This document shows positions 1 to 64,000 of a stretch of DNA of 64,000 nt, piece by piece (within the stretch, counting starts at the first letter, position 1; the number at the start of each line of letters is the position of its first letter). The DNA comes from Fictibacillus arsenicus. GTDB taxonomy: Bacteria; Bacillota; Bacilli; Bacillales; Fictibacillaceae. The position numbers were made by a program, and so were the translations under genes. A model generated the notes under the pieces. The model was not told where the DNA came from and searched no databases. It saw only the letters and a program-made list of their open reading frames with translations. The stretch lies in the NCBI RefSeq assembly GCF_001642935.1, contig NZ_CP016761.1:2852001-2916000 (forward strand), in the 5' to 3' direction.

Positions 1-1014
1 CAGGCAGATCACCTTCATGAATGTACCGTTTTATTATCAGAAGTTACTGAATCCATTAAGGAAACAGCGACGATAAGTGATGAAATTTCACTGGATGCCC
101 AAAAAGCAGAAAACGATGGTAAGGCTGGCTCAGATACTGTACAGCGGCTTAATACGCACTCTGAACAATTTCTGGAACTGGCTCAGAGTTTAATTTCTGA
201 AATTCAGCATGCATCTCAGCAGTCTAAACAAATTAATTCTATCGTGGAAACCATTCAGGAAATTGCGGGCAGTACAGACCTGCTTGCATTAAATGCTGCC
301 ATTGAATCTGCAAGAGCAGGAGAAGCTGGCCGAGGATTCTCTGTAGTAGCAAGTGAGGTTAGAAAACTTGCAGAACGATCAAAAAATGAGGCACTTAGAA
401 TCCAGCAGCTTGTAAAATCAATGACTAGCCAGATGGAATTATTATCAAAAGAGACGGTTCGTTTTGAACAATACAGAAACGATCAGCAAATTTCTGTACA
501 ACAAACAGAACAAGCTTTTACAAGCATTATTCATAACGTTTCTAAGATAAACGGCAGAATCACTCAAGTGAAAGGTGCTATCGGCCGTGTTGAATCTGCA
601 AATGAAAACTTATCGGAAAAATTATTCGAGGTAAGTGCAATTTCAGAAGAATCTGTTGCAACAAGCGAACAAGTAAGTGCTTCTAGCGTTCATCAAAAAG
701 AAGCGATCCACCAAGTTAACCTGGCTGCCACAGAATTGCAGGAAATTGCTCTGACACTTCAGCAGGAAGTCGATCAATTCCGTTTAGGTGAAACGTTGAC
801 TGTTGAAGAAGAAATCGAGTTAATGGAAGAATACCAAGAAGCTGCAGCAACAATAGAAGAAGAATACGAAATTAAGATTACAGAAGAGGACACAGTTTAC
901 GAAGAAAATGAACACATCGAAGAAACTGATTTCTTTGAAGAAGAGATGATTGAAGACGATCCAAATACAGAGAGTGAGATTCCTTCAGAATTTAAGGATG
1001 AAAATCAAAAATAG
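1..1014 (+). CDS. Methyl-accepting chemotaxis protein, C-terminal part (partial)
   Basis: The frame is open from base 1, so the gene starts outside the window. The visible 337 residues are the cytoplasmic signalling part of a chemoreceptor, which controls the CheA kinase through CheW. The conserved hairpin tip is seen around residues 86-125: [20 protein letters not shown], then [20 protein letters not shown]. Long heptad helices lie on both sides. No sensor, membrane or HAMP segment is visible, so the ligand is unknown. After the helical part (ending near [11 protein letters not shown]) there is a tail of about 70 very acidic residues, rich in Glu, which ordinary Bacillus receptors lack. A hairpin terminator follows directly. 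Confidence 0.93.
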
Positions 1015-1026
1015 TACGATTTAGAA

Positions 1027-1055
1027 AGAGGGTGTCTCATGGTGAGGCACCCTCT
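1027..1055. terminator. Bidirectional hairpin terminator between the receptor gene and mltG
   Basis: An inverted repeat AGAGGGTG-TCTCA / TGAG-CACCCTCT sits between two convergent genes and touches the mltG stop codon. On the minus strand it is followed by TTTCTAAAT; on the plus strand the following bases are less T-rich. It probably ends both transcripts. Confidence 0.75.
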
Positions 1056-2080
1056 TAATAATTCCCGCTTAAATTTGTGTACTTACGATGTTCCTTGTAT
1101 GTTTTTGAGAAATAATGACTCCATGTACCGTCCTGTTTGGCTACAAAGTAATAATAATCATGTTTCTCAGGATTTGCTGCCGCTTTTAACGACTGAAGAT
1201 CAGGACTAGCAATCGGTCCCGGCGGAAGTCCATCATTTAAATAAGTATTGTATGGACTTTTTATCTTTAAGTCCTTTCTCCGCAGCGTTGCTTTAGGTTT
1301 ATCCAGCAAATACTGGACTGTCGAACAGGATTGAAGCTTTTTGCTATCTTGAATTCTGTTCATAAAGACCCCTGCTATCACAGGCTTTTCTTTATTCAAC
1401 AAAGCTTCTTTTTCAATGATCGAAGCAAGTGTTATCCACTCATAAAGTGTTTGATCAGTTTTTATTTCAATAGATTCTGTTTTTTCAATAAAACGATCTG
1501 TCATTTGACGGATTACTTCAGCAGCATCAAGTTGTTTTTCAAAGAAATAAGTATCGGGAAACAAAATGCCTTCCATCGCATATTTTGTTCCCTTCTGTAG
1601 TTTCTTATCTTCTAATTGTAAACTCTCAAATTGATCTTCCCTTAAGCTATCCCACGTCTTTGATGTTTTTAGAAATTCATCTCTCGAAGTGATGCCCTTC
1701 TTACTTAACCTGTCAGCAATCTCTATAACGGTAATCCCTTCAGGAATAATCATTTCAACAGCTTCTGTTTCTCTGTCCAGTGTAGAAAGATCTGCTAATA
1801 ATTCTTTGTAGCCTGTACCATATTTTAATGTATGTTCACCTGCAACCACCTTAGATTTTTTGCCTGTTATCGTTCCATATATATAGAAAAGAAGCTTATT
1901 TTTTATGAATCCTTCTTTCTCAAGATTCTCCGCCAGCTTTTGAAAATCACTTTTCTCGTTAAGAATAAAAGGCTTTTCTGCCCTGCCTTCTACAGGTCTT
2001 GTTTCATATCCTATCCATATTGAGAAAAAGGCAAGAACGATTAGAGAGATAAGTAAAATTCTCTTCAACAATGTGTTCAA
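1055..2080 (-). CDS. mltG: Endolytic murein transglycosylase MltG (YceG family)
   Basis: MltG cleaves nascent glycan strands in the membrane-bound peptidoglycan machinery. The 341-residue protein has one N-terminal membrane anchor (about 6-24), a small LysM-like region (about 40-95) and the YceG catalytic domain to the end. The catalytic glutamate is Glu223 in ASIIEKEA. The conserved SPYNTY (275-280) and GLPPGPIASP (284-293) follow it. The start is TTG, preceded by GTGAGGCGGAT at good spacing. B. subtilis has one homologue, YrrL, in another genomic setting, so this location differs. The gene stands alone: a dispersed repeat lies upstream and a terminator downstream. Confidence 0.93.
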   Translation of the reverse strand: MNTLLKRILLISLIVLAFFSIWIGYETRPVEGRAEKPFILNEKSDFQKLAENLEKEGFIKNKLLFYIYGTITGKKSKVVAGEHTLKYGTGYKELLADLSTLDRETEAVEMIIPEGITVIEIADRLSKKGITSRDEFLKTSKTWDSLREDQFESLQLEDKKLQKGTKYAMEGILFPDTYFFEKQLDAAEVIRQMTDRFIEKTESIEIKTDQTLYEWITLASIIEKEALLNKEKPVIAGVFMNRIQDSKKLQSCSTVQYLLDKPKATLRRKDLKIKSPYNTYLNDGLPPGPIASPDLQSLKAAANPEKHDYYYFVAKQDGTWSHYFSKTYKEHRKYTNLSGNY

Positions 2081-2145
2081 AGTAGATCCGCCTCACATTT
2101 TTGTTTCTAATCTGCCCAGAACACCGCAAATCATTCTTTTTGAAT

Positions 2146-2363
2146 GGCTGTTTTCTAAAAGATAGTTGCTTAAGGTCGTTTTTTGTTCTCTTCTTTGACA
2201 AGTTGATTGGAGTGCAAGGTGCGAGACTCCTACGGGACGAGCGGTCAGGTGGAGACTCCTAATGGCGCAAAGCGGCAGGAGGCTCACCGCACGCCCCGTG
2301 GAAAGCGAGCAGCCTGGAGCGGAAATTAACTACTTTCAATAGCAACAATGTATGCGAAAAAAG
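2146..2363 (+). repeat. MITE-like dispersed repeat, copy 1
   Basis: The left end reads GGCTGTTTTCTAAAAGAT, then the core GTTGATTGGAGTGCAAGGTG, a GC-rich foldable middle and a right end GCAACAATGTATGCGAAAA. The outermost right bases are degenerate and merge with the terminator of the neighbouring gene. It lies upstream of mltG, in antisense orientation to it. See the other seven copies. Confidence 0.85.
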
Positions 2364-2386
2364 AAGTGCCTCATATGAGACACTTC
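2355..2386 (-). terminator. Rho-independent terminator of the DUF84 gene
   Basis: On the minus strand, GAAGTGTCTCA / TGAGGCACTTC forms a stem directly followed by TTTTTTCGC. It starts three bases after the stop codon of the DUF84 gene. Confidence 0.85.
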
Positions 2387-2388
2387 CT

Positions 2389-2904
2389 TTATTTATTACT
2401 ATTCATATACACATACTGACCTAACAGGATTGTTGCAATATGAGAAAACATTTCGCCTCTGGATAAAAGTCCAGCAGTAAATACGCCGATTGCTCCATCC
2501 TTTTTCCTGATTTCCGGATCATTTGTCCACTCTCCCATAAACTGTCCGAGTTCCTTGCCTTCGCGCAAACCGTCAACTATCGGAGGTGGAAGCAATATTC
2601 TTGCCCCAGCAGCAGTAAGGATATTTCCTTGTCTATCCGCGACCGCTCCCCAATTACTCAAATACATGCCATCTTCCATTTCCATTACTCCACCCTCAAA
2701 ACCAAGACCGATCGCAGCACCTTGTCGTACACAATCTATTGCCCGATTTACTGCACCTGTCTTGGTTTCCTCATCAGAAAATGGCTGTGAGGAAACGAGT
2801 GAATCGGAAGAAAAAACAGTGAGTTCCGCATTCTCAAAATAGTTTAAGAAGGCATCCGCAGCTTTAACTTTTGCGGGATTAGACGACCCAATTCCAATTT
2901 TCAT
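2389..2904 (-). CDS. DUF84 family (YjjX-like) inosine/xanthosine triphosphatase
   Basis: The 171-residue protein opens with MKIGIGSSNPAKVKA, the nucleotide-binding start typical of the DUF84/YjjX family. It continues with SQPFSDEETKTGAVNRA and GLGFEGGV, also family motifs. Members hydrolyse non-canonical purine triphosphates (ITP/XTP), which cleans the nucleotide pool. Length matches the family. It lies 13 bp downstream of the M42 peptidase gene on the same strand and is probably co-transcribed with it, ending at a strong terminator. The substrate in this organism is inferred from the family only. Confidence 0.85.
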   Translation of the reverse strand: MKIGIGSSNPAKVKAADAFLNYFENAELTVFSSDSLVSSQPFSDEETKTGAVNRAIDCVRQGAAIGLGFEGGVMEMEDGMYLSNWGAVADRQGNILTAAGARILLPPPIVDGLREGKELGQFMGEWTNDPEIRKKDGAIGVFTAGLLSRGEMFSHIATILLGQYVYMNSNK

Positions 2905-2917
2905 AACATATTCATCC

Positions 2918-3991
2918 TTAACTATTTTCTAAGATTGTTTGAAGCGTAGAAGCATCTGCAGTTTTAATTAAATTAACAAGCAATTCTTTTGCCGCTGCAT
3001 AGTCATCGATATGGATAATTGAAGCATGTGTATGAATATAACGGGAGCAAATACCGATTACAGCAGAAGGTACACCGTTTCCTGAAACGTGTACACTGCC
3101 AGCATCTGTTCCGCCCTGTGAGATAAAATATTGATATGGAATATTGTTTGTTTCAGCCGTATCTAGAATAAACTCTTTCATTCCTCTATGTGTAACCATC
3201 GTTCTGTCTAAAATTCTTAATAAAGCCCCTTTTCCAAGCTGGCCAAATTCACTTTTATCACCCATCATGTCATTTGCAGGACTCGCATCAAGTGCAAAGA
3301 ACAAATCCGGCTGAATCAAGTTTGCAGCTGTCTTTGATCCTCTAAGTCCTACTTCTTCCTGTACTGTCGCACCGCTGTAAAGTTCGTTTGGAAGAGTTTC
3401 ATCTTTAAGTTCTTTTAACAATTCAATCGCGAGACCTACACCATAACGGTTATCCCAAGCTTTTGCCATGATTTTCCTAGGGTTCGCCATAGGAGTGAAT
3501 GGGCAGATTGGAACGATTTGCTGACCCGGTCTGACTCCCATGTTATAAGCATCTTTATCATCATCTGCTCCGATATCAATATACATATTCTTAATGCCCA
3601 TCGGTCTATTACGCTGATCCTCAGAAAGCAGATGCGGAGGGGTTGATCCAATGATCCCTGTGATAACTTCTCCAGAATCTGTGTATATATTTACACGCTG
3701 TGCCAAAAGAACTTGGCTCCACCAGCCTCCCAATTCCTGAAATTTAAGCATTCCGTTCTTCGTAATTTTTGTAACCATAAAACCGACTTCATCCATATGA
3801 CCGGCAACCATGATCTTTGGTCCGCCATTGCCTTTTTTAACTCCGAAAATACTCCCTAGTCCGTCTTGAATAATTTCATCAGAAACCGGTTCGAGTTCCT
3901 GGCGGACAAACTTGCGGAGATCTCTTTCAAATCCTGGTGCAGCAGGCATCTCCGTCAACGTTTTAAACAATTCGAGTGTTTCTTTATTCAT
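2918..3991 (-). CDS. ytoP: M42 family metallo-aminopeptidase YtoP
   Basis: This is a 357-residue cytosolic aminopeptidase of the M42 family (glutamyl aminopeptidase/PepA-like), with two metal ions per subunit in a self-assembling shell. Metal and catalytic motifs are visible: [11 protein letters not shown] (first His/Asp), WDNRYGVG (bridging Asp), [10 protein letters not shown] (catalytic Glu pair), FALDASP and a C-terminal His in [10 protein letters not shown]. The ATG is preceded by AGAAGGGG. That SD is also one arm of a hairpin with the end of the que operon (see 4003-4059). The DUF84 gene follows. Confidence 0.92.
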
Positions 3992-4002
3992 AATAAAAAC
4001 AA

Positions 4003-4059
4003 CCCCTTCTAAATAATCCTATGTACACGTTTATTGTACACTTTATCAGAAGGGGTTTT
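4003..4059 (-). promoter_or_regulatory. Hairpin spanning the que operon end and the ytoP ribosome-binding site
   Basis: On the minus strand, AACCCCTTCT (just after queC) can pair with AGAAGGGGTT, which contains the ytoP SD and is followed by GTTTTT. The loop carries a second inverted repeat, GTACA/TGTAC. It can act as the queC terminator and would hide the ytoP SD on read-through transcripts. A ytoP promoter may lie in the loop. Confidence 0.55.
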
Positions 4060-4078
4060 CTAGGTTTATGAATATTGT

Positions 4079-4750
4079 CTAGTTTTCGTATGCGATGGGG
4101 TCAAAAGAACCTGCTTCTTTAAATCCTTTAAGACGGAGCAGACAGCTGTCACATTTCCCGCATGCGGATTCTTTTCCGTTGTAACAAGAGGTTGTTAATT
4201 CATAAGGCACGTTAAGAGATAATCCAGCTTCAATCGTTTCCTTTTTTGAAAGATTGATTAACGGAGTTTTTACAAGGATGTTCTTCCCTGTAACCCCAGC
4301 TTTCGTTGCCAGGTTAATCGTTTCTTCCATGCTATGAATAAATTCAGGCCGGCAGTCAGGGTATCCGCTATAATCAACAGCGGAGACTCCTGTATAAACT
4401 GCTGTTGCACCTATGACTTCTGCATATGCACTTGCTAATGCCAGGAAAATCATATTCCGGGCAGGCACATAAGTGACTGGAATGCCTTCTTCAGTCTCAG
4501 TTGGAACATCTAAAGTCTCATCTGTTAAAGCACTTCCGCCTATATCTTTTAAGAAAGTAAGATCAACAATTCTATGGTCAGCAACTCCATAATACTTACC
4601 TACTTCAATTGCCTGTTCTACTTCCCGATTGTGACGCTGCCCATAATGAAACGTTATAGGATAAAGATCATAGCCTTCCGCTTTCGCGATTCCCATGCAT
4701 GTCGTGCTATCAAGTCCTCCGCTTAGGACAATAACTGCTTTTTTACTCAT
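4079..4750 (-). CDS. queC: 7-cyano-7-deazaguanine synthase QueC
   Basis: QueC converts 7-carboxy-7-deazaguanine to preQ0 using ATP and ammonia, the third step of queuosine precursor synthesis. The 223-residue protein has the PP-loop SGGLDSTT at residues 10-17. The zinc-binding cysteine cluster is near the C terminus (CYNGKESACGKCDSC). The ATG lies four bases after the queE stop, with AGAGAGGGG as SD. It is the last gene of the queD-queE-queC operon, which is controlled by a preQ1 riboswitch. Confidence 0.96.
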   Translation of the reverse strand: MSKKAVIVLSGGLDSTTCMGIAKAEGYDLYPITFHYGQRHNREVEQAIEVGKYYGVADHRIVDLTFLKDIGGSALTDETLDVPTETEEGIPVTYVPARNMIFLALASAYAEVIGATAVYTGVSAVDYSGYPDCRPEFIHSMEETINLATKAGVTGKNILVKTPLINLSKKETIEAGLSLNVPYELTTSCYNGKESACGKCDSCLLRLKGFKEAGSFDPIAYEN

Positions 4751-4754
4751 GTAG

Positions 4755-5483
4755 TTATACCCCTCTCTCTTCTGGGTGCCAGATTACTTTATGAAGCTGC
4801 AGGCTCAACTTAGCATTCGGCAAATGACTTTCTAATAAAAGTTCCACTAGCCTTCTTGGCGGCATACTTTCCCAAACCGGACTTACACAAATCTGTCCTT
4901 TTCGATAATGATGCTCCACCACTTGTTGCGTAATTTCAAAATCTTCTTCTGAGCCGATTACAAATTTAATTTCATCCTGATTTTGAAGTTCTTTAAAATT
5001 ACCTAAATTCATTTTGTCCATCTCACCAGAAGCAGGAAGTTTGTAATCCATAACAAACCTCATTTTTCTTTGAAGTTCTGGGTGGGAATTACGCAGTTTT
5101 TCAAAAGGAACTAAATCGATAGCACCATTTGTTTCAATATGGATATCTACAATGTGTTCTAAATCAGCCATTGCCATGAGCAAAGCTGCAGACTTTTCTC
5201 GATGGATGAGGGGTTCGCCTCCCGTGAAACAAATACGGGAAGAACGGAATGATTTAATAGTTGAAATGATCTCATCAATGGATGCTTCAAATTCAGGCTT
5301 TGCAGGTGCATAACTATAAGTCGTGTCGCACCAAGTACAACGCAGATTACAATGAAAGACTCTTACAAATACAGTTGGATAGCCTGCCTGAAGACCTTCC
5401 CCCTCTACTGTTTCAAAAATTTCAACCATCGGGAGTTTCCAATGTCTCCAGATGTCTTTAGATGGCAGATCGAACGACTTCAT
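4755..5483 (-). CDS. queE: 7-carboxy-7-deazaguanine synthase QueE (radical SAM)
   Basis: QueE rearranges 6-carboxytetrahydropterin to 7-carboxy-7-deazaguanine. The radical SAM motif CNLRCTWC (CX3CX2C) binds the 4Fe-4S cluster; CFTGGEPL and HIETNGA follow. I place the start at MKSFDLPS, whose ATG overlaps the queD stop as ATGA. An in-frame ATG 15 bases upstream (5498) would add MDGGR, and the SD does not settle the choice. The GEGLQAGYPTVFVR segment is unlike the B. subtilis QueE N terminus, suggesting another QueE clade. Middle gene of the que operon. Confidence 0.94.
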   Translation of the reverse strand: MKSFDLPSKDIWRHWKLPMVEIFETVEGEGLQAGYPTVFVRVFHCNLRCTWCDTTYSYAPAKPEFEASIDEIISTIKSFRSSRICFTGGEPLIHREKSAALLMAMADLEHIVDIHIETNGAIDLVPFEKLRNSHPELQRKMRFVMDYKLPASGEMDKMNLGNFKELQNQDEIKFVIGSEEDFEITQQVVEHHYRKGQICVSPVWESMPPRRLVELLLESHLPNAKLSLQLHKVIWHPEERGV

Positions 5484-5953
5484 TCTCCCACCATCCATTC
5501 TCTTTTCATAACGGCAAAGCTTGTTGGAGTTTCATACAGCTTTAATTCTTCGATTCTGTGCCCTTTTTCAGATAAGCCTCTTTGTTTTAGTTCAGCATCA
5601 ATCTGTTCCCACATCCAGACAACCATATTTTCAGCAGTTGTATTCATTGGAGGAAGCACTTCGTTTAAGTATCTATGATCAAGTTTTTCATCAATTGCTG
5701 TCTTGAAAATTTCTTTAATTTCACCAAAATCCACTGATATACCGATCTCGTTCACATATCCACTCATTGTGATTACAAGTTTATACGTGTGGCCATGAAG
5801 GTTCTTACACTTTCCCTCATAACAGTGAAGGTGATGGGCTGCATCAAACGTAAATTCTTTGCAGACTGCAACACGTTTATTGTGATATTTTAATTGCTCA
5901 CGCTTTATATCACGGTCAAGCATTTGAACATCTTTAGGAATTTTATAGGTCAT
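5480..5953 (-). CDS. queD: 6-carboxy-5,6,7,8-tetrahydropterin synthase QueD
   Basis: QueD turns 7,8-dihydroneopterin triphosphate into 6-carboxytetrahydropterin, the first dedicated step to preQ1. The zinc histidines appear in FDAAHHLHC (about 37-44) and LHGHTY (52-57), with the catalytic cysteine between them in YEGKCKN. Compared with short QueD proteins there is an N-terminal extension of about 25 residues. SD GAAAGGATG precedes the ATG. First gene of the operon, directly downstream of the preQ1 riboswitch. No queF is present in the window, so the reductase to preQ1 must lie elsewhere. Confidence 0.95.
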   Translation of the reverse strand: MTYKIPKDVQMLDRDIKREQLKYHNKRVAVCKEFTFDAAHHLHCYEGKCKNLHGHTYKLVITMSGYVNEIGISVDFGEIKEIFKTAIDEKLDHRYLNEVLPPMNTTAENMVVWMWEQIDAELKQRGLSEKGHRIEELKLYETPTSFAVMKREWMVGE

Positions 5954-5984
5954 TCCAGTTCATCCTTTCAATGGAGAGCACGAA

Positions 5985-6080
5985 AACAAAAAAATCTCTG
6001 CAGATGCAGAGAGTGTGGAATATCATTCTTCACGCTCCCTAGTTTTGTTTTAGGAGGGGTGGGAATCTCGAACCCTCCAT
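5985..6080 (-). promoter_or_regulatory. preQ1-I riboswitch with terminator, controls queDEC
   Basis: On the minus strand the small aptamer reads GGAGGGTTCGAGATTCCC, then CCTCCTAAAACAAAACTAGG (6035-6079). This is stem P1, its loop and the A-rich tail that forms the pseudoknot. About 25 bases later TCTCTGCA/TGCAGAGA followed by TTTTTTTG is a clear intrinsic terminator (5985-6012). Location just ahead of queD fits the known role: preQ1 binding favours termination. Confidence 0.92.
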
Positions 6081-6185
6081 CTGTATCATGAGTATCTTAA
6101 CAAAAACAGAGAAGAAAAAGAAGGCTTTTCTTTGTTATACTAAAAAATAGAAGAAAAGAAACTCTACATAAGGTGGTTAATGATT

Positions 6186-6494
6186 ATGAAATGGAGAAAC
6201 TTAATCTTTGCCGGACTTGCAGGTGCTGCAGCAGGCTATGCATTTACTAAAAAACAAACAGAATGGCTCTCACCCGAAAAAGCATTAAAAATGTTGAAAG
6301 AAAAAGCAAATCAAACCTATAACATTTCAGGTTCATGGATTTTAGTCAATCGAGAAAGTACTTTTGTTTTTGGTCTTCCATACACGGTTTATAAAGGCGG
6401 CTTTTCTGACTCAAGTTATGGCAGTGCCCCTGTACATTACGAATTTTTAATCGAAGCAAAAACAGGGACACTGCTTCAGCTTATTGAAAAATAA
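6186..6494 (+). CDS. Small exported PepSY-like protein
   Basis: A 102-residue protein with an N-terminal membrane/signal segment (RNLIFAGLAGAAAGYAF) followed by a domain ending in HYEFLIEAKTGTLLQLIE. That ending resembles the strand pattern of small PepSY/'predicted small secreted protein' families of Bacillus. I use the second ATG because AAGGTGG lies at proper distance from it; an ATG six bases upstream is too close. It is divergent from the que operon and has a TATACT -10 element near 6136. Function is unknown; PepSY relation is inference. Confidence 0.75.
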   Translation: MKWRNLIFAGLAGAAAGYAFTKKQTEWLSPEKALKMLKEKANQTYNISGSWILVNRESTFVFGLPYTVYKGGFSDSSYGSAPVHYEFLIEAKTGTLLQLIEK

Positions 6495-6522
6495 CATCTC
6501 TTTTATAAACAGCCAAAAAAAC

Positions 6523-6562
6523 AAAGCCCCTTGTCAGCCATTCAGGCTGAAAAAGGGGCTTT
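6523..6562. terminator. Bidirectional terminator
   Basis: A long stem AAAGCCCC..TCAGCC / GGCTGA..GGGGCTTT between two convergent genes has T-rich bases on both sides. It serves both the PepSY-like gene and the following minus-strand gene. Confidence 0.85.
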
Positions 6563-6567
6563 ACTTA

Positions 6568-7104
6568 TTAACGGTAAAGTTTTGTTTGGTTGTATAGGTT
6601 GTTTTCAATCTTGAATTTTGTAGTAAGGTACTGACGCTTTTCCCAAACCGTCAAGATGAATAACGGAACAATAATCAAGATGAACAATAATGCTGTTACA
6701 ACGACTACATCCATATGAGTTCCAAGATCAGACTCATGCTTCTTTTTATAATCCTTAATTTTGTCACTAGCTTTTGCTACTGCACCTTCAGCTAATAATT
6801 CATTTTTGTCTGCATCATAATAAACAACTTCAGTATGATCAAAATAAAAAATATTATCTCTGACAGTATCATAATTAGCGACAGCAACTGTAACCTCAGA
6901 AGCTTCTAACTCAGGATCTTCATTGGGAAAAGACTGAACGTCTGTTAGCGTTAAAGAACCTTTTTTATAGTCTTTGTGCTCGCTTTTAATCCCTTTTTCA
7001 ATTGTTTTCTTCATTTCATCAGTTGCTGTGTCTGCAGATGCAAAAGAACCGATTGATAAAAACAGTGTAAATACGGTAAACATGGTAATTAACTGCTTTT
7101 TCAT
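6568..7104 (-). CDS. Membrane-anchored exported protein of unknown function
   Basis: The 178-residue protein has a signal peptide (MKKQLITMFTVFTLFLSIGS, cleavage after FASADT is likely) and a membrane helix near residues 133-152 (VVVVTALLFILIIVPLFILT), then a short basic tail. The extracellular part is charged and mentions no known motif that I recognise. SD GAAAGGGG precedes the ATG. It stands between convergent and divergent neighbours and is likely monocistronic. Not recognised; no function is proposed. Confidence 0.8.
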   Translation of the reverse strand: MKKQLITMFTVFTLFLSIGSFASADTATDEMKKTIEKGIKSEHKDYKKGSLTLTDVQSFPNEDPELEASEVTVAVANYDTVRDNIFYFDHTEVVYYDADKNELLAEGAVAKASDKIKDYKKKHESDLGTHMDVVVVTALLFILIIVPLFILTVWEKRQYLTTKFKIENNLYNQTKLYR

Positions 7105-7231
7105 TTTTTAATCCCCTTTCAATTCATCTCTTGAATTGCTTATAAAAAATATAATTTCATACCTTTCATATTTTAACATATCCTGTCGATTTCGACATTC
7201 ACTTGAAAATGGAAATTGTATGACTTTTTTT

Positions 7232-8071
7232 TCACATTTTTGGAGAACGCGGTACTCTTTCCAATATGTTCCCATCTTTATCCCATTTTACTGCTCTGTA
7301 AATGCAGTCATGATAGAAGAAATACCATGTATCAGGTTTAATCCATTTCTGCTTTGCAAAAATAGATGTCATTGGATAATCATCATACGCTAAAACCCAG
7401 AGAGGATTATGGTGAGCGTGAGTAGGCATGATATCACCTAGATGATATATTTTTTCGCTGCCAACATTAAGCTCGATGATTGAATGCCCATCGCTATGGC
7501 CTCCGGTATGTATCATTTTTATACCTTCTATAGGTACAATCTCTTCTTCGAATGTTTTTACTTGGTGAGCAATAGGTTCCCAATTTTCACGCCAGTATGT
7601 ATTTTGAGAACGTACATTAGGATTTTTAAGCTCTGCCCATTCTATTTCCGATGTGTAGATGACAGCGTTTTCGAAAACTGGTACCAATTTATCTTCTTGC
7701 CACTTGGATAGTCCGCATGCATGGTCAAAATGCATATGTGTCATAAGGACAATATCAATATCACTAGGAGCCAGACCTTCTTTTTCAAGGCTCTTATGAA
7801 TTAGAGATTCTTCAGAAACACCATAGTTCCTTAGCTGCTTATCTGTTAATTTACCAGCTCCAATTCCAGACTCAATTAAGATATTTTTACCTCCAAGTCC
7901 TTTGATAAGAATGGGTTCAGTTCTTAACTCAATCTGATTTTTGTCATTAACGGGATATCTTTTTTCCCACAAAGGTTTTGGAACAACTCCAAACATTGCA
8001 CCGCCGTCCATATGTGTTACTCCACCGTCCAGCCAAGTTAGTGTTATCTCGCCGATTTTCCACTGATCCAT
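7232..8071 (-). CDS. ytnP: Metallo-beta-lactamase-fold lactonase YtnP
   Basis: The 279-residue protein shows the metal site THMHFDH at 111-117, and downstream metal ligands in [10 protein letters not shown] and [12 protein letters not shown]. This pattern and the N-terminal [20 protein letters not shown] match YtnP/AHL-lactonase-like hydrolases. B. subtilis YtnP has been reported as a lactonase that interferes with Streptomyces signalling. SD AAAGGAG precedes the ATG. It is followed by no clear terminator. The natural substrate is inference from the family. Confidence 0.9.
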
Positions 8072-8133
8072 TTTTCATTTCTCCTTTCTCTTCACTCCTT
8101 TTACAAGTGTATCATAAGATCCTGATTCGGAAT

Positions 8134-8164
8134 AAAAGAAAAACCCGGTGTTATCACCGAGTTT
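8134..8164 (-). terminator. Terminator of trmB
   Basis: On the minus strand AACTCGGTG-ATAA-CACCGGGTT is followed by TTTCTTTTATT, directly at the trmB stop codon. Confidence 0.85.
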
Positions 8165-8803
8165 TTATGAACGAAATTGAGCTTCCATTCTGTATATACG
8201 AAATCCCTTTTCCGAAAACTTTTCTTCATATTCAGTCATAACGTTGTCCATACCGCTTTTATGAAGATCAAGACTAACATCCTGAAAAATCATGCCGTAT
8301 TTAGACATGCTATGAAGTGAATATTCAAATAACCCTTGATTATCCGTTTTAAAATGAATCTCACCTTGTTTTTTTAGGATGGTTTCATAACGTTCTAAGA
8401 AGCTTTCATGTGTAAGTCTTCTTTTTGCATGTTTTTTCTTTGGCCATGGATCAGAGAAATTAAGATAAACACGATCGATTTCTCCCGTTTCGAAATAATC
8501 TAAAATATGGGTTGCATCTGCACGAATTAATTTTACATTGGACGTTCCATCTTCTAAGATTCTGTCCAATGCAGTAATGATGATGCTGTCATAAAGCTCC
8601 ATCCCTAAATAATTTATGGATGGATTCTGCTTACCCATGCCTTTAATAAATTGACCTTTACCTGTTCCAACTTCAATATGAATCGGATTATCATTTCCAA
8701 AGAAAGAACTCCACTTTCCTTTCATGGATTCAGGTTCAAGTGATACTACTCCGGGGTTGTCCAATAATTTTTCTTTAGCCCAAGGCTTAAACCGTTGACG
8801 CAT
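8165..8803 (-). CDS. trmB: tRNA (guanine-N7-)-methyltransferase TrmB
   Basis: TrmB methylates G46 in the variable loop of tRNAs using S-adenosylmethionine. The 212-residue protein has the SAM-binding [10 protein letters not shown] and the family signature [15 protein letters not shown]. It ends with the usual YRMEAQFR-like stretch. SD GGCGGGAG precedes the ATG. In B. subtilis the same gene (ytmQ) neighbours ytzH and ytmP, as here; ytzH is divergent from it. Confidence 0.96.
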
Positions 8804-8923
8804 AACAATTTCTCCCGCCTTACAATATGTTTATTATCATTGATGTTATTTAGATCAGTTCAATATTTCAAGGATATTTTTTTCTTAACTCCATAACCTA
8901 TGCAATGAAAGGATGTGCAGCAA

Positions 8924-9208
8924 ATGCCATTAACTTACAATGATCAATTGCATATAATCAGAGATCTTCTGCAAGACCATTATACAGATTGTGCCGGTTC
9001 ACCATCAGAATGTGCACAAATTGAACGCTTGGCTGCACATTTGATTGAAAATGGTGAAATCCACGAAGAAGTAAGAAATATTTTAACAAATATCAATGAA
9101 TATAGTCATACAGGTTTCTCACATCAGCACTTGGAAGAACATATATCTAATCATCTTCCACATCTGGAATCGTGGATTAATACGATTCAGACACACCATC
9201 CATATTAA
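8924..9208 (+). CDS. ytzH: YtzH-like small protein
   Basis: A 94-residue acidic, histidine-rich protein (MPLTYNDQLHIIRDLLQDHY) that matches the YtzH family in length, opening residues and position between trmB and ytmP. A GTG nine bases upstream is in frame but sits inside the SD AAAGGATG, so the ATG at 8924 is preferred. Function is unknown. The conserved neighbourhood suggests a housekeeping role, but nothing in the sequence says which. Confidence 0.88.
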   Translation: MPLTYNDQLHIIRDLLQDHYTDCAGSPSECAQIERLAAHLIENGEIHEEVRNILTNINEYSHTGFSHQHLEEHISNHLPHLESWINTIQTHHPY

Positions 9209-9234
9209 GACACTATTCCCTAGGAAATAGTGTC
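9209..9234. terminator. Hairpin terminator after ytzH
   Basis: GACACTATT / AATAGTGTC forms a near-perfect palindromic hairpin between the convergent ytzH and ytmP genes, followed by a T-rich stretch (AGATTTACATTTT) on the plus strand. Confidence 0.75.
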
Positions 9235-9252
9235 AGATTTACATTTTAATTG

Positions 9253-10035
9253 TCAGATCGTCCCCGCAAGTTCCTTGATACTTTCAGCAAACTGGGCAGT
9301 TTCCTTTGACTGTCCTTTTTCTTTATACCAGAAAAAAGAACTGATTGTTTGTGCAAGTACATACCAATGCATTCTACGTTCAAGATCATCATCCAAAGTC
9401 TGACCATAGATTTCCAGCCAGTTATCCCACTCTTCATAAGGAATATAGCTATAGAGCAGCATACCTAAATCCAAGGCAGGGTCTGCAATCATTGCACCAT
9501 CCCAGTCAATAAGAAATAATTCATTAGTATCACTTAAGAGCCAATTATTATGATTTACATCACAATGACATACCACCATATTCTCAACTTCAACTTCTGA
9601 TGCAGTTTCCATTAGATAAGCAAATGAATCATTAATTATCTCGAGGTAATCTTTTTCTTTCCGCATCTGCTTTTGAATATCATTCAGCATATCAACAGGA
9701 GTCAGTCTCTTTTTTTCTAAGCGGTTCATCATTCCCAGCAGCTCTTGAGACTGATGGATTTTTGCTAACAGTTCTGCTACGTTTTTACTCTTCATATCAG
9801 CTGCTTTTAATTCTCGTCCGTTAAGCCACTGCTGTGCAGTAATAACATCACCGTTGCCAAGTCTTTTTGTCCATAACAATTTGGGTACAATGCCTTCAGC
9901 CGAAAGAACAGCTAAAAACGGAGAGGAATTACGCTTTAAGAACAGTTTTTGGTTCCCGTATTCAGCTATATATGCTTCTCCTGTTGCTCCGCCAGCAGGG
10001 GAAACCTGCCAATCTTCTCCCAAAATCTGTTCCAA
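9253..10035 (-). CDS. ytmP: Phosphotransferase family protein YtmP
   Basis: An aminoglycoside-phosphotransferase/choline-kinase-fold protein. The catalytic loop HCDVNHNNWL and metal-binding FLIDWDGAMIADPALDL are intact, so it should phosphorylate a small molecule; which one is not known. The longest frame starts at a GTG (10044) inside the SD. The TTG at 10035 lies eight bases after AAGAAGG and gives MEQILGEDWQVSPAGGATGE, the expected family start. It is convergent with ytzH and upstream of nothing on its own strand until trmB. Confidence 0.88.
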   Translation of the reverse strand: MEQILGEDWQVSPAGGATGEAYIAEYGNQKLFLKRNSSPFLAVLSAEGIVPKLLWTKRLGNGDVITAQQWLNGRELKAADMKSKNVAELLAKIHQSQELLGMMNRLEKKRLTPVDMLNDIQKQMRKEKDYLEIINDSFAYLMETASEVEVENMVVCHCDVNHNNWLLSDTNELFLIDWDGAMIADPALDLGMLLYSYIPYEEWDNWLEIYGQTLDDDLERRMHWYVLAQTISSFFWYKEKGQSKETAQFAESIKELAGTI

Positions 10036-10185
10036 AATGTTCACCTTCTTGTCTAGTTAGATCCGTTTTTCATTTATGTTCATTCAGCAAAGAGAATAAA
10101 TTTCCGTATCAAAATAAAATACTGCGAAGTCATTATTTTAACACAAAAAATCAATAAAAGCACTTGAATATTACGACTTCAATAA

Positions 10186-12324
10186 TCATCTTTTTACAAA
10201 TAACAATGAAAACGATAATGGATTAATGAGATACGTATTAGAATCCAAATTTCTTACAACACTGCTCTCGTTTTCAACTGCTATTTTCCAAGAGCCCTGA
10301 TGTATTGGTATTTCTGCGGCTTTTAGAGATTGATTAAATAGAAGTAATACTTTTTGCCAATAAGAACACTTTACTTTTTTATCGGTCAGGGGATGTTTGA
10401 TTTCCACTCCTAAAATACCTTCTGGGAGTTCATGCAATTGATTTACACTGCCTGCTTCATCACGAAAAACTGGCTGTTCATTGCGAATTTTTATTAGTTC
10501 TTGAAAGTACTTAACATCATTCTCGTATTTTTCACATTCATGCCAATTAAAAGCATTTATTCGATCAGGCATATTATAGCTATTCTCAACTCCATGTTTC
10601 GTACGATAAAATTCCTGCCCGGAATGAATAAATGGAACTCCTCGTGAAAACAAGGTAAATGCCAGTGCAAGCTTCTGCCGTTTTTTTCGTTGCATTTCAT
10701 TTTCATGCGGGTGACGAATTTTCAGAAGATCATATAAAGTATGGTTATCATGGCATTCTGTATAGTTGATGCTTTGTTTTGCAGATAAAAACTTGTCATT
10801 TTTACCGGCATACCCTTTTATGGATCTCAGGATTTGATCCATAATAGAAAGGTCCTGATTTCCGTTTATAAAACCGGCCGTACCGCCAGTAAATATACTT
10901 CCTTTTACACTATCTCGAAAAGAATCGTTGAAAAATGAATAATCAGGAAGAACTTTTGCTGAAGATAAGTTAGCTCTCTTCTCCGGGTCGAGATTCGTAT
11001 TTAGATCCCAGCCTTCTCCGAGCAGAAAAATTCCAGGGTTTAATGATTTTAGTTTTGATGCTGCAATATTCATCGTCTCTACATCATGTATTCCCATTAA
11101 ATCAAAGCGAAAACCGTCGACTTTATACTCATTTAGCCAGTATAAAAGCGCATCTAGAATGAACTTTCTTACCATTTTTCGTTCTGAGGCTGTATCATTG
11201 CCAACACCTGTACCGTTTACAGGATTGCCGCCGTCATCATAACGAAAATAATAGCCTGGAACTAGCTTCTCAAAAGATGACTCTTCCAATTTATATACAT
11301 GATTAAATACAACATCCAAGATAACAGAAAGCCCGTTGTCCTGGAGTGTTCGAATTAAAGTTTTCAGCTCTTTGATCCTGCATACCGGGTTATTTGGTTC
11401 CGTTGCGTAAGATCCTTCTGGAGCAAAGAAATGAACAGGATCATACCCCCAGTTATATTGGGTATTTGGTTTTGTTTCATCTACACTTCCAAAATCCGCG
11501 ACCGGCATTAACTGTACATGCGTAATGCCCAAGCTTGTTAAATAATCCAGCCCCGTAATATTTCCTTTGGATGTTTTTGTGTTCTTTTCCGTAATTCCAA
11601 GATATTTACCTTTATGTTTCACACCGCTTTCAGGATGTATAGTAAAATCTCTAATATGAAGTTCATAGATGATACTGTCAATTTTCGAACGAAGGTTCAT
11701 TCTTTTTTCGGATCGCTGCCATTGGTCAGGATCTGTTTTACGCAAATCAATAACAACCGATCTCTCACCATTAATTGTTACGGAGCGTGCATATGGATCT
11801 GCTGCTTCGACCCATTCGTGATTAACTTTAGCTCTGTAAATGTACTGAGTTAAATGGTGATCACCTTGTAAGGTAAAATGCCAAACTCCTTTTTCTGTTC
11901 TTTCCATGCTCGCTTCTAAAAAATCTGATTCCCCGAATACTTTATACCTAAGCTGCATTTCAACAGCTACAGGAGACCATACTCTAAAAACTGTGGAGTT
12001 CGGTGTATACTGGGCACCAAGAAGACCATCATCAAAAAAGAGCGAATCAAATTGATCTGTTCTGACTATACTGCCTATTTTAAGGGGAATTTGGTTTCCG
12101 TTAATTTTTATCCAATAATCTTTGCCCATCTTCAATTGAATGGGAGATTTGCATTTATAAATATATCGCTGGTTATAATTTTCTTGTTTAAGGATCGTTA
12201 AGGAATGTACAATACCATCCGTTTGTAATAAACCAAACGACGGGACGATTGAAAAGGACTTTTTAGCTACTATTGTTATTAGTGAAAAGTCATCAATATA
12301 AGCTTTTGCTTCAAAGTTCTTCAA
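10186..12324 (-). CDS. amyX: Type I pullulanase AmyX (glycoside hydrolase 13)
   Basis: The 712-residue debranching enzyme hydrolyses alpha-1,6 links of pullulan and branched alpha-glucans. It has no signal peptide, so it acts inside the cell, probably on glycogen or imported maltodextrin. An N-terminal beta-sandwich/CBM48 region (about 1-195) precedes the TIM barrel. The pullulanase signature YNWGYDP is at 290-296. The conserved GH13 regions are DVVFNH (337-342), GFRFDLMG with nucleophile Asp408, LGEGWD with acid/base Glu437, and ECHDNH with Asp526. The start is TTG, 12 bases after AAGGAG. Flanked by ytmP and ytlR as in B. subtilis. Confidence 0.95.
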   Translation of the reverse strand: MKNFEAKAYIDDFSLITIVAKKSFSIVPSFGLLQTDGIVHSLTILKQENYNQRYIYKCKSPIQLKMGKDYWIKINGNQIPLKIGSIVRTDQFDSLFFDDGLLGAQYTPNSTVFRVWSPVAVEMQLRYKVFGESDFLEASMERTEKGVWHFTLQGDHHLTQYIYRAKVNHEWVEAADPYARSVTINGERSVVIDLRKTDPDQWQRSEKRMNLRSKIDSIIYELHIRDFTIHPESGVKHKGKYLGITEKNTKTSKGNITGLDYLTSLGITHVQLMPVADFGSVDETKPNTQYNWGYDPVHFFAPEGSYATEPNNPVCRIKELKTLIRTLQDNGLSVILDVVFNHVYKLEESSFEKLVPGYYFRYDDGGNPVNGTGVGNDTASERKMVRKFILDALLYWLNEYKVDGFRFDLMGIHDVETMNIAASKLKSLNPGIFLLGEGWDLNTNLDPEKRANLSSAKVLPDYSFFNDSFRDSVKGSIFTGGTAGFINGNQDLSIMDQILRSIKGYAGKNDKFLSAKQSINYTECHDNHTLYDLLKIRHPHENEMQRKKRQKLALAFTLFSRGVPFIHSGQEFYRTKHGVENSYNMPDRINAFNWHECEKYENDVKYFQELIKIRNEQPVFRDEAGSVNQLHELPEGILGVEIKHPLTDKKVKCSYWQKVLLLFNQSLKAAEIPIHQGSWKIAVENESSVVRNLDSNTYLINPLSFSLLFVKR

Positions 12325-12391
12325 CCTGTGTTCACACTCCTTCAGTCAGCTATTACATCATATTGAACTTAAATTCATTTTGTTATTCGTA

Positions 12392-12424
12392 AATATGAAA
12401 AAGAGAGAGGGATGACCCGCTCTC
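12392..12424 (-). terminator. Probable terminator of the ytlP-ytlQ-ytlR operon
   Basis: On the minus strand a short GAGAG/CTCTC stem is followed by TCTTTTTCATAT, right at the stop codon of the small membrane gene. The stem is short, so the call is tentative. Confidence 0.55.
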
Positions 12425-12425
12425 A

Positions 12426-12626
12426 TTAATTATTTAAGTATTTATTTCTAAGAATTCTTCCCGCGATTACCAAAGCTGCATAAAGGATAATTGGAATAAT
12501 AATACCCCACATAAGGTTATCGTTTGTGACTTCTGACACCCATTCTTTTATGCCAGGTTTTTTTTGAATCAACGCAACCCAAAGGATCGAAAAAAGAGCA
12601 ATATTAAAAAAGTCAGTCCATTTCAT
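12426..12626 (-). CDS. Small two-helix membrane protein
   Basis: A 66-residue protein with two hydrophobic segments (FFNIALFSILWVALI near the start and WGIIIPIILYAALVIAGRIL near the end). The ATG (MKWTDFF) has SD-like GAGTGGTG at proper spacing; two upstream GTG codons are too close to it. It lies 30 bp after ytlR and is probably the last gene of that operon. Not recognised; role unknown. Confidence 0.72.
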   Translation of the reverse strand: MKWTDFFNIALFSILWVALIQKKPGIKEWVSEVTNDNLMWGIIIPIILYAALVIAGRILRNKYLNN

Positions 12627-12655
12627 TTTCTTCACCACTCAAGTATTCATAGATT

Positions 12656-13582
12656 TTAAACTTTTATCGGTACAGACAGAGGATTTATTTCAATGGAAAC
12701 TGGTGTTGTTCCTTTATATTCACCATCCGCATGAATCGCAACTGGTCTATTAGTATTCACTGTAATATTACGGCATGTAAACTGTGAAACTCCTTGCACT
12801 TTTACATGTCCGCCCCAAAAGACTGAAATAAAAAGCATAAGAAGTTTTGTTAACGAGATATTATGTACAACACACACATCCAGTCTTCCATCGTTGTAAC
12901 GAGCCTCCGGGCATATTTTCATACCCCCTCCATAATAGGGCATGTTTCCAACCGCTACAAGCCATACCGTATCAAAAGTATGCACCTGCCCATCGATCTC
13001 AAGTTCCACAGAAGCTGGTTTAAAGGATTTCAAAACTTTAAAAAGTGTAATAACATATGCAAAAGTTCCTAATCTCATCCTGTGAAGAACTTTTTTGTAA
13101 CGAGCTTCATTTGTATATCTGGCAACTTCTCCGTCAAGGCCGATTCCAATCGCACTTAAAAAAACTTGATCCTTCATGCTTCTTCCGATCATATGGATAA
13201 GCCCGGCATCACTTTTGATTAACCTGTTTCTTTTTAAATAGGCAATTTGACTTTTACTGCCTTTGATTTTTTTTGCAAGTACACGAACAATGTCATTTCC
13301 TGAACCACCCGAAATAAAGCCAAGAGGGATTTCAGGGTGATCTTTTATCCCATTGAACACCTCATGGATTGTCCCATCTCCGCCTACCGCGATGATAGCT
13401 TTAATAGAATCTTTGTTTATGTAAATTATTTTCTTAGCTATTTCAACAGCATGGCCTTTGTGCTCTGTATAGAAAGTTCGATATGAAATCTCTTCTTTAT
13501 CTAAATCCTTTTTTAACCGATTGAATGCTCTCACTGCTTTTGAGTTATTCGTATTAATTATAAAAAAGTATCTTTTCATCAT
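12656..13582 (-). CDS. ytlR: Diacylglycerol/lipid kinase family protein YtlR
   Basis: The 308-residue protein has the diacylglycerol kinase catalytic domain: VGGDGTIHEVFNG (66-78) and SGGSGNDIVR (91-100), followed by the two-lobe C-terminal fold with MKICPEARYNDGRLDVCVV. The family phosphorylates lipids with ATP; YtlR is one of several paralogues in B. subtilis and its lipid substrate is not defined here. Two adjacent ATG codons follow SD GAGG. It lies 46 bp after ytlQ in the ytlP-ytlQ-ytlR operon. Confidence 0.9.
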   Translation of the reverse strand: MMKRYFFIINTNNSKAVRAFNRLKKDLDKEEISYRTFYTEHKGHAVEIAKKIIYINKDSIKAIIAVGGDGTIHEVFNGIKDHPEIPLGFISGGSGNDIVRVLAKKIKGSKSQIAYLKRNRLIKSDAGLIHMIGRSMKDQVFLSAIGIGLDGEVARYTNEARYKKVLHRMRLGTFAYVITLFKVLKSFKPASVELEIDGQVHTFDTVWLVAVGNMPYYGGGMKICPEARYNDGRLDVCVVHNISLTKLLMLFISVFWGGHVKVQGVSQFTCRNITVNTNRPVAIHADGEYKGTTPVSIEINPLSVPIKV

Positions 13583-13627
13583 TTAAGTCCTCGATTGTTT
13601 GTTTTACAATCAATTCGACAATATGTA

Positions 13628-14410
13628 TCAAATTCCTTCAAAACTTAACTCAGACTCGTTTGTTAAAGGATCTTTTCTATAAAGAGAATTCGTCACACCG
13701 ATTCCTAAGATATCCGCAACAAATTTTAATTGCTGACTCTTCACTGGTGCAGGTTCATGGATGATCTTCATATGCCATTCTTTAAAATTCCGTTTATCAA
13801 CGTAGTTTATTTTTCTCCAGTCGTTTGAAAGATCTATAAATGCATCCGGTGCTATTATGGTTTGCTGGATTGAAAGCTGTTCTTTATATAGTTCAGTCCA
13901 TCCTTTGATTATACTGTTCATCCTCTCAAGCCTGACAACCGGACTTAATCTTGTTTCTTTTTGCTCTGGACTGACATTTTTCCAAAAGCGCTTATTCTCC
14001 GCTTCCTGCCAAATCCCTTCACCGCTCAGCCAGACAATAAGTGATATCATTGCAGGGCCTGCTAAAATTACATCAAGTTCAACCGGAGCACTTTTAATCC
14101 GTAATACTGGCTCATAAAATAAAAAGTAATTATCAGGGATTTCTTGTGTCAGAAATTGTAGCTGCTGGTCTCTTATATATTTCTGATCAACGTTCGAAAC
14201 TTCTTTTACAGTAGAAGTTGCCCAGTTCATTTGATTTTGAAAAAGGGTTCTTCTGAATTCCTTATGCAAAAGTTTACGGCTCTCTTCTTCATTGCCAGGA
14301 AAAAAAGCTTTCCAGCGGTTTTCCTTAATACGCATAAATAGAGATTGATAATGATAAAGGTTCTTTTCATACCGTGAAACATAATCTTGTATTTTAACAA
14401 GCTGTGCCAT
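13628..14410 (-). CDS. ytlQ: YtlQ-like protein of unknown function
   Basis: The 260-residue protein is assigned mainly by position between ytlP and ytlR. The central segment PVELDVILAGPAMISLIVWL recalls the core of NERD/PD-(D/E)xK nuclease-like domains. However, the Glu-x-Lys that would follow in an active nuclease is not there, so an inactive nuclease-like fold is only a guess. No signal peptide or membrane segment is seen. It starts 25 bp after ytlP with SD GGAGGGG. Function unknown. Confidence 0.78.
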   Translation of the reverse strand: MAQLVKIQDYVSRYEKNLYHYQSLFMRIKENRWKAFFPGNEEESRKLLHKEFRRTLFQNQMNWATSTVKEVSNVDQKYIRDQQLQFLTQEIPDNYFLFYEPVLRIKSAPVELDVILAGPAMISLIVWLSGEGIWQEAENKRFWKNVSPEQKETRLSPVVRLERMNSIIKGWTELYKEQLSIQQTIIAPDAFIDLSNDWRKINYVDKRNFKEWHMKIIHEPAPVKSQQLKFVADILGIGVTNSLYRKDPLTNESELSFEGI

Positions 14411-14434
14411 TCTTTTTTCCCCTCCTCCTGCTGC

Positions 14435-14995
14435 TTATCTAGTTAATGAAAAGGACTGTACAATCTGATATTTCGGCTGCTTTTCAAAATGTGTTTCATA
14501 TAGAACAACATTTTCTGCCAGGAATTGAATTTCCCTCCCATAAATATCCCACCATTTTTCTGAATCAACAGGCAGTGCTGATGAATCTAAATGTTTTCGT
14601 GCAAGTGTAATATGAGGAGAGTAGGATCTTTTCTCTAAGGTGAAATCAGCCTGCCTGCATGCAAATGCCACTTGTTTTTGAAGGTTATATAATTTAACCT
14701 GTTCTTCAACACCAGTCCAAAAGATTCTTGGGTTCTCTTTGTTTCCAAAGAAACCAAAATGGTTAATGTTTAATGCAAAGGCTTCATACTTTTGCACGGT
14801 CTCTTGTAATAAAGGATTCAATATCATTAATTGATCGCGTGCTGCTTTTCCTAAAAAAGCGAGTGTAATATGATAATCATCGGGATGAACCCAAGTTTTA
14901 AATGAATGCTCCTTTTTTATTTCTTGGCACATTTGATCAAGAGTTGATTTTACATCGGCCTGCAGCTGCAGTGCCACAAATAAATGCCTTTCCAT
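14435..14995 (-). CDS. ytlP: RNA 2',3'-cyclic phosphodiesterase (2H family) YtlP
   Basis: The protein has both histidine motifs of the 2H phosphoesterase family: YHITLAFLG (His42) and SPHITLARK (His128), which form the catalytic pair. Such ThpR/LigT enzymes open 2',3'-cyclic phosphates on RNA ends. The ATG at 14995 gives MERHLFVALQLQ, with AAAGCGG as SD; a GTG nine bases upstream is too near. First gene of the ytlP-ytlQ-ytlR operon, divergent from ytkP. Confidence 0.92.
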   Translation of the reverse strand: MERHLFVALQLQADVKSTLDQMCQEIKKEHSFKTWVHPDDYHITLAFLGKAARDQLMILNPLLQETVQKYEAFALNINHFGFFGNKENPRIFWTGVEEQVKLYNLQKQVAFACRQADFTLEKRSYSPHITLARKHLDSSALPVDSEKWWDIYGREIQFLAENVVLYETHFEKQPKYQIVQSFSLTR

Positions 14996-15111
14996 ATAAT
15001 TCACCGCTTTCCATTATTTATTTTATCAGATATTCGTATCCCTCTATCTGCTTTTTTACCGAATAGATTATTTGTTATACTAATAGAAGTAATAAAAAGG
15101 GAGTGCAAATT

Positions 15112-16047
15112 ATGAGAGTCGTAACAAACATCGCGGAACTGATTGGAGATACACCTATTGTTAAATTAAACCGCTTGCCTCATTCAGAAGGTGCAGATGT
15201 GTACGTTAAGCTTGAGTACTATAATCCTAGCCGAAGTCTGAAAGATCGAGCTGCTTATAATATGATTATTGAAGCCGAGAAAAAAGGCGATTTAAAAGAA
15301 GGTTCTACGATTATTGAACCGACTTCCGGAAATACAGGGATCGGACTTGCTATGAATGCTGCAGCAAGAGGCTATAAATCTATAATAGTTATGCCAAATA
15401 CGATGACTGAAGAAAGAATAAATTTATTAAAAGCCTATGGAGCAAAAGTTGTACTGACTCCAGGGGATGAAAAAATGCCTGGAGCGATAAAGAAGGCAAG
15501 AGAACTTGCAGCAGAAATTCCAAACAGCTTCATGCCTATGCAATTTGAAAACCCTTCTAATCCAGATGCTCACAGGCAAAGTACAGCAATTGAAATAAAA
15601 GAAGCCATCGAAGAAATAGGCAAACCATTTACTGCATTTATTGCACCGGCTGGAACTGGCGGAACAATAACGGGTACAGGTGAAACGCTTAAATCAATGT
15701 TTCCTGACCTAACCGTTCACGTTGTAGAGCCTAAAGGATCTCCTGTACTTTCTGGCGGAAAACCAGGAAAACATAAGCTCGTGGGAACTAGTCCCGGCTT
15801 CATCCCTGCGATTTTAAACCAAAACGTATATGATGAAATTGTTCAAGTAAATGATGAAGACGCTTATGACATTACAAGACGTCTTGCTTCAGAAGAAGGC
15901 ATACTTGTAGGTCCATCTTCTGGTGCTGCTGTTTTCGCAGCTCTAAAGATAGCAGAAAGACGAAAAAAGGGAGAAGTAGTGATCTGCATGACTTGTGACT
16001 CAGGCGAACGCTACCTCTCAAGCGATCTATTTCAATTTAATTCATAA
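15112..16047 (+). CDS. ytkP: Cysteine synthase family protein YtkP
   Basis: A 311-residue PLP enzyme of the O-acetylserine sulfhydrylase group. The Schiff-base lysine is in NPSRSLKDRAAYNM (Lys44); the substrate loop EPTSGNTGIG and the phosphate loop PAGTGGTITGTGE are intact. The usual family motif at the lysine is S-V-K-D-R; here it is S-L-K-D-R. The ATG follows AAGGGAG; the GTG nine bases before it lies in the SD. A TATACT -10 lies at 15075. Exact substrate is not proven; B. subtilis YtkP is a paralogue of CysK. Confidence 0.9.
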   Translation: MRVVTNIAELIGDTPIVKLNRLPHSEGADVYVKLEYYNPSRSLKDRAAYNMIIEAEKKGDLKEGSTIIEPTSGNTGIGLAMNAAARGYKSIIVMPNTMTEERINLLKAYGAKVVLTPGDEKMPGAIKKARELAAEIPNSFMPMQFENPSNPDAHRQSTAIEIKEAIEEIGKPFTAFIAPAGTGGTITGTGETLKSMFPDLTVHVVEPKGSPVLSGGKPGKHKLVGTSPGFIPAILNQNVYDEIVQVNDEDAYDITRRLASEEGILVGPSSGAAVFAALKIAERRKKGEVVICMTCDSGERYLSSDLFQFNS

Positions 16048-16057
16048 GAGATAAAAA

Positions 16058-16090
16058 GACATCCCAGAATACGTTCGGGATGTCTTTTTA
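16058..16090 (+). terminator. Terminator of ytkP
   Basis: GACATCCC-AGAATACGTT-CGGGATGTC is followed by TTTTTA eleven bases after the stop codon. Confidence 0.9.
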
Positions 16091-16158
16091 AATGCGCAGC
16101 AGTCTCACACCTTTGATTTTGTATGCTAGTTCTTCGCGAAAAAACAAAATAAATTGAG

Positions 16159-16254
16159 ACCAAACAAAAATGGCTGTTAACCGAACAAAAAAGTGGAGCA
16201 ACCGAACAATTTTTCTTCTTAACCTAACAAAATAGTACTTTCACCAAAAGATGT
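16159..16254. repeat. 21-bp periodic array, core ACCGAACAA
   Basis: Four full units and one partial unit of exactly 21 bases occur in a row. Each unit starts with ACCAAACAA, ACCGAACAA, ACCGAACAA, ACCTAACAA or ACCAAAAGA, while the second half differs completely between units. The rest of this 290-base spacer between ytkP and the MFS gene holds only the ytkP terminator. Confidence 0.75.
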
Positions 16255-16334
16255 CCGCCTAAAAAGACACCATCTCCTTAAGTGTTTTCTTTATTGCGCT
16301 CCAATTAACTCAACAACGAAGAATCTTAAGCTCT

Positions 16335-17513
16335 TTAAATTGATCTGTGTACAAGAACGGGTTCTTGTTCCATTTTTGAAAGAATAATAACCATCAATAG
16401 ACCCGCAAATGAAAGGACTCCAAAGAACAAGTACGTATAAAAGATTGAAAATTTATCAAAAATAATTCCGCCAACAAACGTACAAAACCAAGAACCAAGT
16501 CCGTTCCCCACAGCTGAATATAATGAAACTGCAGTCGCTCTTACCTCACTAGGCGTATACATCCGAACATACTCCATTGCTGCTGGAATGAATAGACCAA
16601 CTGAAAACCCTTGAGCAATGGTGGTAGCCAAGACAATTGAAAAGGACGGCTCAAAAAAGTAGAAAGTCCAGCGAACAGCAGAGACTGCTGCTGCAAACAT
16701 CATAATCTGCATCATGCCCCATTTTTTGATCGTAAGCCCAGCAAATTTCATAAAAGGAGCTTCACTGCCTGCAGCTAATAAAAAAGCGAGTCCTACACCA
16801 GCAAGAGTGCCTCCCGTTTCCTGAATATAAAAACCAAAATAAAAGTTATTTGCAAAAATCGGTCCAAAAACAAGGAATGTAGCGATAAGAAAAATAATAA
16901 AAGAGGGCATTTTTATCAGCTTATCAATACCCTTTTTCATATCCGTTTTTAGTGACTGATTTTCTTTTGGCATATTAAATACAAACAAAATACACAGAAA
17001 AAGAACTGCTGCAAACATATAAAATATTACTTGGGTACCAAAAGTTTCAGCAAGTCTTCCTGCGATATATACCGCAATTGCGAAACCTACAGCACCGAAC
17101 AGCCTATAGTTCCCATACTGCTTGTTCTCTTTTTGAACATAATTAAGTAATATACTGTCTGATACAGGTACAAGAGCACTTTGCATAAATGAGAATAATA
17201 TGAGCAGCAGCAAGAGCCACAAATACGAATCCAGCAATAATATACTGTATCCCAATCCAGCTGTTAATAATAAGGTTAAGCCCAGTACTGACCGCGGACG
17301 TCGTGAAAAGTCGGTGATCATCCCCCAGAGAGGCTGAGCGAAAATCATGACAACAGGACTAATGGACATTAATGTACCTATTTCAGTCCCGCTAAGTCCC
17401 ACTTCTTCCTTAAAATACACACCCAATAAGGGAAATAAACTTCCTAGACCAAAAAAGAAAAGCAAATAAAAGCCTTTTAAACTGATTGAGGTTTGATCAA
17501 AAGTTTTGTTCAT
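16335..17513 (-). CDS. MFS transporter (12 TM), PPP/nucleoside-symporter-like
   Basis: The 392-residue protein is hydrophobic throughout with about 12 membrane helices. It has the MFS loop motif GVYFKEEVGLSGTEIGTLMS and QPLWGMITDFSRRPRSVL between helices 2 and 3. The arrangement resembles the 3-phenylpropionate permease-like branch. No drug-specific motif is evident, so the substrate is unknown. SD AGAGGAAAA precedes the ATG. It follows pepV by 26 bp on the same strand and may share its transcript, which would fit peptide or amino acid traffic, but that is inference. Confidence 0.85.
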   Translation of the reverse strand: MNKTFDQTSISLKGFYLLFFFGLGSLFPLLGVYFKEEVGLSGTEIGTLMSISPVVMIFAQPLWGMITDFSRRPRSVLGLTLLLTAGLGYSILLLDSYLWLLLLLILFSFMQSALVPVSDSILLNYVQKENKQYGNYRLFGAVGFAIAVYIAGRLAETFGTQVIFYMFAAVLFLCILFVFNMPKENQSLKTDMKKGIDKLIKMPSFIIFLIATFLVFGPIFANNFYFGFYIQETGGTLAGVGLAFLLAAGSEAPFMKFAGLTIKKWGMMQIMMFAAAVSAVRWTFYFFEPSFSIVLATTIAQGFSVGLFIPAAMEYVRMYTPSEVRATAVSLYSAVGNGLGSWFCTFVGGIIFDKFSIFYTYLFFGVLSFAGLLMVIILSKMEQEPVLVHRSI

Positions 17514-17538
17514 GATGTTTTCCTCTTCTCTTTCTTAC

Positions 17539-18939
17539 CTATTTTGCCAGCTCATAAATAGCTTGAGCGTATATAGCTGAAGCTCGCAATAAATCGTCAA
17601 TATACATATACTCATCTTTTTGGTGAGCCACATCTTCTCGGCCTGGGAACAATGCACCGAAAGCAACTCCTGTATTCAGAGACCTAGCGTAAGTACCGCC
17701 TCCAATTGCAATCAAATCTCCTTTTTCCCCTGTCTGCTCTTCGTATACTTTTTGCAGTGTTTTGATCAATGGATGTTTTTCATCAACATAATTTGGAGGA
17801 TTATTTTCGATGATTCTGAGATCCCAATTATCATCCTTCGCCCTCTTAAATAGTGTCTCTTCTATTTCATTACTGTTATGTGTAACCGGATAACGGATGT
17901 TCAATCCAACTTTGCCGCCATCAGAATTAAATTTCATTACTCCCGAATTTACGGTTAATTTCCCGCTAGCATCATCCTCAGCTGCAATCCCAAGCTTATT
18001 ACCGGTGTATTCCCCTGTAACAGCTTCGAGTAAAGCCAAGAATGCTTTCCCTTGCCCCGAAAAAGTATATCCGTTCAAAAATTCCGCAAGCTCTAAACCT
18101 GCATTTTTGCCGATTTCAGGTGTACTGCCATGCGCAGATTTTCCTTCTGTCTGCAATTTTATTTCCCCGTTTTCAATAAAAGAATTACATTGCATGCCCT
18201 TACTTTCTGCATAACTTACAAATGCTTTTTCGATATTTTCTAGATCACTGCCTTTTATTTTTGCAGCTGCACGATCAGGAACCATATTCAAACGCTGACC
18301 AGATTCGAATGACATAAGTTGAAGACCATCGTAGTTCCCGCTATCGCCGCCTAAGGTGAATTCAACATCAAATATACCCTTTTCGGCATTGATAATCGGA
18401 AAATCCGCATCAGGAGCAAAGCCGAAATCAGGCATTTCTTCATTTTTAAAATAATATCTTACACATTGCCAATTGCTTTCTTCGTCACAGCCTATAATCA
18501 TTCGAACTCTTTTCGATAAAGGAAGCTTTAGTTCCTGAATAATCTTCATTGCATAAAAAGCAGCCATCGTTGGTCCTTTGTCATCAATCGCGCCTCTTGC
18601 AAAGATCTTACCGTCTTTTATTTCAGCTCCAAATGGATCAACCGTCCATCCTTCCCCTGCCGGCACAACGTCCACATGGCAAAGAATACCGACCAGTTCT
18701 TCCCCGCTTCCCATTTCCAAGTGTCCGGCATATCCATCAACATCTTTGGCTGACATACCGCTTTCTTTTCCTAGATCCAGCAAATACGTTAATGCTTGAT
18801 GAATTTCTGGACCAAATGGAGCATCCTTTGTTCCTTTCGTTTCATCCAAGATACTTGGGATCTTCAATAGACCTTTTGTATCTTCTAAAAGCTGTTCTTT
18901 TCTTTTTTCAACTTCTTCTGACCAATTTATTTTTGACAC
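17539..18939 (-). CDS. pepV: Dipeptidase PepV (M20 family)
   Basis: PepV is a dinuclear zinc peptidase that removes N-terminal residues from dipeptides in the cytosol. The 466-residue length fits. Metal/catalytic motifs are LCHVDVVPAGEGW (His88, Asp90), ARGAIDDKGPT (Asp120) and GCDEESNW (Glu153/154). The C-terminal metal histidine is likely in DVAHQKDEY. The start is GTG after AAAGGGTG. B. subtilis calls it ytjP. It is followed by the MFS gene 26 bp on. Confidence 0.94.
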   Translation of the reverse strand: MSKINWSEEVEKRKEQLLEDTKGLLKIPSILDETKGTKDAPFGPEIHQALTYLLDLGKESGMSAKDVDGYAGHLEMGSGEELVGILCHVDVVPAGEGWTVDPFGAEIKDGKIFARGAIDDKGPTMAAFYAMKIIQELKLPLSKRVRMIIGCDEESNWQCVRYYFKNEEMPDFGFAPDADFPIINAEKGIFDVEFTLGGDSGNYDGLQLMSFESGQRLNMVPDRAAAKIKGSDLENIEKAFVSYAESKGMQCNSFIENGEIKLQTEGKSAHGSTPEIGKNAGLELAEFLNGYTFSGQGKAFLALLEAVTGEYTGNKLGIAAEDDASGKLTVNSGVMKFNSDGGKVGLNIRYPVTHNSNEIEETLFKRAKDDNWDLRIIENNPPNYVDEKHPLIKTLQKVYEEQTGEKGDLIAIGGGTYARSLNTGVAFGALFPGREDVAHQKDEYMYIDDLLRASAIYAQAIYELAK

Positions 18940-18963
18940 GCGTTACACCCTTTCCTTTGAAGC

Positions 18964-19968
18964 CTAAGTGAGAGATTCGTACACTTCTTTACTGCAAATA
19001 ATATATAGTCTGGCATCTTCACGTATAGGTTCATTTAATTTTTTATTAATACCTAGATCACTTCCGTCAGAAATCAGTGTGGCTCCTTCTTTTAAAAGTC
19101 CTTCAAAAGCATCTTTATATGTCTTCCACTCACCTTTTTTCTTTACTTCAAAAAGGTTTTCGCCTTCTTTATATGACAAAAGCTGCGTATAAATTTCTGT
19201 GATTCCCCTTGAGAAGGCAGAGCGTACAGCCATTCGAGAAACAGTTTCGTGACTCAAAACAAACTCATCTACTTTAGCATGCCTGAAATTTTGAATGTTT
19301 TCCTCTTTTTTTATCTCAACGGTACTATGTATATGGTGGTTAAGCCTTTCAACCGATGTCACTACCAGTAGTGTCTTTCCATCTGCCAATGCTGAATCTT
19401 GGATAGAATCATCTGAAAAAACAAGAACGGATTGAGCATCGTTAATGTTAGCCTGCAGCAGCACAGACTCACTTGAAGGATCGCCTTGTATGTAATGTAC
19501 ATTTTTATGTGTTATAGGTGTTATGTTTAATTGGTCGATGAGAACGATGTCTAATTCTGGGTGAGTTTCAATAATCTCAGAAATCGCATACTTTGCTTTC
19601 TCAGACCAGCCAATAATAACAAAATGACCTTTTCCTTTAAAATTCAACCTTCCTTCCTCCTTTCGTTTCCGGTGAGCTCCTAAAGCTTCAACCAATTTCC
19701 CAATTGCTAAGCCAGCAATGCCAATTCCAATCAAAAAGATAAAAATAGCGTAAGTTCTGCCTGCTATAGTTACCGGATAGAAATCCCCGTAACCTACAGT
19801 CGTAACGGTTGTCATTACATACCATAAAGCATCAAACCATCCAGGAAATGTTTCCGGTTCTAATATACGCATAACAATTGAAGAAAAAATGACGATAAAA
19901 AAAGTAAAGGAGAAAATCCCTAGTTTGTTTACAACTAGCTGCTTGAAAAATTTTTGTAAGATATACAC
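18964..19968 (-). CDS. yugO: Potassium channel YugO-type (two-helix pore plus RCK domain)
   Basis: The protein has two membrane helices around a pore loop carrying the K+ filter TTVGYGD (58-64 counted from the upstream ATG), followed by an RCK/TrkA-N domain beginning KGHFVIIGWSEKAKYAISEI. Such channels are gated by cytosolic ligands; YugO of B. subtilis carries biofilm electrical signals. I put the start at the GTG giving MYILQKFF, because the perfect SD AGGAGGG touches the upstream ATG (19974). A TrkA-C-like part follows the nucleotide domain. It stands 24 bp upstream of pepV. Confidence 0.88.
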   Translation of the reverse strand: MYILQKFFKQLVVNKLGIFSFTFFIVIFSSIVMRILEPETFPGWFDALWYVMTTVTTVGYGDFYPVTIAGRTYAIFIFLIGIGIAGLAIGKLVEALGAHRKRKEEGRLNFKGKGHFVIIGWSEKAKYAISEIIETHPELDIVLIDQLNITPITHKNVHYIQGDPSSESVLLQANINDAQSVLVFSDDSIQDSALADGKTLLVVTSVERLNHHIHSTVEIKKEENIQNFRHAKVDEFVLSHETVSRMAVRSAFSRGITEIYTQLLSYKEGENLFEVKKKGEWKTYKDAFEGLLKEGATLISDGSDLGINKKLNEPIREDARLYIICSKEVYESLT

Positions 19969-20073
19969 TTTCATCCCTCCTAACTTTAACGGTATTCATA
20001 ACTTTTTTCATTGTACCTTATATCATTCTTTTTTGTTATCGTTCTTTTTCAAAGTATTGGAAAATAGAAGGCA

Positions 20074-20101
20074 TTGACATTTTCGGATTTTCGTGTATAA
20101 T
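20074..20101 (+). promoter_or_regulatory. Near-consensus sigma-A promoter for a candidate small RNA
   Basis: A perfect -35 TTGACA and a perfect -10 TATAAT are separated by 16 bases. No protein gene with a usable SD begins at the expected start near 20108; see the next entry. Confidence 0.85.
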
Positions 20102-20107
20102 GATGCG

Positions 20108-20280
20108 TAAATGGGAGGTGTGGTGTGTTACCTGTACTGACAAATATTCCTTAAATGAGGATTATATGTTCTTTACAAAGGTTTTGCTGCATAGCCGCAC
20201 AGACATCTTTTTGAACTCACACATTATAACAATTGGCTTACGCAGCGAAGAAACCGATATGGATTCTTCGCTTTTTATTT
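20108..20280 (+). ncRNA. Candidate unannotated small RNA (about 170 nt)
   Basis: The stretch begins at the expected start point of the strong promoter at 20074-20101. It ends at a terminator hairpin, GCGAAGAA / TTCTTCGC, followed by TTTTTATTTTTT (about 20243-20280). It contains a strong SD, GGGAGG, followed after six bases by GTG TTA CCT and an 8-codon frame ending in TAA (peptide MLPVLTNIP-like), so it could also encode a short peptide. A 61-codon frame from 20100 overlaps the -10 box and is not credible. No known RNA family is recognised. Confidence 0.6.
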
Positions 20281-20398
20281 TTTAGAAACAATGGTTCTTC
20301 CCGAATTAAAGAGATTGTAATCTAATATTCATACTTCATTAACTTTTGATTGCTATCATATAGTATGTTAACAACTAATTTAAACAAGGAGTGGTTTT

Positions 20399-20617
20399 TT
20401 GAGTCCTTCAACTGACAGAATGTTGAATCGTGTGAAAGCCCTATATTTGTTTATACGCAAGAAAGGTACTGTAACAACACGAGAATTAGTTGAAGAATTT
20501 GGAACTACACAGCGAACAATCCAGAGGGATTTGAATGTACTTTCTTATAACAATTTAGTAACAAGTCCTGCCCGCGGAATGTGGGAAACAACAGCAAAAA
20601 AAGTAAAAGTATCATAA
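20399..20617 (+). CDS. ytzE: DeoR-type helix-turn-helix protein YtzE
   Basis: A 72-residue protein made almost only of a DeoR-family winged HTH: RVKALYLFIRKKGTVTTREL, then EEFGTTQRTIQRDLNVL. It lacks the C-terminal sugar-phosphate-binding domain, as YtzE does in B. subtilis. It starts at TTG, ten bases after AAGGAGTGG. It probably binds DNA, but its target is unknown. A bidirectional terminator follows. Confidence 0.9.
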   Translation: MSPSTDRMLNRVKALYLFIRKKGTVTTRELVEEFGTTQRTIQRDLNVLSYNNLVTSPARGMWETTAKKVKVS

Positions 20618-20646
20618 ACAGTTATACAATTATGGATAAGCATAAG

Positions 20647-20681
20647 AAAAGTTCCCGCAGTATTAATGCGGGAACTTTTTT
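20647..20681. terminator. Bidirectional terminator
   Basis: AAGTTCCCGCA / TGCGGGAACTT with A-run on one side and T-run on the other, between ytzE and the convergent PRC-barrel gene. Confidence 0.9.
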
Positions 20682-20687
20682 GTTTAT

Positions 20688-21317
20688 TTATAATTCTTCA
20701 GGTGTATTCTTGAGAAGCAAATCAGGAGTACGTTCAATTTTCCACTCTTGTGTTTTCCAATCTGGCTGACCTGTAATCGGCATATATTTTTCATCGTGAC
20801 CAAATAAACTTTTCCAAAATCCTTCAGAAAGGACAAATCCAACCGCCTGCTGACGTTCAGTATCCATGACAAGATCTTTAATCTTACCAATCTTTTCACC
20901 ACTCTGGTCTATTACTGGCCAATCCTTTACAGCAAGATAAGAGTAGCATTCAATTGGTTCTTCCTTTTGTCGTTCATTACCTTCAAACACAAGCTTTTCT
21001 TCATTAATATCTACGATCTGATGCCAAGGAATAAAGTAAGTTTCTTTAACCTCACTATAATTTGTTTCAGGATAAGCGCTACCTGTCATAGGTGTGTTTT
21101 GCGTTCCAATCCCAGATGTTGCCGCGACAACAGATTCCATATGCCGGTCAGCAGGCATTTCCTCACGTTCAGGACTTCTGTTTTCAATCGTGAAAGTAAA
21201 ATAGCATAAACGGTGATCATACATATTGAATAAAATATCGTTTACTTTATGTTCATCAAGAGGAGCCGCATCATGTTCAGCTTTTGCACCAATTATTTTA
21301 TCAGCATATAACCTCAT
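20688..21317 (-). CDS. PRC-barrel domain protein
   Basis: The 209-residue soluble protein ends with a PRC-barrel-like domain: WPVIDQSGEKIGKIKDLVMD then QQAVGFVLSEGFWKSLFG (about residues 130-175). The first half (ADKIIGAKAEHDAAPLDEHK) also carries PRC-like strands, so two barrels are possible. PRC barrels occur in RNA-processing (RimM) and photosynthetic proteins and in many sporulation-related Bacillus proteins; no specific role can be read here. SD AGGAGG at the ATG. Monocistronic. Confidence 0.82.
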   Translation of the reverse strand: MRLYADKIIGAKAEHDAAPLDEHKVNDILFNMYDHRLCYFTFTIENRSPEREEMPADRHMESVVAATSGIGTQNTPMTGSAYPETNYSEVKETYFIPWHQIVDINEEKLVFEGNERQKEEPIECYSYLAVKDWPVIDQSGEKIGKIKDLVMDTERQQAVGFVLSEGFWKSLFGHDEKYMPITGQPDWKTQEWKIERTPDLLLKNTPEEL

Positions 21318-21359
21318 TAGGAATCATCCTCCTTTTTATTGGAAGATACCCCTTATAAT

Positions 21360-22088
21360 TTATTCAAAAACATTCTCTTTTTCAGAAAGCAGAGAGAGTT
21401 CTTCCTCTGTTAACTCTCTATATGTCCCTAATGGCAAAGTTTCATCAAGTTTTAAGTTACCCATTTGTACTCTTTGAAGATAAGTCACTTTTCTGTCCAC
21501 CGCTTCAAACATTCTTTTTACTTGATGGAATTTGCCTTCTGTGATGGTTAAGAAGATTTCTGATTCATCCATCGAGTCCTTAACGATTTGTAATTTTGCA
21601 GGCTGCGTCTGGTATCCATCTTCTAAAACAACACCTTCTTTAAATTTTTCATAAGTGTTTTCAGGAATAGACCCATTTATTTTTGCAAAATATGTTTTAG
21701 GAACATGCTTTTTTGGTGATAGCAAAGTATGTGACAGTTGGCCATCATTCGTTAAAATAAGAAGCCCTTCCGTATCTTTGTCCAATCTCCCAACAGGGAA
21801 CGGCTCAAAACCTTGATCTTCCAGTTCGAGTAAATCGATTACAGTTTCATGACGTGAATCTTCAGTAGCGGAAATGACACCCTGCGGCTTATTCATCATT
21901 AAGTATATAAACTCTTTGTAAACTGCTTCTTCACCATGAACCAAGACATAATCTTTATCAGGATCTGCCTGAGTTTTCGGATCTTTAATCACAGTTCCAT
22001 TTAAGGTAACTGCACCAGATTTTAATAATTGTTTAACTTCTTTTCTGCTTCCAAAGCCTATATTGGAAAGCCATTTATCAATTCTCAT
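21360..22088 (-). CDS. ytzG: Pseudouridine synthase, RsuA/RluB type (YtzG)
   Basis: The protein has an N-terminal S4 RNA-binding domain (MRIDKWLSNIGFGSRKEVKQ) and the catalytic signature GRLDKDTEGLLILTNDG, with catalytic Asp103. It isomerises a uridine in rRNA; RsuA (16S U516) is the likely function by its 242-residue length and single S4 domain. SD GGAGG precedes ATG. In B. subtilis ytzG also neighbours ytgP. Confidence 0.92.
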   Translation of the reverse strand: MRIDKWLSNIGFGSRKEVKQLLKSGAVTLNGTVIKDPKTQADPDKDYVLVHGEEAVYKEFIYLMMNKPQGVISATEDSRHETVIDLLELEDQGFEPFPVGRLDKDTEGLLILTNDGQLSHTLLSPKKHVPKTYFAKINGSIPENTYEKFKEGVVLEDGYQTQPAKLQIVKDSMDESEIFLTITEGKFHQVKRMFEAVDRKVTYLQRVQMGNLKLDETLPLGTYRELTEEELSLLSEKENVFE

Positions 22089-22188
22089 AAGAACCTCCAG
22101 TTATATGATCTATTTTTCCTATATTATTGTAAAAAATTGATTGAATTTTATATAAACGGGGTAATTTAGTACTATAGGAGGAATTGGA

Positions 22189-22626
22189 ATGAAAAGGAAA
22201 ATAGGTCTTCTAGCAACTGCACGGAAAAAAGCTTCAACCCCTTCGGCAGCTATAGATTTATACATAAGCCCGTTATTCGTTAAGTCCGTTCAATACGCAC
22301 AGAATAATTATGATGACTTCTATTTTTATAGTGCAAAAGAAGGACTATTAACGAAAGATCAATACATTGAACCCTATAATGTGTCCATCAAAAACTTTTC
22401 CACTTCTGAAAAACGGGAGTGGGCAGATCAAGTAATCGCTTCATTAGAACAGCATGTTAAACCCTCTCAATGCAGAATCTTCATTCATGGCGGCTGGGTA
22501 TACCGCGAGTACCTTCAGCCAGCATTAGAAAAAGCCGGTTTCGAATTCGAAGTGCCGCTTGAAGGCTACAGCATCGGCAATCAGCTTAAGTGGTACGACG
22601 AACAACAGCAAGAGGTAAAAAAATAA
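22189..22626 (+). CDS. DUF6884-type protein
   Basis: A 145-residue soluble protein with the pattern LLATARKKASTPSAAIDLYI, SPLFVKSVQYAQ, YSAKEGLLTKDQYIEPYNVS. It matches the DUF6884 family, in which a basic K-K, the LY-SPLF box and SAK-GLL are conserved. The function of the family is not established. SD TAGGAGG precedes the ATG. It lies alone between divergent ytzG and convergent ytgP, with its own terminator. Confidence 0.82.
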   Translation: MKRKIGLLATARKKASTPSAAIDLYISPLFVKSVQYAQNNYDDFYFYSAKEGLLTKDQYIEPYNVSIKNFSTSEKREWADQVIASLEQHVKPSQCRIFIHGGWVYREYLQPALEKAGFEFEVPLEGYSIGNQLKWYDEQQQEVKK

Positions 22627-22642
22627 TATTCTTCATGGGAAA

Positions 22643-22670
22643 AGAAGGCTGGATCAGCCTTCTTTTTCAT
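22643..22670. terminator. Terminator between DUF6884 gene and ytgP
   Basis: AGAAGGCTG-GAT-CAGCCTTCT followed by TTTTCAT on the plus strand and TTTTCCCATG on the minus strand; it can serve both convergent genes. Confidence 0.85.
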
Positions 22671-22676
22671 ACTCCC

Positions 22677-24281
22677 TTATTTCCTTCGTTTAAGAAATGG
22701 TATCCGGTCTCCTAAAATAATCGTCAGCAGCCCTGATCGGTAACCTAAGAAGATGTATACCACTCCTCCGGTAAGAATTCCCACTGTAAGCTCTATAATG
22801 GTATCTAGTCTTGTATCTGGCTTTCCTAATAGTGATGTTATCCCCACAACTGCTATCGACATGATCACGATGAATACTGTCATTAAGACCGTTCTTCGAT
22901 AAACCCATTTAAATGAAAATCCGCTGTATTTTTTGATGATATACAGGTTAAACAGTATAGATAAGGTATATCCAATATTGGTTGCAATGATTGACCCTGT
23001 TCCGGCAAATACTAGTAGAAAAGGTTTGTTAAGCAATAGTTTAGCTAAAAATCCAACGCTTAAACTAATAAAGGCAAACCGCTGCTGATTCAAACCTTGT
23101 AAAATCGCTGCTGTAACAGTAAACAACGCAAACCAAATTGCAGTAGGCGCATACCATCTAAGGTAGAAACCTCCCGTTTCCATTGTTGGCATTCCGAACA
23201 ATGCTCCATATGCAGGATATGCCAGCACAGCTAGACCAATCGCTGCTGGTGCTGTTAAAAACAATACCATCTGAAATGTTTGCGTGATTTGTTTATGCAG
23301 TAGATCTTGATTGTTTTGTGTAAAAGATTTAGTAATGACAGGTATTAAAGTCAGAGCAAGTGCGGTTGCAAGTGATACAGGAATCATCACCAGCTTATGT
23401 GCAATCTGTGTAATGATCGCAAAGACAGACTCTGATTCTTCTTGTGTATAACCATAGTCTGATAGTGTTTTTACAATCGTAAATTGGTCAATCATTTGAT
23501 AAAGCGGAATAGCAAGACCAACCGCGACAAATGGTATCGCATATTTAATCGTTTCTAAATAAATATCTTTTAATGAAATATCTGCAACAGGTTTGCTTTT
23601 ATCGTACATTTTTTGCAGATGAGGCTTTCTTTTTGTCCAATACCATATCAAGACAATAAGCCCTGCAACAGCACCAAGTGTTGCAGCAAATGTAGATAAT
23701 GCAACAGCTGTTGTAGTGTTTCCATCTAATAAATTCATAACGATAAAGCTGGCTATGAGAATAAATAGAATTCTGACAATCTGTTCAACCACTTGGGAGA
23801 CAGCTGTAGGTCCCATGGATTGAAAGCCTTGAAAATACCCCCGGATCAAACTCATGGAAGGTACGATAATTAAGGCTGTACTAACCATCCTGATAACTAA
23901 TGTAATATCCTCGATACTGTTGCCTTTTCCGCCGCGTTCATCAATAATCTGATGGGCAAGTGCAGGGGCTAGCATATACAGGATGAGAAATGCTAGGAAT
24001 CCAGTTAAAGTCATGACTAGCAATCCAGATTTAAGCAGCTTTCTTCCTGCTGCATAATCGCCTAGTGCGTTATATTTAGAAACAAATTTAGAAACAGCAA
24101 GCGGTACTCCCATTGTGGAAATACTAAGTAATATCGTGTATGGAATATAAGCATAACCGTATAAAGCCATGCCTGGTTCTCCTACTAAATTGGTAAACGG
24201 AATAACAAAGATCAATCCAATAAATTTCGAGAAAAATGTAGCTGCAGATAAGATCAATGTTCCACGAAGTAATCGCGACAA
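22677..24281 (-). CDS. ytgP: Lipid II flippase MurJ (YtgP), MOP superfamily
   Basis: The 534-residue integral membrane protein has about 14 helices and the start SRLLRGTLILSAATFFSKFI typical of the polysaccharide-transport/MurJ group. The Bacillus MurJ (YtgP) moves lipid II across the membrane for wall synthesis, redundantly with Amj in B. subtilis. It starts at TTG, ten bases after AGGAG. A leader hairpin lies about 40 bases upstream. Confidence 0.92.
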   Translation of the reverse strand: MSRLLRGTLILSAATFFSKFIGLIFVIPFTNLVGEPGMALYGYAYIPYTILLSISTMGVPLAVSKFVSKYNALGDYAAGRKLLKSGLLVMTLTGFLAFLILYMLAPALAHQIIDERGGKGNSIEDITLVIRMVSTALIIVPSMSLIRGYFQGFQSMGPTAVSQVVEQIVRILFILIASFIVMNLLDGNTTTAVALSTFAATLGAVAGLIVLIWYWTKRKPHLQKMYDKSKPVADISLKDIYLETIKYAIPFVAVGLAIPLYQMIDQFTIVKTLSDYGYTQEESESVFAIITQIAHKLVMIPVSLATALALTLIPVITKSFTQNNQDLLHKQITQTFQMVLFLTAPAAIGLAVLAYPAYGALFGMPTMETGGFYLRWYAPTAIWFALFTVTAAILQGLNQQRFAFISLSVGFLAKLLLNKPFLLVFAGTGSIIATNIGYTLSILFNLYIIKKYSGFSFKWVYRRTVLMTVFIVIMSIAVVGITSLLGKPDTRLDTIIELTVGILTGGVVYIFLGYRSGLLTIILGDRIPFLKRRK

Positions 24282-24319
24282 ACTTTTTCAGCTCCTATTA
24301 AAATCAATAAAGAAAATTT

Positions 24320-24346
24320 GCCTGACATCACTGTGTCCGGTCAGGC
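24320..24346. promoter_or_regulatory. Hairpin in the leader between ytgP and ytfP
   Basis: GCCTGAC / GTCAGGC with a 13-base loop, followed on the minus strand by AAATTTTCTTT and on the plus strand by TTTATAC. On the minus strand it lies between a possible extended -10 TGATACAAT (24378-24386) and the ytgP SD, so it may attenuate ytgP; alternatively it ends a short transcript. Confidence 0.4.
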
Positions 24347-24518
24347 TTTATACATAAACTAAAAAACATTATTAGTATTGTATCACATTAAAAGCCCGTG
24401 TAACCTCATTTAACTTTTTGCAAAAAAGTAAGGAATTGAAAATACATAGCCTTTTTTGTAAAGCTGTGCTATTGTATGAAATGATTTTTAACTGAACGAT
24501 TAAGAAAGTTGGGATGTT

Positions 24519-25781
24519 ATGATTTATGATTGTATTGTCATTGGAGGAGGTCCATCAGGTCTAATGGCTAGTGTTGGAGCTGCATCGAACGGTGCTCGTG
24601 TTCTTCTGATTGATAAAGGTGAAAAACTTGGCCGTAAACTTGCTATTTCTGGCGGAGGACGGTGCAATGTTACAAACCGTTTGCCTGTAGATGAGATCAT
24701 TAAGCACATTCCGGGCAACGGACGTTTCCTGTATAGTGCTTTTTCTGTATTCAACAATGAGGATATTATTTCTTTCTTTGAAAGTTTAGGAATTAAACTT
24801 AAAGAAGAAGATCATGGGCGTATGTTCCCTGTTTCTAATAAAGCAACGGATGTTGTACAAGCACTTTTAAATAAGATTAAAGAGCTAGGTGTTCTAATCC
24901 GGACGAATACACCTGTTAAGACTATAAATTATAAAGAAGAATTACACGAAGTTATCCTGCTAAATGGAGAAGTACTAAAAACAAAATCTATCGTTATCGC
25001 TGTTGGAGGAAAGTCTGTTCCGCATACAGGATCAACAGGTGATGGTTATGCATGGGCAAAAAAAGCTGGCCATACGATTACAGAACTGTATCCGACAGAA
25101 GTACCGATCACTTCAAATGAAAGCTTTGTAAAACAAAAAACACTGCAAGGAATATCACTAAGAAACGTGGCGCTCTCAGTCTGGAACCCTAAAGGCAAAA
25201 TAATCAAAGCCCACCAAATGGATATGATTTTTACCCATTTCGGAGTATCTGGACCAGCCGCATTGCGCTGCAGCCAATATGTAGTAAAAGCTCTGAAAAA
25301 ATTCGGCGTTCCTTCAATTGAAATGAGAATTGACTCATTTCCAGATGAAAATGAAGAAGCTCTTCTTTCCACTATCCAAAAAAGAGTTGATGAGGAACCA
25401 AAAAAGGCTGTGAAAAACGTTCTGAAAGGAATGCTACCTGAGAAGTATCTTTTATTCTTAATTGAAAACGCCGGCATTGATGGCGACATTTCAGCTGATC
25501 AAATCCCTAAGCAATCATTGCGTAATCTAACTCAGCAAATGAAAGGTTTTTCGTTTCATGTTAATGGGACGTTATCCATCGAAAAAGCTTTTGTAACAGG
25601 CGGCGGAGTCTCTATAAAAGAAATCGCACCTCAAACAATGGCTTCGAAAATCCAGGAAGGTCTATTCTTTTGCGGAGAAATTCTGGATCTGCATGGCTAC
25701 ACAGGCGGTTACAACATAACAGTAGCTTTTGTGACTGGCAACATAGCGGGGACAAATGCCGCTTATCATGCGCTTGGCTAA
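24519..25781 (+). CDS. ytfP: NAD(P)/FAD-dependent oxidoreductase YtfP (HI0933/BaiN family)
   Basis: The 420-residue flavoprotein starts with a Rossmann FAD-binding motif [20 protein letters not shown] followed by [20 protein letters not shown], the family signature. The C-terminal [15 protein letters not shown] and [15 protein letters not shown] close the FAD site. The electron acceptor is unknown. The SD before ATG is weak (TTGGGATG). Divergent from ytgP. Confidence 0.92.
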
Positions 25782-25782
25782 T

Positions 25783-25971
25783 CTATTTTTTATAAATAAT
25801 CATAGCTGAAAAAGAAAACATAGTAGAGTTTTCTTCATGTACGTTTTCACAAACAGCTATCTGATACTTAATATCAATAATATGATCATGAGGAATACCA
25901 CTTAAAAACTCGTTCACACTTTCCTCCAGATCATCTTCATGTTCTTCATCAAAAACTTTAACCTGTATCAT
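25783..25971 (-). CDS. cse60: Sporulation protein Cse60
   Basis: The 62-residue acidic protein MIQVKVFDEEHEDDLEESVN matches the small sporulation protein Cse60, made in the mother cell in B. subtilis. The ATG at 25971 has SD AGGGGG; upstream in-frame ATG codons (up to 26010) lie in the leader hairpin. It is convergent with ytfP. Its molecular role is not known. Confidence 0.82.
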   Translation of the reverse strand: MIQVKVFDEEHEDDLEESVNEFLSGIPHDHIIDIKYQIAVCENVHEENSTMFSFSAMIIYKK

Positions 25972-25973
25972 AA

Positions 25974-26030
25974 AAAGCATCCCCCTAAGAATGAGTCTCT
26001 GCATGAGCATTCGTTCAGAGAGGATGCTTT
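25974..26030 (-). promoter_or_regulatory. Leader hairpin that covers the cse60 ribosome-binding site
   Basis: On the minus strand AAAAGCATCC-TCTCTG pairs with CAGAGA...GGGGGATGCTTTTT. The 3' arm includes the cse60 SD and ends in a T-run, so it can end read-through from the NmrA-like gene or block cse60 translation. Confidence 0.5.
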
Positions 26031-26058
26031 TCCTTTGTTGGACTTTGACTAGTTTTGT

Positions 26059-26694
26059 CTATATGTTTTCGATCGCATTTCGAATTGGAGTTTCTCCTTC
26101 TATCAGTTCAAAAACTTTGCGATACACATGCTCATTGCCCAAACAAGCTGCGATTGTTCTCGCTACATCCGCCCTTGGAATAGATCCATGTTCATTTAAT
26201 TTTTGCTGCGCATTAATTAATCCCATCCCGTCTTCATCTGTTAATGCACCAGGACGCAAGATCGTGTAGTTTAATGAACTTTCCATCAGTACCTGATCAG
26301 CGTTCCCCTTTGCTTTTAAATAGTGCTGAAGACTCTCCGGTCCTTTTTCTGGTGTATCAGCTGCTATTGAGCTCACCATGATAAACTGCTGAACAGAATG
26401 CTTTTCAGCAAGCTTGATTGATTGTACAGCTCCTTCATAATCTACTGCATCTGTTTTCTCAGGACCTGTATGTCCACCAGAACCCGCTGTAAATATAACA
26501 GCATCTGCTCCATCAAATACATGTTCAAAATCTCTCTCTAAGTCCCCCAGCACAGCTTCAATATTTTCATGTTTAAAATGATCCTGCTGCTCTTCTTTTC
26601 TAACCATCGCTTTAACTGTATGACCTTGTTCAGCAAGCATGACACTTGTAAGTTTTCCGATATTCCCGTTTGCTCCAATAATAAGAACGTTCAT
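26059..26694 (-). CDS. NmrA-like/atypical SDR NAD(P)-binding protein
   Basis: A 211-residue Rossmann protein with MNVLIIGANGNIGKLTSVML (glycine-rich NAD(P) motif), FTAGSGGHTGPEKTDAVDYE and the SSIAAD segment. The typical Tyr-x3-Lys is LQHYLKAKGNAD. It resembles YhfK/YwnB-type NAD(P)-dependent epimerase-like proteins of Bacillus; the substrate is unknown. The ATG at 26694 has AAGGAG at nine bases; the TTG at 26712 lies inside the SD. Confidence 0.85.
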   Translation of the reverse strand: MNVLIIGANGNIGKLTSVMLAEQGHTVKAMVRKEEQQDHFKHENIEAVLGDLERDFEHVFDGADAVIFTAGSGGHTGPEKTDAVDYEGAVQSIKLAEKHSVQQFIMVSSIAADTPEKGPESLQHYLKAKGNADQVLMESSLNYTILRPGALTDEDGMGLINAQQKLNEHGSIPRADVARTIAACLGNEHVYRKVFELIEGETPIRNAIENI

Positions 26695-26804
26695 TATCAT
26701 CCACTCCTTCAACTTGAATACTTATGTATTGTTTCACTAATCGGCTTTTGTAAAACATCGCTAGTAAGGGAGGGTGTGTGGCGAGAGTAGGGTGAGTTTG
26801 TAAT

Positions 26805-26964
26805 TCTAGAAGAGTCGCTTGTAGTCAAGAGAACCGTTCGTAAATCTCGAGAAATGCTCATAAATCCCGAGAACCGCTCATAAATCTCGAGAACCGCTCA
26901 TAAATCCCGAGAACCGCTCATAAATCCCGAGAACCGCTCATAAAACTCGAGAACCGCTCGTAAA
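26805..26964. repeat. 20-bp tandem array, core GAGAACCGCTCATAAATC
   Basis: Eight consecutive 20-base units. The central six are nearly identical (TCCCGAGAACCGCTCATAAA or TCTCGAGAACCGCTCATAAA) and the outer two drift. Each unit has a CTCGAG or CCCGAG box. The 545-base spacer between the NmrA-like gene and the GGDEF-EAL gene consists of this array, a MITE-like copy and a terminator. Confidence 0.92.
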
Positions 26965-26986
26965 ACAGTATTCCCCTTAATCAAAA

Positions 26987-27208
26987 AGGCTCTATTCTAA
27001 AAGATTGTTGCTTACGATTATTTTATTCCTTCGCTTCATTGATAAGTTGATTGGAGTGTAAGGTGCGAGACTCCTGCGGGACGAGTGTGACAGGTGAGAC
27101 TCCTAATGGTGCATTGCGCCAGGAGGCTCACCGCACGCCCCGCGGAAAGCGAGCACCTGGAACGGAAATCAACTACTTTCAATAACAACAAAGATTGCGA
27201 AAACAGCC
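26987..27208 (+). repeat. MITE-like dispersed repeat, copy 2
   Basis: A full copy with left end GGCTCTATTCTAAAAGATTG and right end AAGATTGCGAAAACAGCC. The core contains GTTGATTGGAGTGTAAGGTG and AGGAGGCTCACCGCACGCCC. ATCAAAAA before the element (bases next to GGCT) and ATTAAAAA after it match in seven of eight positions, as expected for an aged target duplication. Confidence 0.9.
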
Positions 27209-27210
27209 AT

Positions 27211-27256
27211 TAAAAAAGACCCAAAAAGCCATTTCCAACTGGCTTTTTGAGTCTTT
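27211..27256 (-). terminator. Terminator of the GGDEF-EAL gene
   Basis: On the minus strand AAAGACTCAAAAAGCCA pairs with TGGCTTTTTGGGTCTTT and is followed by TTTAATGG, starting close to the stop codon. Confidence 0.85.
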
Positions 27257-27258
27257 TA

Positions 27259-29178
27259 CTAATTAATCACCATATTCTCTTGAAGATACTTTTCTAGTTC
27301 TTCAGGCTGTAAAGGCTTAAACAAATGGTATCCTTGCCCGTACATACAACCTTGTTCCAATAGAAAATCAATTTGTTTACAGCTTTCGATACCTTCAGCA
27401 ATAACATGAAAACTAAGATTATGACCCATATCAATTATGGTTTTTGCGATTGCACCAGCTTTCGGATCCGTCAAGATATCATCAATGAACATTTTATCAA
27501 TCTTTAGAGTATCTACAGGCAGCTGCCGTAAATACGTTAAGGAAGAATAGCCTGTACCAAAGTCATCAATTGATATCCGTATCCCTTTCTCTCTTAGACG
27601 GTTAAGAACCGGCAATGTTTCTTCCATGCTTTCCATTGTTGTACTTTCTGTAATTTCTAGTTCAAGAGAAGATGCAGGAAAATGGGTCTCGATTAAAATA
27701 CTTTCCACTCTGTCCACAAACGATTCTTCCAAAAGCTGTCTTACTGAAATATTTACTGATATCAAGAGATCATCAAAGCCATTTTGATGCCATTTAGAAC
27801 CTTGCATACAAGCGTTTTTTAATACCCATTCGCCGATTGGCAGGATCATTCCTGTATCTTCAGCAATAGGAATAAATTCTCCTGGTGAAATGATCCCTTC
27901 CGAATCTTTGTTCCATCTTAATAAGGCTTCTACACCAGCTATTTTTCTTGTATGGAACTGTACTTGCGGCTGGTAGACAAGAAACAGTTCATTCTTTTTC
28001 AAGGCTTTTCTCAAACCGTGTTCAAGGTTCAGCCTTCTTTCCATTTTGCCATCATGCTGTTCGGTAAAAAATTGATACGTGTTTCGACCGCGGTCTTTTG
28101 CCTGATACAAAGCTGCGTCTGCTCTTTTTAAAAGAGTTTCACTGTCAGATCCGTTTCCTGGGTATAAACTTATTCCGATACTTGGTGTCGTGAAGACTTC
28201 TTTACCGCTTAATAAGAATGGCTTTGTAAAAGAACATATGATATCCTCAGCCACTATTCTTACTTCTGCTGCATCTTTAAATTCCATGAGAATAAGGAAT
28301 TCATCTCCGCTTCTTCTAAACACTTGACCTTTTCCTGCAACTGTTGATTTCAGCAAATCCGCTACCTTTTGAAGTAAAAGATCTCCAAAGCTATGACCAA
28401 GTGTATCGTTGAGCACATTAAAGCGATCCAGATCTAAGAACAGCAACGCCAGGTTCCCCTGTTTTAAATCAACTTCGTTCATTTTCTGTTCGATGGTCTC
28501 CATAAATCCATTACGATTTGGCAGTCCTGTTAATTCATCAAAATAAGCCATTTGATTAATTGTCATTTCAGCATGTTTGCGTTCTGTTATATCAATCAGA
28601 ATTGAATTAAAATCAACAAGTTCTCCCTTTTCATTTAAAAATGGTATTCCTCTGTCCTGAATCCATCTGATGTCTCCGTCTGGACGAAGAATTCTGTATT
28701 CACTCGTAGCAATAATCCCTTTTTCAATATCAGATGCACGCATTATAATAATTTCAAGATCATCAGGATGGATCACTTTTTTCCATAAATCCACATCATC
28801 ATAAAATGCTTGAAGCGGATAGCCATAAAGTTTTTCAATACCAGATGTGATAAGAAGCTTATTCGTTTGCAAGTTATGTGACCAAATCGCAACATCAATG
28901 CTGTCAAAAACGTTTTGAAGATTGCCCCTGCTTGCTTCTAATTCTGCATGGGTTTCTTTATGTTTTTTTATTTCCTTCTCAAGATCTATGGCGTAGCTGT
29001 CTTTTTCCTTCAGCATTTTATAGACAAAAATTCCAAACACAAAAACAACGCCGATTTCTAAAACATACAACCATATATTTTGAGTATAGATCGACCCTAT
29101 TGAGCCCGCTAAATGAATAGTAAAAAAAGCAGCAATTATGCTTAACCACTTCTTTTTGTTTGAATGAATAAATGCCAT
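27259..29178 (-). CDS. Membrane PAS-GGDEF-EAL cyclic di-GMP protein
   Basis: The 639-residue protein has two N-terminal membrane helices (about 11-30 and 34-52), a coiled stretch, a PAS_3-type domain (about 85-200), a GGDEF domain (about 210-372) and an EAL domain (about 385-630). The diguanylate cyclase site reads RRSGDEF, an SGDEF variant that can be active. The phosphodiesterase side is intact: GVEALLRW, NISVRQL, ELEITEST, DDFGTGYSSL and AEGIES. It can therefore make and/or break c-di-GMP. A short hairpin GGGTAtact..TACCC lies just before the SD GGAGG. Confidence 0.93.
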   Translation of the reverse strand: MAFIHSNKKKWLSIIAAFFTIHLAGSIGSIYTQNIWLYVLEIGVVFVFGIFVYKMLKEKDSYAIDLEKEIKKHKETHAELEASRGNLQNVFDSIDVAIWSHNLQTNKLLITSGIEKLYGYPLQAFYDDVDLWKKVIHPDDLEIIIMRASDIEKGIIATSEYRILRPDGDIRWIQDRGIPFLNEKGELVDFNSILIDITERKHAEMTINQMAYFDELTGLPNRNGFMETIEQKMNEVDLKQGNLALLFLDLDRFNVLNDTLGHSFGDLLLQKVADLLKSTVAGKGQVFRRSGDEFLILMEFKDAAEVRIVAEDIICSFTKPFLLSGKEVFTTPSIGISLYPGNGSDSETLLKRADAALYQAKDRGRNTYQFFTEQHDGKMERRLNLEHGLRKALKKNELFLVYQPQVQFHTRKIAGVEALLRWNKDSEGIISPGEFIPIAEDTGMILPIGEWVLKNACMQGSKWHQNGFDDLLISVNISVRQLLEESFVDRVESILIETHFPASSLELEITESTTMESMEETLPVLNRLREKGIRISIDDFGTGYSSLTYLRQLPVDTLKIDKMFIDDILTDPKAGAIAKTIIDMGHNLSFHVIAEGIESCKQIDFLLEQGCMYGQGYHLFKPLQPEELEKYLQENMVIN

Positions 29179-29275
29179 GAGAGCCTCCAGGGTACACAGT
29201 ATACCCTTACTATCGGCTGAAGTTCCTTAATTTTTCACTCTTCGTGATAATTAGATATGTTAAATTTTTTCTTCA

Positions 29276-29306
29276 TGTAAAAAACCCCCTGCTTATTAAA
29301 GCAGAG
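29276..29306 (-). terminator. Terminator of ytwF (and leuS)
   Basis: On the minus strand CTGCTT-TAAT-AAGCAG is followed by GGGGTTTTTT, ten bases after the ytwF stop. Confidence 0.8.
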
Positions 29307-29316
29307 AGTTTCATGG

Positions 29317-29619
29317 TTATTCTTTATTATATTCAAGCATGCCGCCAGTCATATTTTTTACTTTATAGCCTTGATCTAATAAGAAGTATGCTACATTTTC
29401 ACTTCTTCTTCCAGAACGGCAAATAATGATATGTTCTTCGTTCTTATCGATCTCAGTTAATCGGTCTGGTATATCACCCATTTTAATATGGGCTGCTTCA
29501 GGAATTTTCCCTTCAGCAACTTCCTCGTCTTCTCGAACATCGATCAAGGATACTTTCTTGCCATCTTTTAATAATCGTTTCACTTCGGAAGGTGAAATTT
29601 CTTCTAATTCATAGTCCAT
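29317..29619 (-). CDS. ytwF: Rhodanese-domain protein YtwF
   Basis: A 100-residue single-domain rhodanese. LIDVREDEEVAEGKIPEAAH and the active loop CRSGRRS (Cys67) are intact, so it can carry persulfide sulfur. The acceptor is unknown; sulfur transfer to tRNA thiolation or cofactor pathways is possible. It starts 15 bp after leuS (SD AAAGGAGG) and likely shares the T-box-controlled transcript, as in B. subtilis. Confidence 0.92.
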   Translation of the reverse strand: MDYELEEISPSEVKRLLKDGKKVSLIDVREDEEVAEGKIPEAAHIKMGDIPDRLTEIDKNEEHIIICRSGRRSENVAYFLLDQGYKVKNMTGGMLEYNKE

Positions 29620-29633
29620 TGAAAAAGCCTCCT

Positions 29634-32054
29634 TTAGTTTGCCACGATATTTACGAGTTTGCCAGGTACAGTGATTATTTTGCGAATCGTTTTGCCTTCT
29701 ATGCTTTGTTGTACAGCTTCTTCTTTTAAAGCAACTTGCTCCATATCTTGTCCGCTGCTGTTTGCCGGAATCGTCATCTTCGCTTTTAATTTACCGTTTA
29801 CTTGAACGACGATCTCAACTTCATTTTCAACTAGCTGCGCTTCATCCCATACTGGCCAGGCTTCATATGCGATGCTTCCTTTACCACCAAACTTTTCCCA
29901 AAGTTCCTCGCAAATATGCGGTGCGATCGGAGAAAGCATTTTTACAAAGCCCTGAACTAATTCCTTAGGAAGTGTCTCCTGCTTATTGGCTTCGTTAACA
30001 AATACCATAAGCTGTGAGATAGCCGTATTAAAACGAAGACCTTCATAATCCTCCGTTACTTTTTTAACAGTCAGATGGTAAAGACGGTTAAAAGAATCTG
30101 TTCCTTTAGTATCTTGAATCGCCGGATTCAGGCTCACACCATCTTCTGAAACTAACAATCTCCAAACACGGTCAAGGAAACGGCGGGCACCATCAAGACC
30201 TGTCGTACTCCATGCGATAGAAGCATCCAGCGGTCCCATAAACATTTCGTATAAGCGAAGTGTATCCGCACCATGACTCACAACAATTTCATCAGGATTA
30301 ACGACATTGCCTTTTGACTTACTCATCTTTTCGTTGTTTTCACCAAGAATCATACCTTGGTTAAACAAGCGCTGGAACGGTTCCTTCGTTGGAACAACTC
30401 CAAGATCGTACAGCACTTTGTGCCAGAAACGTGCATATAGAAGGTGCAATACTGCGTGTTCTGCTCCGCCAATATAAATATCTACCGGCAGCCAATGCTC
30501 CACTTTTTCAGGAGATGCCAGCTGCTCTTCATTTTTAGGATCGATGTAGCGAAGGTAATACCAGCAGCTTCCTGCCCACTGCGGCATTGTATTTGTTTCA
30601 CGGCGGCCCTTCTTGCCTGTTGTTGGATCAACAACATTTACCCATTGTTCCTCATTAGCAAGTGGTGATTCGCCTGTTCCTGAAGGTCTGATTTCTTTCA
30701 TTACTGGAAGAAGTAATGGAAGTTCTTCTTCAGGGACAGTTGTCATTGTGCCGTCTTCCCAATGAATCACTGGGATAGGCTCTCCCCAATAACGCTGACG
30801 GGAGAATAGCCAGTCACGAAGACGATAAGTAATCTTCTTCTCACCTTTTCCGTTCTCAACAAGCCATGCATTCATTTTTTCGATCGCTTCGACTTTTTGC
30901 ATGCCGTTTAAGAAATCAGAGTTCACATGCTCGCCATCACCTGTATAAGCTGCTTCAGCTACATTTCCTCCAGCAACTACTTCTGCAATCGGAAGCTCAA
31001 ATTTAACAGCAAACTCGTGATCACGCTCATCATGAGCAGGAACAGCCATAATAGCTCCAGTTCCGTAGCTTGCTAGTACATAGTCGGCTATCCAGATTGG
31101 AAGCTTTGCACCTGTTACCGGATGGACCGCATATGCTCCAGTAAACACGCCTGATTTTTCTTTTGCAAGCTCTGTACGCTCAAGGTCAGACTTCGTTTCT
31201 ACTTGCTTTTGATAAGTTGTTACTGCTTCAAGCTGTTGGTCTGTAACGATCTCTTTTACAAGCTTATTTTCAGGAGCAAGGACAAGATACGTTGCACCAA
31301 ATAGTGTGTCAGGTCTTGTTGTAAACACTGTAATTTTAGAAGAATGACCGTCTACGTCAAAATGAACTTCTGCACCTTCTGAACGTCCGATCCAGTTACG
31401 CTGCATATCTTTCAAGCTCTCAGGCCAATCCAAGTCTTCAAGGTCTTCTAAAAGTCTGTCCGCATAAGCCGTAATCTTAAGCATCCATTGTTTCATTGGT
31501 TTACGGACTACAGGGTGACCTCCGCGTTCGCTCTTTCCATCGATAACTTCTTCGTTAGCTAGAACTGTTCCAAGTGCTTCACACCAGTTAACCGGAACTT
31601 CATCAACGTACGCCAGACCTTTTTTATAAAGCTGGATAAAAATCCATTGCGTCCACTTGTAATAAGATGGATCTGTTGTATTAACTTCACGGTCCCAATC
31701 ATAAGAGAAACCTAATTCTTTAATCTGTCTGCGGAATGTATTAATGTTTTGCTCTGTAAACTCTGCAGGGTCATTACCTGTATCAAGTGCATATTGTTCA
31801 GCAGGAAGACCGAATGCATCCCAGCCCATTGGGTGAAGTACATTATAGCCTTGCATGCGTTTCATACGGGAAAGAATGTCAGTTGCTGTATATCCTTCCG
31901 GGTGTCCTACGTGAAGACCTGCTCCAGATGGATATGGAAACATATCTAATGCGTAGAACTTCTTTTTGTCATATTCTTCTTTCGTTTGGAATGTCTTGTT
32001 CTCATCCCAAAAATGCTGCCATTTTTTCTCGATTGTTTTGTGGTTATAATACAT
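29634..32054 (-). CDS. leuS: Leucyl-tRNA synthetase LeuS
   Basis: The 806-residue class I synthetase charges tRNA-Leu. [12 protein letters not shown] (48-59) is the HIGH motif and [12 protein letters not shown] the KMSKS loop. The editing (CP1) domain with [12 protein letters not shown] lies between them. SD GAAGGAGG precedes ATG. The gene is controlled by a T-box leader with a CUC specifier. A MITE-like element has been inserted between the T-box terminator and this SD. Confidence 0.97.
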
Positions 32055-32099
32055 AACCGTTCCTCCTTCATTGACCCCTGCTTTTTGTTAAGTATATAA

Positions 32100-32302
32100 G
32101 GCTTTTTAGCAATCTCTCCTGTTGATCTCCGCTCCAGGATGCTCGCTTTCCGGGGGGGCGTGCGGTGAGCCTCCTCTGCGCTTTGCGCCGTAGGAGTCTC
32201 ACCTGTCCCGCTAATCCCCCAGGAGTCTCGCACCTTGCGCTCCTATCAACTTTCAAGGATGTTTTTAAAAAAACGACCATGACAACTTTCTTTTAAAAAG
32301 CC
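32100..32302 (-). repeat. MITE-like dispersed repeat, copy 3 (inside the leuS leader)
   Basis: Read on the minus strand: core GTTGATAGGAGCGCAAGGTG, GACAGGTGAGACTCCTACGG and AGGAGGCTCACCGCACGCCC; outer ends are degenerate (GGCTTTTTAAAAG at one side, AGCAATCTC..GGCT at the other). It is co-oriented with leuS and lies wholly between the T-box terminator and the leuS SD, so it is part of the leuS mRNA. Confidence 0.85.
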
Positions 32303-32304
32303 AA

Positions 32305-32575
32305 ATAAAAAAACCTCCCGCCCCTAATAAAACATTAGGGACGAAAGGTTAGATCACAATTTTAAACCTGCCGCGGTACCACCCTGATTAACGCAAAAAT
32401 CACGTTCACTCAAACTAACCTTAACGCGGCGGGACGGCAAGTATTACTTTATTCACACTTGCAACTAAAGGGTGAGTTCAAAAAAGTCCGGGTTGACTTG
32501 CACCAGCCGTCAACTCTCTAAATGCCATTCTTTTTTTACTAGTCCCTCTCATCGTTATTAACGAATAAAAGATGT
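32305..32575 (-). promoter_or_regulatory. T-box leader (leucine) of leuS
   Basis: On the minus strand the leader shows the stem I start GATGAGAGGGACTAGTA and a specifier loop TTTGAACTCACCC, in which CTC is the Leu codon. The conserved T-box AGGGTGGTACCGCGG is followed by a terminator (CGTCCCTAAT / ATTAGGGGCG, then TTTTTTTATTT) at 32308-32345. Uncharged tRNA-Leu binding favours the antiterminator, so leuS rises under leucine starvation. Confidence 0.96.
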
Positions 32576-32583
32576 TAATTTGT

Positions 32584-32612
32584 ATTTTATGAATTCTTTT
32601 AAAAAATGTCAA
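32584..32612 (-). promoter_or_regulatory. leuS sigma-A promoter
   Basis: A perfect -35 TTGACA, a 17-base spacer and -10 TAAAAT on the minus strand. The start point falls about 20 bases before the T-box stem I. Confidence 0.88.
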
Positions 32613-32692
32613 GGTTGTTTGAACTAATATAACCTAATTTTTCCTTTTTTAAACTAATATCCTACTAGGCAAAATGATCTGCCCATACTTTT

Positions 32693-33892
32693 TTAAACAG
32701 CTGCGGATTGAGATGGGTTAGTTTTTCTAATAGACTGCCTGTTTCGAATGTAAACAATGGTCAGCATAAATGCGAGGACCATTAACCCAATAATCGTTTG
32801 AAATAATATACTTATATTAAAGAGGTCTGCGATCATTCCCCCAAATAAAGGACCCAGCATCCTGCCGCCTGTCGCTGTGCTATTAACAATTCCCTGGTAG
32901 AACCCTGCACGGCCCTGAGGAGCAAGTTCTGCCGCAATACTCGGTACGCCTGGCCAAACTAGCATTTCACCTATTGTCAGTACAATCATAGCAATCATAA
33001 ATCCGCTAAAGTCCTTCGCGTTTCCTACAATCACAAACGAGATGATAAATATGACATATCCGACAAGTATTTGGCTTGTTGTTGAGTGCAGCCATTTCTT
33101 TAGAAAAACATTTATTAAAGGCTGTCCGAGAACGATAAACAATCCATTCACGGTCCACAAAAGACTGTACATCTTTAATGTCACACCTAAATCCTGCGTG
33201 TATGAGGCAATGGTCGATTGCCATTGAACATAACCAATCCAGGCTAACAAGTATCCCCCGCAAAGAATTAGTAAGGCGAAGAAAGCTTGTTTATTATGAA
33301 TACGCTTTTTTTGTGAGAAAACAGTTTGAACGCTGCCGCTTTCATTTTCCTCTATCCCTTTAAAACCAAATAATACGATCATAAAGAAAAGTAATGAAAG
33401 AGCAGAACAGCTGATAAATGATAATGTGAAAGAATAAGAGGCAGCTAATCCGCCAAGCGCAGCACCTAGAGCGACACCTACATTTTGCGCGATATAGATG
33501 CGATTAAAAGCTTTTCTTCCGCCTTCTTTCCACATCGTACCGGCAAGTGCGTACATGGAAGGAAAAACGATTCCCATTCCAAATCCCATAAAGACCAGCA
33601 AGATGCTGTAGGACCAGAAATCATGAAACCAAATCAATAAAAATGAAGTGGTAAATGAAATAGAAACCCCAAGCATGATCGTGCGATATCCGCCTAGTTT
33701 GTCAAAGAGCAAACCGCCTGTTAAATTCCCTATGATGCCTGCACCAGAATTCAGTAATAATACGATTCCGGCTATGGTTAAAGATTTACCTAAATGCTCA
33801 TGCATGAAGATGGTATTGATCGGCCAAAGAAAACTTGAACCTGTAACATTCAGTGCCATACCTATAATGAGCAGCCACACTTTCGCTGGCAT
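32693..33892 (-). CDS. MFS efflux-type transporter
   Basis: A 399-residue protein with about 12 membrane helices. The loop motif GGLLFDKLGGYRTIMLGVSI and the helix-5 GALGGLAASYSF segment fit drug:H+ antiporter-type MFS carriers. Position next to leuS and length suggest the B. subtilis YttB relative, but I cannot confirm it. Substrate unknown. SD GGGGGATC precedes the ATG. Divergent from ytqA. Confidence 0.87.
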   Translation of the reverse strand: MPAKVWLLIIGMALNVTGSSFLWPINTIFMHEHLGKSLTIAGIVLLLNSGAGIIGNLTGGLLFDKLGGYRTIMLGVSISFTTSFLLIWFHDFWSYSILLVFMGFGMGIVFPSMYALAGTMWKEGGRKAFNRIYIAQNVGVALGAALGGLAASYSFTLSFISCSALSLLFFMIVLFGFKGIEENESGSVQTVFSQKKRIHNKQAFFALLILCGGYLLAWIGYVQWQSTIASYTQDLGVTLKMYSLLWTVNGLFIVLGQPLINVFLKKWLHSTTSQILVGYVIFIISFVIVGNAKDFSGFMIAMIVLTIGEMLVWPGVPSIAAELAPQGRAGFYQGIVNSTATGGRMLGPLFGGMIADLFNISILFQTIIGLMVLAFMLTIVYIRNRQSIRKTNPSQSAAV

Positions 33893-34055
33893 GAAGATCC
33901 CCCGCTTACCATGATGTCATAAAAACCCTTCTGTATTTTAGTCCTTTTTCCTGAACTTTACAACGAAAATAAATTACAGCTATTTTGCCGCTCATCCCTT
34001 GTACATGCTACAATTGTCTTGGTGCTCTTCACCGGGGAAAAAAGGAGTGAACAGG

Positions 34056-35021
34056 TTGATACACCTAATAGAAAAACCCGCTTATTTTGGCGATAAAAGA
34101 TATTACACGTGGAACCACCATTTAAAATCTCACTTCGGAGAAAAAATTATCAAAATCCCTTTAGACGGAGGATTTGATTGTCCAAACCGAGATGGAAATG
34201 CGGCTTTCGGCGGCTGTACATTTTGTTCGCAAAGCGGTTCAGGAGATTTTGCGGGGAATCGCCGTGATGATATTATTACACAGTTTCATACAGTAAAAGA
34301 ACGCATGCAATCTAAGTGGAAAAAAGGAAAGTATCTAGGCTATTTCCAGGCTTTTACGAACACATACGCTCCTGTTGAAAAGTTAAAAGAAATGTACGAG
34401 ACGGTTCTTGAGCAAGAAGATGTTGTTGGTCTAGCTATCGCTACTCGTCCTGACTGTCTTCCTGATGATGTCGTGGAATATCTGGCTGATTTAAATAAAC
34501 GTACGTATTTGTGGGTTGAACTGGGGCTTCAAACCGTACATGAAAGAACTGCTATGCTTATTAATCGTGCACACGATTATCAGACATACGTTGAGGGTGT
34601 TAACAAACTGCGGAAACACAATATTAGAGTCTGCTCCCACATCATTAATGGACTACCGCTCGAAACGCCTGAAATGATGATGGAAACTGCACGTGAAGTT
34701 GCAAAACTGGATGTTCAAGGTATTAAGATACATCTATTGCATCTATTAAAAAAGACTCCGATGGTAAAGCAATATGAACAAGGCATGCTTGATTTTCTTG
34801 ATTTTGAAACATATGTAAACCTTGTATGCGATCAGCTCGAAATTATTCCTCCAGATATGATGATTCACCGTTTAACGGGTGATGGTCCTTCTGATCTCTT
34901 AATTGGACCTATGTGGAGTTTAAATAAGTGGAAAGTGCTTAATGCCATTGAAAGCGAACTGAAACGCAGAAACAGCTTTCAGGGGAAATTTTATTTAAAA
35001 GACGAGGTGAACTCTTTATGA
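34056..35021 (+). CDS. ytqA: Radical SAM protein YtqA (MnmL), tRNA wobble uridine modification
   Basis: This TIGR01212-type radical SAM protein has cluster cysteines in DCPNRDGNAAFGGCTFC (Cys42, Cys54, Cys57). Its partner YtqB (MnmM) is the tRNA mnm5(s2)U methyltransferase. YtqA has been tied to the same U34 pathway in Gram-positives under the name MnmL, upstream of the methyl step. The TTG at 34056 lies eight bases after AAGGAG and gives an N terminus typical for the family; the longer frame has no SD. It overlaps ytqB by four bases. Confidence 0.92.
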   Translation: MIHLIEKPAYFGDKRYYTWNHHLKSHFGEKIIKIPLDGGFDCPNRDGNAAFGGCTFCSQSGSGDFAGNRRDDIITQFHTVKERMQSKWKKGKYLGYFQAFTNTYAPVEKLKEMYETVLEQEDVVGLAIATRPDCLPDDVVEYLADLNKRTYLWVELGLQTVHERTAMLINRAHDYQTYVEGVNKLRKHNIRVCSHIINGLPLETPEMMMETAREVAKLDVQGIKIHLLHLLKKTPMVKQYEQGMLDFLDFETYVNLVCDQLEIIPPDMMIHRLTGDGPSDLLIGPMWSLNKWKVLNAIESELKRRNSFQGKFYLKDEVNSL

Positions 35022-35593
35022 AATTAGAAGGTGTTCTCCCTTTTGCAAGAACTCTTCTTCGTTCATTTTGTTCGCAAGGTGATATCGCTATTGATGCTAC
35101 ATGCGGCAATGGCAATGATACTTTGTATTTATCAAAGCTAGTAGGTAAAGATGGACAAGTATTTGCTTTTGATATTCAGGAGCGGGCAATTGAAAAATCT
35201 AAACTGCGGTTAACAGAAAACCAAGCTGATGATAATGTAACGTTTTTTCACGCTTCGCATGATGAAATGATAAAACAGCTTCCTGAGTTCGCAATAGGTA
35301 AAGCCTCAGCTGCGATTTTTAACCTTGGCTACTTGCCTGGAAGTGATAAGTCGATCACAACAAAAGGTTCTTCTACAATCGATGCGATCAAACAGCTGCT
35401 TCATATATTAAAACCTGAGGGCATCATCATATTGGTAATTTATCATGGTCATGAAGAAGGAAAACGAGAGAAAGATCTTGTGTTGGATTTTGTGAAAAAT
35501 CTTGATCAGAAAAAAGCACACGTACTGCAGTATGATTTCATTAATCAAAAAAACGATCCTCCATTTGTTGTAGCGATCGAAAAAAGAGGCTGA
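35018..35593 (+). CDS. mnmM: tRNA 5-aminomethyl-(2-thio)uridine methyltransferase MnmM (YtqB)
   Basis: The 191-residue class I SAM-dependent methyltransferase has motif I DATCGNGNDTLYLS and motif IV AAIFNLGYLPGSDK, the MnmM/YtqB signature. It finishes mnm5(s2)U34 in tRNAs that read A/G-ending codons. The start ATG overlaps the ytqA stop as ATGA, so the two are translationally coupled. SD is GACGAGGTG. A hairpin terminator follows. Confidence 0.93.
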   Translation: MKLEGVLPFARTLLRSFCSQGDIAIDATCGNGNDTLYLSKLVGKDGQVFAFDIQERAIEKSKLRLTENQADDNVTFFHASHDEMIKQLPEFAIGKASAAIFNLGYLPGSDKSITTKGSSTIDAIKQLLHILKPEGIIILVIYHGHEEGKREKDLVLDFVKNLDQKKAHVLQYDFINQKNDPPFVVAIEKRG

Positions 35594-35628
35594 TATCAAC
35601 GTACTTATGTTGATTCCCTTTTTATTTG
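35593..35628 (+). terminator. Terminator of ytqA-mnmM
   Basis: ATCAAC-GTACTTAT-GTTGAT followed by TCCCTTTTTATTT at the mnmM stop; the T-run abuts the next MITE-like element. Confidence 0.75.
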
Positions 35629-35903
35629 GCTCTTCTTTAAAAGATTGCTTACTTAGTTCATTCTCTTCATTGTTAAGTTGATTGGAGTGCAAGGTGCGTG
35701 CCACCTACCTGATTACACTTCATGCAAGGCATGCGACGAGGAAGATGGCTTCGATAGGATTTCTAGCAGACGCAGGAGCACACATGCTTCTTTGACCCAC
35801 AGGCTTACATATAAAGGAGGCTCACCGCACGCCCCGCGGAAAGCGAGCATCCTGGAACGGAAATCAACCACTTACAAGAACAACAAAGATTGCAATAACA
35901 GTC
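35628..35903 (+). repeat. MITE-like dispersed repeat, copy 4 (with replaced middle)
   Basis: The ends are clear: GGCTCTTCTTTAAAAGATTG left, AAGATTGCAATAACAGTC right, with GTTGATTGGAGTGCAAGGTG and AGGAGGCTCACCGCACGCCC in the core. Between these two core parts about 100 bases are unrelated to the other copies (about 35698-35815). TTTTTATT occurs just before (one base offset) and directly after the element. It fills the 316-base spacer between mnmM and ytpB. Confidence 0.85.
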
Positions 35904-35909
35904 TTTTTA

Positions 35910-36980
35910 TTACGAAAGCGATGGCTTTAATTTCTGGTACACTTTTCGGTTTACGTAAAAGAAGTAGCTCGTTGCGCCTCCTACTTTTACAAGTTGTGAT
36001 GCCATTTTTTTAATCACCGGGCATTCAGAAACTTTGCGGTCTGCTAAATAAATTCCGAGCAGGCCTCTTTGGATTAGTCGATGAAATTTTGAATTGGGTA
36101 ATTTCGAACAGCTGCTTTCCGCTTCTTTTGCGAAATAGACCATGCGCTCAAGCATGTGCTGTTCATTTTTATAGTACGTACAAAAGTTAAGATCCCCTTC
36201 AAGCTTGTCCTCATTTTGATCAATAAAATAATCCAGCAGAATATGTAATCCCTGCAGCCAAGGGAAGTAACCTTTTGTAATTGTTTTGGCAGATTCTTTT
36301 GTGAAATCGCCTTGAAAAGCATAGCTGACGAGACAAAAGATACCAAGTGTCGAACCAGCACAAGCGGAGAATTCATACCATGTTATATCAGGCAGAACAG
36401 ACTGATATTCCCCAAACCAACTGATCAGACGAGGTTCCCTTTCCTGCACCACAACATGCTTATGAACTTGAAGATCGCAATAAATTTGGGCAAGTCCTAT
36501 CAGCTCACTTGCAATGTTCGGATATGCCTGCATTTCCGATAATACCTTTTGACAGGCTAATACAAGATCAGCAAGGTATCCGCCGTCCTCTTGCTCATCC
36601 CTGTACCTGTAGTAGTTAACTGGTTTTACCCCTGGACTAAGTGCATGGAACATACTTTCATGAAGTGCCCTGAAGTCCTTTTCACTAAGAGAGGTACTCC
36701 GATCACAGAGGTTATCTAAATAATCACTGATCGTTTGGTAAGCTACTACAAATTCTATGGCTTTTTTTCGATGCTGTCCGGCGAGAAGAGTAAGGATGGC
36801 GCCGCCTTCACAGTGAAACATCTTATTCGAAATGCTGCTTAAAGCCTGCTGCCTCAATTCAGGATCAGGTATTTTCTCTGCTTGATCACGCCAATCTTGT
36901 AGCAGCTGGCTGACAGTTGGAAAAACTTTCGTGTAAACGGAATACATCAATCCCCATGGGTGAACCGGAACTTTGTTCAT
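35910..36980 (-). CDS. ytpB: Tetraprenyl-beta-curcumene synthase YtpB
   Basis: YtpB (DUF2600) makes C35 tetraprenyl-beta-curcumene from heptaprenyl diphosphate; the product forms sesquarterpenes linked to spores in B. subtilis. The 356-residue helical protein carries the Asp-rich SDYLDNLCDR. The ATG of MNKVPVHPWGLMY has AAAAGGAG at right distance; the longer frame (to 37034) overlaps ytpA without its own SD. It starts 29 bp after ytpA, same operon. Confidence 0.92.
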   Translation of the reverse strand: MNKVPVHPWGLMYSVYTKVFPTVSQLLQDWRDQAEKIPDPELRQQALSSISNKMFHCEGGAILTLLAGQHRKKAIEFVVAYQTISDYLDNLCDRSTSLSEKDFRALHESMFHALSPGVKPVNYYRYRDEQEDGGYLADLVLACQKVLSEMQAYPNIASELIGLAQIYCDLQVHKHVVVQEREPRLISWFGEYQSVLPDITWYEFSACAGSTLGIFCLVSYAFQGDFTKESAKTITKGYFPWLQGLHILLDYFIDQNEDKLEGDLNFCTYYKNEQHMLERMVYFAKEAESSCSKLPNSKFHRLIQRGLLGIYLADRKVSECPVIKKMASQLVKVGGATSYFFYVNRKVYQKLKPSLS

Positions 36981-37008
36981 ATAGATGCTCCTTTTGATTA
37001 TTCTTTCT

Positions 37009-37809
37009 TTACCTTTTTCCTTTATTGGCTTCACTATGCAGATATAAAAATCTTTTTACGTATTCAAAGACATTTTCCCGCTCAGGTTCGTTTAAAACTT
37101 CGTGATACAGTGAAGGAAATTCTTTATACCATTTCTCTTCTAGATAAATGCCATTAAACCAGCGTTTTACGGCATCCTTATCTACAATTAAATCGTCACC
37201 CGCCTGAAGCAGCAGTAATGGGATGTTTGGAAAGGATTTATAATGTTCGAATGCATGCTTAATTGAAGCCGTCAGTTCCCGATACCACCTTACTGAAACT
37301 TTTTTAACGATTAATTTATCCTCTTTATCCCTTACTCTTATCTCTTCATTTCTTGTTGCACTGCCTTCTGGCAAGTTTGTTGCAAGCCTTACACCAGGTG
37401 CGAATTTGTTCAATAACCGTGAAAGGGCTTCTTTTCCTTTTGAAGGATAATGAACTAACCCAAGACAAGGTGAAGATAAAACAACAGCCTGAACATCCAA
37501 GTTCCTCTCCATTAACGTACGTATAACAGCGAGTCCGCCCATACTGTGACCTAATATATACACTGGCAATCCAAGTTTTTTACCCTCTAGAAACCAGTTC
37601 TCAATTGTAAAGATGTACTCATCAAATGTATCGATGTGTCCTCTTCTTCTCGTTGTTGTGCCTTGACCTGGGAGATCTCCAGAAACACAGTGAAAACCGG
37701 ACTCATTCAATTGCTTTATAACCCAGTCGTACCTTCCATGATGTTCGTTTGCACCATGTACGACTACAATCGTACCTTTAGCTTCCCCATCTGTCGTCCA
37801 AGTCCACAT
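37009..37809 (-). CDS. ytpA: Alpha/beta hydrolase, phospholipase YtpA
   Basis: A monoacylglycerol lipase/lysophospholipase-like hydrolase. VVVHGANEHHGRY and nucleophile elbow GHSMGG (Ser89) are present, with Asp in GDDLIVD and His in SLYHEVLNE. B. subtilis YtpA is reported to make the lysophospholipid bacilysocin. ATG at 37809 follows AGAGGG by eight bases; a GTG nine bases upstream is too close. First gene of ytpA-ytpB. Confidence 0.92.
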   Translation of the reverse strand: MWTWTTDGEAKGTIVVVHGANEHHGRYDWVIKQLNESGFHCVSGDLPGQGTTTRRRGHIDTFDEYIFTIENWFLEGKKLGLPVYILGHSMGGLAVIRTLMERNLDVQAVVLSSPCLGLVHYPSKGKEALSRLLNKFAPGVRLATNLPEGSATRNEEIRVRDKEDKLIVKKVSVRWYRELTASIKHAFEHYKSFPNIPLLLLQAGDDLIVDKDAVKRWFNGIYLEEKWYKEFPSLYHEVLNEPERENVFEYVKRFLYLHSEANKGKR

Positions 37810-37870
37810 ATATTCCACCCTCTTCCCTATTCATATAGGTATACGATTTGCTAAACTATACTTAATTAAT

Positions 37871-38100
37871 GGCTCATTTCTAAAAGATTGTTGCAGTGCT
37901 TCTGAACATTTTTTGTTGAGTACGCTTCTTTGACTAGTTGGTTGGAGCGCAAGATGCGAGACTCCTGCGGGATCAGTGGGACAGGTGAGACTCCTAAAGG
38001 CGCAAAGCGCGAGGAGGCTCACCGCCCGCCACGCGGAAAGCGAGCATCCTGGAGCGGAAGTCAACAACTTCTAATAGCCACAATGTTTACGAAAACAGCC
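37871..38100 (+). repeat. MITE-like dispersed repeat, copy 5 (best preserved, 230 bp)
   Basis: Left end GGCTCATTTCTAAAAGATTG, right end ACAATGTTTACGAAAACAGCC (inverted match over about 24 bases). The core has GGTGAGACTCCTAAAGGCGC facing GCGCGAGGAGGCTCACC, a strong hairpin. The element is flanked directly by TAATTAAT on both sides, an 8-bp direct repeat. It occupies the divergent spacer between ytpA and ytoA. Confidence 0.93.
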
Positions 38101-38130
38101 TAATTAATAAAAATACAGGATGTGTATACA

Positions 38131-38649
38131 ATGATTTATCCTTATGGAGACAAGAAACCTAAAATTTCTGAAACTGCGTTTATTGCAGACTATGTGACAA
38201 TTACAGGTGATGTTCAGATTGGAGAGTACTCTTCTATTTGGTTCAACACATCAATTCGGGGGGATGTTTCCCCCACAAAAATCGGCAATTATGTAAATGT
38301 ACAAGATAATTCTGTACTTCATCAAAGTCCGAATCGCACACTACAATTAAAAGACGGGGTAACAGTTGGTCATAGCGTTATTCTGCATAGCTGTACTATT
38401 GAGGAAAACGCATTAATCGGCATGGGTTCATTGGTGCTTGACGGAGCACATATCGGTAAAGGTGCCTTTATAGGTGCAGGAAGTCTTGTACCTCCCGGAA
38501 AGGTTATACCGCCAAATACTCTTGCTTTCGGAAGACCGGCAAAAGTAATACGTGAATTGACAGAAGAAGATATTAAAGATATGGATCGTATACGTCGGGA
38601 ATATTATGAAAAAGGACAATACTATAAGACACTTCAGACTAAACGTTAA
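38131..38649 (+). CDS. ytoA: Gamma-class carbonic anhydrase-like protein YtoA
   Basis: A 172-residue left-handed beta-helix (hexapeptide repeat) protein: IRGDVSPTKIGNYVNVQDNS and GVTVGHSVILHSCTIEENAL carry the metal histidines of the gamma-carbonic anhydrase/YrdA group. Enzymatic activity is not certain for this subgroup. The ATG at 38131 lies ten bases after AGGA; an upstream GTG is in the SD region. The upstream MITE ends only 30 bp before, so the promoter may lie in or near it. The 3' end overlaps the convergent VOC gene by 11 bp. Confidence 0.9.
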   Translation: MIYPYGDKKPKISETAFIADYVTITGDVQIGEYSSIWFNTSIRGDVSPTKIGNYVNVQDNSVLHQSPNRTLQLKDGVTVGHSVILHSCTIEENALIGMGSLVLDGAHIGKGAFIGAGSLVPPGKVIPPNTLAFGRPAKVIRELTEEDIKDMDRIRREYYEKGQYYKTLQTKR

Positions 38650-39010
38650 ATTCGATTAAGTTTCCATCAGGATCACTCACAAATACCTGATGCCAATCGG
38701 TTTTATTGTTTGGTTTATTTACATATTTAACACCGTGTGCGTCAAGAGTCTGGATTAGTTTATCCATATCTTCAACCCTAATCGCAAAATGACCGTCTCT
38801 GCTGTCAATTTCGGTCGTGTTTCTTCTGGCTTTTCCTTTATTGTGAACAATTAAATGAAGCTGTGTATCGCCAATATCATACCAAACGCCCGGAAAATCA
38901 AATTGAGGGCGTTTTTTATTTTGTTTAAAACCTAAGATACCTTCGTAAAAATATAATGATTCCTTCAAGTTTGTAACCAGTAGTGAAACATGATGTATTC
39001 CTTTGTACAT
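38639..39010 (-). CDS. VOC (glyoxalase/bleomycin resistance) family protein
   Basis: A 123-residue vicinal-oxygen-chelate protein. Possible metal ligands lie at the usual places: His6/His7 (IHHVSLLV), His in HLIVHN, His in DGHFAIRV and Glu near the end (PDGNLIEF). It could be a dioxygenase, lyase or resistance protein; the sequence does not decide. SD GATGAGGTG precedes ATG. Convergent with ytoA. Confidence 0.87.
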   Translation of the reverse strand: MYKGIHHVSLLVTNLKESLYFYEGILGFKQNKKRPQFDFPGVWYDIGDTQLHLIVHNKGKARRNTTEIDSRDGHFAIRVEDMDKLIQTLDAHGVKYVNKPNNKTDWHQVFVSDPDGNLIEFNV

Positions 39011-39150
39011 GTGCTCTACACCTCATCTTCAAATCATGATTTGCCCATTATTTTATCACAATTAATCAAAAATAGAGATTTATTAGTGCTTAAACACCAC
39101 CCTTAATGAATATCTTTATAAAAGTAAACTTTATGAAGGGATGGTTTTAG

Positions 39151-39372
39151 ATGAATAGAAACACACCTGTAAAATCCTATACTCCTTATCATAGTCCTTT
39201 CGATCCTTGTCCGCCTATTGGCAAAAAGTATTATTCCACTCCTCCAAATTTATATATGGGTTTTCAGCCATATGATCTTCCGCAGTTTCCGCCAAAAGAA
39301 GCATTGCGAAAAGGTACACTTTGGCCTGCCTTTTACGATTATTATGAAAATCCGTATGAAAAAAGGGGGTAA
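39151..39372 (+). CDS. cotJA: Spore coat protein CotJA
   Basis: A 73-residue proline/tyrosine-rich protein (YHSPFDPCPPIGKKYYSTPP, FQPYDLPQFPPKEALRKGTL) matching CotJA. It is part of the cotJABC operon, expressed in the mother cell under sigma-E in B. subtilis. SD AAGGG ten bases before ATG. No clear sigma-E promoter was identified by eye. Confidence 0.93.
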   Translation: MNRNTPVKSYTPYHSPFDPCPPIGKKYYSTPPNLYMGFQPYDLPQFPPKEALRKGTLWPAFYDYYENPYEKRG

Positions 39373-39377
39373 CTGCG

Positions 39378-39641
39378 ATGCAGCAGACATTGCCAGAAGA
39401 ATTTTATCAATGGATGGAAGAGCTCCAAGCTGTTGATTTTGTACTCGTGGAGCTTACTCTATATTTAGACACTCATCCACAAGATCAAAATGCCGTTCAC
39501 CAGTTCAACCAATATGCGCAACAAAGAAAAAAAATAAAAAGAGCGATAGAGTCAAAATACGGACCGCTTCAGCAATATGGAAACAGTTATTCCGGAATGC
39601 CCTGGAATTGGAGCAGCGGTCCTTGGCCCTGGCAGCTTTAA
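39378..39641 (+). CDS. cotJB: Spore coat protein CotJB
   Basis: An 87-residue protein (EEFYQWMEELQAVDFVLVEL, LDTHPQDQNA) of the CotJB family; its end GMPWNWSSGPWPWQL is rich in Trp. It lies five bases after cotJA with SD AAAGGGGG. Its role is to help CotJC enter the coat, by family knowledge. Confidence 0.93.
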   Translation: MQQTLPEEFYQWMEELQAVDFVLVELTLYLDTHPQDQNAVHQFNQYAQQRKKIKRAIESKYGPLQQYGNSYSGMPWNWSSGPWPWQL

Positions 39642-39665
39642 AAAGGTTAAGGGAGGTTCACGTAA

Positions 39666-40235
39666 ATGTGGGTTTATGAGAAAAAACTGCAATACCCGGT
39701 AAAAGTAACATCATGTAATCCAAGACTAGCAAAATATTTAATCGAACAGTACGGCGGATCTGATGGTGAACTTGCTGCTGCACTTCGATACTTAAATCAG
39801 CGGTATACAATTCCTGATAAAGTAATCGGTCTATTAACGGATATCGGTACAGAAGAGTTTGCACATCTAGAAATGATCGCAACAATGATCTACAAGCTGA
39901 CGAAAGATGCAACACCTGATCAAATAAAAGCAGCAGGAATAGAAGATCATTACGTTAACCATGATAGTGCTTTGTTTTATCATAATGCAGCAGGTGTACC
40001 TTTTACTGCAAGTTACATAGCAGCAAAAGGGGACCCGATCGCTGACCTTTATGAAGATATAGCTGCAGAGGAAAAGGCCCGGGCTACCTATCAATGGATT
40101 ATAAACATGTCAGATGACCCCGACTTGAATGATTCTCTTCGTTTCTTAAGAGAAAGAGAGATTATCCACTCCCAGCGTTTCCGGGAAGCTGTTGAAATAT
40201 TAAAAGAAGAACGAGACCGGAAAATATTTTTCTGA
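39666..40235 (+). CDS. cotJC: Spore coat protein CotJC (manganese catalase family)
   Basis: The 189-residue ferritin-like four-helix protein has the manganese-catalase metal motifs EEFAHLEMI and EEKARATYQW plus REREIIHSQRFREA. It may protect spores from peroxide. Start MWVYEKKLQYPVKV with SD GGGAGG. Last gene of cotJABC, followed by a strong terminator. Confidence 0.94.
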   Translation: MWVYEKKLQYPVKVTSCNPRLAKYLIEQYGGSDGELAAALRYLNQRYTIPDKVIGLLTDIGTEEFAHLEMIATMIYKLTKDATPDQIKAAGIEDHYVNHDSALFYHNAAGVPFTASYIAAKGDPIADLYEDIAAEEKARATYQWIINMSDDPDLNDSLRFLREREIIHSQRFREAVEILKEERDRKIFF

Positions 40236-40240
40236 TTTTT

Positions 40241-40270
40241 ACCGTCCAGCGTTTTTGGACGGTTTTTTTT
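40241..40270 (+). terminator. Terminator of cotJABC
   Basis: ACCGTCC-AGCGTTTTT-GGACGGT followed by eight T. Confidence 0.92.
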
Positions 40271-40356
40271 ATAAATATTTACACTGCCTTCATTTCTCCA
40301 TAACAATTTTATTTTATGATGAACATATCAAGCTATAAAATAAAGAGGGGATATTA

Positions 40357-40893
40357 ATGGCAAAAGTTATTAATTGGCTTTACGAAAAAGAATGCACATT
40401 TTTCCGGCTTATTAATGGACGAATGCACAGAAGTTCCATGGATCGTTTCTTTCATGTGTGGACTCATCTTGGCGGCGCAACTGCTACGATCTCAACAGCT
40501 GTTCTTCTTTTATTGCTCCTCCCTGCACATTTAAAATCATGGGGAGCTGTCTGTATGGTTTCACTCATCATCAGTCACATCCCAGTTATGATTTCGAAAA
40601 AAATATATCCTCGGAAGCGTCCATACTTGAGCCTTCCCGATACGAATATCGGAGACAATCCGTTGAAAGATCATTCTTTCCCTTCTGGTCACACAACAGC
40701 CATTTTTTCTATTGTGACACCTCTTATCCTATTAAACCCGTTTTTGGGCGTGTTTCTGCTTTTCGCAGCTCTCTTGGTAGCTATTTCACGGATGTATCTC
40801 GGGCTTCATTACCCTACTGATGTTCTTGCCGGGATTGTTCTCGGCATAAGTTCAAGCTTTGTTTCATTGTTCTTAGTAAAGCTTTTTTCCTAG
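40357..40893 (+). CDS. PAP2 family membrane phosphatase
   Basis: The 178-residue membrane protein has all three PAP2 motifs: KKIYPRKRP, SFPSGHTTA and SRMYLGLHYPTDV. Such enzymes dephosphorylate lipid pyrophosphates, for example undecaprenyl diphosphate (BcrC) or phosphatidylglycerol phosphate; the substrate cannot be read here. About five membrane helices. SD AGAGGGG. A fragment of UDP-glucose dehydrogenase follows, which suggests a former polysaccharide locus (compare the B. subtilis teichuronate genes), but that is inference. Confidence 0.88.
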   Translation: MAKVINWLYEKECTFFRLINGRMHRSSMDRFFHVWTHLGGATATISTAVLLLLLLPAHLKSWGAVCMVSLIISHIPVMISKKIYPRKRPYLSLPDTNIGDNPLKDHSFPSGHTTAIFSIVTPLILLNPFLGVFLLFAALLVAISRMYLGLHYPTDVLAGIVLGISSSFVSLFLVKLFS

Positions 40894-40954
40894 CTAGCCT
40901 AATTTTATGTTGGAATTCCCCGTAAAGACCTGAAACATTATGAAATGGAAAAAT

Positions 40955-41284
40955 CGTTAACTCGTGAACGAGGGAGCTCGAGTGACTGCATTCGATCCGC
41001 TCGTTAGAGATTTTCCCGTAGAAGGTGTGCAAATTGCCCATACTTTTGAATCAGCCATTACTGATTCGGAAATTACAGTTATCGTTACTGAATGGGATGA
41101 TTTTATACAACTTTTGCAAGCAGAAAATATCAGAAGAATGAAGCAGCCTGTTATTTTTGATGGGAGAAACATGTTTACTCTTGAAGAGGTCAGAAATGCT
41201 GCTGAACAGCATCCTTTGCATTATGAGTCAATTGGAAGACCACAAGTTAGCAGTTTAGGTGTTAAAAATAAGCTATTTGTATAA
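40955..41284 (+). pseudogene. UDP-glucose 6-dehydrogenase C-terminal remnant
   Basis: Only the last about 110 residues of a UDP-glucose/GDP-mannose dehydrogenase remain: EGARVTAFDPLVRDFP, ITVIVTEWDDFIQLL, KQPVIFDGRNMFTLEEV and YESIGRP are the UDP-binding domain motifs of TuaD/Ugd. The Rossmann domain and catalytic Cys are missing, and a stop codon (TAA at 40955-40957) blocks the frame just upstream. There is no convincing SD. A normal terminator follows, so this is the 3' end of a deleted gene. Confidence 0.85.
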
Positions 41285-41290
41285 AAAGAT

Positions 41291-41320
41291 GCCTGCCATT
41301 GAAAAATGGCAGGCTTTTTC
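41291..41320 (+). terminator. Terminator after the dehydrogenase remnant
   Basis: GCCTGCCATT-GAAA-AATGGCAGGC followed by TTTTTC. Confidence 0.88.
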
Positions 41321-41412
41321 ATGTTTAAGCTATATCGGGGGAAGATTTAGCGGCAGTTTAGGGTAAATAAAGTCCCTTTTCCCAATACCCCTTTAGGTAT
41401 AGGAAACGATAA

Positions 41413-41492
41413 TTCCATGGTTAATCACTTTTTTCCCACGTTAAATGGAATAATCCCACGTTATTTTTAAAATAACCACAAGTCGACACATC
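41413..41492. repeat. 20-bp periodic array, core TCCCACGTTA
   Basis: Four units at exact 20-base steps: TTCCATGGTTAATCAC, TTCCCACGTTAAATGG, ATCCCACGTTATTTTT and TAACCACAAGTCGACA, each followed by four more bases. A possible earlier unit, TTCCCAATACCCC, lies at 41379, out of step. First halves are similar, second halves are not. Confidence 0.6.
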
Positions 41493-41520
41493 TCGTCAAA
41501 CTTCGCAGCTCAAAGACCCA

Positions 41521-41560
41521 AAAACAAAAACAGACTCCCTTTTAACAAGAGTCTGTTTTA
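41521..41560 (-). terminator. Terminator of metK
   Basis: On the minus strand AAACAGACTC / GAGTCTGTTT with TTTGTTTTTGG following, within a few bases of the metK stop. Confidence 0.85.
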
Positions 41561-41565
41561 TCACA

Positions 41566-42771
41566 TTAAATATTTGCTTGGTTCTTAAGCTCTTCTGCTT
41601 TGTCAGTTTTCTCCCATGGAAGATCCACATCTGTACGGCCAAAGTGACCATATGCAGCAGTTTGCTTGTAGATCGGACGGCGAAGATCAAGCATCTTGAT
41701 GATTCCAGCCGGACGAAGATCGAAATTGTTGCGAACTAATTCTACAAGAACTTCTTCTGATACTTTACCCGTTTCAAAAGTGTTTACAGCAATTGATACA
41801 GGCTGAGCCACACCGATCGCGTATGCAAGCTGAACTTCAACTTTATCTGCAAGACCTGAAGCTACGATGTTTTTCGCAACATAACGAGCAGCGTACGCAG
41901 CTGAACGGTCAACTTTTGTAGCATCCTTACCAGAGAATGCTCCGCCACCGTGACGTGCATAACCGCCGTAAGTATCAACGATGATCTTACGTCCAGTTAG
42001 ACCAGCATCACCTTGTGGTCCGCCGATAACGAAACGGCCTGTAGGGTTAATGAAGTATTTTGTGTTCTCATCAATTAACTCAGCAGGAACAACTGGCTTG
42101 ATCACTTTTTCTTTAATGTCTTTCTGAATTTCTTCAAGTGTGTTCTCTGGGTGGTGCTGGGTAGAAATAACGATTGTATCAATACGTACTGGCTTGTCGT
42201 TCTCATCATATTCAACTGTTACTTGAGTTTTTCCATCTGGACGCAAGTAAGGAATTTCTTCAGACTTACGTACTTCAGTAAGACGGCGAGATAATTTATG
42301 AGCTAATGAGATTGGAAGAGGCATAAGCTCTTCTGTTTCATTACAAGCAAAACCGAACATTAGACCTTGATCACCTGCACCGATCGCTTCGATCTCAGCA
42401 TCTGTCATAGAGCCTTCTCTTGCTTCTAGCGCTTGGTCTACACCCATCGCGATATCAGCAGATTGCTCATCGATAGAAGTCAGTACTGCACAAGTTTCAG
42501 AATCGAAACCGTATTTTGCACGGTCATATCCTATTTCTTTAATTGTTTCACGTACAACTTTTGGGATATCTACATAAGTAGAAGTTGTGATCTCACCAGC
42601 AACAAGTACAAGACCTGTTGTAACAGATGTTTCACATGCTACACGTGCATTAGCATCACTAGCTAAAATTTCATCTAGAATTGCATCTGATATCTGGTCA
42701 CAAATCTTATCCGGATGACCTTCTGTTACCGACTCAGATGTAAATAAACGACGACTAACTTTTTTGGACAA
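41566..42771 (-). CDS. metK: S-adenosylmethionine synthase MetK
   Basis: MetK makes S-adenosylmethionine from methionine and ATP. The 401-residue protein starts [20 protein letters not shown] and has [10 protein letters not shown] (ATP-binding) and [29 protein letters not shown] precedes ATG. It is controlled by a SAM-I riboswitch and is divergent from pckA, a conserved pairing in Bacillus. Confidence 0.97.
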
Positions 42772-42861
42772 ATTAATATCCTCCCTTAATTGCTTTCAGT
42801 ATGATACGGTACTTTATTCTTATCTATTTTGTATTGTTTATGTTCTTAACTTGAAAAAGGC

Positions 42862-43062
42862 ATAAAAAAAGCCCTTCCCTGTTTCACATATCATTCACGA
42901 GGGAAAAGGTTTAAAATAAAAATGCCTTCATCCTCTTATTGTCCAAGGTTATTTTCACCTTGCAGGTTAGCACCTTTTCATTTTAAGCAGATTATAAACT
43001 CCGCTTTCATGTCGGTTGCTGGGTTTCATAGGGCCTGTCCCTCCACCTACTCAGAATAAGAG
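42862..43062 (-). promoter_or_regulatory. SAM-I (S-box) riboswitch of metK
   Basis: On the minus strand P1 is CTCTTATT / AATAAGAG (43055-43062 and 42933-42940). Between the arms are AGGTGGAGGGACAGGCCCTA, TGAAACCCAGCAACC and AAGGTGCTAACCTGCAAGGT, all hallmark S-box parts. A terminator, AACCTTTTCCCTCG..GGGAAGGGCTTTTTTT, lies at 42864-42912. High SAM should stop metK transcription. Confidence 0.97.
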
Positions 43063-43078
43063 TAGCCGTTCTCGAAAT

Positions 43079-43107
43079 ATAATAGCGCAATGACTTTATG
43101 ATGTCAA
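43079..43107 (-). promoter_or_regulatory. metK sigma-A promoter
   Basis: TTGACA, 17-base spacer, TATTAT on the minus strand, about ten bases before the start of the S-box P1. Confidence 0.85.
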
Positions 43108-43156
43108 TAGAAATCCCTTTAATATCAATAAGAAGAAGCTGAATTTCGCACTTTTT

Positions 43157-43171
43157 TGATATCGCTTTCAA
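43157..43171. promoter_or_regulatory. CcpA cre-like site between metK and pckA
   Basis: The reverse strand reads TTGAAAGCGATATCA, fitting every fixed position of the cre consensus WTGNAANCGNWNNCW. A second, partial match (ATGAAAGCGCATCAG) lies at 43226-43240. Both suggest catabolite control of pckA; this is sequence matching only. Confidence 0.6.
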
Positions 43172-43266
43172 TATGATGGAGATTCCTGGTGTATTTAAGC
43201 CTTTTTTTCTGGATTAAGAACTTTTCTGATGCGCTTTCATAAAATAGTATACATTATTTAAATTAA

Positions 43267-43277
43267 TGTGTTATACT
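43267..43277 (+). promoter_or_regulatory. CcpN-type box overlapping the pckA -10 element
   Basis: TGTGTTATACT fits the CcpN consensus TRTGHYATAYW exactly and contains the likely -10 TATACT. In B. subtilis CcpN represses pckA and gapB on glycolytic carbon. Confidence 0.65.
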
Positions 43278-43323
43278 AATTTTCGAATATATCACTCTAG
43301 GATAAAGGATGGTACTGTCTGAT

Positions 43324-44907
43324 ATGAATACTTTGGAATTTACGACAACCTTAAATGAACTTGTGACCCGTGAAACAACTCACCAGAACTTGCCTGTTCC
43401 GGTTTTAGTAGAGAAATCATTAACAAGAAAAGAAGGCATTCTTACTTCTACAGGTGCACTTCGAGCAACCACGGGGAAATACACAGGCCGGTCCCCTGAG
43501 GATAAATTTATTGTTGAAGATGCATCCGTAAAAAAATCCATTGACTGGGGCAAAGTAAACAAACCATTTTCACCTGAAAACTTTGATAAATTATATAAAA
43601 AAGTACTTCAATACTTAGGCACTAAAGAAGAGTTATTCTTATTTAAGGGGTTCGCAGGGGCAGATCAAGAGTACCGTCTTCCTATTCAAGTTATTAACGA
43701 ATATGCATGGCACAATTTATTTGCACATCAAATGTTTGTGCGTCCAAATGAAACAGAACTTGCTTCACATGAATCTCAATTTACAGTAGTTTCAGCTCCT
43801 GGATTCCAAGTAAATCCTGCTGATGATGGAACAAACTCTGAAACGTTTATTATTATTTCTTTTGAAAAACGAATCGTATTAATCGGCGGTACAGAATACG
43901 CTGGTGAGATTAAAAAATCAGTATTCTCTGTTATGAATTACTTGCTTCCTGAAAAAGGGATCCTTTCTATGCACTGTTCAGCCAACGTTGGAAACGAAGG
44001 TGATGTAGCTCTTTTCTTCGGCTTGTCCGGAACAGGGAAAACAACACTTTCTGCTGATCCTAACCGACGCTTAATCGGAGACGATGAGCACGGATGGGCT
44101 AACACTGGAGTATTTAACGTCGAAGGCGGATGCTATGCAAAGACAATCGATCTTTCCAAAGAAAAAGAGCCGCAGATTTGGAATGCCATTCGTTTTGGAA
44201 GTGTATTAGAGAATGTAATGATCGATGATGATTCTCGTATTGCGGATTATAAGGATTCCACATTAACTGAAAATACAAGAGCGGCATATCCTGTTGATGC
44301 CATTCCAAACATCATTCAGCCAAGTGTGGCAGGTCATCCAAATACAATTATCTTTTTAACAGCTGATGCTTTTGGAGTATTGCCTCCAATCAGTAAATTA
44401 ACAAAAGAACAAGCGATGTACCATTTCTTATCTGGATATACAAGCAAGCTTGCTGGAACTGAAAGAGGAGTTACCTCACCGCAAGCAACTTTCTCAACAT
44501 GTTTTGGTGCTCCATTCCTTCCGTTGCCTGCAACTGTTTATGCAGAAATGCTAGGCAAGAAAATCGATCAGCATAATGTTCAAGTATTCCTTGTTAACAC
44601 AGGCTGGTCTGGCGGTGAATATGGTGTCGGAAGCCGTATGAATTTATCTTACACTCGTGCTATGGTTCAAGCGGCACTTGAGGGTGAACTGACATCTGTT
44701 GAAACTGTTGTAGATCCTGTATTCGGACTTCACATTCCAACACATTGCCCTGGTGTCCCTGACCAAGTTCTTCAGCCAAAGAAAACATGGGATAACCCTG
44801 AACAGTATGATATAAAAGCAAAAGAACTTGCTGCTAAATTTAATGCTAACTTTGAAAAATTCAAATCCGTTTCTTCTGAAATCACGCAAGCAGGACCACT
44901 CGCTTAA
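43324..44907 (+). CDS. pckA: Phosphoenolpyruvate carboxykinase (ATP) PckA
   Basis: PckA converts oxaloacetate to PEP, the first step of gluconeogenesis. [16 protein letters not shown] is the ATP P-loop; HCSANVG, GDDEHGW and TAFGVLPP-type segments line the active site. From MNTLEFTT the length is 527 residues, like B. subtilis PckA, so I use that ATG. An ATG 15 bases upstream (43309) has a better-spaced SD (AGGA) and cannot be excluded. Regulated probably by CcpN and CcpA sites upstream. Confidence 0.95.
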
Positions 44908-44919
44908 TCATCTTAAATC

Positions 44920-44950
44920 AACCCTCCCTTATCCAGCGGGAGGGTTTTTG
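44920..44950 (+). terminator. Terminator of pckA
   Basis: AACCCTCCC / GGGAGGGTT followed by TTTGG; stem of nine pairs. Confidence 0.88.
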
Positions 44951-44970
44951 GTATTTATTAGAAAAAACAG

Positions 44971-45020
44971 TTGTAAAGTGACATGGATGTCATTTATAAT
45001 AACGACATGGATGTCACTTT
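44971..45020 (+). promoter_or_regulatory. Promoter with two palindromic operators of the MFS-TetR operon
   Basis: -35 TTGTAA (44971) and -10 TATAAT (44995) are 18 bases apart. TGACATGGATGTCA (44979-44992) fills the spacer, and the same palindrome core GACATGGATGTC recurs at 45004-45015, centre to centre 24 bases. These flank the -10 element and are very likely the binding sites of the TetR-type repressor encoded in the operon. Confidence 0.85.
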
Positions 45021-45040
45021 AAAAACTGGGAGCTGATTAC

Positions 45041-46327
45041 ATGGAACAATCGGAAAAATTATTAAAAAACAAACCTTATCAATTTTTAATTTCTGCTCAA
45101 CTGATTTCCAATCTTGGAGACTGGCTGTCAATTCTTGCTGTATTTACGCTTGTGGGACTTAAATGGGAAGCCACACCACTACAAGTTTCGTTAATAATCT
45201 TATCTCTTGCCCTCCCAATGACTTTACTAGGACCTGTAGCAGGTGTCTTGGCTGATCGTTGGGAACGCAAATACATTATGATTATTTCTGATACGGCAAG
45301 AGGTTTCATTATTTTTGGTCTCGTTTTTGCTAATGAACTTTGGCATGTGTATACTTTATTATTTGGTTTAGGTATTTTTTCGGCTCTCTTTACACCGGCC
45401 AAAAACGGAAAGCTAAAAGAAATTGTGCCTGATCACCACATGCAGCAAGCTGCCTCAATCAGTTCCATAATTGAGAGCGGCACGAAAATAATCGGACCTG
45501 CAGTAAGCGGCCTTCTTCTTGCACTATGGAATTTCAAGATCATCTTTTTTCTTGATGCAATAACCTTTTTACTATCCGTTCTTCTCCTGCTTAAGATTCC
45601 AGCAAACCCTTCACAAATTCTAAATGAAGAACACGAAGAGAATAAGCTAAAGAAGAACTTTATCAAAGAAATGCTTGATGGCCTCTCATTTATTAAGGGT
45701 ATTCCTGCTATTATGTACGGAACGCTTTTAATGGCTGTTACCATGTTCGTTATTCAGATGTCAGATTCACAGTTCGTTACTCTCTTTAGAGAATTAAAAG
45801 AAGTATCACCACGATTAATTGGTACTGTTATGACCGCTTCTGGAGCAGGATTTTTAGTTACTGGAATCATCTTGAGTAAGTTTGAAATTAAAAATGCAAT
45901 TAAGGCTATGGCAGGAGGAATATTCACACTCGGTTTAGGATTTGGAAGTCTAGCTATCCTTACTGATTATAATCTTTCCAATCCTATGTTTTGGGCACCT
46001 TCTATAACATTTTTAGCTTGTGTTGGAGCTGGTTATGTTTTTATTCCCTTTCAGTCCAATGTATTAAAACTAACTCCAGAACACATGACCAGCCGTACAT
46101 TCGGTACAATCGGAAGCATCATGACGTTTTCCTCTTTAGTCGGTCCTATTGCTGGTGGATTCTTAGCAAATTTATTCGGAGTAATCCCTATCTTTATAGT
46201 TACATCTAGTGGATTGTGCTTTATAAGTGTGATAGCTTTTATTTTAAGAGCACAGTCTAAAAGGAAAAAAGGAGAACCATATGTCACCGAAAGTAACGGA
46301 GAGCCACAAAGAAGAGCGGAAGCGTAG
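45041..46327 (+). CDS. MFS transporter (macrolide/drug efflux-like), YfiS-type
   Basis: The 428-residue protein has 12 membrane helices, with AQLISNLGDWLSILAVFTL, LLGPVAGVLADRWERKYIMI and PIAGGFLANLFG segments typical of the MFS_3 efflux group. It shares an operon with a TetR regulator, like yfiS-yfiR in B. subtilis, so drug or metabolite export is likely; substrate unknown. SD GGGAG. The end overlaps the regulator start by 47 bases. Confidence 0.88.
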   Translation: MEQSEKLLKNKPYQFLISAQLISNLGDWLSILAVFTLVGLKWEATPLQVSLIILSLALPMTLLGPVAGVLADRWERKYIMIISDTARGFIIFGLVFANELWHVYTLLFGLGIFSALFTPAKNGKLKEIVPDHHMQQAASISSIIESGTKIIGPAVSGLLLALWNFKIIFFLDAITFLLSVLLLLKIPANPSQILNEEHEENKLKKNFIKEMLDGLSFIKGIPAIMYGTLLMAVTMFVIQMSDSQFVTLFRELKEVSPRLIGTVMTASGAGFLVTGIILSKFEIKNAIKAMAGGIFTLGLGFGSLAILTDYNLSNPMFWAPSITFLACVGAGYVFIPFQSNVLKLTPEHMTSRTFGTIGSIMTFSSLVGPIAGGFLANLFGVIPIFIVTSSGLCFISVIAFILRAQSKRKKGEPYVTESNGEPQRRAEA

Positions 46328-46895
46328 CATTCTGGAGGCTGCAAAAAAGATATTTATTAAAAAAGGATATGAAGCCTTTGTCATGCAAGATGTAATTGAT
46401 GCAGTCGATTTAAGCAGGGGCGGTGTTTATTCATACTTTTCTAGTAAGGAAGACTTGTTTTTATCTATATTAGAAGATTCAAATCGGACTTACAGTAAAG
46501 AAATTAAAGATATAGCTAAACATCCTTCAATCTGGAATTCATTGGTAAAGGATTTTGAAGATTATAAATCTGCTGATGATACAGAAGATTTGTTTGGAGC
46601 TGTACAAATCGAATACTTCTTAATCAATAGACTGCTGCCCGAGAAAAAAATCTACATGAAAGAACGATATGAATTTGCCATTGAACACCTTATGAATTTA
46701 TTTGATGAAGGCGTAAAAAAAGGTGAATTCAACCCCAAATACCCTTTAGATACAATCGCAAGGTATTTTATAACCTTTAACGATGGGATAAATATAGCCA
46801 CAATCTTCCTTAATAAAAAAGATTTAAACTTTAACGCTCAAATTGATATCTTCTTGTCTCATTTAGCCAGTATGTTAGGTGTAAAACATCAATAA
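46281..46895 (+). CDS. TetR family transcriptional regulator (YfiR-like)
   Basis: A 204-residue regulator with N-terminal HTH (SILEAAKKIFIKKGYEAFVM, then DVSRGGVYSYFSSKED-like recognition helix) and a ligand-binding C-terminal part. It overlaps the MFS gene, so the two are coupled. It probably binds the two TGACATGGATGTCA-type palindromes at the promoter and is released by the transported compound. SD AAAGGAG. Confidence 0.92.
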   Translation: MSPKVTESHKEERKRSILEAAKKIFIKKGYEAFVMQDVIDAVDLSRGGVYSYFSSKEDLFLSILEDSNRTYSKEIKDIAKHPSIWNSLVKDFEDYKSADDTEDLFGAVQIEYFLINRLLPEKKIYMKERYEFAIEHLMNLFDEGVKKGEFNPKYPLDTIARYFITFNDGINIATIFLNKKDLNFNAQIDIFLSHLASMLGVKHQ

Positions 46896-46926
46896 AAGGA
46901 GCTGTTTTCATTCAGCTCCTTTTCCT
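46894..46926. terminator. Bidirectional terminator
   Basis: AAAAGGAGCTG / CAGCTCCTTTT between the TetR gene and convergent ytmA, T-runs on both sides. Confidence 0.88.
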
Positions 46927-47705
46927 TGCTCCTTCATCCACTCACATAGCGCATATGTTATTTTTCTGTTTTCTTTTGGCGGGAAGTAATGCGTATATTC
47001 GGGATAGATCCAAGTTTCACATGGTTTCCCGAGTTCTCCTAACCTTTTTTCAATCTTAAGTGTGTGCTGTACACTCACATTTTCATCCTTCATTCCGTGG
47101 ATACACAGTAGAGGGACTTGCAATTCACTACAGTAATACAAGGGCGACCGCCATTCGTATTCTTCAGGATACTTTTCTGGGGTGCCGCCGATTACCCTCT
47201 TCATCATCCGCCGCAAGTCTTCTCTTTCCTCATAAGTGACAGCCATATCTGTTACACCGCCCCAAGTAACTACAGATTTGATTTCAGGGTACTTCATGGC
47301 AGTAAACAATGCCATCGGTCCGCCTCTGGAAAAGCCAAACACGTGGATTTCATTGTCATCAACTTTTGGAAATTGTTTCAGCACTTCAAATGCAGCAAAG
47401 GCATCTGTACGATCCTTACCAGCAAAGTCTTCGTTTCCCTCTCCACCCAAGTTTCCTCTGTAATATGGAGCCATAACTGCAAATCCTTGTGATGCGAATT
47501 GAATAATCCTCGCGATACGAACCATGCCAACTGACTTAATACCGCCTCTTAAATAGAGAAATCCCGGAAAAGGGCCTTCTCCCTCAGGCAGAGCAGCCAG
47601 ACCTTTTATTCTCAATCCGTCATTTAAGTACGTTACAACATACAATCTAATGGTTGGATGTGGGGAAGGAAATCGCTGCCATTCTATGATTTTTGCTCGT
47701 TTCAT
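46908..47705 (-). CDS. ytmA: Alpha/beta hydrolase (prolyl oligopeptidase-like) YtmA
   Basis: The 265-residue hydrolase has nucleophile motif GFSRGGP (Ser126), an Asp in GMKDENV and a His in YTHYFPP. It resembles the catalytic domain of S9 peptidases without a propeller, so a small ester or peptide substrate is likely. Opening MKRAKIIEWQRFPSPHP matches YtmA, as does the position between pckA and ytlA. SD AGGAG. Confidence 0.9.
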   Translation of the reverse strand: MKRAKIIEWQRFPSPHPTIRLYVVTYLNDGLRIKGLAALPEGEGPFPGFLYLRGGIKSVGMVRIARIIQFASQGFAVMAPYYRGNLGGEGNEDFAGKDRTDAFAAFEVLKQFPKVDDNEIHVFGFSRGGPMALFTAMKYPEIKSVVTWGGVTDMAVTYEEREDLRRMMKRVIGGTPEKYPEEYEWRSPLYYCSELQVPLLCIHGMKDENVSVQHTLKIEKRLGELGKPCETWIYPEYTHYFPPKENRKITYALCEWMKEQGKGAE

Positions 47706-47811
47706 TCCGACACTCCTTATTTATTTAGTGGGTAAACACACATTTTCAGTAATCACATACATTATTACATAAAAGTCATGACTTCATCCCTATTTGTGCA
47801 GGAGGATTGCA

Positions 47812-48816
47812 ATGAAACATATAAAAAGGAAATTCACTTTACTGTTTACTTTCCTGCTTGCCTTTTCCTTGCTTCTGGCTGGCTGCAGCACTTCCAGTTC
47901 TAAACAAGAAAAAGTCCGTATAGCAGAGGTTACCCGCTCCATCTTTTACGCCCCTCAATATGTAGCCATTGAAAAAGGTTTTTTTGAAGATGAAGGGATT
48001 AACGTTGAGTTAACAACAACTTGGGGCGGAGATAAAACGATGACTGCTTTACTGTCAGACGGTGCTGATGTTGCACTTGTAGGTTCAGAAACAACGATTT
48101 ATGTTCACGCTCAAGAATCTACAGACCCTGTAATCAACTTCGCACAGCTTACGCAAACGGATGGCACTTTTTTAGTGGCACGCAAAAAGCCCGATTTCTT
48201 TTCATGGGAACAGTTAAAAGGAAGTACATTCTTAGGCCAGCGTAAAGGCGGTATGCCTCAAATGGCTGGTGAATTTGGCCTTAAGAAACACGGGATCGAT
48301 CCTAAGAATGATCTGAAAATGATCCAAAACATCGATTTTGCCAATATCGCTAATGCATTTGCTTCTGGTACAGGTGATTACGTTCAATTGTTTGAACCTC
48401 AAGCAAGTCTTTTTGAACAAGAAGGTATAGGTCACATCGTTGCTTCCTTTGGGGCAGAATCGGGGAAAATACCTTACACGACTTTCATGGCAAAAGAAAG
48501 TTACATGAAAGAAAACAAAGAAACTCTTGAGAAATTCACAAAAGGCTTATACAAAGCTCAGTTATGGGTAGAAAACCATTCAGCTGCTGAAATTGCTGAA
48601 GTCATCGCACCATATTTTGAAGATACCCCTGTCGAATTAATTGAAACAGTAGTCGATCGTTATAAGAGCCAGCATAGCTTTGCATTAAATCCGATATTGG
48701 ATGAAGAAGAGTGGAACAATCTGCAAACCATAATGGAAGAGGCTGGTGAACTTCCTAAAAAGATCGATTATGATGTTCTCGTTGATACAACGTTAGCGAA
48801 GAAAGCTATTAAATAA
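47812..48816 (+). CDS. ytlA: ABC transporter substrate-binding lipoprotein YtlA
   Basis: A 334-residue lipoprotein: signal peptide with lipobox LAGC, then an NMT1/THI5-like binding domain (ITRS-like start EVTRSIFYAPQYVAIEKGFF). Such proteins bind thiamine-pyrimidine precursors, taurine or nitrate-like ligands; the ThiY-type relation suggests a pyrimidine precursor but no TPP riboswitch is visible upstream. ATG at 47812 has SD AGGAGG; the longer frame from a TTG contains the SD. First gene of ytlA-ytlC-ytlD. Confidence 0.9.
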   Translation: MKHIKRKFTLLFTFLLAFSLLLAGCSTSSSKQEKVRIAEVTRSIFYAPQYVAIEKGFFEDEGINVELTTTWGGDKTMTALLSDGADVALVGSETTIYVHAQESTDPVINFAQLTQTDGTFLVARKKPDFFSWEQLKGSTFLGQRKGGMPQMAGEFGLKKHGIDPKNDLKMIQNIDFANIANAFASGTGDYVQLFEPQASLFEQEGIGHIVASFGAESGKIPYTTFMAKESYMKENKETLEKFTKGLYKAQLWVENHSAAEIAEVIAPYFEDTPVELIETVVDRYKSQHSFALNPILDEEEWNNLQTIMEEAGELPKKIDYDVLVDTTLAKKAIK

Positions 48817-48834
48817 AGTACAGGAGGAATCGTC

Positions 48835-49626
48835 GTGGCTTTTTTGCAGCTAAAATCAGTAGGTCAAACTTACTTTTCAAAAACATCCGCCACAACGGCC
48901 TTAGAAGATATTTCACTTTCAATAAATGAAGGAGAGTTCACTTCCATTCTCGGTCCAAGCGGATGCGGAAAATCCACCTTGCTATCTATTATCGCAGGTC
49001 TTCTAATCCCAACCGCTGGATCGGTTATGGTTAACAATCAGCCAGTCAATCAGCCGCATCCAAAGATTGGCTATATGCTTCAGCAAGATTATCTTTTTCC
49101 ATGGAAGACAATTGAAGATAATATTACGCTTGGCCTAAAGCTCAGAAATCAATATACAGCCGAACACATTCAAGCGGCCTACCGTTTATTAAAAGAAATC
49201 GGACTTGAACATACAAAGAGTAAATACCCTTCAGAACTTTCAGGCGGAATGAGGCAAAGGGTAGCACTTGTTCGAACTTTAGCAACCCAGCCTAAGGTGC
49301 TTTTACTTGATGAGCCATTCTCAGCTTTAGATTACCAAACAAAACTGAAGCTGGAAGACTTAGTATCTTCTACTCTAAAAGAACACGGTAAAACGGCAAT
49401 TCTTGTTACCCATGATATTGGAGAAGCAATTGCGATGAGTGATAATGTCATATTGTTATCAAGCAATCCCGGCCGTATTTTCCGCACATTTAAAATTCCA
49501 GAAACTCTAAAAAGCCTCCTGCCATTCGAAGCGAGACAGCACCCTGATTTTTCAGCAACATTTCAGCAAATATGGGAGGAGTTGGAGCACATTGAGCAAA
49601 ACGATCACGAACAAGAAACATCTTGA
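48835..49626 (+). CDS. ytlC: ABC transporter ATP-binding protein YtlC
   Basis: The 263-residue ATPase has Walker [10 protein letters not shown] (40-48), signature LSGGMRQR, Walker [13 protein letters not shown] and the H-loop THD. It powers the YtlA/YtlD importer. It starts at GTG with SD AGGAGG at seven bases and overlaps ytlD by 35 bases. Confidence 0.95.
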
Positions 49627-50398
49627 GTTTCTTTTATCCATAAAAAAAGAAAAACGAAACATCCGGATTGTCCAGCTGCTCATTTTTCTAAGTTTTTTTT
49701 CGATGTGGGAAATCTCTTCAAAACAAGGCTGGATCAATCCATTGCTTTTTAGTTCTCCATCTAAAATCTGGTCTCTGTTTCTAGAGAAGGCAAGTGACGG
49801 CTCACTTTATATCCATGTTGCATTTACTCTTGGAGAGACTGTTCTTGGGTTTATTCTAGGGACTCTGTTCGGGACCTTATTAGCCGCAATTCTGTGGTGG
49901 TCCCCTTTCTTATCAAGAGTATTAGATCCATATCTCGTAGTTCTTAATGCTATGCCGAAAGTTGCCCTAGGTCCTATTCTGATAGTTGCGATCGGGCCTA
50001 ATTTCGGATCGATCATAGCAATGGGCATTCTCATCTCGGTTATTATCACAACACTTGTCGTGTATACGGCTTTTCAAAACGTTGATGAAAACTATGTTAA
50101 AGTTGTCCGTTCGTTTGGCGGAGATAAAAAACAATGTTTTAAAGAGGTTATCCTTCCCGCATGTTTTCCAAGTATTATTTCATCCCTGAAAGTAAACGTC
50201 GGATTATCATGGGTGGGTGTTATTGTTGGCGAATTTCTTGTTTCAAAACAAGGATTAGGCTACATGATCATTTACGGATTCCAAGTGTTCAATTTTACAC
50301 TTGTTTTAATGAGCCTTTTAATCATTGCTTTAATGGCTACGGTAATGTATCAAGGAGTCGAGTACCTGGAGAGCAAACTTATAAAGCACCATTCATAA
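49592..50398 (+). CDS. ytlD: ABC transporter permease YtlD
   Basis: A 268-residue permease with about six membrane helices and the cytosolic coupling loop [20 protein letters not shown] (EAA-like) after [17 protein letters not shown]. It starts at TTG within ytlC, with GGAGG ten bases upstream. It completes the YtlACD importer. It ends eight bases before the convergent ytkD. Confidence 0.93.
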
Positions 50399-50405
50399 AC
50401 TCTGA

Positions 50406-50885
50406 TCAGACCAGGGAATGTTCGAGAGCGTACCTCATGCTTTCTGACAATACCTGGTCTTTCATCATAAAACTAAAGGCTTTGCTGGTTGCTACATCTT
50501 CAGGAAGTTGACTCATCAGGACTGGACCATTCGTTTCAAAATAACGATGTTTCAATAAAATTTTATCTACGTTAGCCACATAGATATTTTTTATGATTTT
50601 TCCGCCTTTTCCGTCTACGTAATATTGGCCAATGTATTTTAATTCAGAAACTCGACCTCCCGTTTCTTCATAAACCTCTCGGACTGCTGCCTCATCTGCC
50701 GTTTCACCTGGCTCTACTTTTCCACCGGGAAACTCTATACCTCGCCTTGGATGTTCGGTTAATAACCATTGGTCTTTAAATTTACAAATACACCACACAT
50801 GCATTGGAGTATCAGAAAATGGGTGGTCAGAAAACGACAATTGTACGGTGTTGTTATAGAAATCTTTAAATGTAATAATATCCAT
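50406..50885 (-). CDS. ytkD: Nudix hydrolase YtkD
   Basis: A 159-residue Nudix protein with a complete box GKVEPGETADEAAVREVYEE plus TGG (residues 55-77). B. subtilis YtkD hydrolyses 8-oxo-dGTP and other nucleoside triphosphates, protecting DNA in stress and sporulation. SD GGAG before ATG. Position next to ytlD is as in B. subtilis. Confidence 0.92.
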   Translation of the reverse strand: MDIITFKDFYNNTVQLSFSDHPFSDTPMHVWCICKFKDQWLLTEHPRRGIEFPGGKVEPGETADEAAVREVYEETGGRVSELKYIGQYYVDGKGGKIIKNIYVANVDKILLKHRYFETNGPVLMSQLPEDVATSKAFSFMMKDQVLSESMRYALEHSLV

Positions 50886-50982
50886 CGCACTACTCCATCT
50901 CGACTATTTCCTCTATTGTAAAGTTCACAACATTTAAAGTCCATTTGTTTTAATCGTTCATTCTGATGTTTGTTCTAATCGT

Positions 50983-51006
50983 GAAAAAACATGGGTAGCC
51001 CCATGC
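50983..51006 (-). terminator. Terminator of the 180-residue exported protein gene
   Basis: On the minus strand CATGGG / CCCATG followed by TTTTTTCACG, overlapping the stop codon region. Confidence 0.75.
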
Positions 51007-51549
51007 TTAATCCACTGAAGCAAATGTAATGATCCATTTGCCGTCAATATATTCATATCCAAGAGTAATTTCATAGATACCGTAAAGATCAGAACTGTTT
51101 TTTTGATAAACGCGGTAAGATGTATCAGAAAGCTGCTTGATATTTACTGGTTCCTCTTCTTCTAACCAAGGAGGCAATTCAGTCGGAATGATATACAAAG
51201 AACTTTCCCTTTCTTCAAATAAACCATCTGTATAGTATGCAGCAATATCTTCAGAAACAAAGTTAGTTAAATAAGTTATAAGTTCATCTTTTGTAGAATA
51301 GTTTAGTACTTTATAATTATCATCTGTTTCCTGTTTTAAAGCTTCCATGAAAAGGCTTGCATTTTTCTTTGCAAGATCTTCGTTGAATTCAGGAATTTTT
51401 TTCTCTCCAGTCTTTTTCTCTTCAGCATTTACTGGCTGTGAGATAGCTTTTTCCTTCGAACTGGAATTCTGGTTAACTTGATCTGGGATGTTAGGGACAA
51501 ATAGAAAGGACAACATAACAGCAAAACATAGTGCTATAAAAGCCTTCAA
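51007..51549 (-). CDS. Exported or membrane-anchored protein, unknown function
   Basis: About 180 residues: signal or anchor helix (MKAFIALCFAVMLSFLFV), then a charged linker (Lys/Glu/Asn-rich) and a folded C-terminal part ending GYEYIDGKWIITFASVD, a strand pattern often seen in small Bacillus cell-surface proteins. I place the start at TTG 51549, behind GGTGGTGGAT; GTG codons at 51558 and 51561 are alternatives. Not recognised. A MITE-like copy lies upstream. Confidence 0.72.
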   Translation of the reverse strand: MKAFIALCFAVMLSFLFVPNIPDQVNQNSSSKEKAISQPVNAEEKKTGEKKIPEFNEDLAKKNASLFMEALKQETDDNYKVLNYSTKDELITYLTNFVSEDIAAYYTDGLFEERESSLYIIPTELPPWLEEEEPVNIKQLSDTSYRVYQKNSSDLYGIYEITLGYEYIDGKWIITFASVD

Positions 51550-51623
51550 GAGATCCACCACCCGTCATTGTTTTCTTACTATAATCTATTCACTGTCTTA
51601 CAAATTCTAAACATTTGTAATAA

Positions 51624-51784
51624 GAATCATTTTCAAAAGATTGGAGTACGCTCCTATGACTAGTTGATTGGAGCGCAAGGTGCGAGTCTCCTGTGGCGGG
51701 TTCACCGCACGCCCCGTGAAAGCGAGCATCCTGGAGCGGAAAATCAACCACTCCTAATAGCCAACAATGTTTATGATAACAGCT
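51624..51784 (+). repeat. MITE-like dispersed repeat, copy 6 (internally deleted)
   Basis: A shorter, 161-bp copy: ends degenerate (GAATCATTTTCAAAAGATTG and AATGTTTATGATAACAGCT), core GTTGATTGGAGCGCAAGGTG joined almost directly to TTCACCGCACGCCC. The central hairpin is deleted. TGTAATAA before and TAAAATAA after agree in six of eight bases. Confidence 0.8.
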
Positions 51785-51808
51785 TAAAATAACATCAACT
51801 TGAATATC

Positions 51809-52072
51809 TTAGCATGTTCTTTTTGATTTTTTACTTTTCTTCCCTATTTCATACAATCCAGTTGCTGCCAAGCCTGCTATTCCTCCAGACCATAGCCTTA
51901 ACTCAACATCCATATTGGTAAAAGGGGAAGCAAGAATTCCAACTATTAAACCAACAAAAAAGCTGCTAATAGGGATATATTTCTTAGGAATCGGGAAAGT
52001 ACGTTTTAACAGCTCCATAAGTGCAGTAACTAATGGGGCCAGAAGCGATGAAAACATGAGTACCTGCTCCAA
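51809..52072 (-). CDS. Small holin-like membrane protein
   Basis: An 87-residue protein with two predicted membrane helices (MFSSLLAPLVTALMELL and FFVGLIVGILASPF, then a weaker LWSGGIAGLAATGLYEI) and a basic tail (KKSKKSKRTC). The pattern is holin-like; a phage context is absent. The start is TTG, eight bases after GAGGAGG; the longer frame (to 52141) has no SD. Function unknown. Confidence 0.7.
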   Translation of the reverse strand: MEQVLMFSSLLAPLVTALMELLKRTFPIPKKYIPISSFFVGLIVGILASPFTNMDVELRLWSGGIAGLAATGLYEIGKKSKKSKRTC

Positions 52073-52292
52073 CCGGACCACCTCCTCTTTTTCACAGCAC
52101 GTTCTTCCATCCTTTATGTATTTTAAAGATTCAAGCTGCATAACTTAAATCCTGCCTAACTAAAAAATTACTTTTTGTCCTAATCAAAATGCACCTTTTT
52201 GCATAAACTGAACTGCCATGATTTTTTTTCGATTATTTTTATTAAATCGGTCCATACTATGGGTAATGAAAGGCAAGACAGGAGTGAGTTAT

Positions 52293-52505
52293 ATGGTAAA
52301 AGGTGACGATCTTTTTCTTATACGTCTCGAAGCAAATGAAATCTCTTGGTGGGAGTATGCTAGAAATGTTTCCCCAGTTTCAAGACCGCCACAGTATTTA
52401 ACATATTGGTCTTTCTTGAAAAATAGAGGAAAACTGCCTCGAAGATTAGTAAAAGAAGCTGAGTGGCGGATGGAAGCTAGAAGAAAAGGGTTACTAGATA
52501 CTTAA
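52293..52505 (+). CDS. Small basic protein of unknown function
   Basis: A 70-residue protein: MVKGDDLFLIRLEANEISWW, then PPQYLTYWSFLKNRGKLPRR. SD AGGAG lies ten bases before the ATG. The aromatic and basic composition suggests a soluble nucleic-acid or protein partner, but no family is recognised. Confidence 0.72.
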   Translation: MVKGDDLFLIRLEANEISWWEYARNVSPVSRPPQYLTYWSFLKNRGKLPRRLVKEAEWRMEARRKGLLDT

Positions 52506-52527
52506 TAAAGAAAAATGGACGATAAAA

Positions 52528-52803
52528 GGTTTACAATCTTTGTTGCTCTTGTAAGTGGTTGATTTGCGCTCCAGGTGCTCGCTTTCCGCGGGGCGTGCGG
52601 TGAGCCTCCTCGGCGCAAAGCGCCTGCGGGGTCTCACCTGTCCCGCTGATCCCGCAGGACAAGGAAAGCTTCGACAGCGTTAAATCGCACGAAGAAAATG
52701 TGATTTTCATTTTCGAGGAGTCTCGCACCTTGCACTCCAATCAACTTGTCAATGAAGAAAAGTAACAAAATATTCAATAGCAACAATGTTTACGAAAACA
52801 GTC
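52528..52803 (-). repeat. MITE-like dispersed repeat, copy 7 (with insert and chimeric end)
   Basis: Read on the minus strand the core GTTGATTGGAGTGCAAGGTG..GAGACTCCT is interrupted by about 60 unrelated bases (52662-52719) before resuming GCGGGATCAGCGGGACAGGT. Both outer ends look like the normal right end (GCAACAATGTTTACGAAAAC on the plus strand at 52779-52799). It fills the 350-base spacer to the next gene together with a terminator. Confidence 0.85.
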
Positions 52804-52805
52804 AA

Positions 52806-52854
52806 ATAAAAAGAGGTTTGACTTCAAAAATTTATTTTGAAGTCAACCTCTTTA
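52806..52854 (-). terminator. Terminator of the 62-residue gene
   Basis: On the minus strand AAAGAGGTTGACTTCAAAA pairs with the complementary TTTTGAAGTCAAACCTCTTT and is followed by TTATTTG; it starts next to the stop codon. Confidence 0.88.
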
Positions 52855-52858
52855 TTAT

Positions 52859-53047
52859 TTAGCTATGTAATTTTTTTAATAAAACGTTCAATTTTCTCAT
52901 TTTTGATTCGTAGCCCGGTTTCAGCTCATATTCAAGATCTTTTAATTCAGAATCTACAACCTCATATGCATAACCCTGGCTAAGTAACGCTTCGACTAGT
53001 AACTCCTTATCTTCATCAGAGAGATTAAGTCTTTCTTTATATTTCAA
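52859..53047 (-). CDS. Small charged protein of unknown function
   Basis: A 62-residue Glu/Lys/Leu-rich helical protein (MKYKERLNLSDEDKELLVEA). It starts at TTG, eight bases after AAGGGGG; the longer frame to 53077 ignores that SD. Not recognised. It has its own strong terminator. Confidence 0.7.
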   Translation of the reverse strand: MKYKERLNLSDEDKELLVEALLSQGYAYEVVDSELKDLEYELKPGYESKMRKLNVLLKKLHS

Positions 53048-53137
53048 TGTTAAAGCCCCCTTCCATGTATGCATCAATTATAACGCGGGGCTTTAGAGTA
53101 TATCCTTACTAAAAATTTGGAAATTTCCAATCTAATG

Positions 53138-53323
53138 CTAACTCGTGATAACCACCCATGCAATTGCACCTATAATGATCAATACATTAGTAAAATAATC
53201 AATAATGCGTGTATCTTTTCTTACCATTGTCGCTGTAAAATACAGAAGCAATCCGAAACAAAATAAAATTGCTAAATAGTAACCGACCACCGACCAAGAT
53301 AAGAACAAAATTTGATTTTCCAT
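53138..53323 (-). CDS. Small two-helix membrane protein under c-di-GMP riboswitch
   Basis: A 61-residue protein of two membrane helices (VVGYYLAILFCFGLLLYFTA and FTNVLIIIGAIAWVVIT) joined by a short basic loop (MVRKDTRII). SD GGGAGG lies eight bases before the ATG. The leader upstream has a c-di-GMP-I aptamer, so the product is probably tied to lifestyle change or the cell envelope; its function is unknown. Confidence 0.82.
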   Translation of the reverse strand: MENQILFLSWSVVGYYLAILFCFGLLLYFTATMVRKDTRIIDYFTNVLIIIGAIAWVVITS

Positions 53324-53364
53324 TTACATATCCTCCCTCTTTTACTTCATAAATCGAAGGATAA

Positions 53365-53453
53365 TGATTCGTAAGGTAGCTGGCTGGCATATTATAAGAA
53401 ATGAAGCCCCTTTAGCTTTGCGTCCCCACTTTTCAGTGAATTTGCCTTTATCA
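53365..53453 (-). promoter_or_regulatory. c-di-GMP-I (GEMM-I) riboswitch
   Basis: On the minus strand the aptamer reads TGATAAAGGCAAATTCACTG, a GAAA tetraloop, GTGGGGACGCAAAGCTAAAG, then GCCAGCCAGCTACCTTACGA. GGCAAA, the GAAA loop, GACGCAAAGC and the AGCCAG/CTACC receptor side are hallmarks of GEMM-I. P1 can form between TGAT..AAGG and CCTT..ATCA. A -10 TATAAT lies about 70 bases upstream. There is no obvious terminator; control may be at translation start. Confidence 0.85.
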
Positions 53454-53574
53454 AACGATTTATGGTATTTCTTCTGTTATTTTGTCGTAAAAATAAACCC
53501 TTTTCCCTACCCTTAGGGATATTATACCAAAAATAAAGTAAAGAAGTATCTATTTTTTAAATATTTAAAATTAT

Positions 53575-53763
53575 TTAGCTTATATGATCCTCTCTTCCTA
53601 AAAGCTGAGCATTTTTCCACTCTGATTCTAATTCTGTTAATGTGAATTCTGTTAAGTGTCTATGATCTTCATAGCCATATAGCCCTTTATGAATAAGATG
53701 CTGAATCAAACGCTGTTTTCTTCCTTCTACAGCTCTTCTCAACTGCCCTTTATTATGATTCAT
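53575..53763 (-). CDS. fbpA: Fur-regulated basic protein FbpA-like
   Basis: The 62-residue basic protein QLRRAVEGRKQRLIQHLIHK and HLTEFTLTELESEWKNA fits the Fur_reg_FbpA family, small proteins that in B. subtilis help the iron-sparing RNA FsrA. SD AAAGGAG. No Fur box is evident by eye upstream, so iron control here is unproven. Confidence 0.78.
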   Translation of the reverse strand: MNHNKGQLRRAVEGRKQRLIQHLIHKGLYGYEDHRHLTEFTLTELESEWKNAQLLGREDHIS

Positions 53764-53823
53764 TCCTCAATCTCCTTTTTTTTAACCATTTTAACCATCT
53801 TAAGGAAGATTCAAGCATTCAGG

Positions 53824-53859
53824 AAAATAAAAAAGTCCCTTCCATGAGAAAGGAACTTC
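53824..53859 (-). terminator. Terminator of the hidden 54-residue gene
   Basis: On the minus strand AAGTTCCTTTC / GAAGGGACTT followed by TTTTTATTTTC, about 15 bases after the stop codon of the gene at 53873. Confidence 0.85.
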
Positions 53860-53872
53860 AAAAGTACTTCGT

Positions 53873-54037
53873 TTAATGTAAGACAGATTTACTCCATTGT
53901 TCATAAACAGAGTTAGGCGCATTCCAGCAAAGCCATGAAACCATTGTTTTTACTCCGTGCTGGCTCACTTCCCAGTATTCCCAGCGTCTTTTGGAGAGAT
54001 TCTGATAAATTCCTGTTTCATTAACCCAACCATCCAC
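53873..54037 (-). CDS. Tryptophan-rich 54-residue protein (short gene, GTG start)
   Basis: A frame of 54 codons starts at GTG, eight bases after a perfect AGGAGG, and ends before a strong terminator. The product VDGWVNETGIYQNLSKRRWE, then YWEVSQHGVKTMVSWLCWNA, has seven Trp and a compact look. No membrane segment. Not recognised. The gene is shorter than usual cutoffs and may be missed by standard calls; SD plus terminator make it credible. Confidence 0.75.
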   Translation of the reverse strand: MDGWVNETGIYQNLSKRRWEYWEVSQHGVKTMVSWLCWNAPNSVYEQWSKSVLH

Positions 54038-54200
54038 ATTAAACGCCTCCTATTTATTTGCTTATAAAAACTTCTTTCTAAACTTATGATTTCCTTTTTT
54101 TTACGTTTGCAAAACTCCGACAAAAGGTAACATAATACTACAAATTCTATAAGTTATTCTACTGATATCATGCTCATGTCATACATAATAGGAGAAAAAA

Positions 54201-54776
54201 ATGGATTTATGGAATCTGCCAACATTAGACCTGGCAAAAAAACTTCTTGGTATGGAACTTATTCATAAAAATCGAGATGGTTTAACTTCTGGCATAATTG
54301 TCGAAACAGAAGCTTATTTAGGCCCTGAAGACCGGGCAGCCCATTCTTTTGGAAACCGGAGAACCCTAAGAACTGAAGTCATGTACCATGAAGCGGGAAC
54401 AATTTATACCTATTTCATATATGGCATGCATGTTTGCTTCAATATTGTGTCCGGTCCGGCAGATAAACCCGAAGCGATCTTAATTAGAGCTATTCAGCCT
54501 GTCAAAGGAATAGAAATCATGAAAGAAAGGAGAGGCAGGATAAAAAAAGAGGTTCTGCTCACAAATGGTCCTGGCAAGCTTTCAAAAAGTATGGGGTTTT
54601 CACTGGAGCATTCTGGTCAAAAAATGAATACGTGCGGAATAAGTATTAAAGAAAAAATTAAAATCGAGCCACATGATATAGCGTCCGGACCAAGGATAGG
54701 CATTCAATATGCGGAAGAAGCCGTATATTTCCCCTATCGTTTTTGGATAAAAAACAACCCTTACGTATCGCGTTAA
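54201..54776 (+). CDS. mpg: 3-methyladenine DNA glycosylase (Mpg/AAG family)
   Basis: The 191-residue glycosylase removes alkylated purines from DNA. Family motifs: IIVETEAYLGPEDRAAHS (catalytic Glu in VETEAY), YGMHVCFNIV and GPGKLSKSMG. Same group as B. subtilis YxlJ. SD TAGGAG precedes ATG. Its stop lies within a hairpin shared with the convergent gene. Confidence 0.94.
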   Translation: MDLWNLPTLDLAKKLLGMELIHKNRDGLTSGIIVETEAYLGPEDRAAHSFGNRRTLRTEVMYHEAGTIYTYFIYGMHVCFNIVSGPADKPEAILIRAIQPVKGIEIMKERRGRIKKEVLLTNGPGKLSKSMGFSLEHSGQKMNTCGISIKEKIKIEPHDIASGPRIGIQYAEEAVYFPYRFWIKNNPYVSR

Positions 54777-54792
54777 TACGTAGGGTTGCTTT
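54758..54792. terminator. Shared terminator overlapping two stop codons
   Basis: AACCCTTACGTAT / ATACGTAGGGTT spans the ends of mpg and the convergent membrane gene; T-rich bases follow on the plus strand (GCTTTC) and the minus strand (GTTTTTTATCC). Confidence 0.7.
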
Positions 54793-55456
54793 CATTGATA
54801 GATACAGCCGCATCATCCTGAATTAAGTCAACAGCTGCAGTCCTGTTCGTCTCTTGCATCCAGGCAAGATGGTAATAGGTCTGCTTTTTCATGGAAACAT
54901 ATTTTGATTGCATGATAAAAAGCCATGTAAGTAAGAATAAGACAGTTTTCAAAACACTTTCTCCCGTAAAACTTACAGAATTGATAGGGAGTACATTTGC
55001 TGCAATGCTCGAGAATAATCCTGTTAGAAGTGCTGCCAATAAAAATAAAGGCTGATTATTTCTTAGGAATCTCATTCGCTGCTGCAAGTTATTTTGAATA
55101 AATAGTCTCTCTTGTAAATTAAACTGTAAGTATCGGCTTTTGGCAGCTTTCGCATTTGCTACTAGCCCTTTAGATCGGTCTGTTTGCCAAAGGGTCTTAA
55201 TAAAGAGGCTAAATTCAATATCACGGGCAGGCTCCCTGACCATCTTACGGTGAATGAAATTATGCGCCTGATAAAAAGTAATAGCTTTATTTAATAACTC
55301 CATGATTACGCAGCCTGTCAGTACAGTTAAAGCAAACACGAACCAAAAAGAATTCATGCCGCTTTCCATTAACTCAACAACGGGATTAATAACGGTTTGC
55401 AGCTGCACCCAAATAACTTTTCCAGCAAGTATTATTAATTCAAGCCATTTTTCCAA
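54773..55456 (-). CDS. Multi-span membrane protein of unknown function
   Basis: A protein of 227 residues with about four membrane helices: near 7-25, 35-60 (FWFVFALTVLTGCVIMELL), 135-160 (PLFLLAALLTGLFSSIAANV) and 170-190 (TVLFLLTWLFIMQSKYV). A soluble basic loop lies between them. TTG at 55456 is eight bases after CGGAG; the GTG at 55465 is too close. The end overlaps mpg by four bases, convergent. Not recognised. Confidence 0.75.
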   Translation of the reverse strand: MEKWLELIILAGKVIWVQLQTVINPVVELMESGMNSFWFVFALTVLTGCVIMELLNKAITFYQAHNFIHRKMVREPARDIEFSLFIKTLWQTDRSKGLVANAKAAKSRYLQFNLQERLFIQNNLQQRMRFLRNNQPLFLLAALLTGLFSSIAANVLPINSVSFTGESVLKTVLFLLTWLFIMQSKYVSMKKQTYYHLAWMQETNRTAAVDLIQDDAAVSINESNPTY

Positions 55457-55564
55457 AAATATCACTCCGAAACATCATTATGTATTTATCTATTTTAACA
55501 TGAAGTTCCGTTTATGCTTACATTTATTTACTCATTTTTACTAAACTAGGGATTTTGGCATAAA

Positions 55565-55596
55565 CAAAAGCCGCAGGAAATTCCTGCGGCTTTTAA
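55565..55596. terminator. Terminator of the symporter gene
   Basis: AAAAGCCGCAGGAA / TTCCTGCGGCTTTT, a perfect 14-bp stem, ten bases after the stop codon. Confidence 0.92.
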
Positions 55597-55605
55597 TTAC
55601 TTTTA

Positions 55606-56841
55606 TTAAGCAGTTGCTTCTTCTTTTCTTTCCCCAACATGCTTATCTTCACCTTTGTCAACGATAACTGCACAAGCAGCATCCCCAGTGATATTAACCG
55701 CTGTTCTAAGCATATCCAATAGACGGTCTACTCCTAGAATCAATGCGATACCTTCTACTGGCAATCCTACAGAGTTTAATACCATCGCTAACATGATAAG
55801 CCCAACTCCAGGAACTCCTGCTGTACCGATACTAGCCAATACTGCAGTTAAGATAACCGTAAGCATAGCACCAATACTTAAGTTCACATCATACACTTGT
55901 GCGATAAAGATTGTCGCAACCCCTTGCATAATAGCTGTTCCATCCATATTAATAGTAGCACCGAGTGGCTGAACAAAACCGCTTACAGACTTACGAACTC
56001 CAAGGTTTTCTTGTGCTGTTTTCATTGAGATAGGCAGGGTAGCATTAGAACTTGATGTACTGAATGCTACAGACATTGCAGGTGCGAAGCCTTTAAAGAA
56101 CTTAACAGGATTCATTTTACCTAAGAATGCAACAGATCCACCATAAGTGACAACGGAATGAATCGCTAATGCTGCAATTACGATAGTCATGTAGAGACCC
56201 ATCGCTTTAACCGCATCCATACCCTGGCTTCCAATTGCTGAAGCAATTAAAGCAAAAGCACCGTATGGAGCGAACTTCATAACAAGGTTAACAAGGTACA
56301 TCATTATATCATTACCTTGTTCAATTAAATCCATAATACCCTTTGTTTTGCTTCCCAGCATCGTTAAAGCGAATCCTACAAATACTGAGAATGCAATGAT
56401 TTGAAGCATGTTCCCGTCAGCCATAGCCTGAACAGGGTTAGTAGGAATAATTCCTAACAAAGTATCTGTTACAGCTGGAGCTTCTTGAGCTTCAAATTTA
56501 GCTCCTTCGGTTTCAAAGTCACCTACGCCAGGTTTAAAAATGAGTGCTAAAGCCATTGCAATAATGATGGCGATTGTTGTAGTAGCAAGGAAGAAACCGA
56601 TTGTTTTCGCACCGATACGTCCTAATTTTTTAGGATCACCCAATCCTGCGGTACCTAGTACGATTGAGAAGAACACAATTGGTACAACCAGCATTTTAAT
56701 AAGGTTTAAGAATAATGTTCCCACTGGTTTCAATACATACTTATCGAGTGTGGCGAAAGCATCTGGCAAGGCTAAGTTAAGAATAAGTCCCGCAACAACC
56801 CCAAGTGCCAATGCAATCAAGATTTTTGTTGATAACTTCAT
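55606..56841 (-). CDS. gltP: Glutamate/aspartate:H+(Na+) symporter (DAACS family)
   Basis: The 411-residue dicarboxylate/amino acid:cation symporter imports glutamate or aspartate. Family motifs: FSTSSSNATLP (serine-rich re-entrant loop), NMDGTAIMQG (the NMDGT cation/substrate site) and GIPGAG-like GTAGVPGVGL. gltP versus gltT cannot be separated by eye. SD AAAGGGGG precedes ATG. The gene is preceded by a c-di-AMP riboswitch, so uptake should fall when c-di-AMP is high. Confidence 0.92.
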   Translation of the reverse strand: MKLSTKILIALALGVVAGLILNLALPDAFATLDKYVLKPVGTLFLNLIKMLVVPIVFFSIVLGTAGLGDPKKLGRIGAKTIGFFLATTTIAIIIAMALALIFKPGVGDFETEGAKFEAQEAPAVTDTLLGIIPTNPVQAMADGNMLQIIAFSVFVGFALTMLGSKTKGIMDLIEQGNDIMMYLVNLVMKFAPYGAFALIASAIGSQGMDAVKAMGLYMTIVIAALAIHSVVTYGGSVAFLGKMNPVKFFKGFAPAMSVAFSTSSSNATLPISMKTAQENLGVRKSVSGFVQPLGATINMDGTAIMQGVATIFIAQVYDVNLSIGAMLTVILTAVLASIGTAGVPGVGLIMLAMVLNSVGLPVEGIALILGVDRLLDMLRTAVNITGDAACAVIVDKGEDKHVGERKEEATA

Positions 56842-56932
56842 AAACGCATCCCCCTTTATTAGAAAATTCTTACTATTGTTACTATAGTATGAGGAGTGTG
56901 TCCTAATACATGCCTAAATTTTTGTTTGCATA

Positions 56933-57135
56933 TAAAAACCCACGAAAACTAGAGAGGAATTTTCCGTGGGGTACACTGCAACACATAGACTTAGCCCATG
57001 TATATAAGCTCTCTCTCCAAAAACGCTTACGAGGTTAGCTGTCGGATTAGGGAATTGAGAGTTATCCCTTCTGCTTTTAACAAATTCATCCCAGGCATAG
57101 TGCCAAAGTTGTGGTTCCCCCGCTTCTTTTAAGTT
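56933..57135 (-). promoter_or_regulatory. ydaO/yuaA-type c-di-AMP riboswitch
   Basis: On the minus strand the conserved blocks appear in order: GAAGCGGGGGAACCACAACT, GCCTGGGATGAATTTGTTAA, GCAGAAGGGATAACTCTC and CCTAATCCGACAGCTAACCT followed by CGTAAGCG. A terminator CCCACGGAAAA / TTTTCGTGGG plus TTTTTA lies at 56933-56970, just before the symporter gene. c-di-AMP binding favours termination. Confidence 0.95.
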
Positions 57136-57180
57136 CAGAATAGAACAAAAGAATTCAGCGAATCATATTAACATGTTTTA

Positions 57181-57210
57181 ATCTTATCAACATACATAAA
57201 AATTTGTCAA
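57181..57210 (-). promoter_or_regulatory. Promoter of the riboswitch-symporter transcript
   Basis: TTGACA and TAAGAT on the minus strand, spacer 18 bases, about 45 bases before the aptamer. Confidence 0.7.
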
Positions 57211-57346
57211 GATTTCTGAACATGCATATTTATTCCATCTAAATGTTTCATCATGAAGGTTTTTCCAAATCTTCTTTTCTACCCCATAAGCATGAACAAA
57301 TAAGCGAATTATGTAAAAGGTTCTATTTTTCAGGGAGGTATTGTAA

Positions 57347-57541
57347 ATGAAGATCGTATTTTATGAAAAAGGTGATTTAAGCATTATCGTGGGTGCTTCT
57401 AAATTAAAAGGTGAATTAACGATTGAGCAGATAAAAAATGAAAGTGAAAAAAAGGCTAAAGAACTTGGTGAGTTATTAGGCCGTGAAATTGGATTCCTAA
57501 TTGACATGAACGGCAAATTAGATACTCAATTTAAAAAATAG
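57347..57541 (+). CDS. Small soluble protein of unknown function
   Basis: A 64-residue protein: MKIVFYEKGDLSIIVGASKL then IEQIKNESEKKAKELGELLG. It is mixed strand and charged helix. SD GGGAGG ten bases before ATG and a strong terminator after it show it is a real gene. No family recognised. Confidence 0.78.
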   Translation: MKIVFYEKGDLSIIVGASKLKGELTIEQIKNESEKKAKELGELLGREIGFLIDMNGKLDTQFKK

Positions 57542-57546
57542 CATGA

Positions 57547-57576
57547 AGAAAGCTGACCAAATTGGTCAGCTTTTTC
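57547..57576. terminator. Bidirectional terminator
   Basis: AAAGCTGACCAA / TTGGTCAGCTTT with T-run on the plus strand and TTCTTCATGC on the minus strand, between the small gene and the convergent SGNH hydrolase gene. Confidence 0.88.
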
Positions 57577-58302
57577 TTATGGCTTCCACTGATTATAAAC
57601 CCAATTCCCCATCTTATAATAACCTCTTCGGTTCGGATGTAAAGAATCTGCAAAATACATGTCTTTCTCAATATTTTCATAAAGTTCATACGTAGAAATG
57701 TATTTCGTTAATGTGCTTTCTTTGCTTGCTTCAATAATTGCTTCATTCCACGAACGTATACTTTCAGGAGCTTTAGTATCATATTCCTCGCCAAAATATG
57801 GATTATACAAACCTAGAACATATACTTGTGCAAAGGAGTTGTTTTCCCTAATGACTGCAAGTGTTTTACTCAAATTATTGCGCAGCTTTTCCTTTCCAAG
57901 TAAGAGCGGCTGCTGCGGAAGCTGACGGAAGTTCCAGCCAGCAGCATGCCTAAAATCATTTGTCCCTATAAATACAAACACATATTCAGCCTGCTTGAGG
58001 GCTTTTATTACGACGCCATTGTCCAATTGACGTAAAAGCTGGTCTGATCGTTGTCCGCTAATTCCGAAATTATTTACAATTACATTTCTGCCGGTTTGCT
58101 TCTGGATGTTTTGACGTACAACGCCAATATATCCGGTCTTTGAAGGGTCCCCTACGCCATACGTTAACGAATCACCAAGTGCGACTATTTTTATTGTCTT
58201 TATCTTATTAGAACCTTCTGTTTTTCCTGCTTGAAAAATAGCAAATAAAAGGATGGCAAGTATTGCTCCTCCAATTAGCCACTTTTTTGATACTTTCCTC
58301 AC
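57577..58302 (-). CDS. SGNH/GDSL hydrolase (YpmR-like)
   Basis: The 241-residue esterase has a membrane anchor (KKWLIGGAILAILLFAIF), block I ALGDSLTYGVG (Ser45), block III FIGTNDF and block V DSLHPNRRGY (Asp, His). It acts on the outer face of the membrane on an ester, perhaps of lipids or wall glycans; exact substrate unknown. Start GTG after GAGG at seven bases. Similar in layout to B. subtilis YpmR. Confidence 0.9.
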   Translation of the reverse strand: MRKVSKKWLIGGAILAILLFAIFQAGKTEGSNKIKTIKIVALGDSLTYGVGDPSKTGYIGVVRQNIQKQTGRNVIVNNFGISGQRSDQLLRQLDNGVVIKALKQAEYVFVFIGTNDFRHAAGWNFRQLPQQPLLLGKEKLRNNLSKTLAVIRENNSFAQVYVLGLYNPYFGEEYDTKAPESIRSWNEAIIEASKESTLTKYISTYELYENIEKDMYFADSLHPNRRGYYKMGNWVYNQWKP

Positions 58303-58376
58303 ATTGCGTCCTCAATTCTAATTATTGTTTTATTACTTTTTACCATAATGGAGGAAAATATCAAGTAATGAATGTG

Positions 58377-58535
58377 CTACTTAAGACGATAATCTTCTGA
58401 AGTTTGCGGTGCATCTTCCCAAAGGTGATCTTTATCATAGTGATAGGTGTCCTTTTTCACAAATGAATGTATGAGCAATGCCACTCCTCCGCATAATAGT
58501 CCTGCCGGTAATAGAGCAATAAGAAAGCCTGTCAT
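58377..58535 (-). CDS. Small single-helix membrane protein (short gene)
   Basis: A 52-codon frame: MTGFLIALLPAGLLCGGVAL then IHSFVKKDTYHYDKDHLWED, i.e. one membrane helix and a charged cytosolic tail. SD GGAGGGG ends five bases before the ATG. It is too short for common cutoffs but looks real. It lies 74 bp upstream of the SGNH hydrolase gene, same strand. Not recognised. Confidence 0.72.
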   Translation of the reverse strand: MTGFLIALLPAGLLCGGVALLIHSFVKKDTYHYDKDHLWEDAPQTSEDYRLK

Positions 58536-58661
58536 CTACATCCCCTCCTGTACAAAACTATATGTGAAGCATCGATTTTTTATGAAAAGGGGAAATTGAA
58601 TCATTACATATAGATTTTTTAGGGTATAAGAGGATAGAAAGTATAAGTCGGAGGTGCCTTC

Positions 58662-59363
58662 GTGGGTTTTTTGTTTACTTTACTTTATTTTGCAATTATT
58701 GCAGTCGTTATTGAAATCAATGTTCTTTTATTTACACTTACAGGATTAAAAAAAGAAATTGCCCGTTTTCAGGTTATCTCTATGTTTACTGCTACAGGAT
58801 TTACTACGGGAGAATCAGAATTAATTTTAGAACATCCAATCAGAAGAAGACTGAGCACTTTTCTTATACTCTTTGGTGTTTTCTCTCTTGCTGTAGTCAT
58901 TTCTGCGATAAGCAATATATTATCTGATGAGTTTCGCTCTATTGAACTTGGGATGATTACATTGGCACTTATAGGACTCTACCTCATTCTGAGTATGCCG
59001 AAGTTTAAACGCTATCTGGAGAAATCGTTTGAAGGACATCTTGAAAAACAATACAATTTAGCTGATCTGCCTTTGCGTGATGTTATGTATTTTGATGAAG
59101 ATGACGTCGTTATTGAACTGCCTATCCACAAAAACTCATCAGTAATCGGCAAGAAATTAAAAGACGTTATTGAAATAGAAGATGATATGCTGGTGCTATT
59201 TATTAAACGCGGTGATGTTACATTAAGGAAGGACAGCTATACTACTGAAATACAAGAAGGAGATATGATATTCCTATACGGCAATCAAGACTCCCTTACA
59301 AAAAGGTTTAAAAAAGAAATGGAAGAACTAAAGGAAAAAACAGAAAAAGAAAAGAAAGTGTAA
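58662..59363 (+). CDS. Membrane protein with RCK_C (TrkA-C) domain
   Basis: A 233-residue protein with three membrane helices (about 4-28, 62-84, 93-112), the motif FQVISMFTATGFTTGESELI, and a C-terminal RCK_C domain (about 145-215: VIELPIHKNSSVIGKKLKDV, GDVTLRKDSYTTEIQEGDMI). RCK_C domains bind c-di-AMP in KtrA/KtrC and CpaA, so it may sense that nucleotide or control ion flow; this is inference. GTG start seven bases after GGAGG. Confidence 0.85.
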   Translation: MGFLFTLLYFAIIAVVIEINVLLFTLTGLKKEIARFQVISMFTATGFTTGESELILEHPIRRRLSTFLILFGVFSLAVVISAISNILSDEFRSIELGMITLALIGLYLILSMPKFKRYLEKSFEGHLEKQYNLADLPLRDVMYFDEDDVVIELPIHKNSSVIGKKLKDVIEIEDDMLVLFIKRGDVTLRKDSYTTEIQEGDMIFLYGNQDSLTKRFKKEMEELKEKTEKEKKV

Positions 59364-59394
59364 AAAAGGAGCTTTGTAATAAGCCCCTTTTTTC
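59362..59394. terminator. Bidirectional terminator
   Basis: AAAAAAGGAGCTT / AAGCCCCTTTTTT between the RCK_C gene and the convergent GGDEF-EAL gene. Confidence 0.8.
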
Positions 59395-59395
59395 A

Positions 59396-62047
59396 TTAAA
59401 CCGTAATAGGTTTGATTGCTTTTACCTTAGTCATATGATTGATAATCAACAACTCAATTTTTTCAGCTTCCATCGGCCGGCACGTATAAAATCCTTGTAT
59501 TTCATTGCAGTTCTTCTCTTTTAAGTAATTATATTGTTCTTCTGTTTCAACGCCTTCAGCCACAACGTTCATTTTTAATGAGTGAGCTAAAGTGATGATG
59601 GCAGTAGCAATGGCAGAATCATCTGTTTCTGTTCCAATTCCTCTTATAAATGATTGATCGATCTTTAATGTATCAATATGGAATTTCTTTAAATACCCCA
59701 TTGAGGAATAACCCGTCCCGAAATCATCCAGCGCAAAATGCACACCCATTTTTTTTAATTGCTCGATGGAGAAAAGTATAGTTTCTTCATACTTCATTAA
59801 TGTACTTTCCGTAATCTCAAGCTCTACGAATTCCGGAGGCAAACCCGTTTCCTTCAGAACAGATTGAATAGATGCTACAAGATCTCTTTGCAAAAATTGC
59901 CTAGCAGATAGATTTATAGCTATTCTAACCGGAGGATATCCATTATCCATCCACTCTTTAGTTTGTCTGCAGGCAGTGCGAATAACCCATGCTCCTATTT
60001 TAGTAATCAGCCCTGTTTCTTCAGCTAAGGGAATGAATTCCCCAGGAGAGATCATCCCCCAGCGAGGATGTTTCCATCGAATTAAGGCTTCCAAAGCAAT
60101 GATAGATGTTCGATCTATAGAAAACCTTGGCTGATAATGAAGCAGCAGTTCATCATTCTCAATGGCTCCGTGCAGTTCATTCTCCATAAGCAGTCTTTCA
60201 TAACTGTTGCTGTCTAGCGCACTTTTATAATATTGATACGTATTTTTACCATCTTCTTTCGCTCGGTACATAGCAAGGTCTGCATTCTTCAGTAAAGCTT
60301 TCGGGTCGTGACCATCTAGGGGGAATATAGAAACACCTATACTCGCTGTAATATGTATCATTTCGTCCTTAATAAAAATAGGTTCCGAAAATATTTCTAG
60401 AAGATTAGTCATTTTCCTCTTAAGCTTCTCTTCGTTTATATCTTCAAGAATGATTGTAAATTCATCACCGCTCATCCGATACACTCTGCCAAAACCTCTA
60501 GTGAACAATTTCAATCTTAAAGAAACTTCTTTTAAGACGAGGTCGCCAAAAGAATGCCCGAGTGAGTCATTAATAAATTTAAAACGATCTAAGTCTAAAA
60601 ACAGGACTCCCAGCTGCTGACTTTTATTTTCAGCGTTCCGTAGGTGACCTTCAAATTCTTCTGTGAATGATCTTCGATTTGGCAAGCCTGTAAGCTGATC
60701 CTGATATGCCATCCTTTTAATAAGTTCTTTGTGTTTATTTCTTTCAGTAATATCTCTTGCCACTACAACAATGTTCTCAATATCACCTGATTCTTTCAGC
60801 ACTGGCATGGCCCTGGCTTCAATCGTAACGTAATGGCCATCTGCATGAAGATAACGAAACTGAACTTCTAACGGCTTTTTATCATTTAAAAGATCTCGAA
60901 ATTTATCAGATACCGCGGGAATATCTTCCGGATGTGTATAGGTCAGAAAAGAGTTACCCAGATTGGCTTCTGCTCCAAAAATAAGCTTATAAGAAGGTGA
61001 CGTATACTTAACCTTTCCGCTCGTATCAAGTGTGACAATTAGGTCTGTAACATTTTCAGTCATCGCTCTGAATTTAGCTTCACTTTTTCGAAGTGCTTCT
61101 TCTTTCTGCTTTTGTTCAATCGCTAATCCTGCGAGATGCGAAAACGCTTCCATTGTTCCCCATTCTTTTTCATCAGGGGAAGAAGGTGCCTTAAAGTAAA
61201 CGGCTAAGATTCCAAGTAGCTGATTGGAAGATGATAGAATCGGATTGCTCCAGCAGGCTCTTACTCCATGCTGCAAAGCCATTCGTTTCTTTTTATCATT
61301 TTTCAATTCCTTCCCTATATCCATTAAAATAACTGACTTGTATGTGAACGCCGCTCTGCCGCAGCTCTCTTCAGCAGAGCTTATTTCAATCTGATGTATA
61401 TCTTGAATGAATGATTCAGACAGATTAGCTGAATAGAAATACTCAAGTCTTTTATCCCGCTCATTAGCCAAATGAATACAAACTTCTGATTGTGGCATAG
61501 CTGCTTCAAAATTTAAAGAAATGGCTTTAAACACATCCTTCAAGCTGCATCCTTTTGCAATCATCTCTAATATTAATTTTTGGCCGATAAGTAAGGATTC
61601 TGCATTTTTTTGTTCTGCATAAAGGATACGATATTGTTCTTCAGATCTTTCTAGTTTTTCTGCGATGCTTTTGGATTCGGTAACGTCTTTAACAGATGCT
61701 AATAAATGTGTGCACTCGCCTTGTTGATTATGTATAGGGGTTAAGCATGTCACGGCAGTTTGCAGTATACCCTTATGGAACGTTTCTGTCTCAAACTGAA
61801 TCGATTCTTCGGAGAATACCGCTTGTTCATAGACCTCTTGCAGTTCTTCAGCTAGTTTCCTATCAAGTACCTCTTCCATAAACTTGCCAATAACATCCCT
61901 CTTGATGCCTGCAAATTTAAGAGCTGAATCATTTGCTGCTGCATATTGAAATCTCTTTCCTTCATCCACTACTTTCATTAAAAACATCATATCGAGAAAT
62001 CCATTAAATAATGTGTTAATCTCTGTTTGATCTTCTATCCGAAACAT
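59396..62047 (-). CDS. PAS-GAF-PAS-GGDEF-EAL cyclic di-GMP protein
   Basis: The 883-residue soluble sensor has an N-terminal PAS domain (about 10-130), a GAF-like domain (about 160-310, with CWSNPILSSSNQLLGILAVY), a second PAS (about 320-440), GGDEF (about 445-605, site RMSGDEF) and EAL (about 615-865). EAL-site residues are intact: ALEALIRW, NLSARQF, ELEITEST, DDFGTGYSSM and AEGVET. It likely makes and breaks c-di-GMP in response to two sensed signals. SD GGGGAG. Second such protein in the window, and c-di-GMP riboswitch lies nearby. Confidence 0.93.
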   Translation of the reverse strand: MFRIEDQTEINTLFNGFLDMMFLMKVVDEGKRFQYAAANDSALKFAGIKRDVIGKFMEEVLDRKLAEELQEVYEQAVFSEESIQFETETFHKGILQTAVTCLTPIHNQQGECTHLLASVKDVTESKSIAEKLERSEEQYRILYAEQKNAESLLIGQKLILEMIAKGCSLKDVFKAISLNFEAAMPQSEVCIHLANERDKRLEYFYSANLSESFIQDIHQIEISSAEESCGRAAFTYKSVILMDIGKELKNDKKKRMALQHGVRACWSNPILSSSNQLLGILAVYFKAPSSPDEKEWGTMEAFSHLAGLAIEQKQKEEALRKSEAKFRAMTENVTDLIVTLDTSGKVKYTSPSYKLIFGAEANLGNSFLTYTHPEDIPAVSDKFRDLLNDKKPLEVQFRYLHADGHYVTIEARAMPVLKESGDIENIVVVARDITERNKHKELIKRMAYQDQLTGLPNRRSFTEEFEGHLRNAENKSQQLGVLFLDLDRFKFINDSLGHSFGDLVLKEVSLRLKLFTRGFGRVYRMSGDEFTIILEDINEEKLKRKMTNLLEIFSEPIFIKDEMIHITASIGVSIFPLDGHDPKALLKNADLAMYRAKEDGKNTYQYYKSALDSNSYERLLMENELHGAIENDELLLHYQPRFSIDRTSIIALEALIRWKHPRWGMISPGEFIPLAEETGLITKIGAWVIRTACRQTKEWMDNGYPPVRIAINLSARQFLQRDLVASIQSVLKETGLPPEFVELEITESTLMKYEETILFSIEQLKKMGVHFALDDFGTGYSSMGYLKKFHIDTLKIDQSFIRGIGTETDDSAIATAIITLAHSLKMNVVAEGVETEEQYNYLKEKNCNEIQGFYTCRPMEAEKIELLIINHMTKVKAIKPITV

Positions 62048-62194
62048 ACTTTAGTCTCCCCGATAATTAAGTTGATAACTATCAAAAAATTCAAATTTCT
62101 ACTATAAGTATATAAAATTGTTAATTTTTTTACCATAAATAATAAAACAACCCCCAAAACCAATAGAAGGTGTTCGAAAAATTAAAAAGTACAT

Positions 62195-62231
62195 AAAAAA
62201 AGAACCTCTCCGATGGATGGAGGTCCTTTTA
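62195..62231 (-). terminator. Terminator of the 76-residue gene
   Basis: On the minus strand AAAGGACCTCC / GGAGAGGTTCTTT followed by TTTTATG, twenty bases after the stop codon. Confidence 0.82.
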
Positions 62232-62250
62232 TTGCTGCCGCTTTAAATTG

Positions 62251-62481
62251 TCATCCTACTTCTTTAACAGTCATAGGAACAAAAGATAATAACAAAGAAA
62301 TAATGTTATTAATTTGTTCCGGAGTAATATGTATTCCATCGTTAGCTAATAATTCTTCTTTAAGACGTATGATTCTATCCACTTCTTCTAGCCGAGCATC
62401 ACTCAAGCAATAATCAATCGTATTTAATAACTCCAGCAACTGATTATTTTTATTGGTAATGTAATATGTAGTGTTCACCAA
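62251..62481 (-). CDS. Small helical protein of unknown function
   Basis: A 76-residue, mostly helical protein: NKNNQLLELLNTIDYCLSDA then EEVDRIIRLKEELLANDGIH. It looks like the small helical Spo0E-type proteins but lacks their signature. The start is TTG (or the next GTG) after GGGGGG. A Spo0A-like box TGTCGAA lies about 120 bases upstream, and kapD lies beyond it. Function unknown. Confidence 0.72.
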   Translation of the reverse strand: MVNTTYYITNKNNQLLELLNTIDYCLSDARLEEVDRIIRLKEELLANDGIHITPEQINNIISLLLSFVPMTVKEVG

Positions 62482-62600
62482 TAAACACCCCCCACTATCA
62501 TTATTATCGAAACTAAGGTCATTTTCCTACAAAAACAATTCGTCAAATGACGACATATCTTACTTTATATGGATTTTAACCCATTATACCTAATGCTTTT

Positions 62601-62607
62601 TGTCGAA
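62601..62607 (+). promoter_or_regulatory. Possible Spo0A box
   Basis: TGTCGAA within CTTTTTGTCGAAATC matches the 0A-box core exactly. It lies upstream of the 76-residue gene. A 7-base match is weak evidence alone. Confidence 0.35.
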
Positions 62608-62697
62608 ATCGGTCGTATTTTCAGGAACAAAGTCCTATTATTAATTCTTTTGTTAACTTACATATTTTACAAGTTTACGCATATCTGTGTAATTACT

Positions 62698-63342
62698 TTA
62701 GTTAAATAACTTTGATAATGAAGCAAATGGAGAGATTTCCTCTTCAGCTTTTGTTTTATATACTAGTTTTTCAGGTTCGAAGAGTTTAGATTCCATGTAA
62801 GAAGCTGGATTAATTGTAAAGACAACATTACTGAAAATCTTTTGAAGGATTTTAGCAGTATTAATTGCATCATCTAACGCCCGATGCTTAGAACCCTCAT
62901 AGGTTAGTTCCAATGTTTGAAGGGCCCGTGATAATCCGTAGCGAAATCCTTTATCACTATCATGCAGCATACTGAAATGGAATTGCAGATCATTGTGATT
63001 AATAATCCATTCAATATCTGTCTGGTGAAAAGTAGAATCTGTAATGAGAGCCCATTTATCTTCAGGTCCCCAGGAGCATAAATAATAGTCTTCTAAGCCT
63101 ATCCATGCTCGAAAGCTTTCAATGGCTTCAGTGTAAGAAGGAGCCGAAATTAAATCTTTTTTTGTTATACCTGTAAGATTTGTTATGCGTGTATTTAATT
63201 TATCCATTTTCGGCTGAACAAAGGATTGAAACGTATCAAGATGCATTAGTTCTCCATTTACTACCTTCATTCGTATTGCGCCAATCTCAATAATTTCAGA
63301 CAATCGGTTAGTCATTTCCAGATCATAGACAATATATTGCAT
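62698..63342 (-). CDS. kapD: DEDDh 3'-5' exonuclease, KapD-like
   Basis: A 214-residue exonuclease. Exo I is VYDLEMT (Asp7, Glu9) and Exo III HRALDDAINTA (His, Asp), the DEDDh class. Overall it resembles KapD, named in B. subtilis as an inhibitor of the KinA sporulation pathway. Substrate is RNA or DNA, not known. The ATG at 63342 is preferred over a GTG 12 bases upstream, which lies in the SD region. Gene name by similarity only. Confidence 0.8.
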   Translation of the reverse strand: MQYIVYDLEMTNRLSEIIEIGAIRMKVVNGELMHLDTFQSFVQPKMDKLNTRITNLTGITKKDLISAPSYTEAIESFRAWIGLEDYYLCSWGPEDKWALITDSTFHQTDIEWIINHNDLQFHFSMLHDSDKGFRYGLSRALQTLELTYEGSKHRALDDAINTAKILQKIFSNVVFTINPASYMESKLFEPEKLVYKTKAEEEISPFASLSKLFN

Positions 63343-63629
63343 CCTCCACCACACCTGCCTTTCATCATTTTGCCCTTTTGGTGAATGTCTACCATTATTG
63401 TAGATGATTTGTTAACAAAATGAAATATTTCCATGAGTTTAATTCGTTGCAAGCTGATATAATTACTATGTCTTTTTATTTAGCTTCTTCGTTAACATTA
63501 TTTTATGATTTTGATCAGCTTACATGTCATCTATTCTCCATCTGTAAATGTTTATTAATCTGCCAAACTTTTTCATTTTCAATTTACTGTTTCTTTTGTT
63601 ACCATTATTGTTGTCTGTTTTAAATAAAT
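63343..63629. other. AT-rich spacer with no gene seen
   Basis: About 290 bases between kapD and the next MITE-like copy. I found no frame with an SD, no hairpin terminator and no recognised RNA. It should contain the kapD promoter. Confidence 0.6.
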
Positions 63630-63831
63630 ACTATTCATGTAATCTTTGTAGCTCTTGGAAGGGTTGATTTCCATTTCAGGTACTCGCTTTCCGCGGGGCG
63701 TGCGGTGAGCCTCCCTATCGCTTCGCGCTGACGGGGTCTCACCTGTCCCGCTAATCCCGCCGGAGTCTCGCACCTTACACTTCAATCAACTTTTCAAAGA
63801 AGCCGAAAAGTAAAAATCTTTGTGAAAAGCC
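63630..63831 (-). repeat. MITE-like dispersed repeat, copy 8
   Basis: Read on the minus strand: GGCTTTTCACAAAGATTTTT, core GTTGATTGAAGTGTAAGGTG, GGCGGGATTAGCGGGACAGG, AGGGAGGCTCACCGCACGCC; the other end is degenerate (AGCTACAAAGATTACATGAA). It lies between divergent kapD and the lipoprotein gene, ending 34 bases before the latter's ATG. Confidence 0.85.
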
Positions 63832-63864
63832 TAAAAAATCGAATTACATAATGAGGGATCTACT

Positions 63865-64000
63865 ATGAAAAAACCAATAATTTTATTAATATGCGCTGTG
63901 CTTTTAACCTTCTCAGCTTGTTCTAATGATGATAAACCGATAGATCAGACAACTGCTGAGACGAAAGCAGAAAATAATAAGGATGAACCTTCTCCGCCTG
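63865..64000 (+). CDS. Lipoprotein, N-terminal part (partial)
   Basis: A frame from ATG at 63865 runs off the window. The product starts MKKPIILLICAVLLTFSACS, a lipoprotein signal with Cys19, then NDDKPIDQTTAETKAENNKD, a low-complexity linker. SD AGGG eight bases before. It will be a membrane-attached extracellular protein; its domain lies outside the window. Its promoter would have to lie in or next to MITE copy 8. Confidence 0.8.
   Translation, partial: MKKPIILLICAVLLTFSACSNDDKPIDQTTAETKAENNKDEPSPP

Follow-up and report, generated by a model that had tools for sequence, protein, structure and literature searches.

The eight repeats described here lie in a window of 64,000 nucleotides from the soil bacterium Fictibacillus arsenicus (genome size, 4.06 Mb) and are very probably mosaic MITEs, in which ends of the IS1595 type enclose a structured cassette that also occurs with IS1182-type elements. 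MITEs are usually seen as shrunken copies of one transposon, whereas the interior of these elements is shared with another family.

The first-pass annotation had reported eight copies of a MITE-like family in the window, and all eight were recovered at their coordinates. A 20-mer from the core gave 8 matches in the window at up to 3 mismatches versus 0 in 100 shuffles, and a 20-mer from the left end gave 5 matches versus a shuffle mean of 0.01. Both orientations are present, as had been noted, and the core is indeed GC-rich: the eight matches to R1, a model of the cassette, have a G + C content of 53-64%, compared with 38% for the whole window. The borders of copies 3, 6, 7 and 8 were set by eye. 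The copies, the cassette of copy 5 and the features adjoining copy 3 are as follows:

2146..2365 (+), MITE copy 1; the right end has degenerated and the flanking 8-mers agree at 1/8 positions; R1, 101.9 bits
26988..27208 (+), MITE copy 2; flanking 8-mers ATCAAAAA / ATTAAAAA, 7/8 identical; R1, 119.5 bits
29634..32054 (-), leuS, encoding leucyl-tRNA synthetase; lies downstream of copy 3
32100..32302 (-), MITE copy 3; leuS T-box terminator on one side, leuS start codon on the other; R1, 118.2 bits
32334..32561 (-), T-box leader (RF00230), immediately preceding copy 3
35628..35903 (+), MITE copy 4, long form; core sequence replaced or inserted, site empty in genome G167; R1, 35.9 bits
37871..38100 (+), MITE copy 5, complete; 8-bp duplication TAATTAAT without mismatch (8/8); R1, 110.9 bits
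37937..38065 (+), core cassette of copy 5, structured into a basal stem, two GNA/GNA-type loops and an apical GGTGAG/CTCACC stem
51624..51784 (+), MITE copy 6; mid-core deletion; R1, 44.6 bits
52528..52803 (-), MITE copy 7, long form; core insert after GACTCCT, R-type end on the left arm; R1, 82.4 bits
63630..63831 (-), MITE copy 8; decayed ends; R1, 118.4 bits

A very high genome-wide number had been anticipated, and 227 core sites were counted in the genome, compared with 1 for a reversed-word control. A strand pattern among the matches listed for these sites was discarded as an artefact of the listing. The elements are approximately 220 bp in length (270-309 bp in the long form) and thus below 500 bp, are dispersed in many copies and, as claimed, encode no transposase; in a mechanical ORF list, no ORF overlapping a copy exceeds 111 aa, and short ORFs (95-111 aa) run across copies 3 and 4. 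Target duplications of 8 bp, with 7-8 of 8 positions matching, flank 22 of the 41 copies with clear ends, where 1.3 would be expected. In the window, the flanking 8-mers were scored in the copies with both ends clear (copies 1, 2, 4 and 5), and the proposed similarity held for copies 5, 2 and 4 (8/8, 7/8 and 6/8) but not for copy 1 (1/8). Duplications of 8 bp speak against a Y1 mechanism, as in REP/REPIN with RAYT. Divergence of the own-genome copies from the majority base is 11% in paired columns, 16% in unpaired columns and 18-20% at the ends, and thus gives no indication of a recent burst. A phage search found none.

Empty sites were observed in sister species. The junction of copy 5 was crossed without the element in 10 of 11 aligned congener loci, while genome G046 has this copy; it is missing from G167, G084 and G302, and copy 4 is likewise absent in G167. 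For copy 2, the comparison of orthologous sites was not clean. The outcomes named beforehand as contrary to a mobile element, namely occupied orthologous sites throughout and flanking repeats no more frequent than expected, did not occur. The MITE reading is upheld by the inverted ends, the duplications, these empty sites, the copy number and an autonomous IS1595-family element found elsewhere.

The inverted ends and 8-bp duplications match those of one IS1595-family clade, known from a plasmid of Niallia and from other Bacillales, and the autonomous Niallia element has similar ends and a perfect 8-bp duplication. Fifteen loci with at least 56% identity to the Niallia transposase were fetched (L078-L091 and L098); both ends matched at 18 or more of 24 positions (18-23/24) in 11 of them, and 9 of these 11 have duplications of 7-8/8, the exceptions being L098 (6/8) and L085 (1/8). 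A candidate for the full-length partner postulated by the first-pass annotation occurs outside this genome, agreeing in its ends and in the length of its duplications, but an IS1595 transposase was looked for in the own genome and not found. Within the genus, IS1595 was present in 2 of 18 genomes, and the 24-bp ends were seen at neither locus. Since the MITE ends are those of the IS1595 clade, the most likely mover would be an IS1595-type DDE transposase; judging from these sequence comparisons, it probably acts in trans, and would do so on the 24-27 bp MITE ends, leaving AT-rich 8-bp target duplications. Because a search of the own genome yielded no such enzyme, the transposase would have been lost from there or supplied from outside, for example from a plasmid. 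The ISL3 and IS6 families also give 8-bp duplications and have ends starting with GG, which counts in favour of a transposase of one of these types. However, ISL3 was rejected as the partner because the own genome contains no ISL3 transposase (no PF01610 match), and the elements in which such ends and duplications turned up encode IS1595 transposases; movement by an ISL3- or IS6-type enzyme is thus highly improbable.

The elements resemble IS1595-family MITEs in their ends, AT-rich 8-bp duplications, small size and lack of a transposase, but their interior is unlike a deleted IS1595. R1 had no match in 39 loci, 33 of which contain an IS1595 transposase or pieces of one, and derivation of the interior from an autonomous IS1595 element was not seen among these 39. 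The elements were therefore termed mosaic, and are classed under IS1595 by their ends only.

A conserved fold of 125-130 nt makes up the core; it is strand-biased, and its pairs have changed in a compensatory manner. Changes on both sides of a pair were found at 22 of 46 pairs in 20 sequences (8.9 shuffled; 0/500), at 39 of 46 in 86 distinct sequences (26.9 shuffled; 0/500) and at 26 of 46 in 102 own-genome rows (13.4 shuffled; 0/500). G-U exceeded A-C in a strand-specific way in two counts (115:32 and 126:69), and a U-G pair is retained, also strand-specifically, in 70 of 86 sequences. The GNA/GNA loops are present in 73 and 72 of the 86 distinct sequences, and are fully complementary in only 3 and 1. 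In the own genome, some of the modelled pairs are mostly open (at one of them, in 92 of 99 cells), and the cassettes of L063, L108 and L125 and one of L115 adopt a different lowest-energy fold when folded singly.

Alternatively, these elements could be plain MITEs, with the core as inert filler between IS1595 ends and the inverted repeat kept by template switching (quasi-palindrome correction) instead of selection. Between copy 3 and its orthologues in G046 and G167, the two arms show matched changes (GCGGG/CCCGC to GGGGG/CCCCC), as such correction would produce, and three orthologous copies compared by eye were no more conserved than their own flanks, so that single copies appear near neutral. 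However, arm correction predicts full complementarity, yet the GNA/GNA loops persist; the G-U excess and the retained U-G pair are strand-specific, and the cassette recurs across different transposon contexts. An inert core is thus quite unlikely, and the mosaic explanation is preferred.

R1 matches were found in 100 of 398 genomes of the class Bacilli, about a quarter, with 8 candidates per genome scored. The cassette occurs inside or beside some IS1182-family elements, in which it adjoins the transposase gene or lies near the ends, and it also occurs solo or paired across Bacilli; recognised ends are missing from 61 of 95 matches. Some members of the IS1182 family (IS1272, its relatives and small derivatives) bear the same structured cassette, with an R1 match near 13 of 30 loci, while the window copies differ in having 8-bp duplications and IS1595-type rather than IS1182-type ends. 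New IS1272 insertions are reported to be without duplications (PMC5678879). In the own genome, the IS1182 copies L290 and L301 have no cassette between the end words. At L271, the end of an IS1182 transposase is followed by a cassette and then by an IS1595-type right end. Transfer of this cassette of 125-130 nt between elements would have occurred through recombination.

The cassette may act as a folded single strand, most likely as RNA in outgoing transcripts and less likely as single-stranded DNA during transposition. As DNA, it would be the end-proximal hairpin of palindrome-targeting IS1182-type elements, which MITEs with IS1595 ends would have captured later. Among neighbouring cassettes, all 10 inverted pairs (7 genomes) are in the '-+' order, with the folding strand reading outward. 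In addition, several IS1182-type copies sit in terminator palindromes, a feature not shared by the window elements; those of G506 are flanked by two copies of one such palindrome (L255, L256, L235, L302 and L310), and IS1272, of the IS1182 family, is reported to target stem-loops (PMC5678879). Against this, the opposite '+-' order occurs in L302 and L310, apparently a MITE beside an IS1182 copy, the flanks of L317 are different, and five more neighbour pairs are direct. Moreover, the window-family cassette is a single copy in mid-element, and 17 of the 30 IS1182 loci have no cassette match. We consider a role as single-stranded DNA rather unlikely.

As RNA in read-through transcripts, the cassette could be a leader or 3' structure, an RNase III substrate or an insulator of neighbouring genes, by analogy with ERIC or Correia/NEMIS. 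All copies had been described as intergenic; however, copy 3 is part of the leuS leader, and the end of copy 5 is 20-30 bp upstream of possible start codons for a hexapeptide-repeat protein, and thus intergenic does not mean untranscribed. Terminator-like hairpins adjoin 24 of 112 copy ends versus 23 of 369 control pieces (Fisher p = 1.3e-5, with control pieces half-overlapping). These contexts, together with the strand-specific G-U excess and the GNA/GNA loops, favour RNA, and RNase III is reported to cut Correia-containing transcripts (PMC10969869). On the other side, 60 copies showed no clear preference in orientation relative to genes, and gene orientation was rejected as a sign of cis function. 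The RNA role is proposed tentatively, at somewhat below even likelihood. The alternative suggestion of 'RNA-like mobile repeats' was also partly right: the core proves to be a folded, conserved module that occurs with other transposon types and had no match in the IS1595 loci examined.

The cassette fold, which had escaped the first-pass annotation, gave no credible match to Rfam 15. At gathering scores, the Rfam 15 covariance models gave nothing over the MITE copies of the window, and in 10 loci searched at E values up to 5, the core was overlapped at chance level only (tsr24, E = 0.85, L065; mir-679, E = 0.73, L119). A match of SpF43 in L065 (30.8 bits against a cut-off of 70, E = 0.0065) was discarded, as it falls on a terminator-like hairpin before the core. 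Literature searches by sequence words and topic words, with most subscription journals outside their coverage, returned no description of the cassette among the papers listed. There is close to an even chance that it represents an uncatalogued portable structured RNA (or single-stranded DNA), in which two tandem GNA/GNA loops enclose a covarying 2-bp helix and which has been handed on among unrelated families of transposons (IS1182 and IS1595 ends, perhaps others too) throughout Bacilli; its fold would give carrier elements an advantage, making it a selfish functional part on top of transposons.

Other folding repeats are known. The bcr1 repeat of the Bacillus cereus group probably differs from the window family in its ends and duplication length. 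It is similarly a folding intergenic repeat of Bacillaceae (PMC2267715), of 167 bp and 31 copies (PMC2267715 Table 3). Bhal-1 of Bacillus halodurans, a folding intergenic repeat of 74 bp and 36 copies in a related genus (PMC2267715 Table 3), could be part of the same cassette. ERIC, Correia/NEMIS, BOX and RUP are also MITE-like repeats with folding transcripts, and some repeats of this type alter mRNA stability; they belong to other taxa, and the available part of their source reports no cassette common to unrelated transposon families (PMC10969869). If the cassette works, it would be a functional part that can be transferred among mobile DNAs, and the role of a small folded RNA or DNA for a transposon would become testable. 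In addition, R1 could annotate many repeats in Bacilli, at least one of which lies in the leader of the essential gene leuS.

The eight copies of the MITE-like element that the first-pass annotation had recognized in the window were recovered (at 2146, 26988, 32100, 35628, 37871, 51624, 52528 and 63630), with eight matches of the core word and none in 100 shuffles. Thirty copies from the Fictibacillus arsenicus genome aligned as one family with a common layout: a left end, GGCTCTTTTCTAAAAGATTGTTGC, an AT-rich variable spacer, a G + C-rich core that opens with GTTGATT and closes with AATCAAC, and a right end whose opposite strand is GGCTGTTTTCGCAAACTTTGTTGC. With at most one mismatch, the 13-base core word was found at 227 sites in the 4.06-Mb genome, and the reversed word at one. 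The exact word occurred 144 times in this genome, 9 to 119 times in seven congeners (other genomes of the genus), and in 89 of the 299 genomes and 36 of the 116 genera of the order.

This MITE family transposes. Among 107 distinct copies from fetched stretches of the same genome (part of the 227), 41 were clear-ended (both ends matching at 17 or more of 24 positions), with lengths of 207–309 bp that fell into groups at about 220 and 270–309, and one at 239. Their flanking 8-bp duplications agreed at 8/8 positions in 14 copies, 7/8 in eight and six or fewer in 19, while pairing the flanks of different copies gave chance expectations of 0.23 and 1.05 for the first two classes. The suspected mobility was also borne out by empty orthologous sites: among 17 genomes searched, the junction of copy 5 (37871) was uninterrupted in 10 of 11 aligned congener loci, all but that of G046, which has the element. 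The flanks were joined with a single TAATTAAT in G167 and G302, and with this word altered in G084. In addition, copy 4 (35628) was missing from G167, copy 3 (32100) was common to F. arsenicus (G000), G046 and G167, and at copy 2 (26988) sister species differed, but no clean empty site was seen.

A candidate partner was found on a plasmid of Niallia sp. Man26, in a 1.77-kb element whose 8-bp duplication is perfect and whose ends match the MITE ends at 20 and 21 of 24 positions. It carries the gene for an IS1595-family transposase (P0001; profile matches DDE_Tnp_IS1595, 1.3e-14, and transpos_IS1595, 4.1e-61) together with a DinB-family passenger gene. Matches to P0001 at 1e-30 were present in 61 of the 299 genomes of the order. 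Both ends matched at 18 or more of 24 positions in 11 of the 15 close loci fetched at 56% identity or more (L078–L091 and L098), with duplications of 7–8/8 in nine, 6/8 in L098 and 1/8 in L085; among 15 distant loci (about 41–46% identity), L094, L095 and L102 had other ends, GGCTCTGTTAAA...TGTTGA, and 8/8 duplications. The F. arsenicus genome itself contained no P0001 match at 1e-30, no PF12762 match and no ISL3 transposase. The MITE ends are indicative of IS1595, with an enzyme that would now be absent from this genome or of outside origin. Most likely, an IS1595-type transposase acting in trans would move the mosaic MITEs into AT-rich sites, often terminator T-tracts, where they would cause little harm. 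That copies often lie next to terminators, as the first reading had remarked, held true: a terminator-like hairpin lay within 60 bases of 24 of 112 ends (56 copies) versus 23 of 369 controls, which were half-overlapping intergenic pieces (Fisher p 1.3e-5). Two IS1595-type elements of Bacillales plasmids (L069:1529–3293 and L074:2801–4360) carry extra ORFs between their ends, namely a DinB-family gene and a hydrophobic ORF of 108 aa.

Between the IS1595-type ends of the MITE lies a structured core of about 125–130 nt, here called the cassette. Most of 22 core sequences folded from several genera gave one long stem, made up of a basal stem, a 2-bp helix set between two symmetric GNA/GNA-type loops, a middle stem (CTGCGGG/CCCGCGG) and an apical stem (GGTGAG...CTCACC); L063, L108, L125 and one L115 copy had another lowest-energy fold when folded alone. 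In 20 seed sequences, whose alignment was not fitted to the covariance model of the cassette (R1), though the structure was derived from one of them, both-sided changes were found at 22 of 46 pairs versus 8.9 in shuffled alignments, and none of 500 shuffles reached 22. RNAalifold alone predicted 31 pairs, 14 with both-sided changes. Under strict filters, and with scoring limited to eight candidates in any one genome, R1 had matches at 1e-6 in 100 of the 398 genomes of the class, representing 34 of its 145 genera. In 95 aligned matches (86 distinct; the L223 site is also in the seed), both-sided changes occurred at 39 of 46 pairs (26.9 shuffled) and in 579 cells (123.5 shuffled), slid controls never exceeding 24 pairs or 104 cells; all counts from this alignment are biased towards the model to which it was fitted. 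Copies within F. arsenicus showed such changes at 26 pairs versus 13.4 shuffled, and some model pairs around the middle stem were mostly open. Head-to-tail cassette arrays, several neighbours being 232 bp apart, occur in L114 (G298:C2:139300–141100) and L115 (G183:C1:3056700–3058400), with a different basal stem (GTGCCTC/GAGGCAC) that keeps its pairing. An insert starting CGAAAATG follows core GACTCCT in the copy at 52528–52803 (minus strand) and recurs at that position in L067, where the cassette is plasmid-borne in Bacillus subtilis; L110 and L113 have different inserts close to that point.

At normally Watson-Crick pairs, G-U/U-G outnumbered A-C/C-A by 115 to 32 across genera and by 126 to 69 within F. 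arsenicus, an excess that R1 fitting may inflate, the opposite strand of the palindrome also scoring weakly. Because equal numbers would be expected if both strands mutated alike, these counts argue that the fold of the printed strand matters, as RNA or single-stranded DNA. One U-G pair was retained in 70 of 86 distinct sequences, and the two loops had the GNA/GNA form in 73 and 72 of them, full complementarity being seen in 3 and 1. Template correction from arm to arm would by itself maintain inverted arms, but it would have erased the GNA/GNA loops, which persist. The cassette would most likely act as a folded strand, with RNA leaving the element as our first choice, or single-stranded DNA during transposition.

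The MITE is probably not a reduced IS1595, because R1 had no match in the 39 loci L069–L107 (33 with an IS1595 transposase or pieces, six with only end-like words). In other genera the cassette adjoins IS1182-family transposase genes. In L313 it follows the transposase match at a distance of about 33 nt, in L304 it is on the opposite strand, about 54 nt ahead of the match, and in G506 (L302, L310 and L317) it has the left end on one side and an open transposase gene on the other. R1 matched 13 of 30 IS1182 loci and not the other 17; L311 had no cassette, and two F. arsenicus copies (L290 and L301) were bracketed by IS1182 end words that enclosed no cassette, the R1 match of L290 falling outside them. 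Among the fetched loci, TTTGTCTACAGTCTGA and GAGGCTGGGACA do delimit IS1182 genes (e.g., L300, L316 and L292). By the end tests used, the 95 R1 matches had both IS1595 ends in nine cases (G019, G082 and G031), one in five, IS1182-type words nearby in 20 and neither type in 61, versus 0, 0 and 2 for the first three classes in a shuffled-flank control (n = 950). Ten of 15 close neighbour cassette pairs were inverted, all outward-facing (seven genomes), and five were direct; inward-facing pairs in L302 and L310 are contrary to this pattern. In L271, an IS1182 transposase end, a cassette and an IS1595-type right end are joined, suggesting recombination at the cassette. Elements of G506 (L255, L256, L235, L302 and L310) are flanked by two copies of one terminator palindrome, a layout that resembles duplication of a long palindromic target. 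Several IS1182 transposase copies were located in F. arsenicus:

G000:C1:247898, 573621, 2202103, 2518932 and 3262163, five equal-scoring copies with the same stop pattern (one TGA)
G000:C1:2200552, a sixth copy, close in score

These copies suggest that one that was broken, or that frameshifts, has spread. Outside the order, genomes of family f62, G645 (L240) among them, mostly have one to four cassette matches each, and at least eight in four genomes; this family is a possible place to seek a resident cassette function.

MITEs derived from IS elements are well known, and we rate the cassette shared between elements as the novel part, the MITE itself being of known kind. No description of the cassette was found among the open-access literature matches listed or in Rfam 15. 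IS1272, an IS1182-family element, reportedly takes the place of the stem-loops that it targets (PMC5678879), and the main text of one review (PMC10969869) mentions neither IS1595, IS1182 nor Bacillus. Bhal-1, a folding repeat of 74 bp listed for B. halodurans (PMC2267715), could form part of the cassette.

Gene orientation was not clearly biased among 60 copies: 18 were classed as sense, 15 as antisense, 15 as convergent and 10 as divergent, with two left unassigned. Copy 3 lies near a T-box leader:

32100–32302, minus strand, copy 3, between the T-box terminator and leuS
32334–32561, minus strand, T-box leader upstream of copy 3

Its middle stem is GGGGG/CCCCC in F. arsenicus versus GCGGG/CCCGC in G046 and G167, a matched double change attributable to selection, gene conversion or template switching. 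The window also holds three riboswitches with Rfam gathering matches:

42933–43062, minus strand, SAM riboswitch
53371–53455, minus strand, c-di-GMP-I-GGC riboswitch
57009–57170, minus strand, c-di-AMP riboswitch
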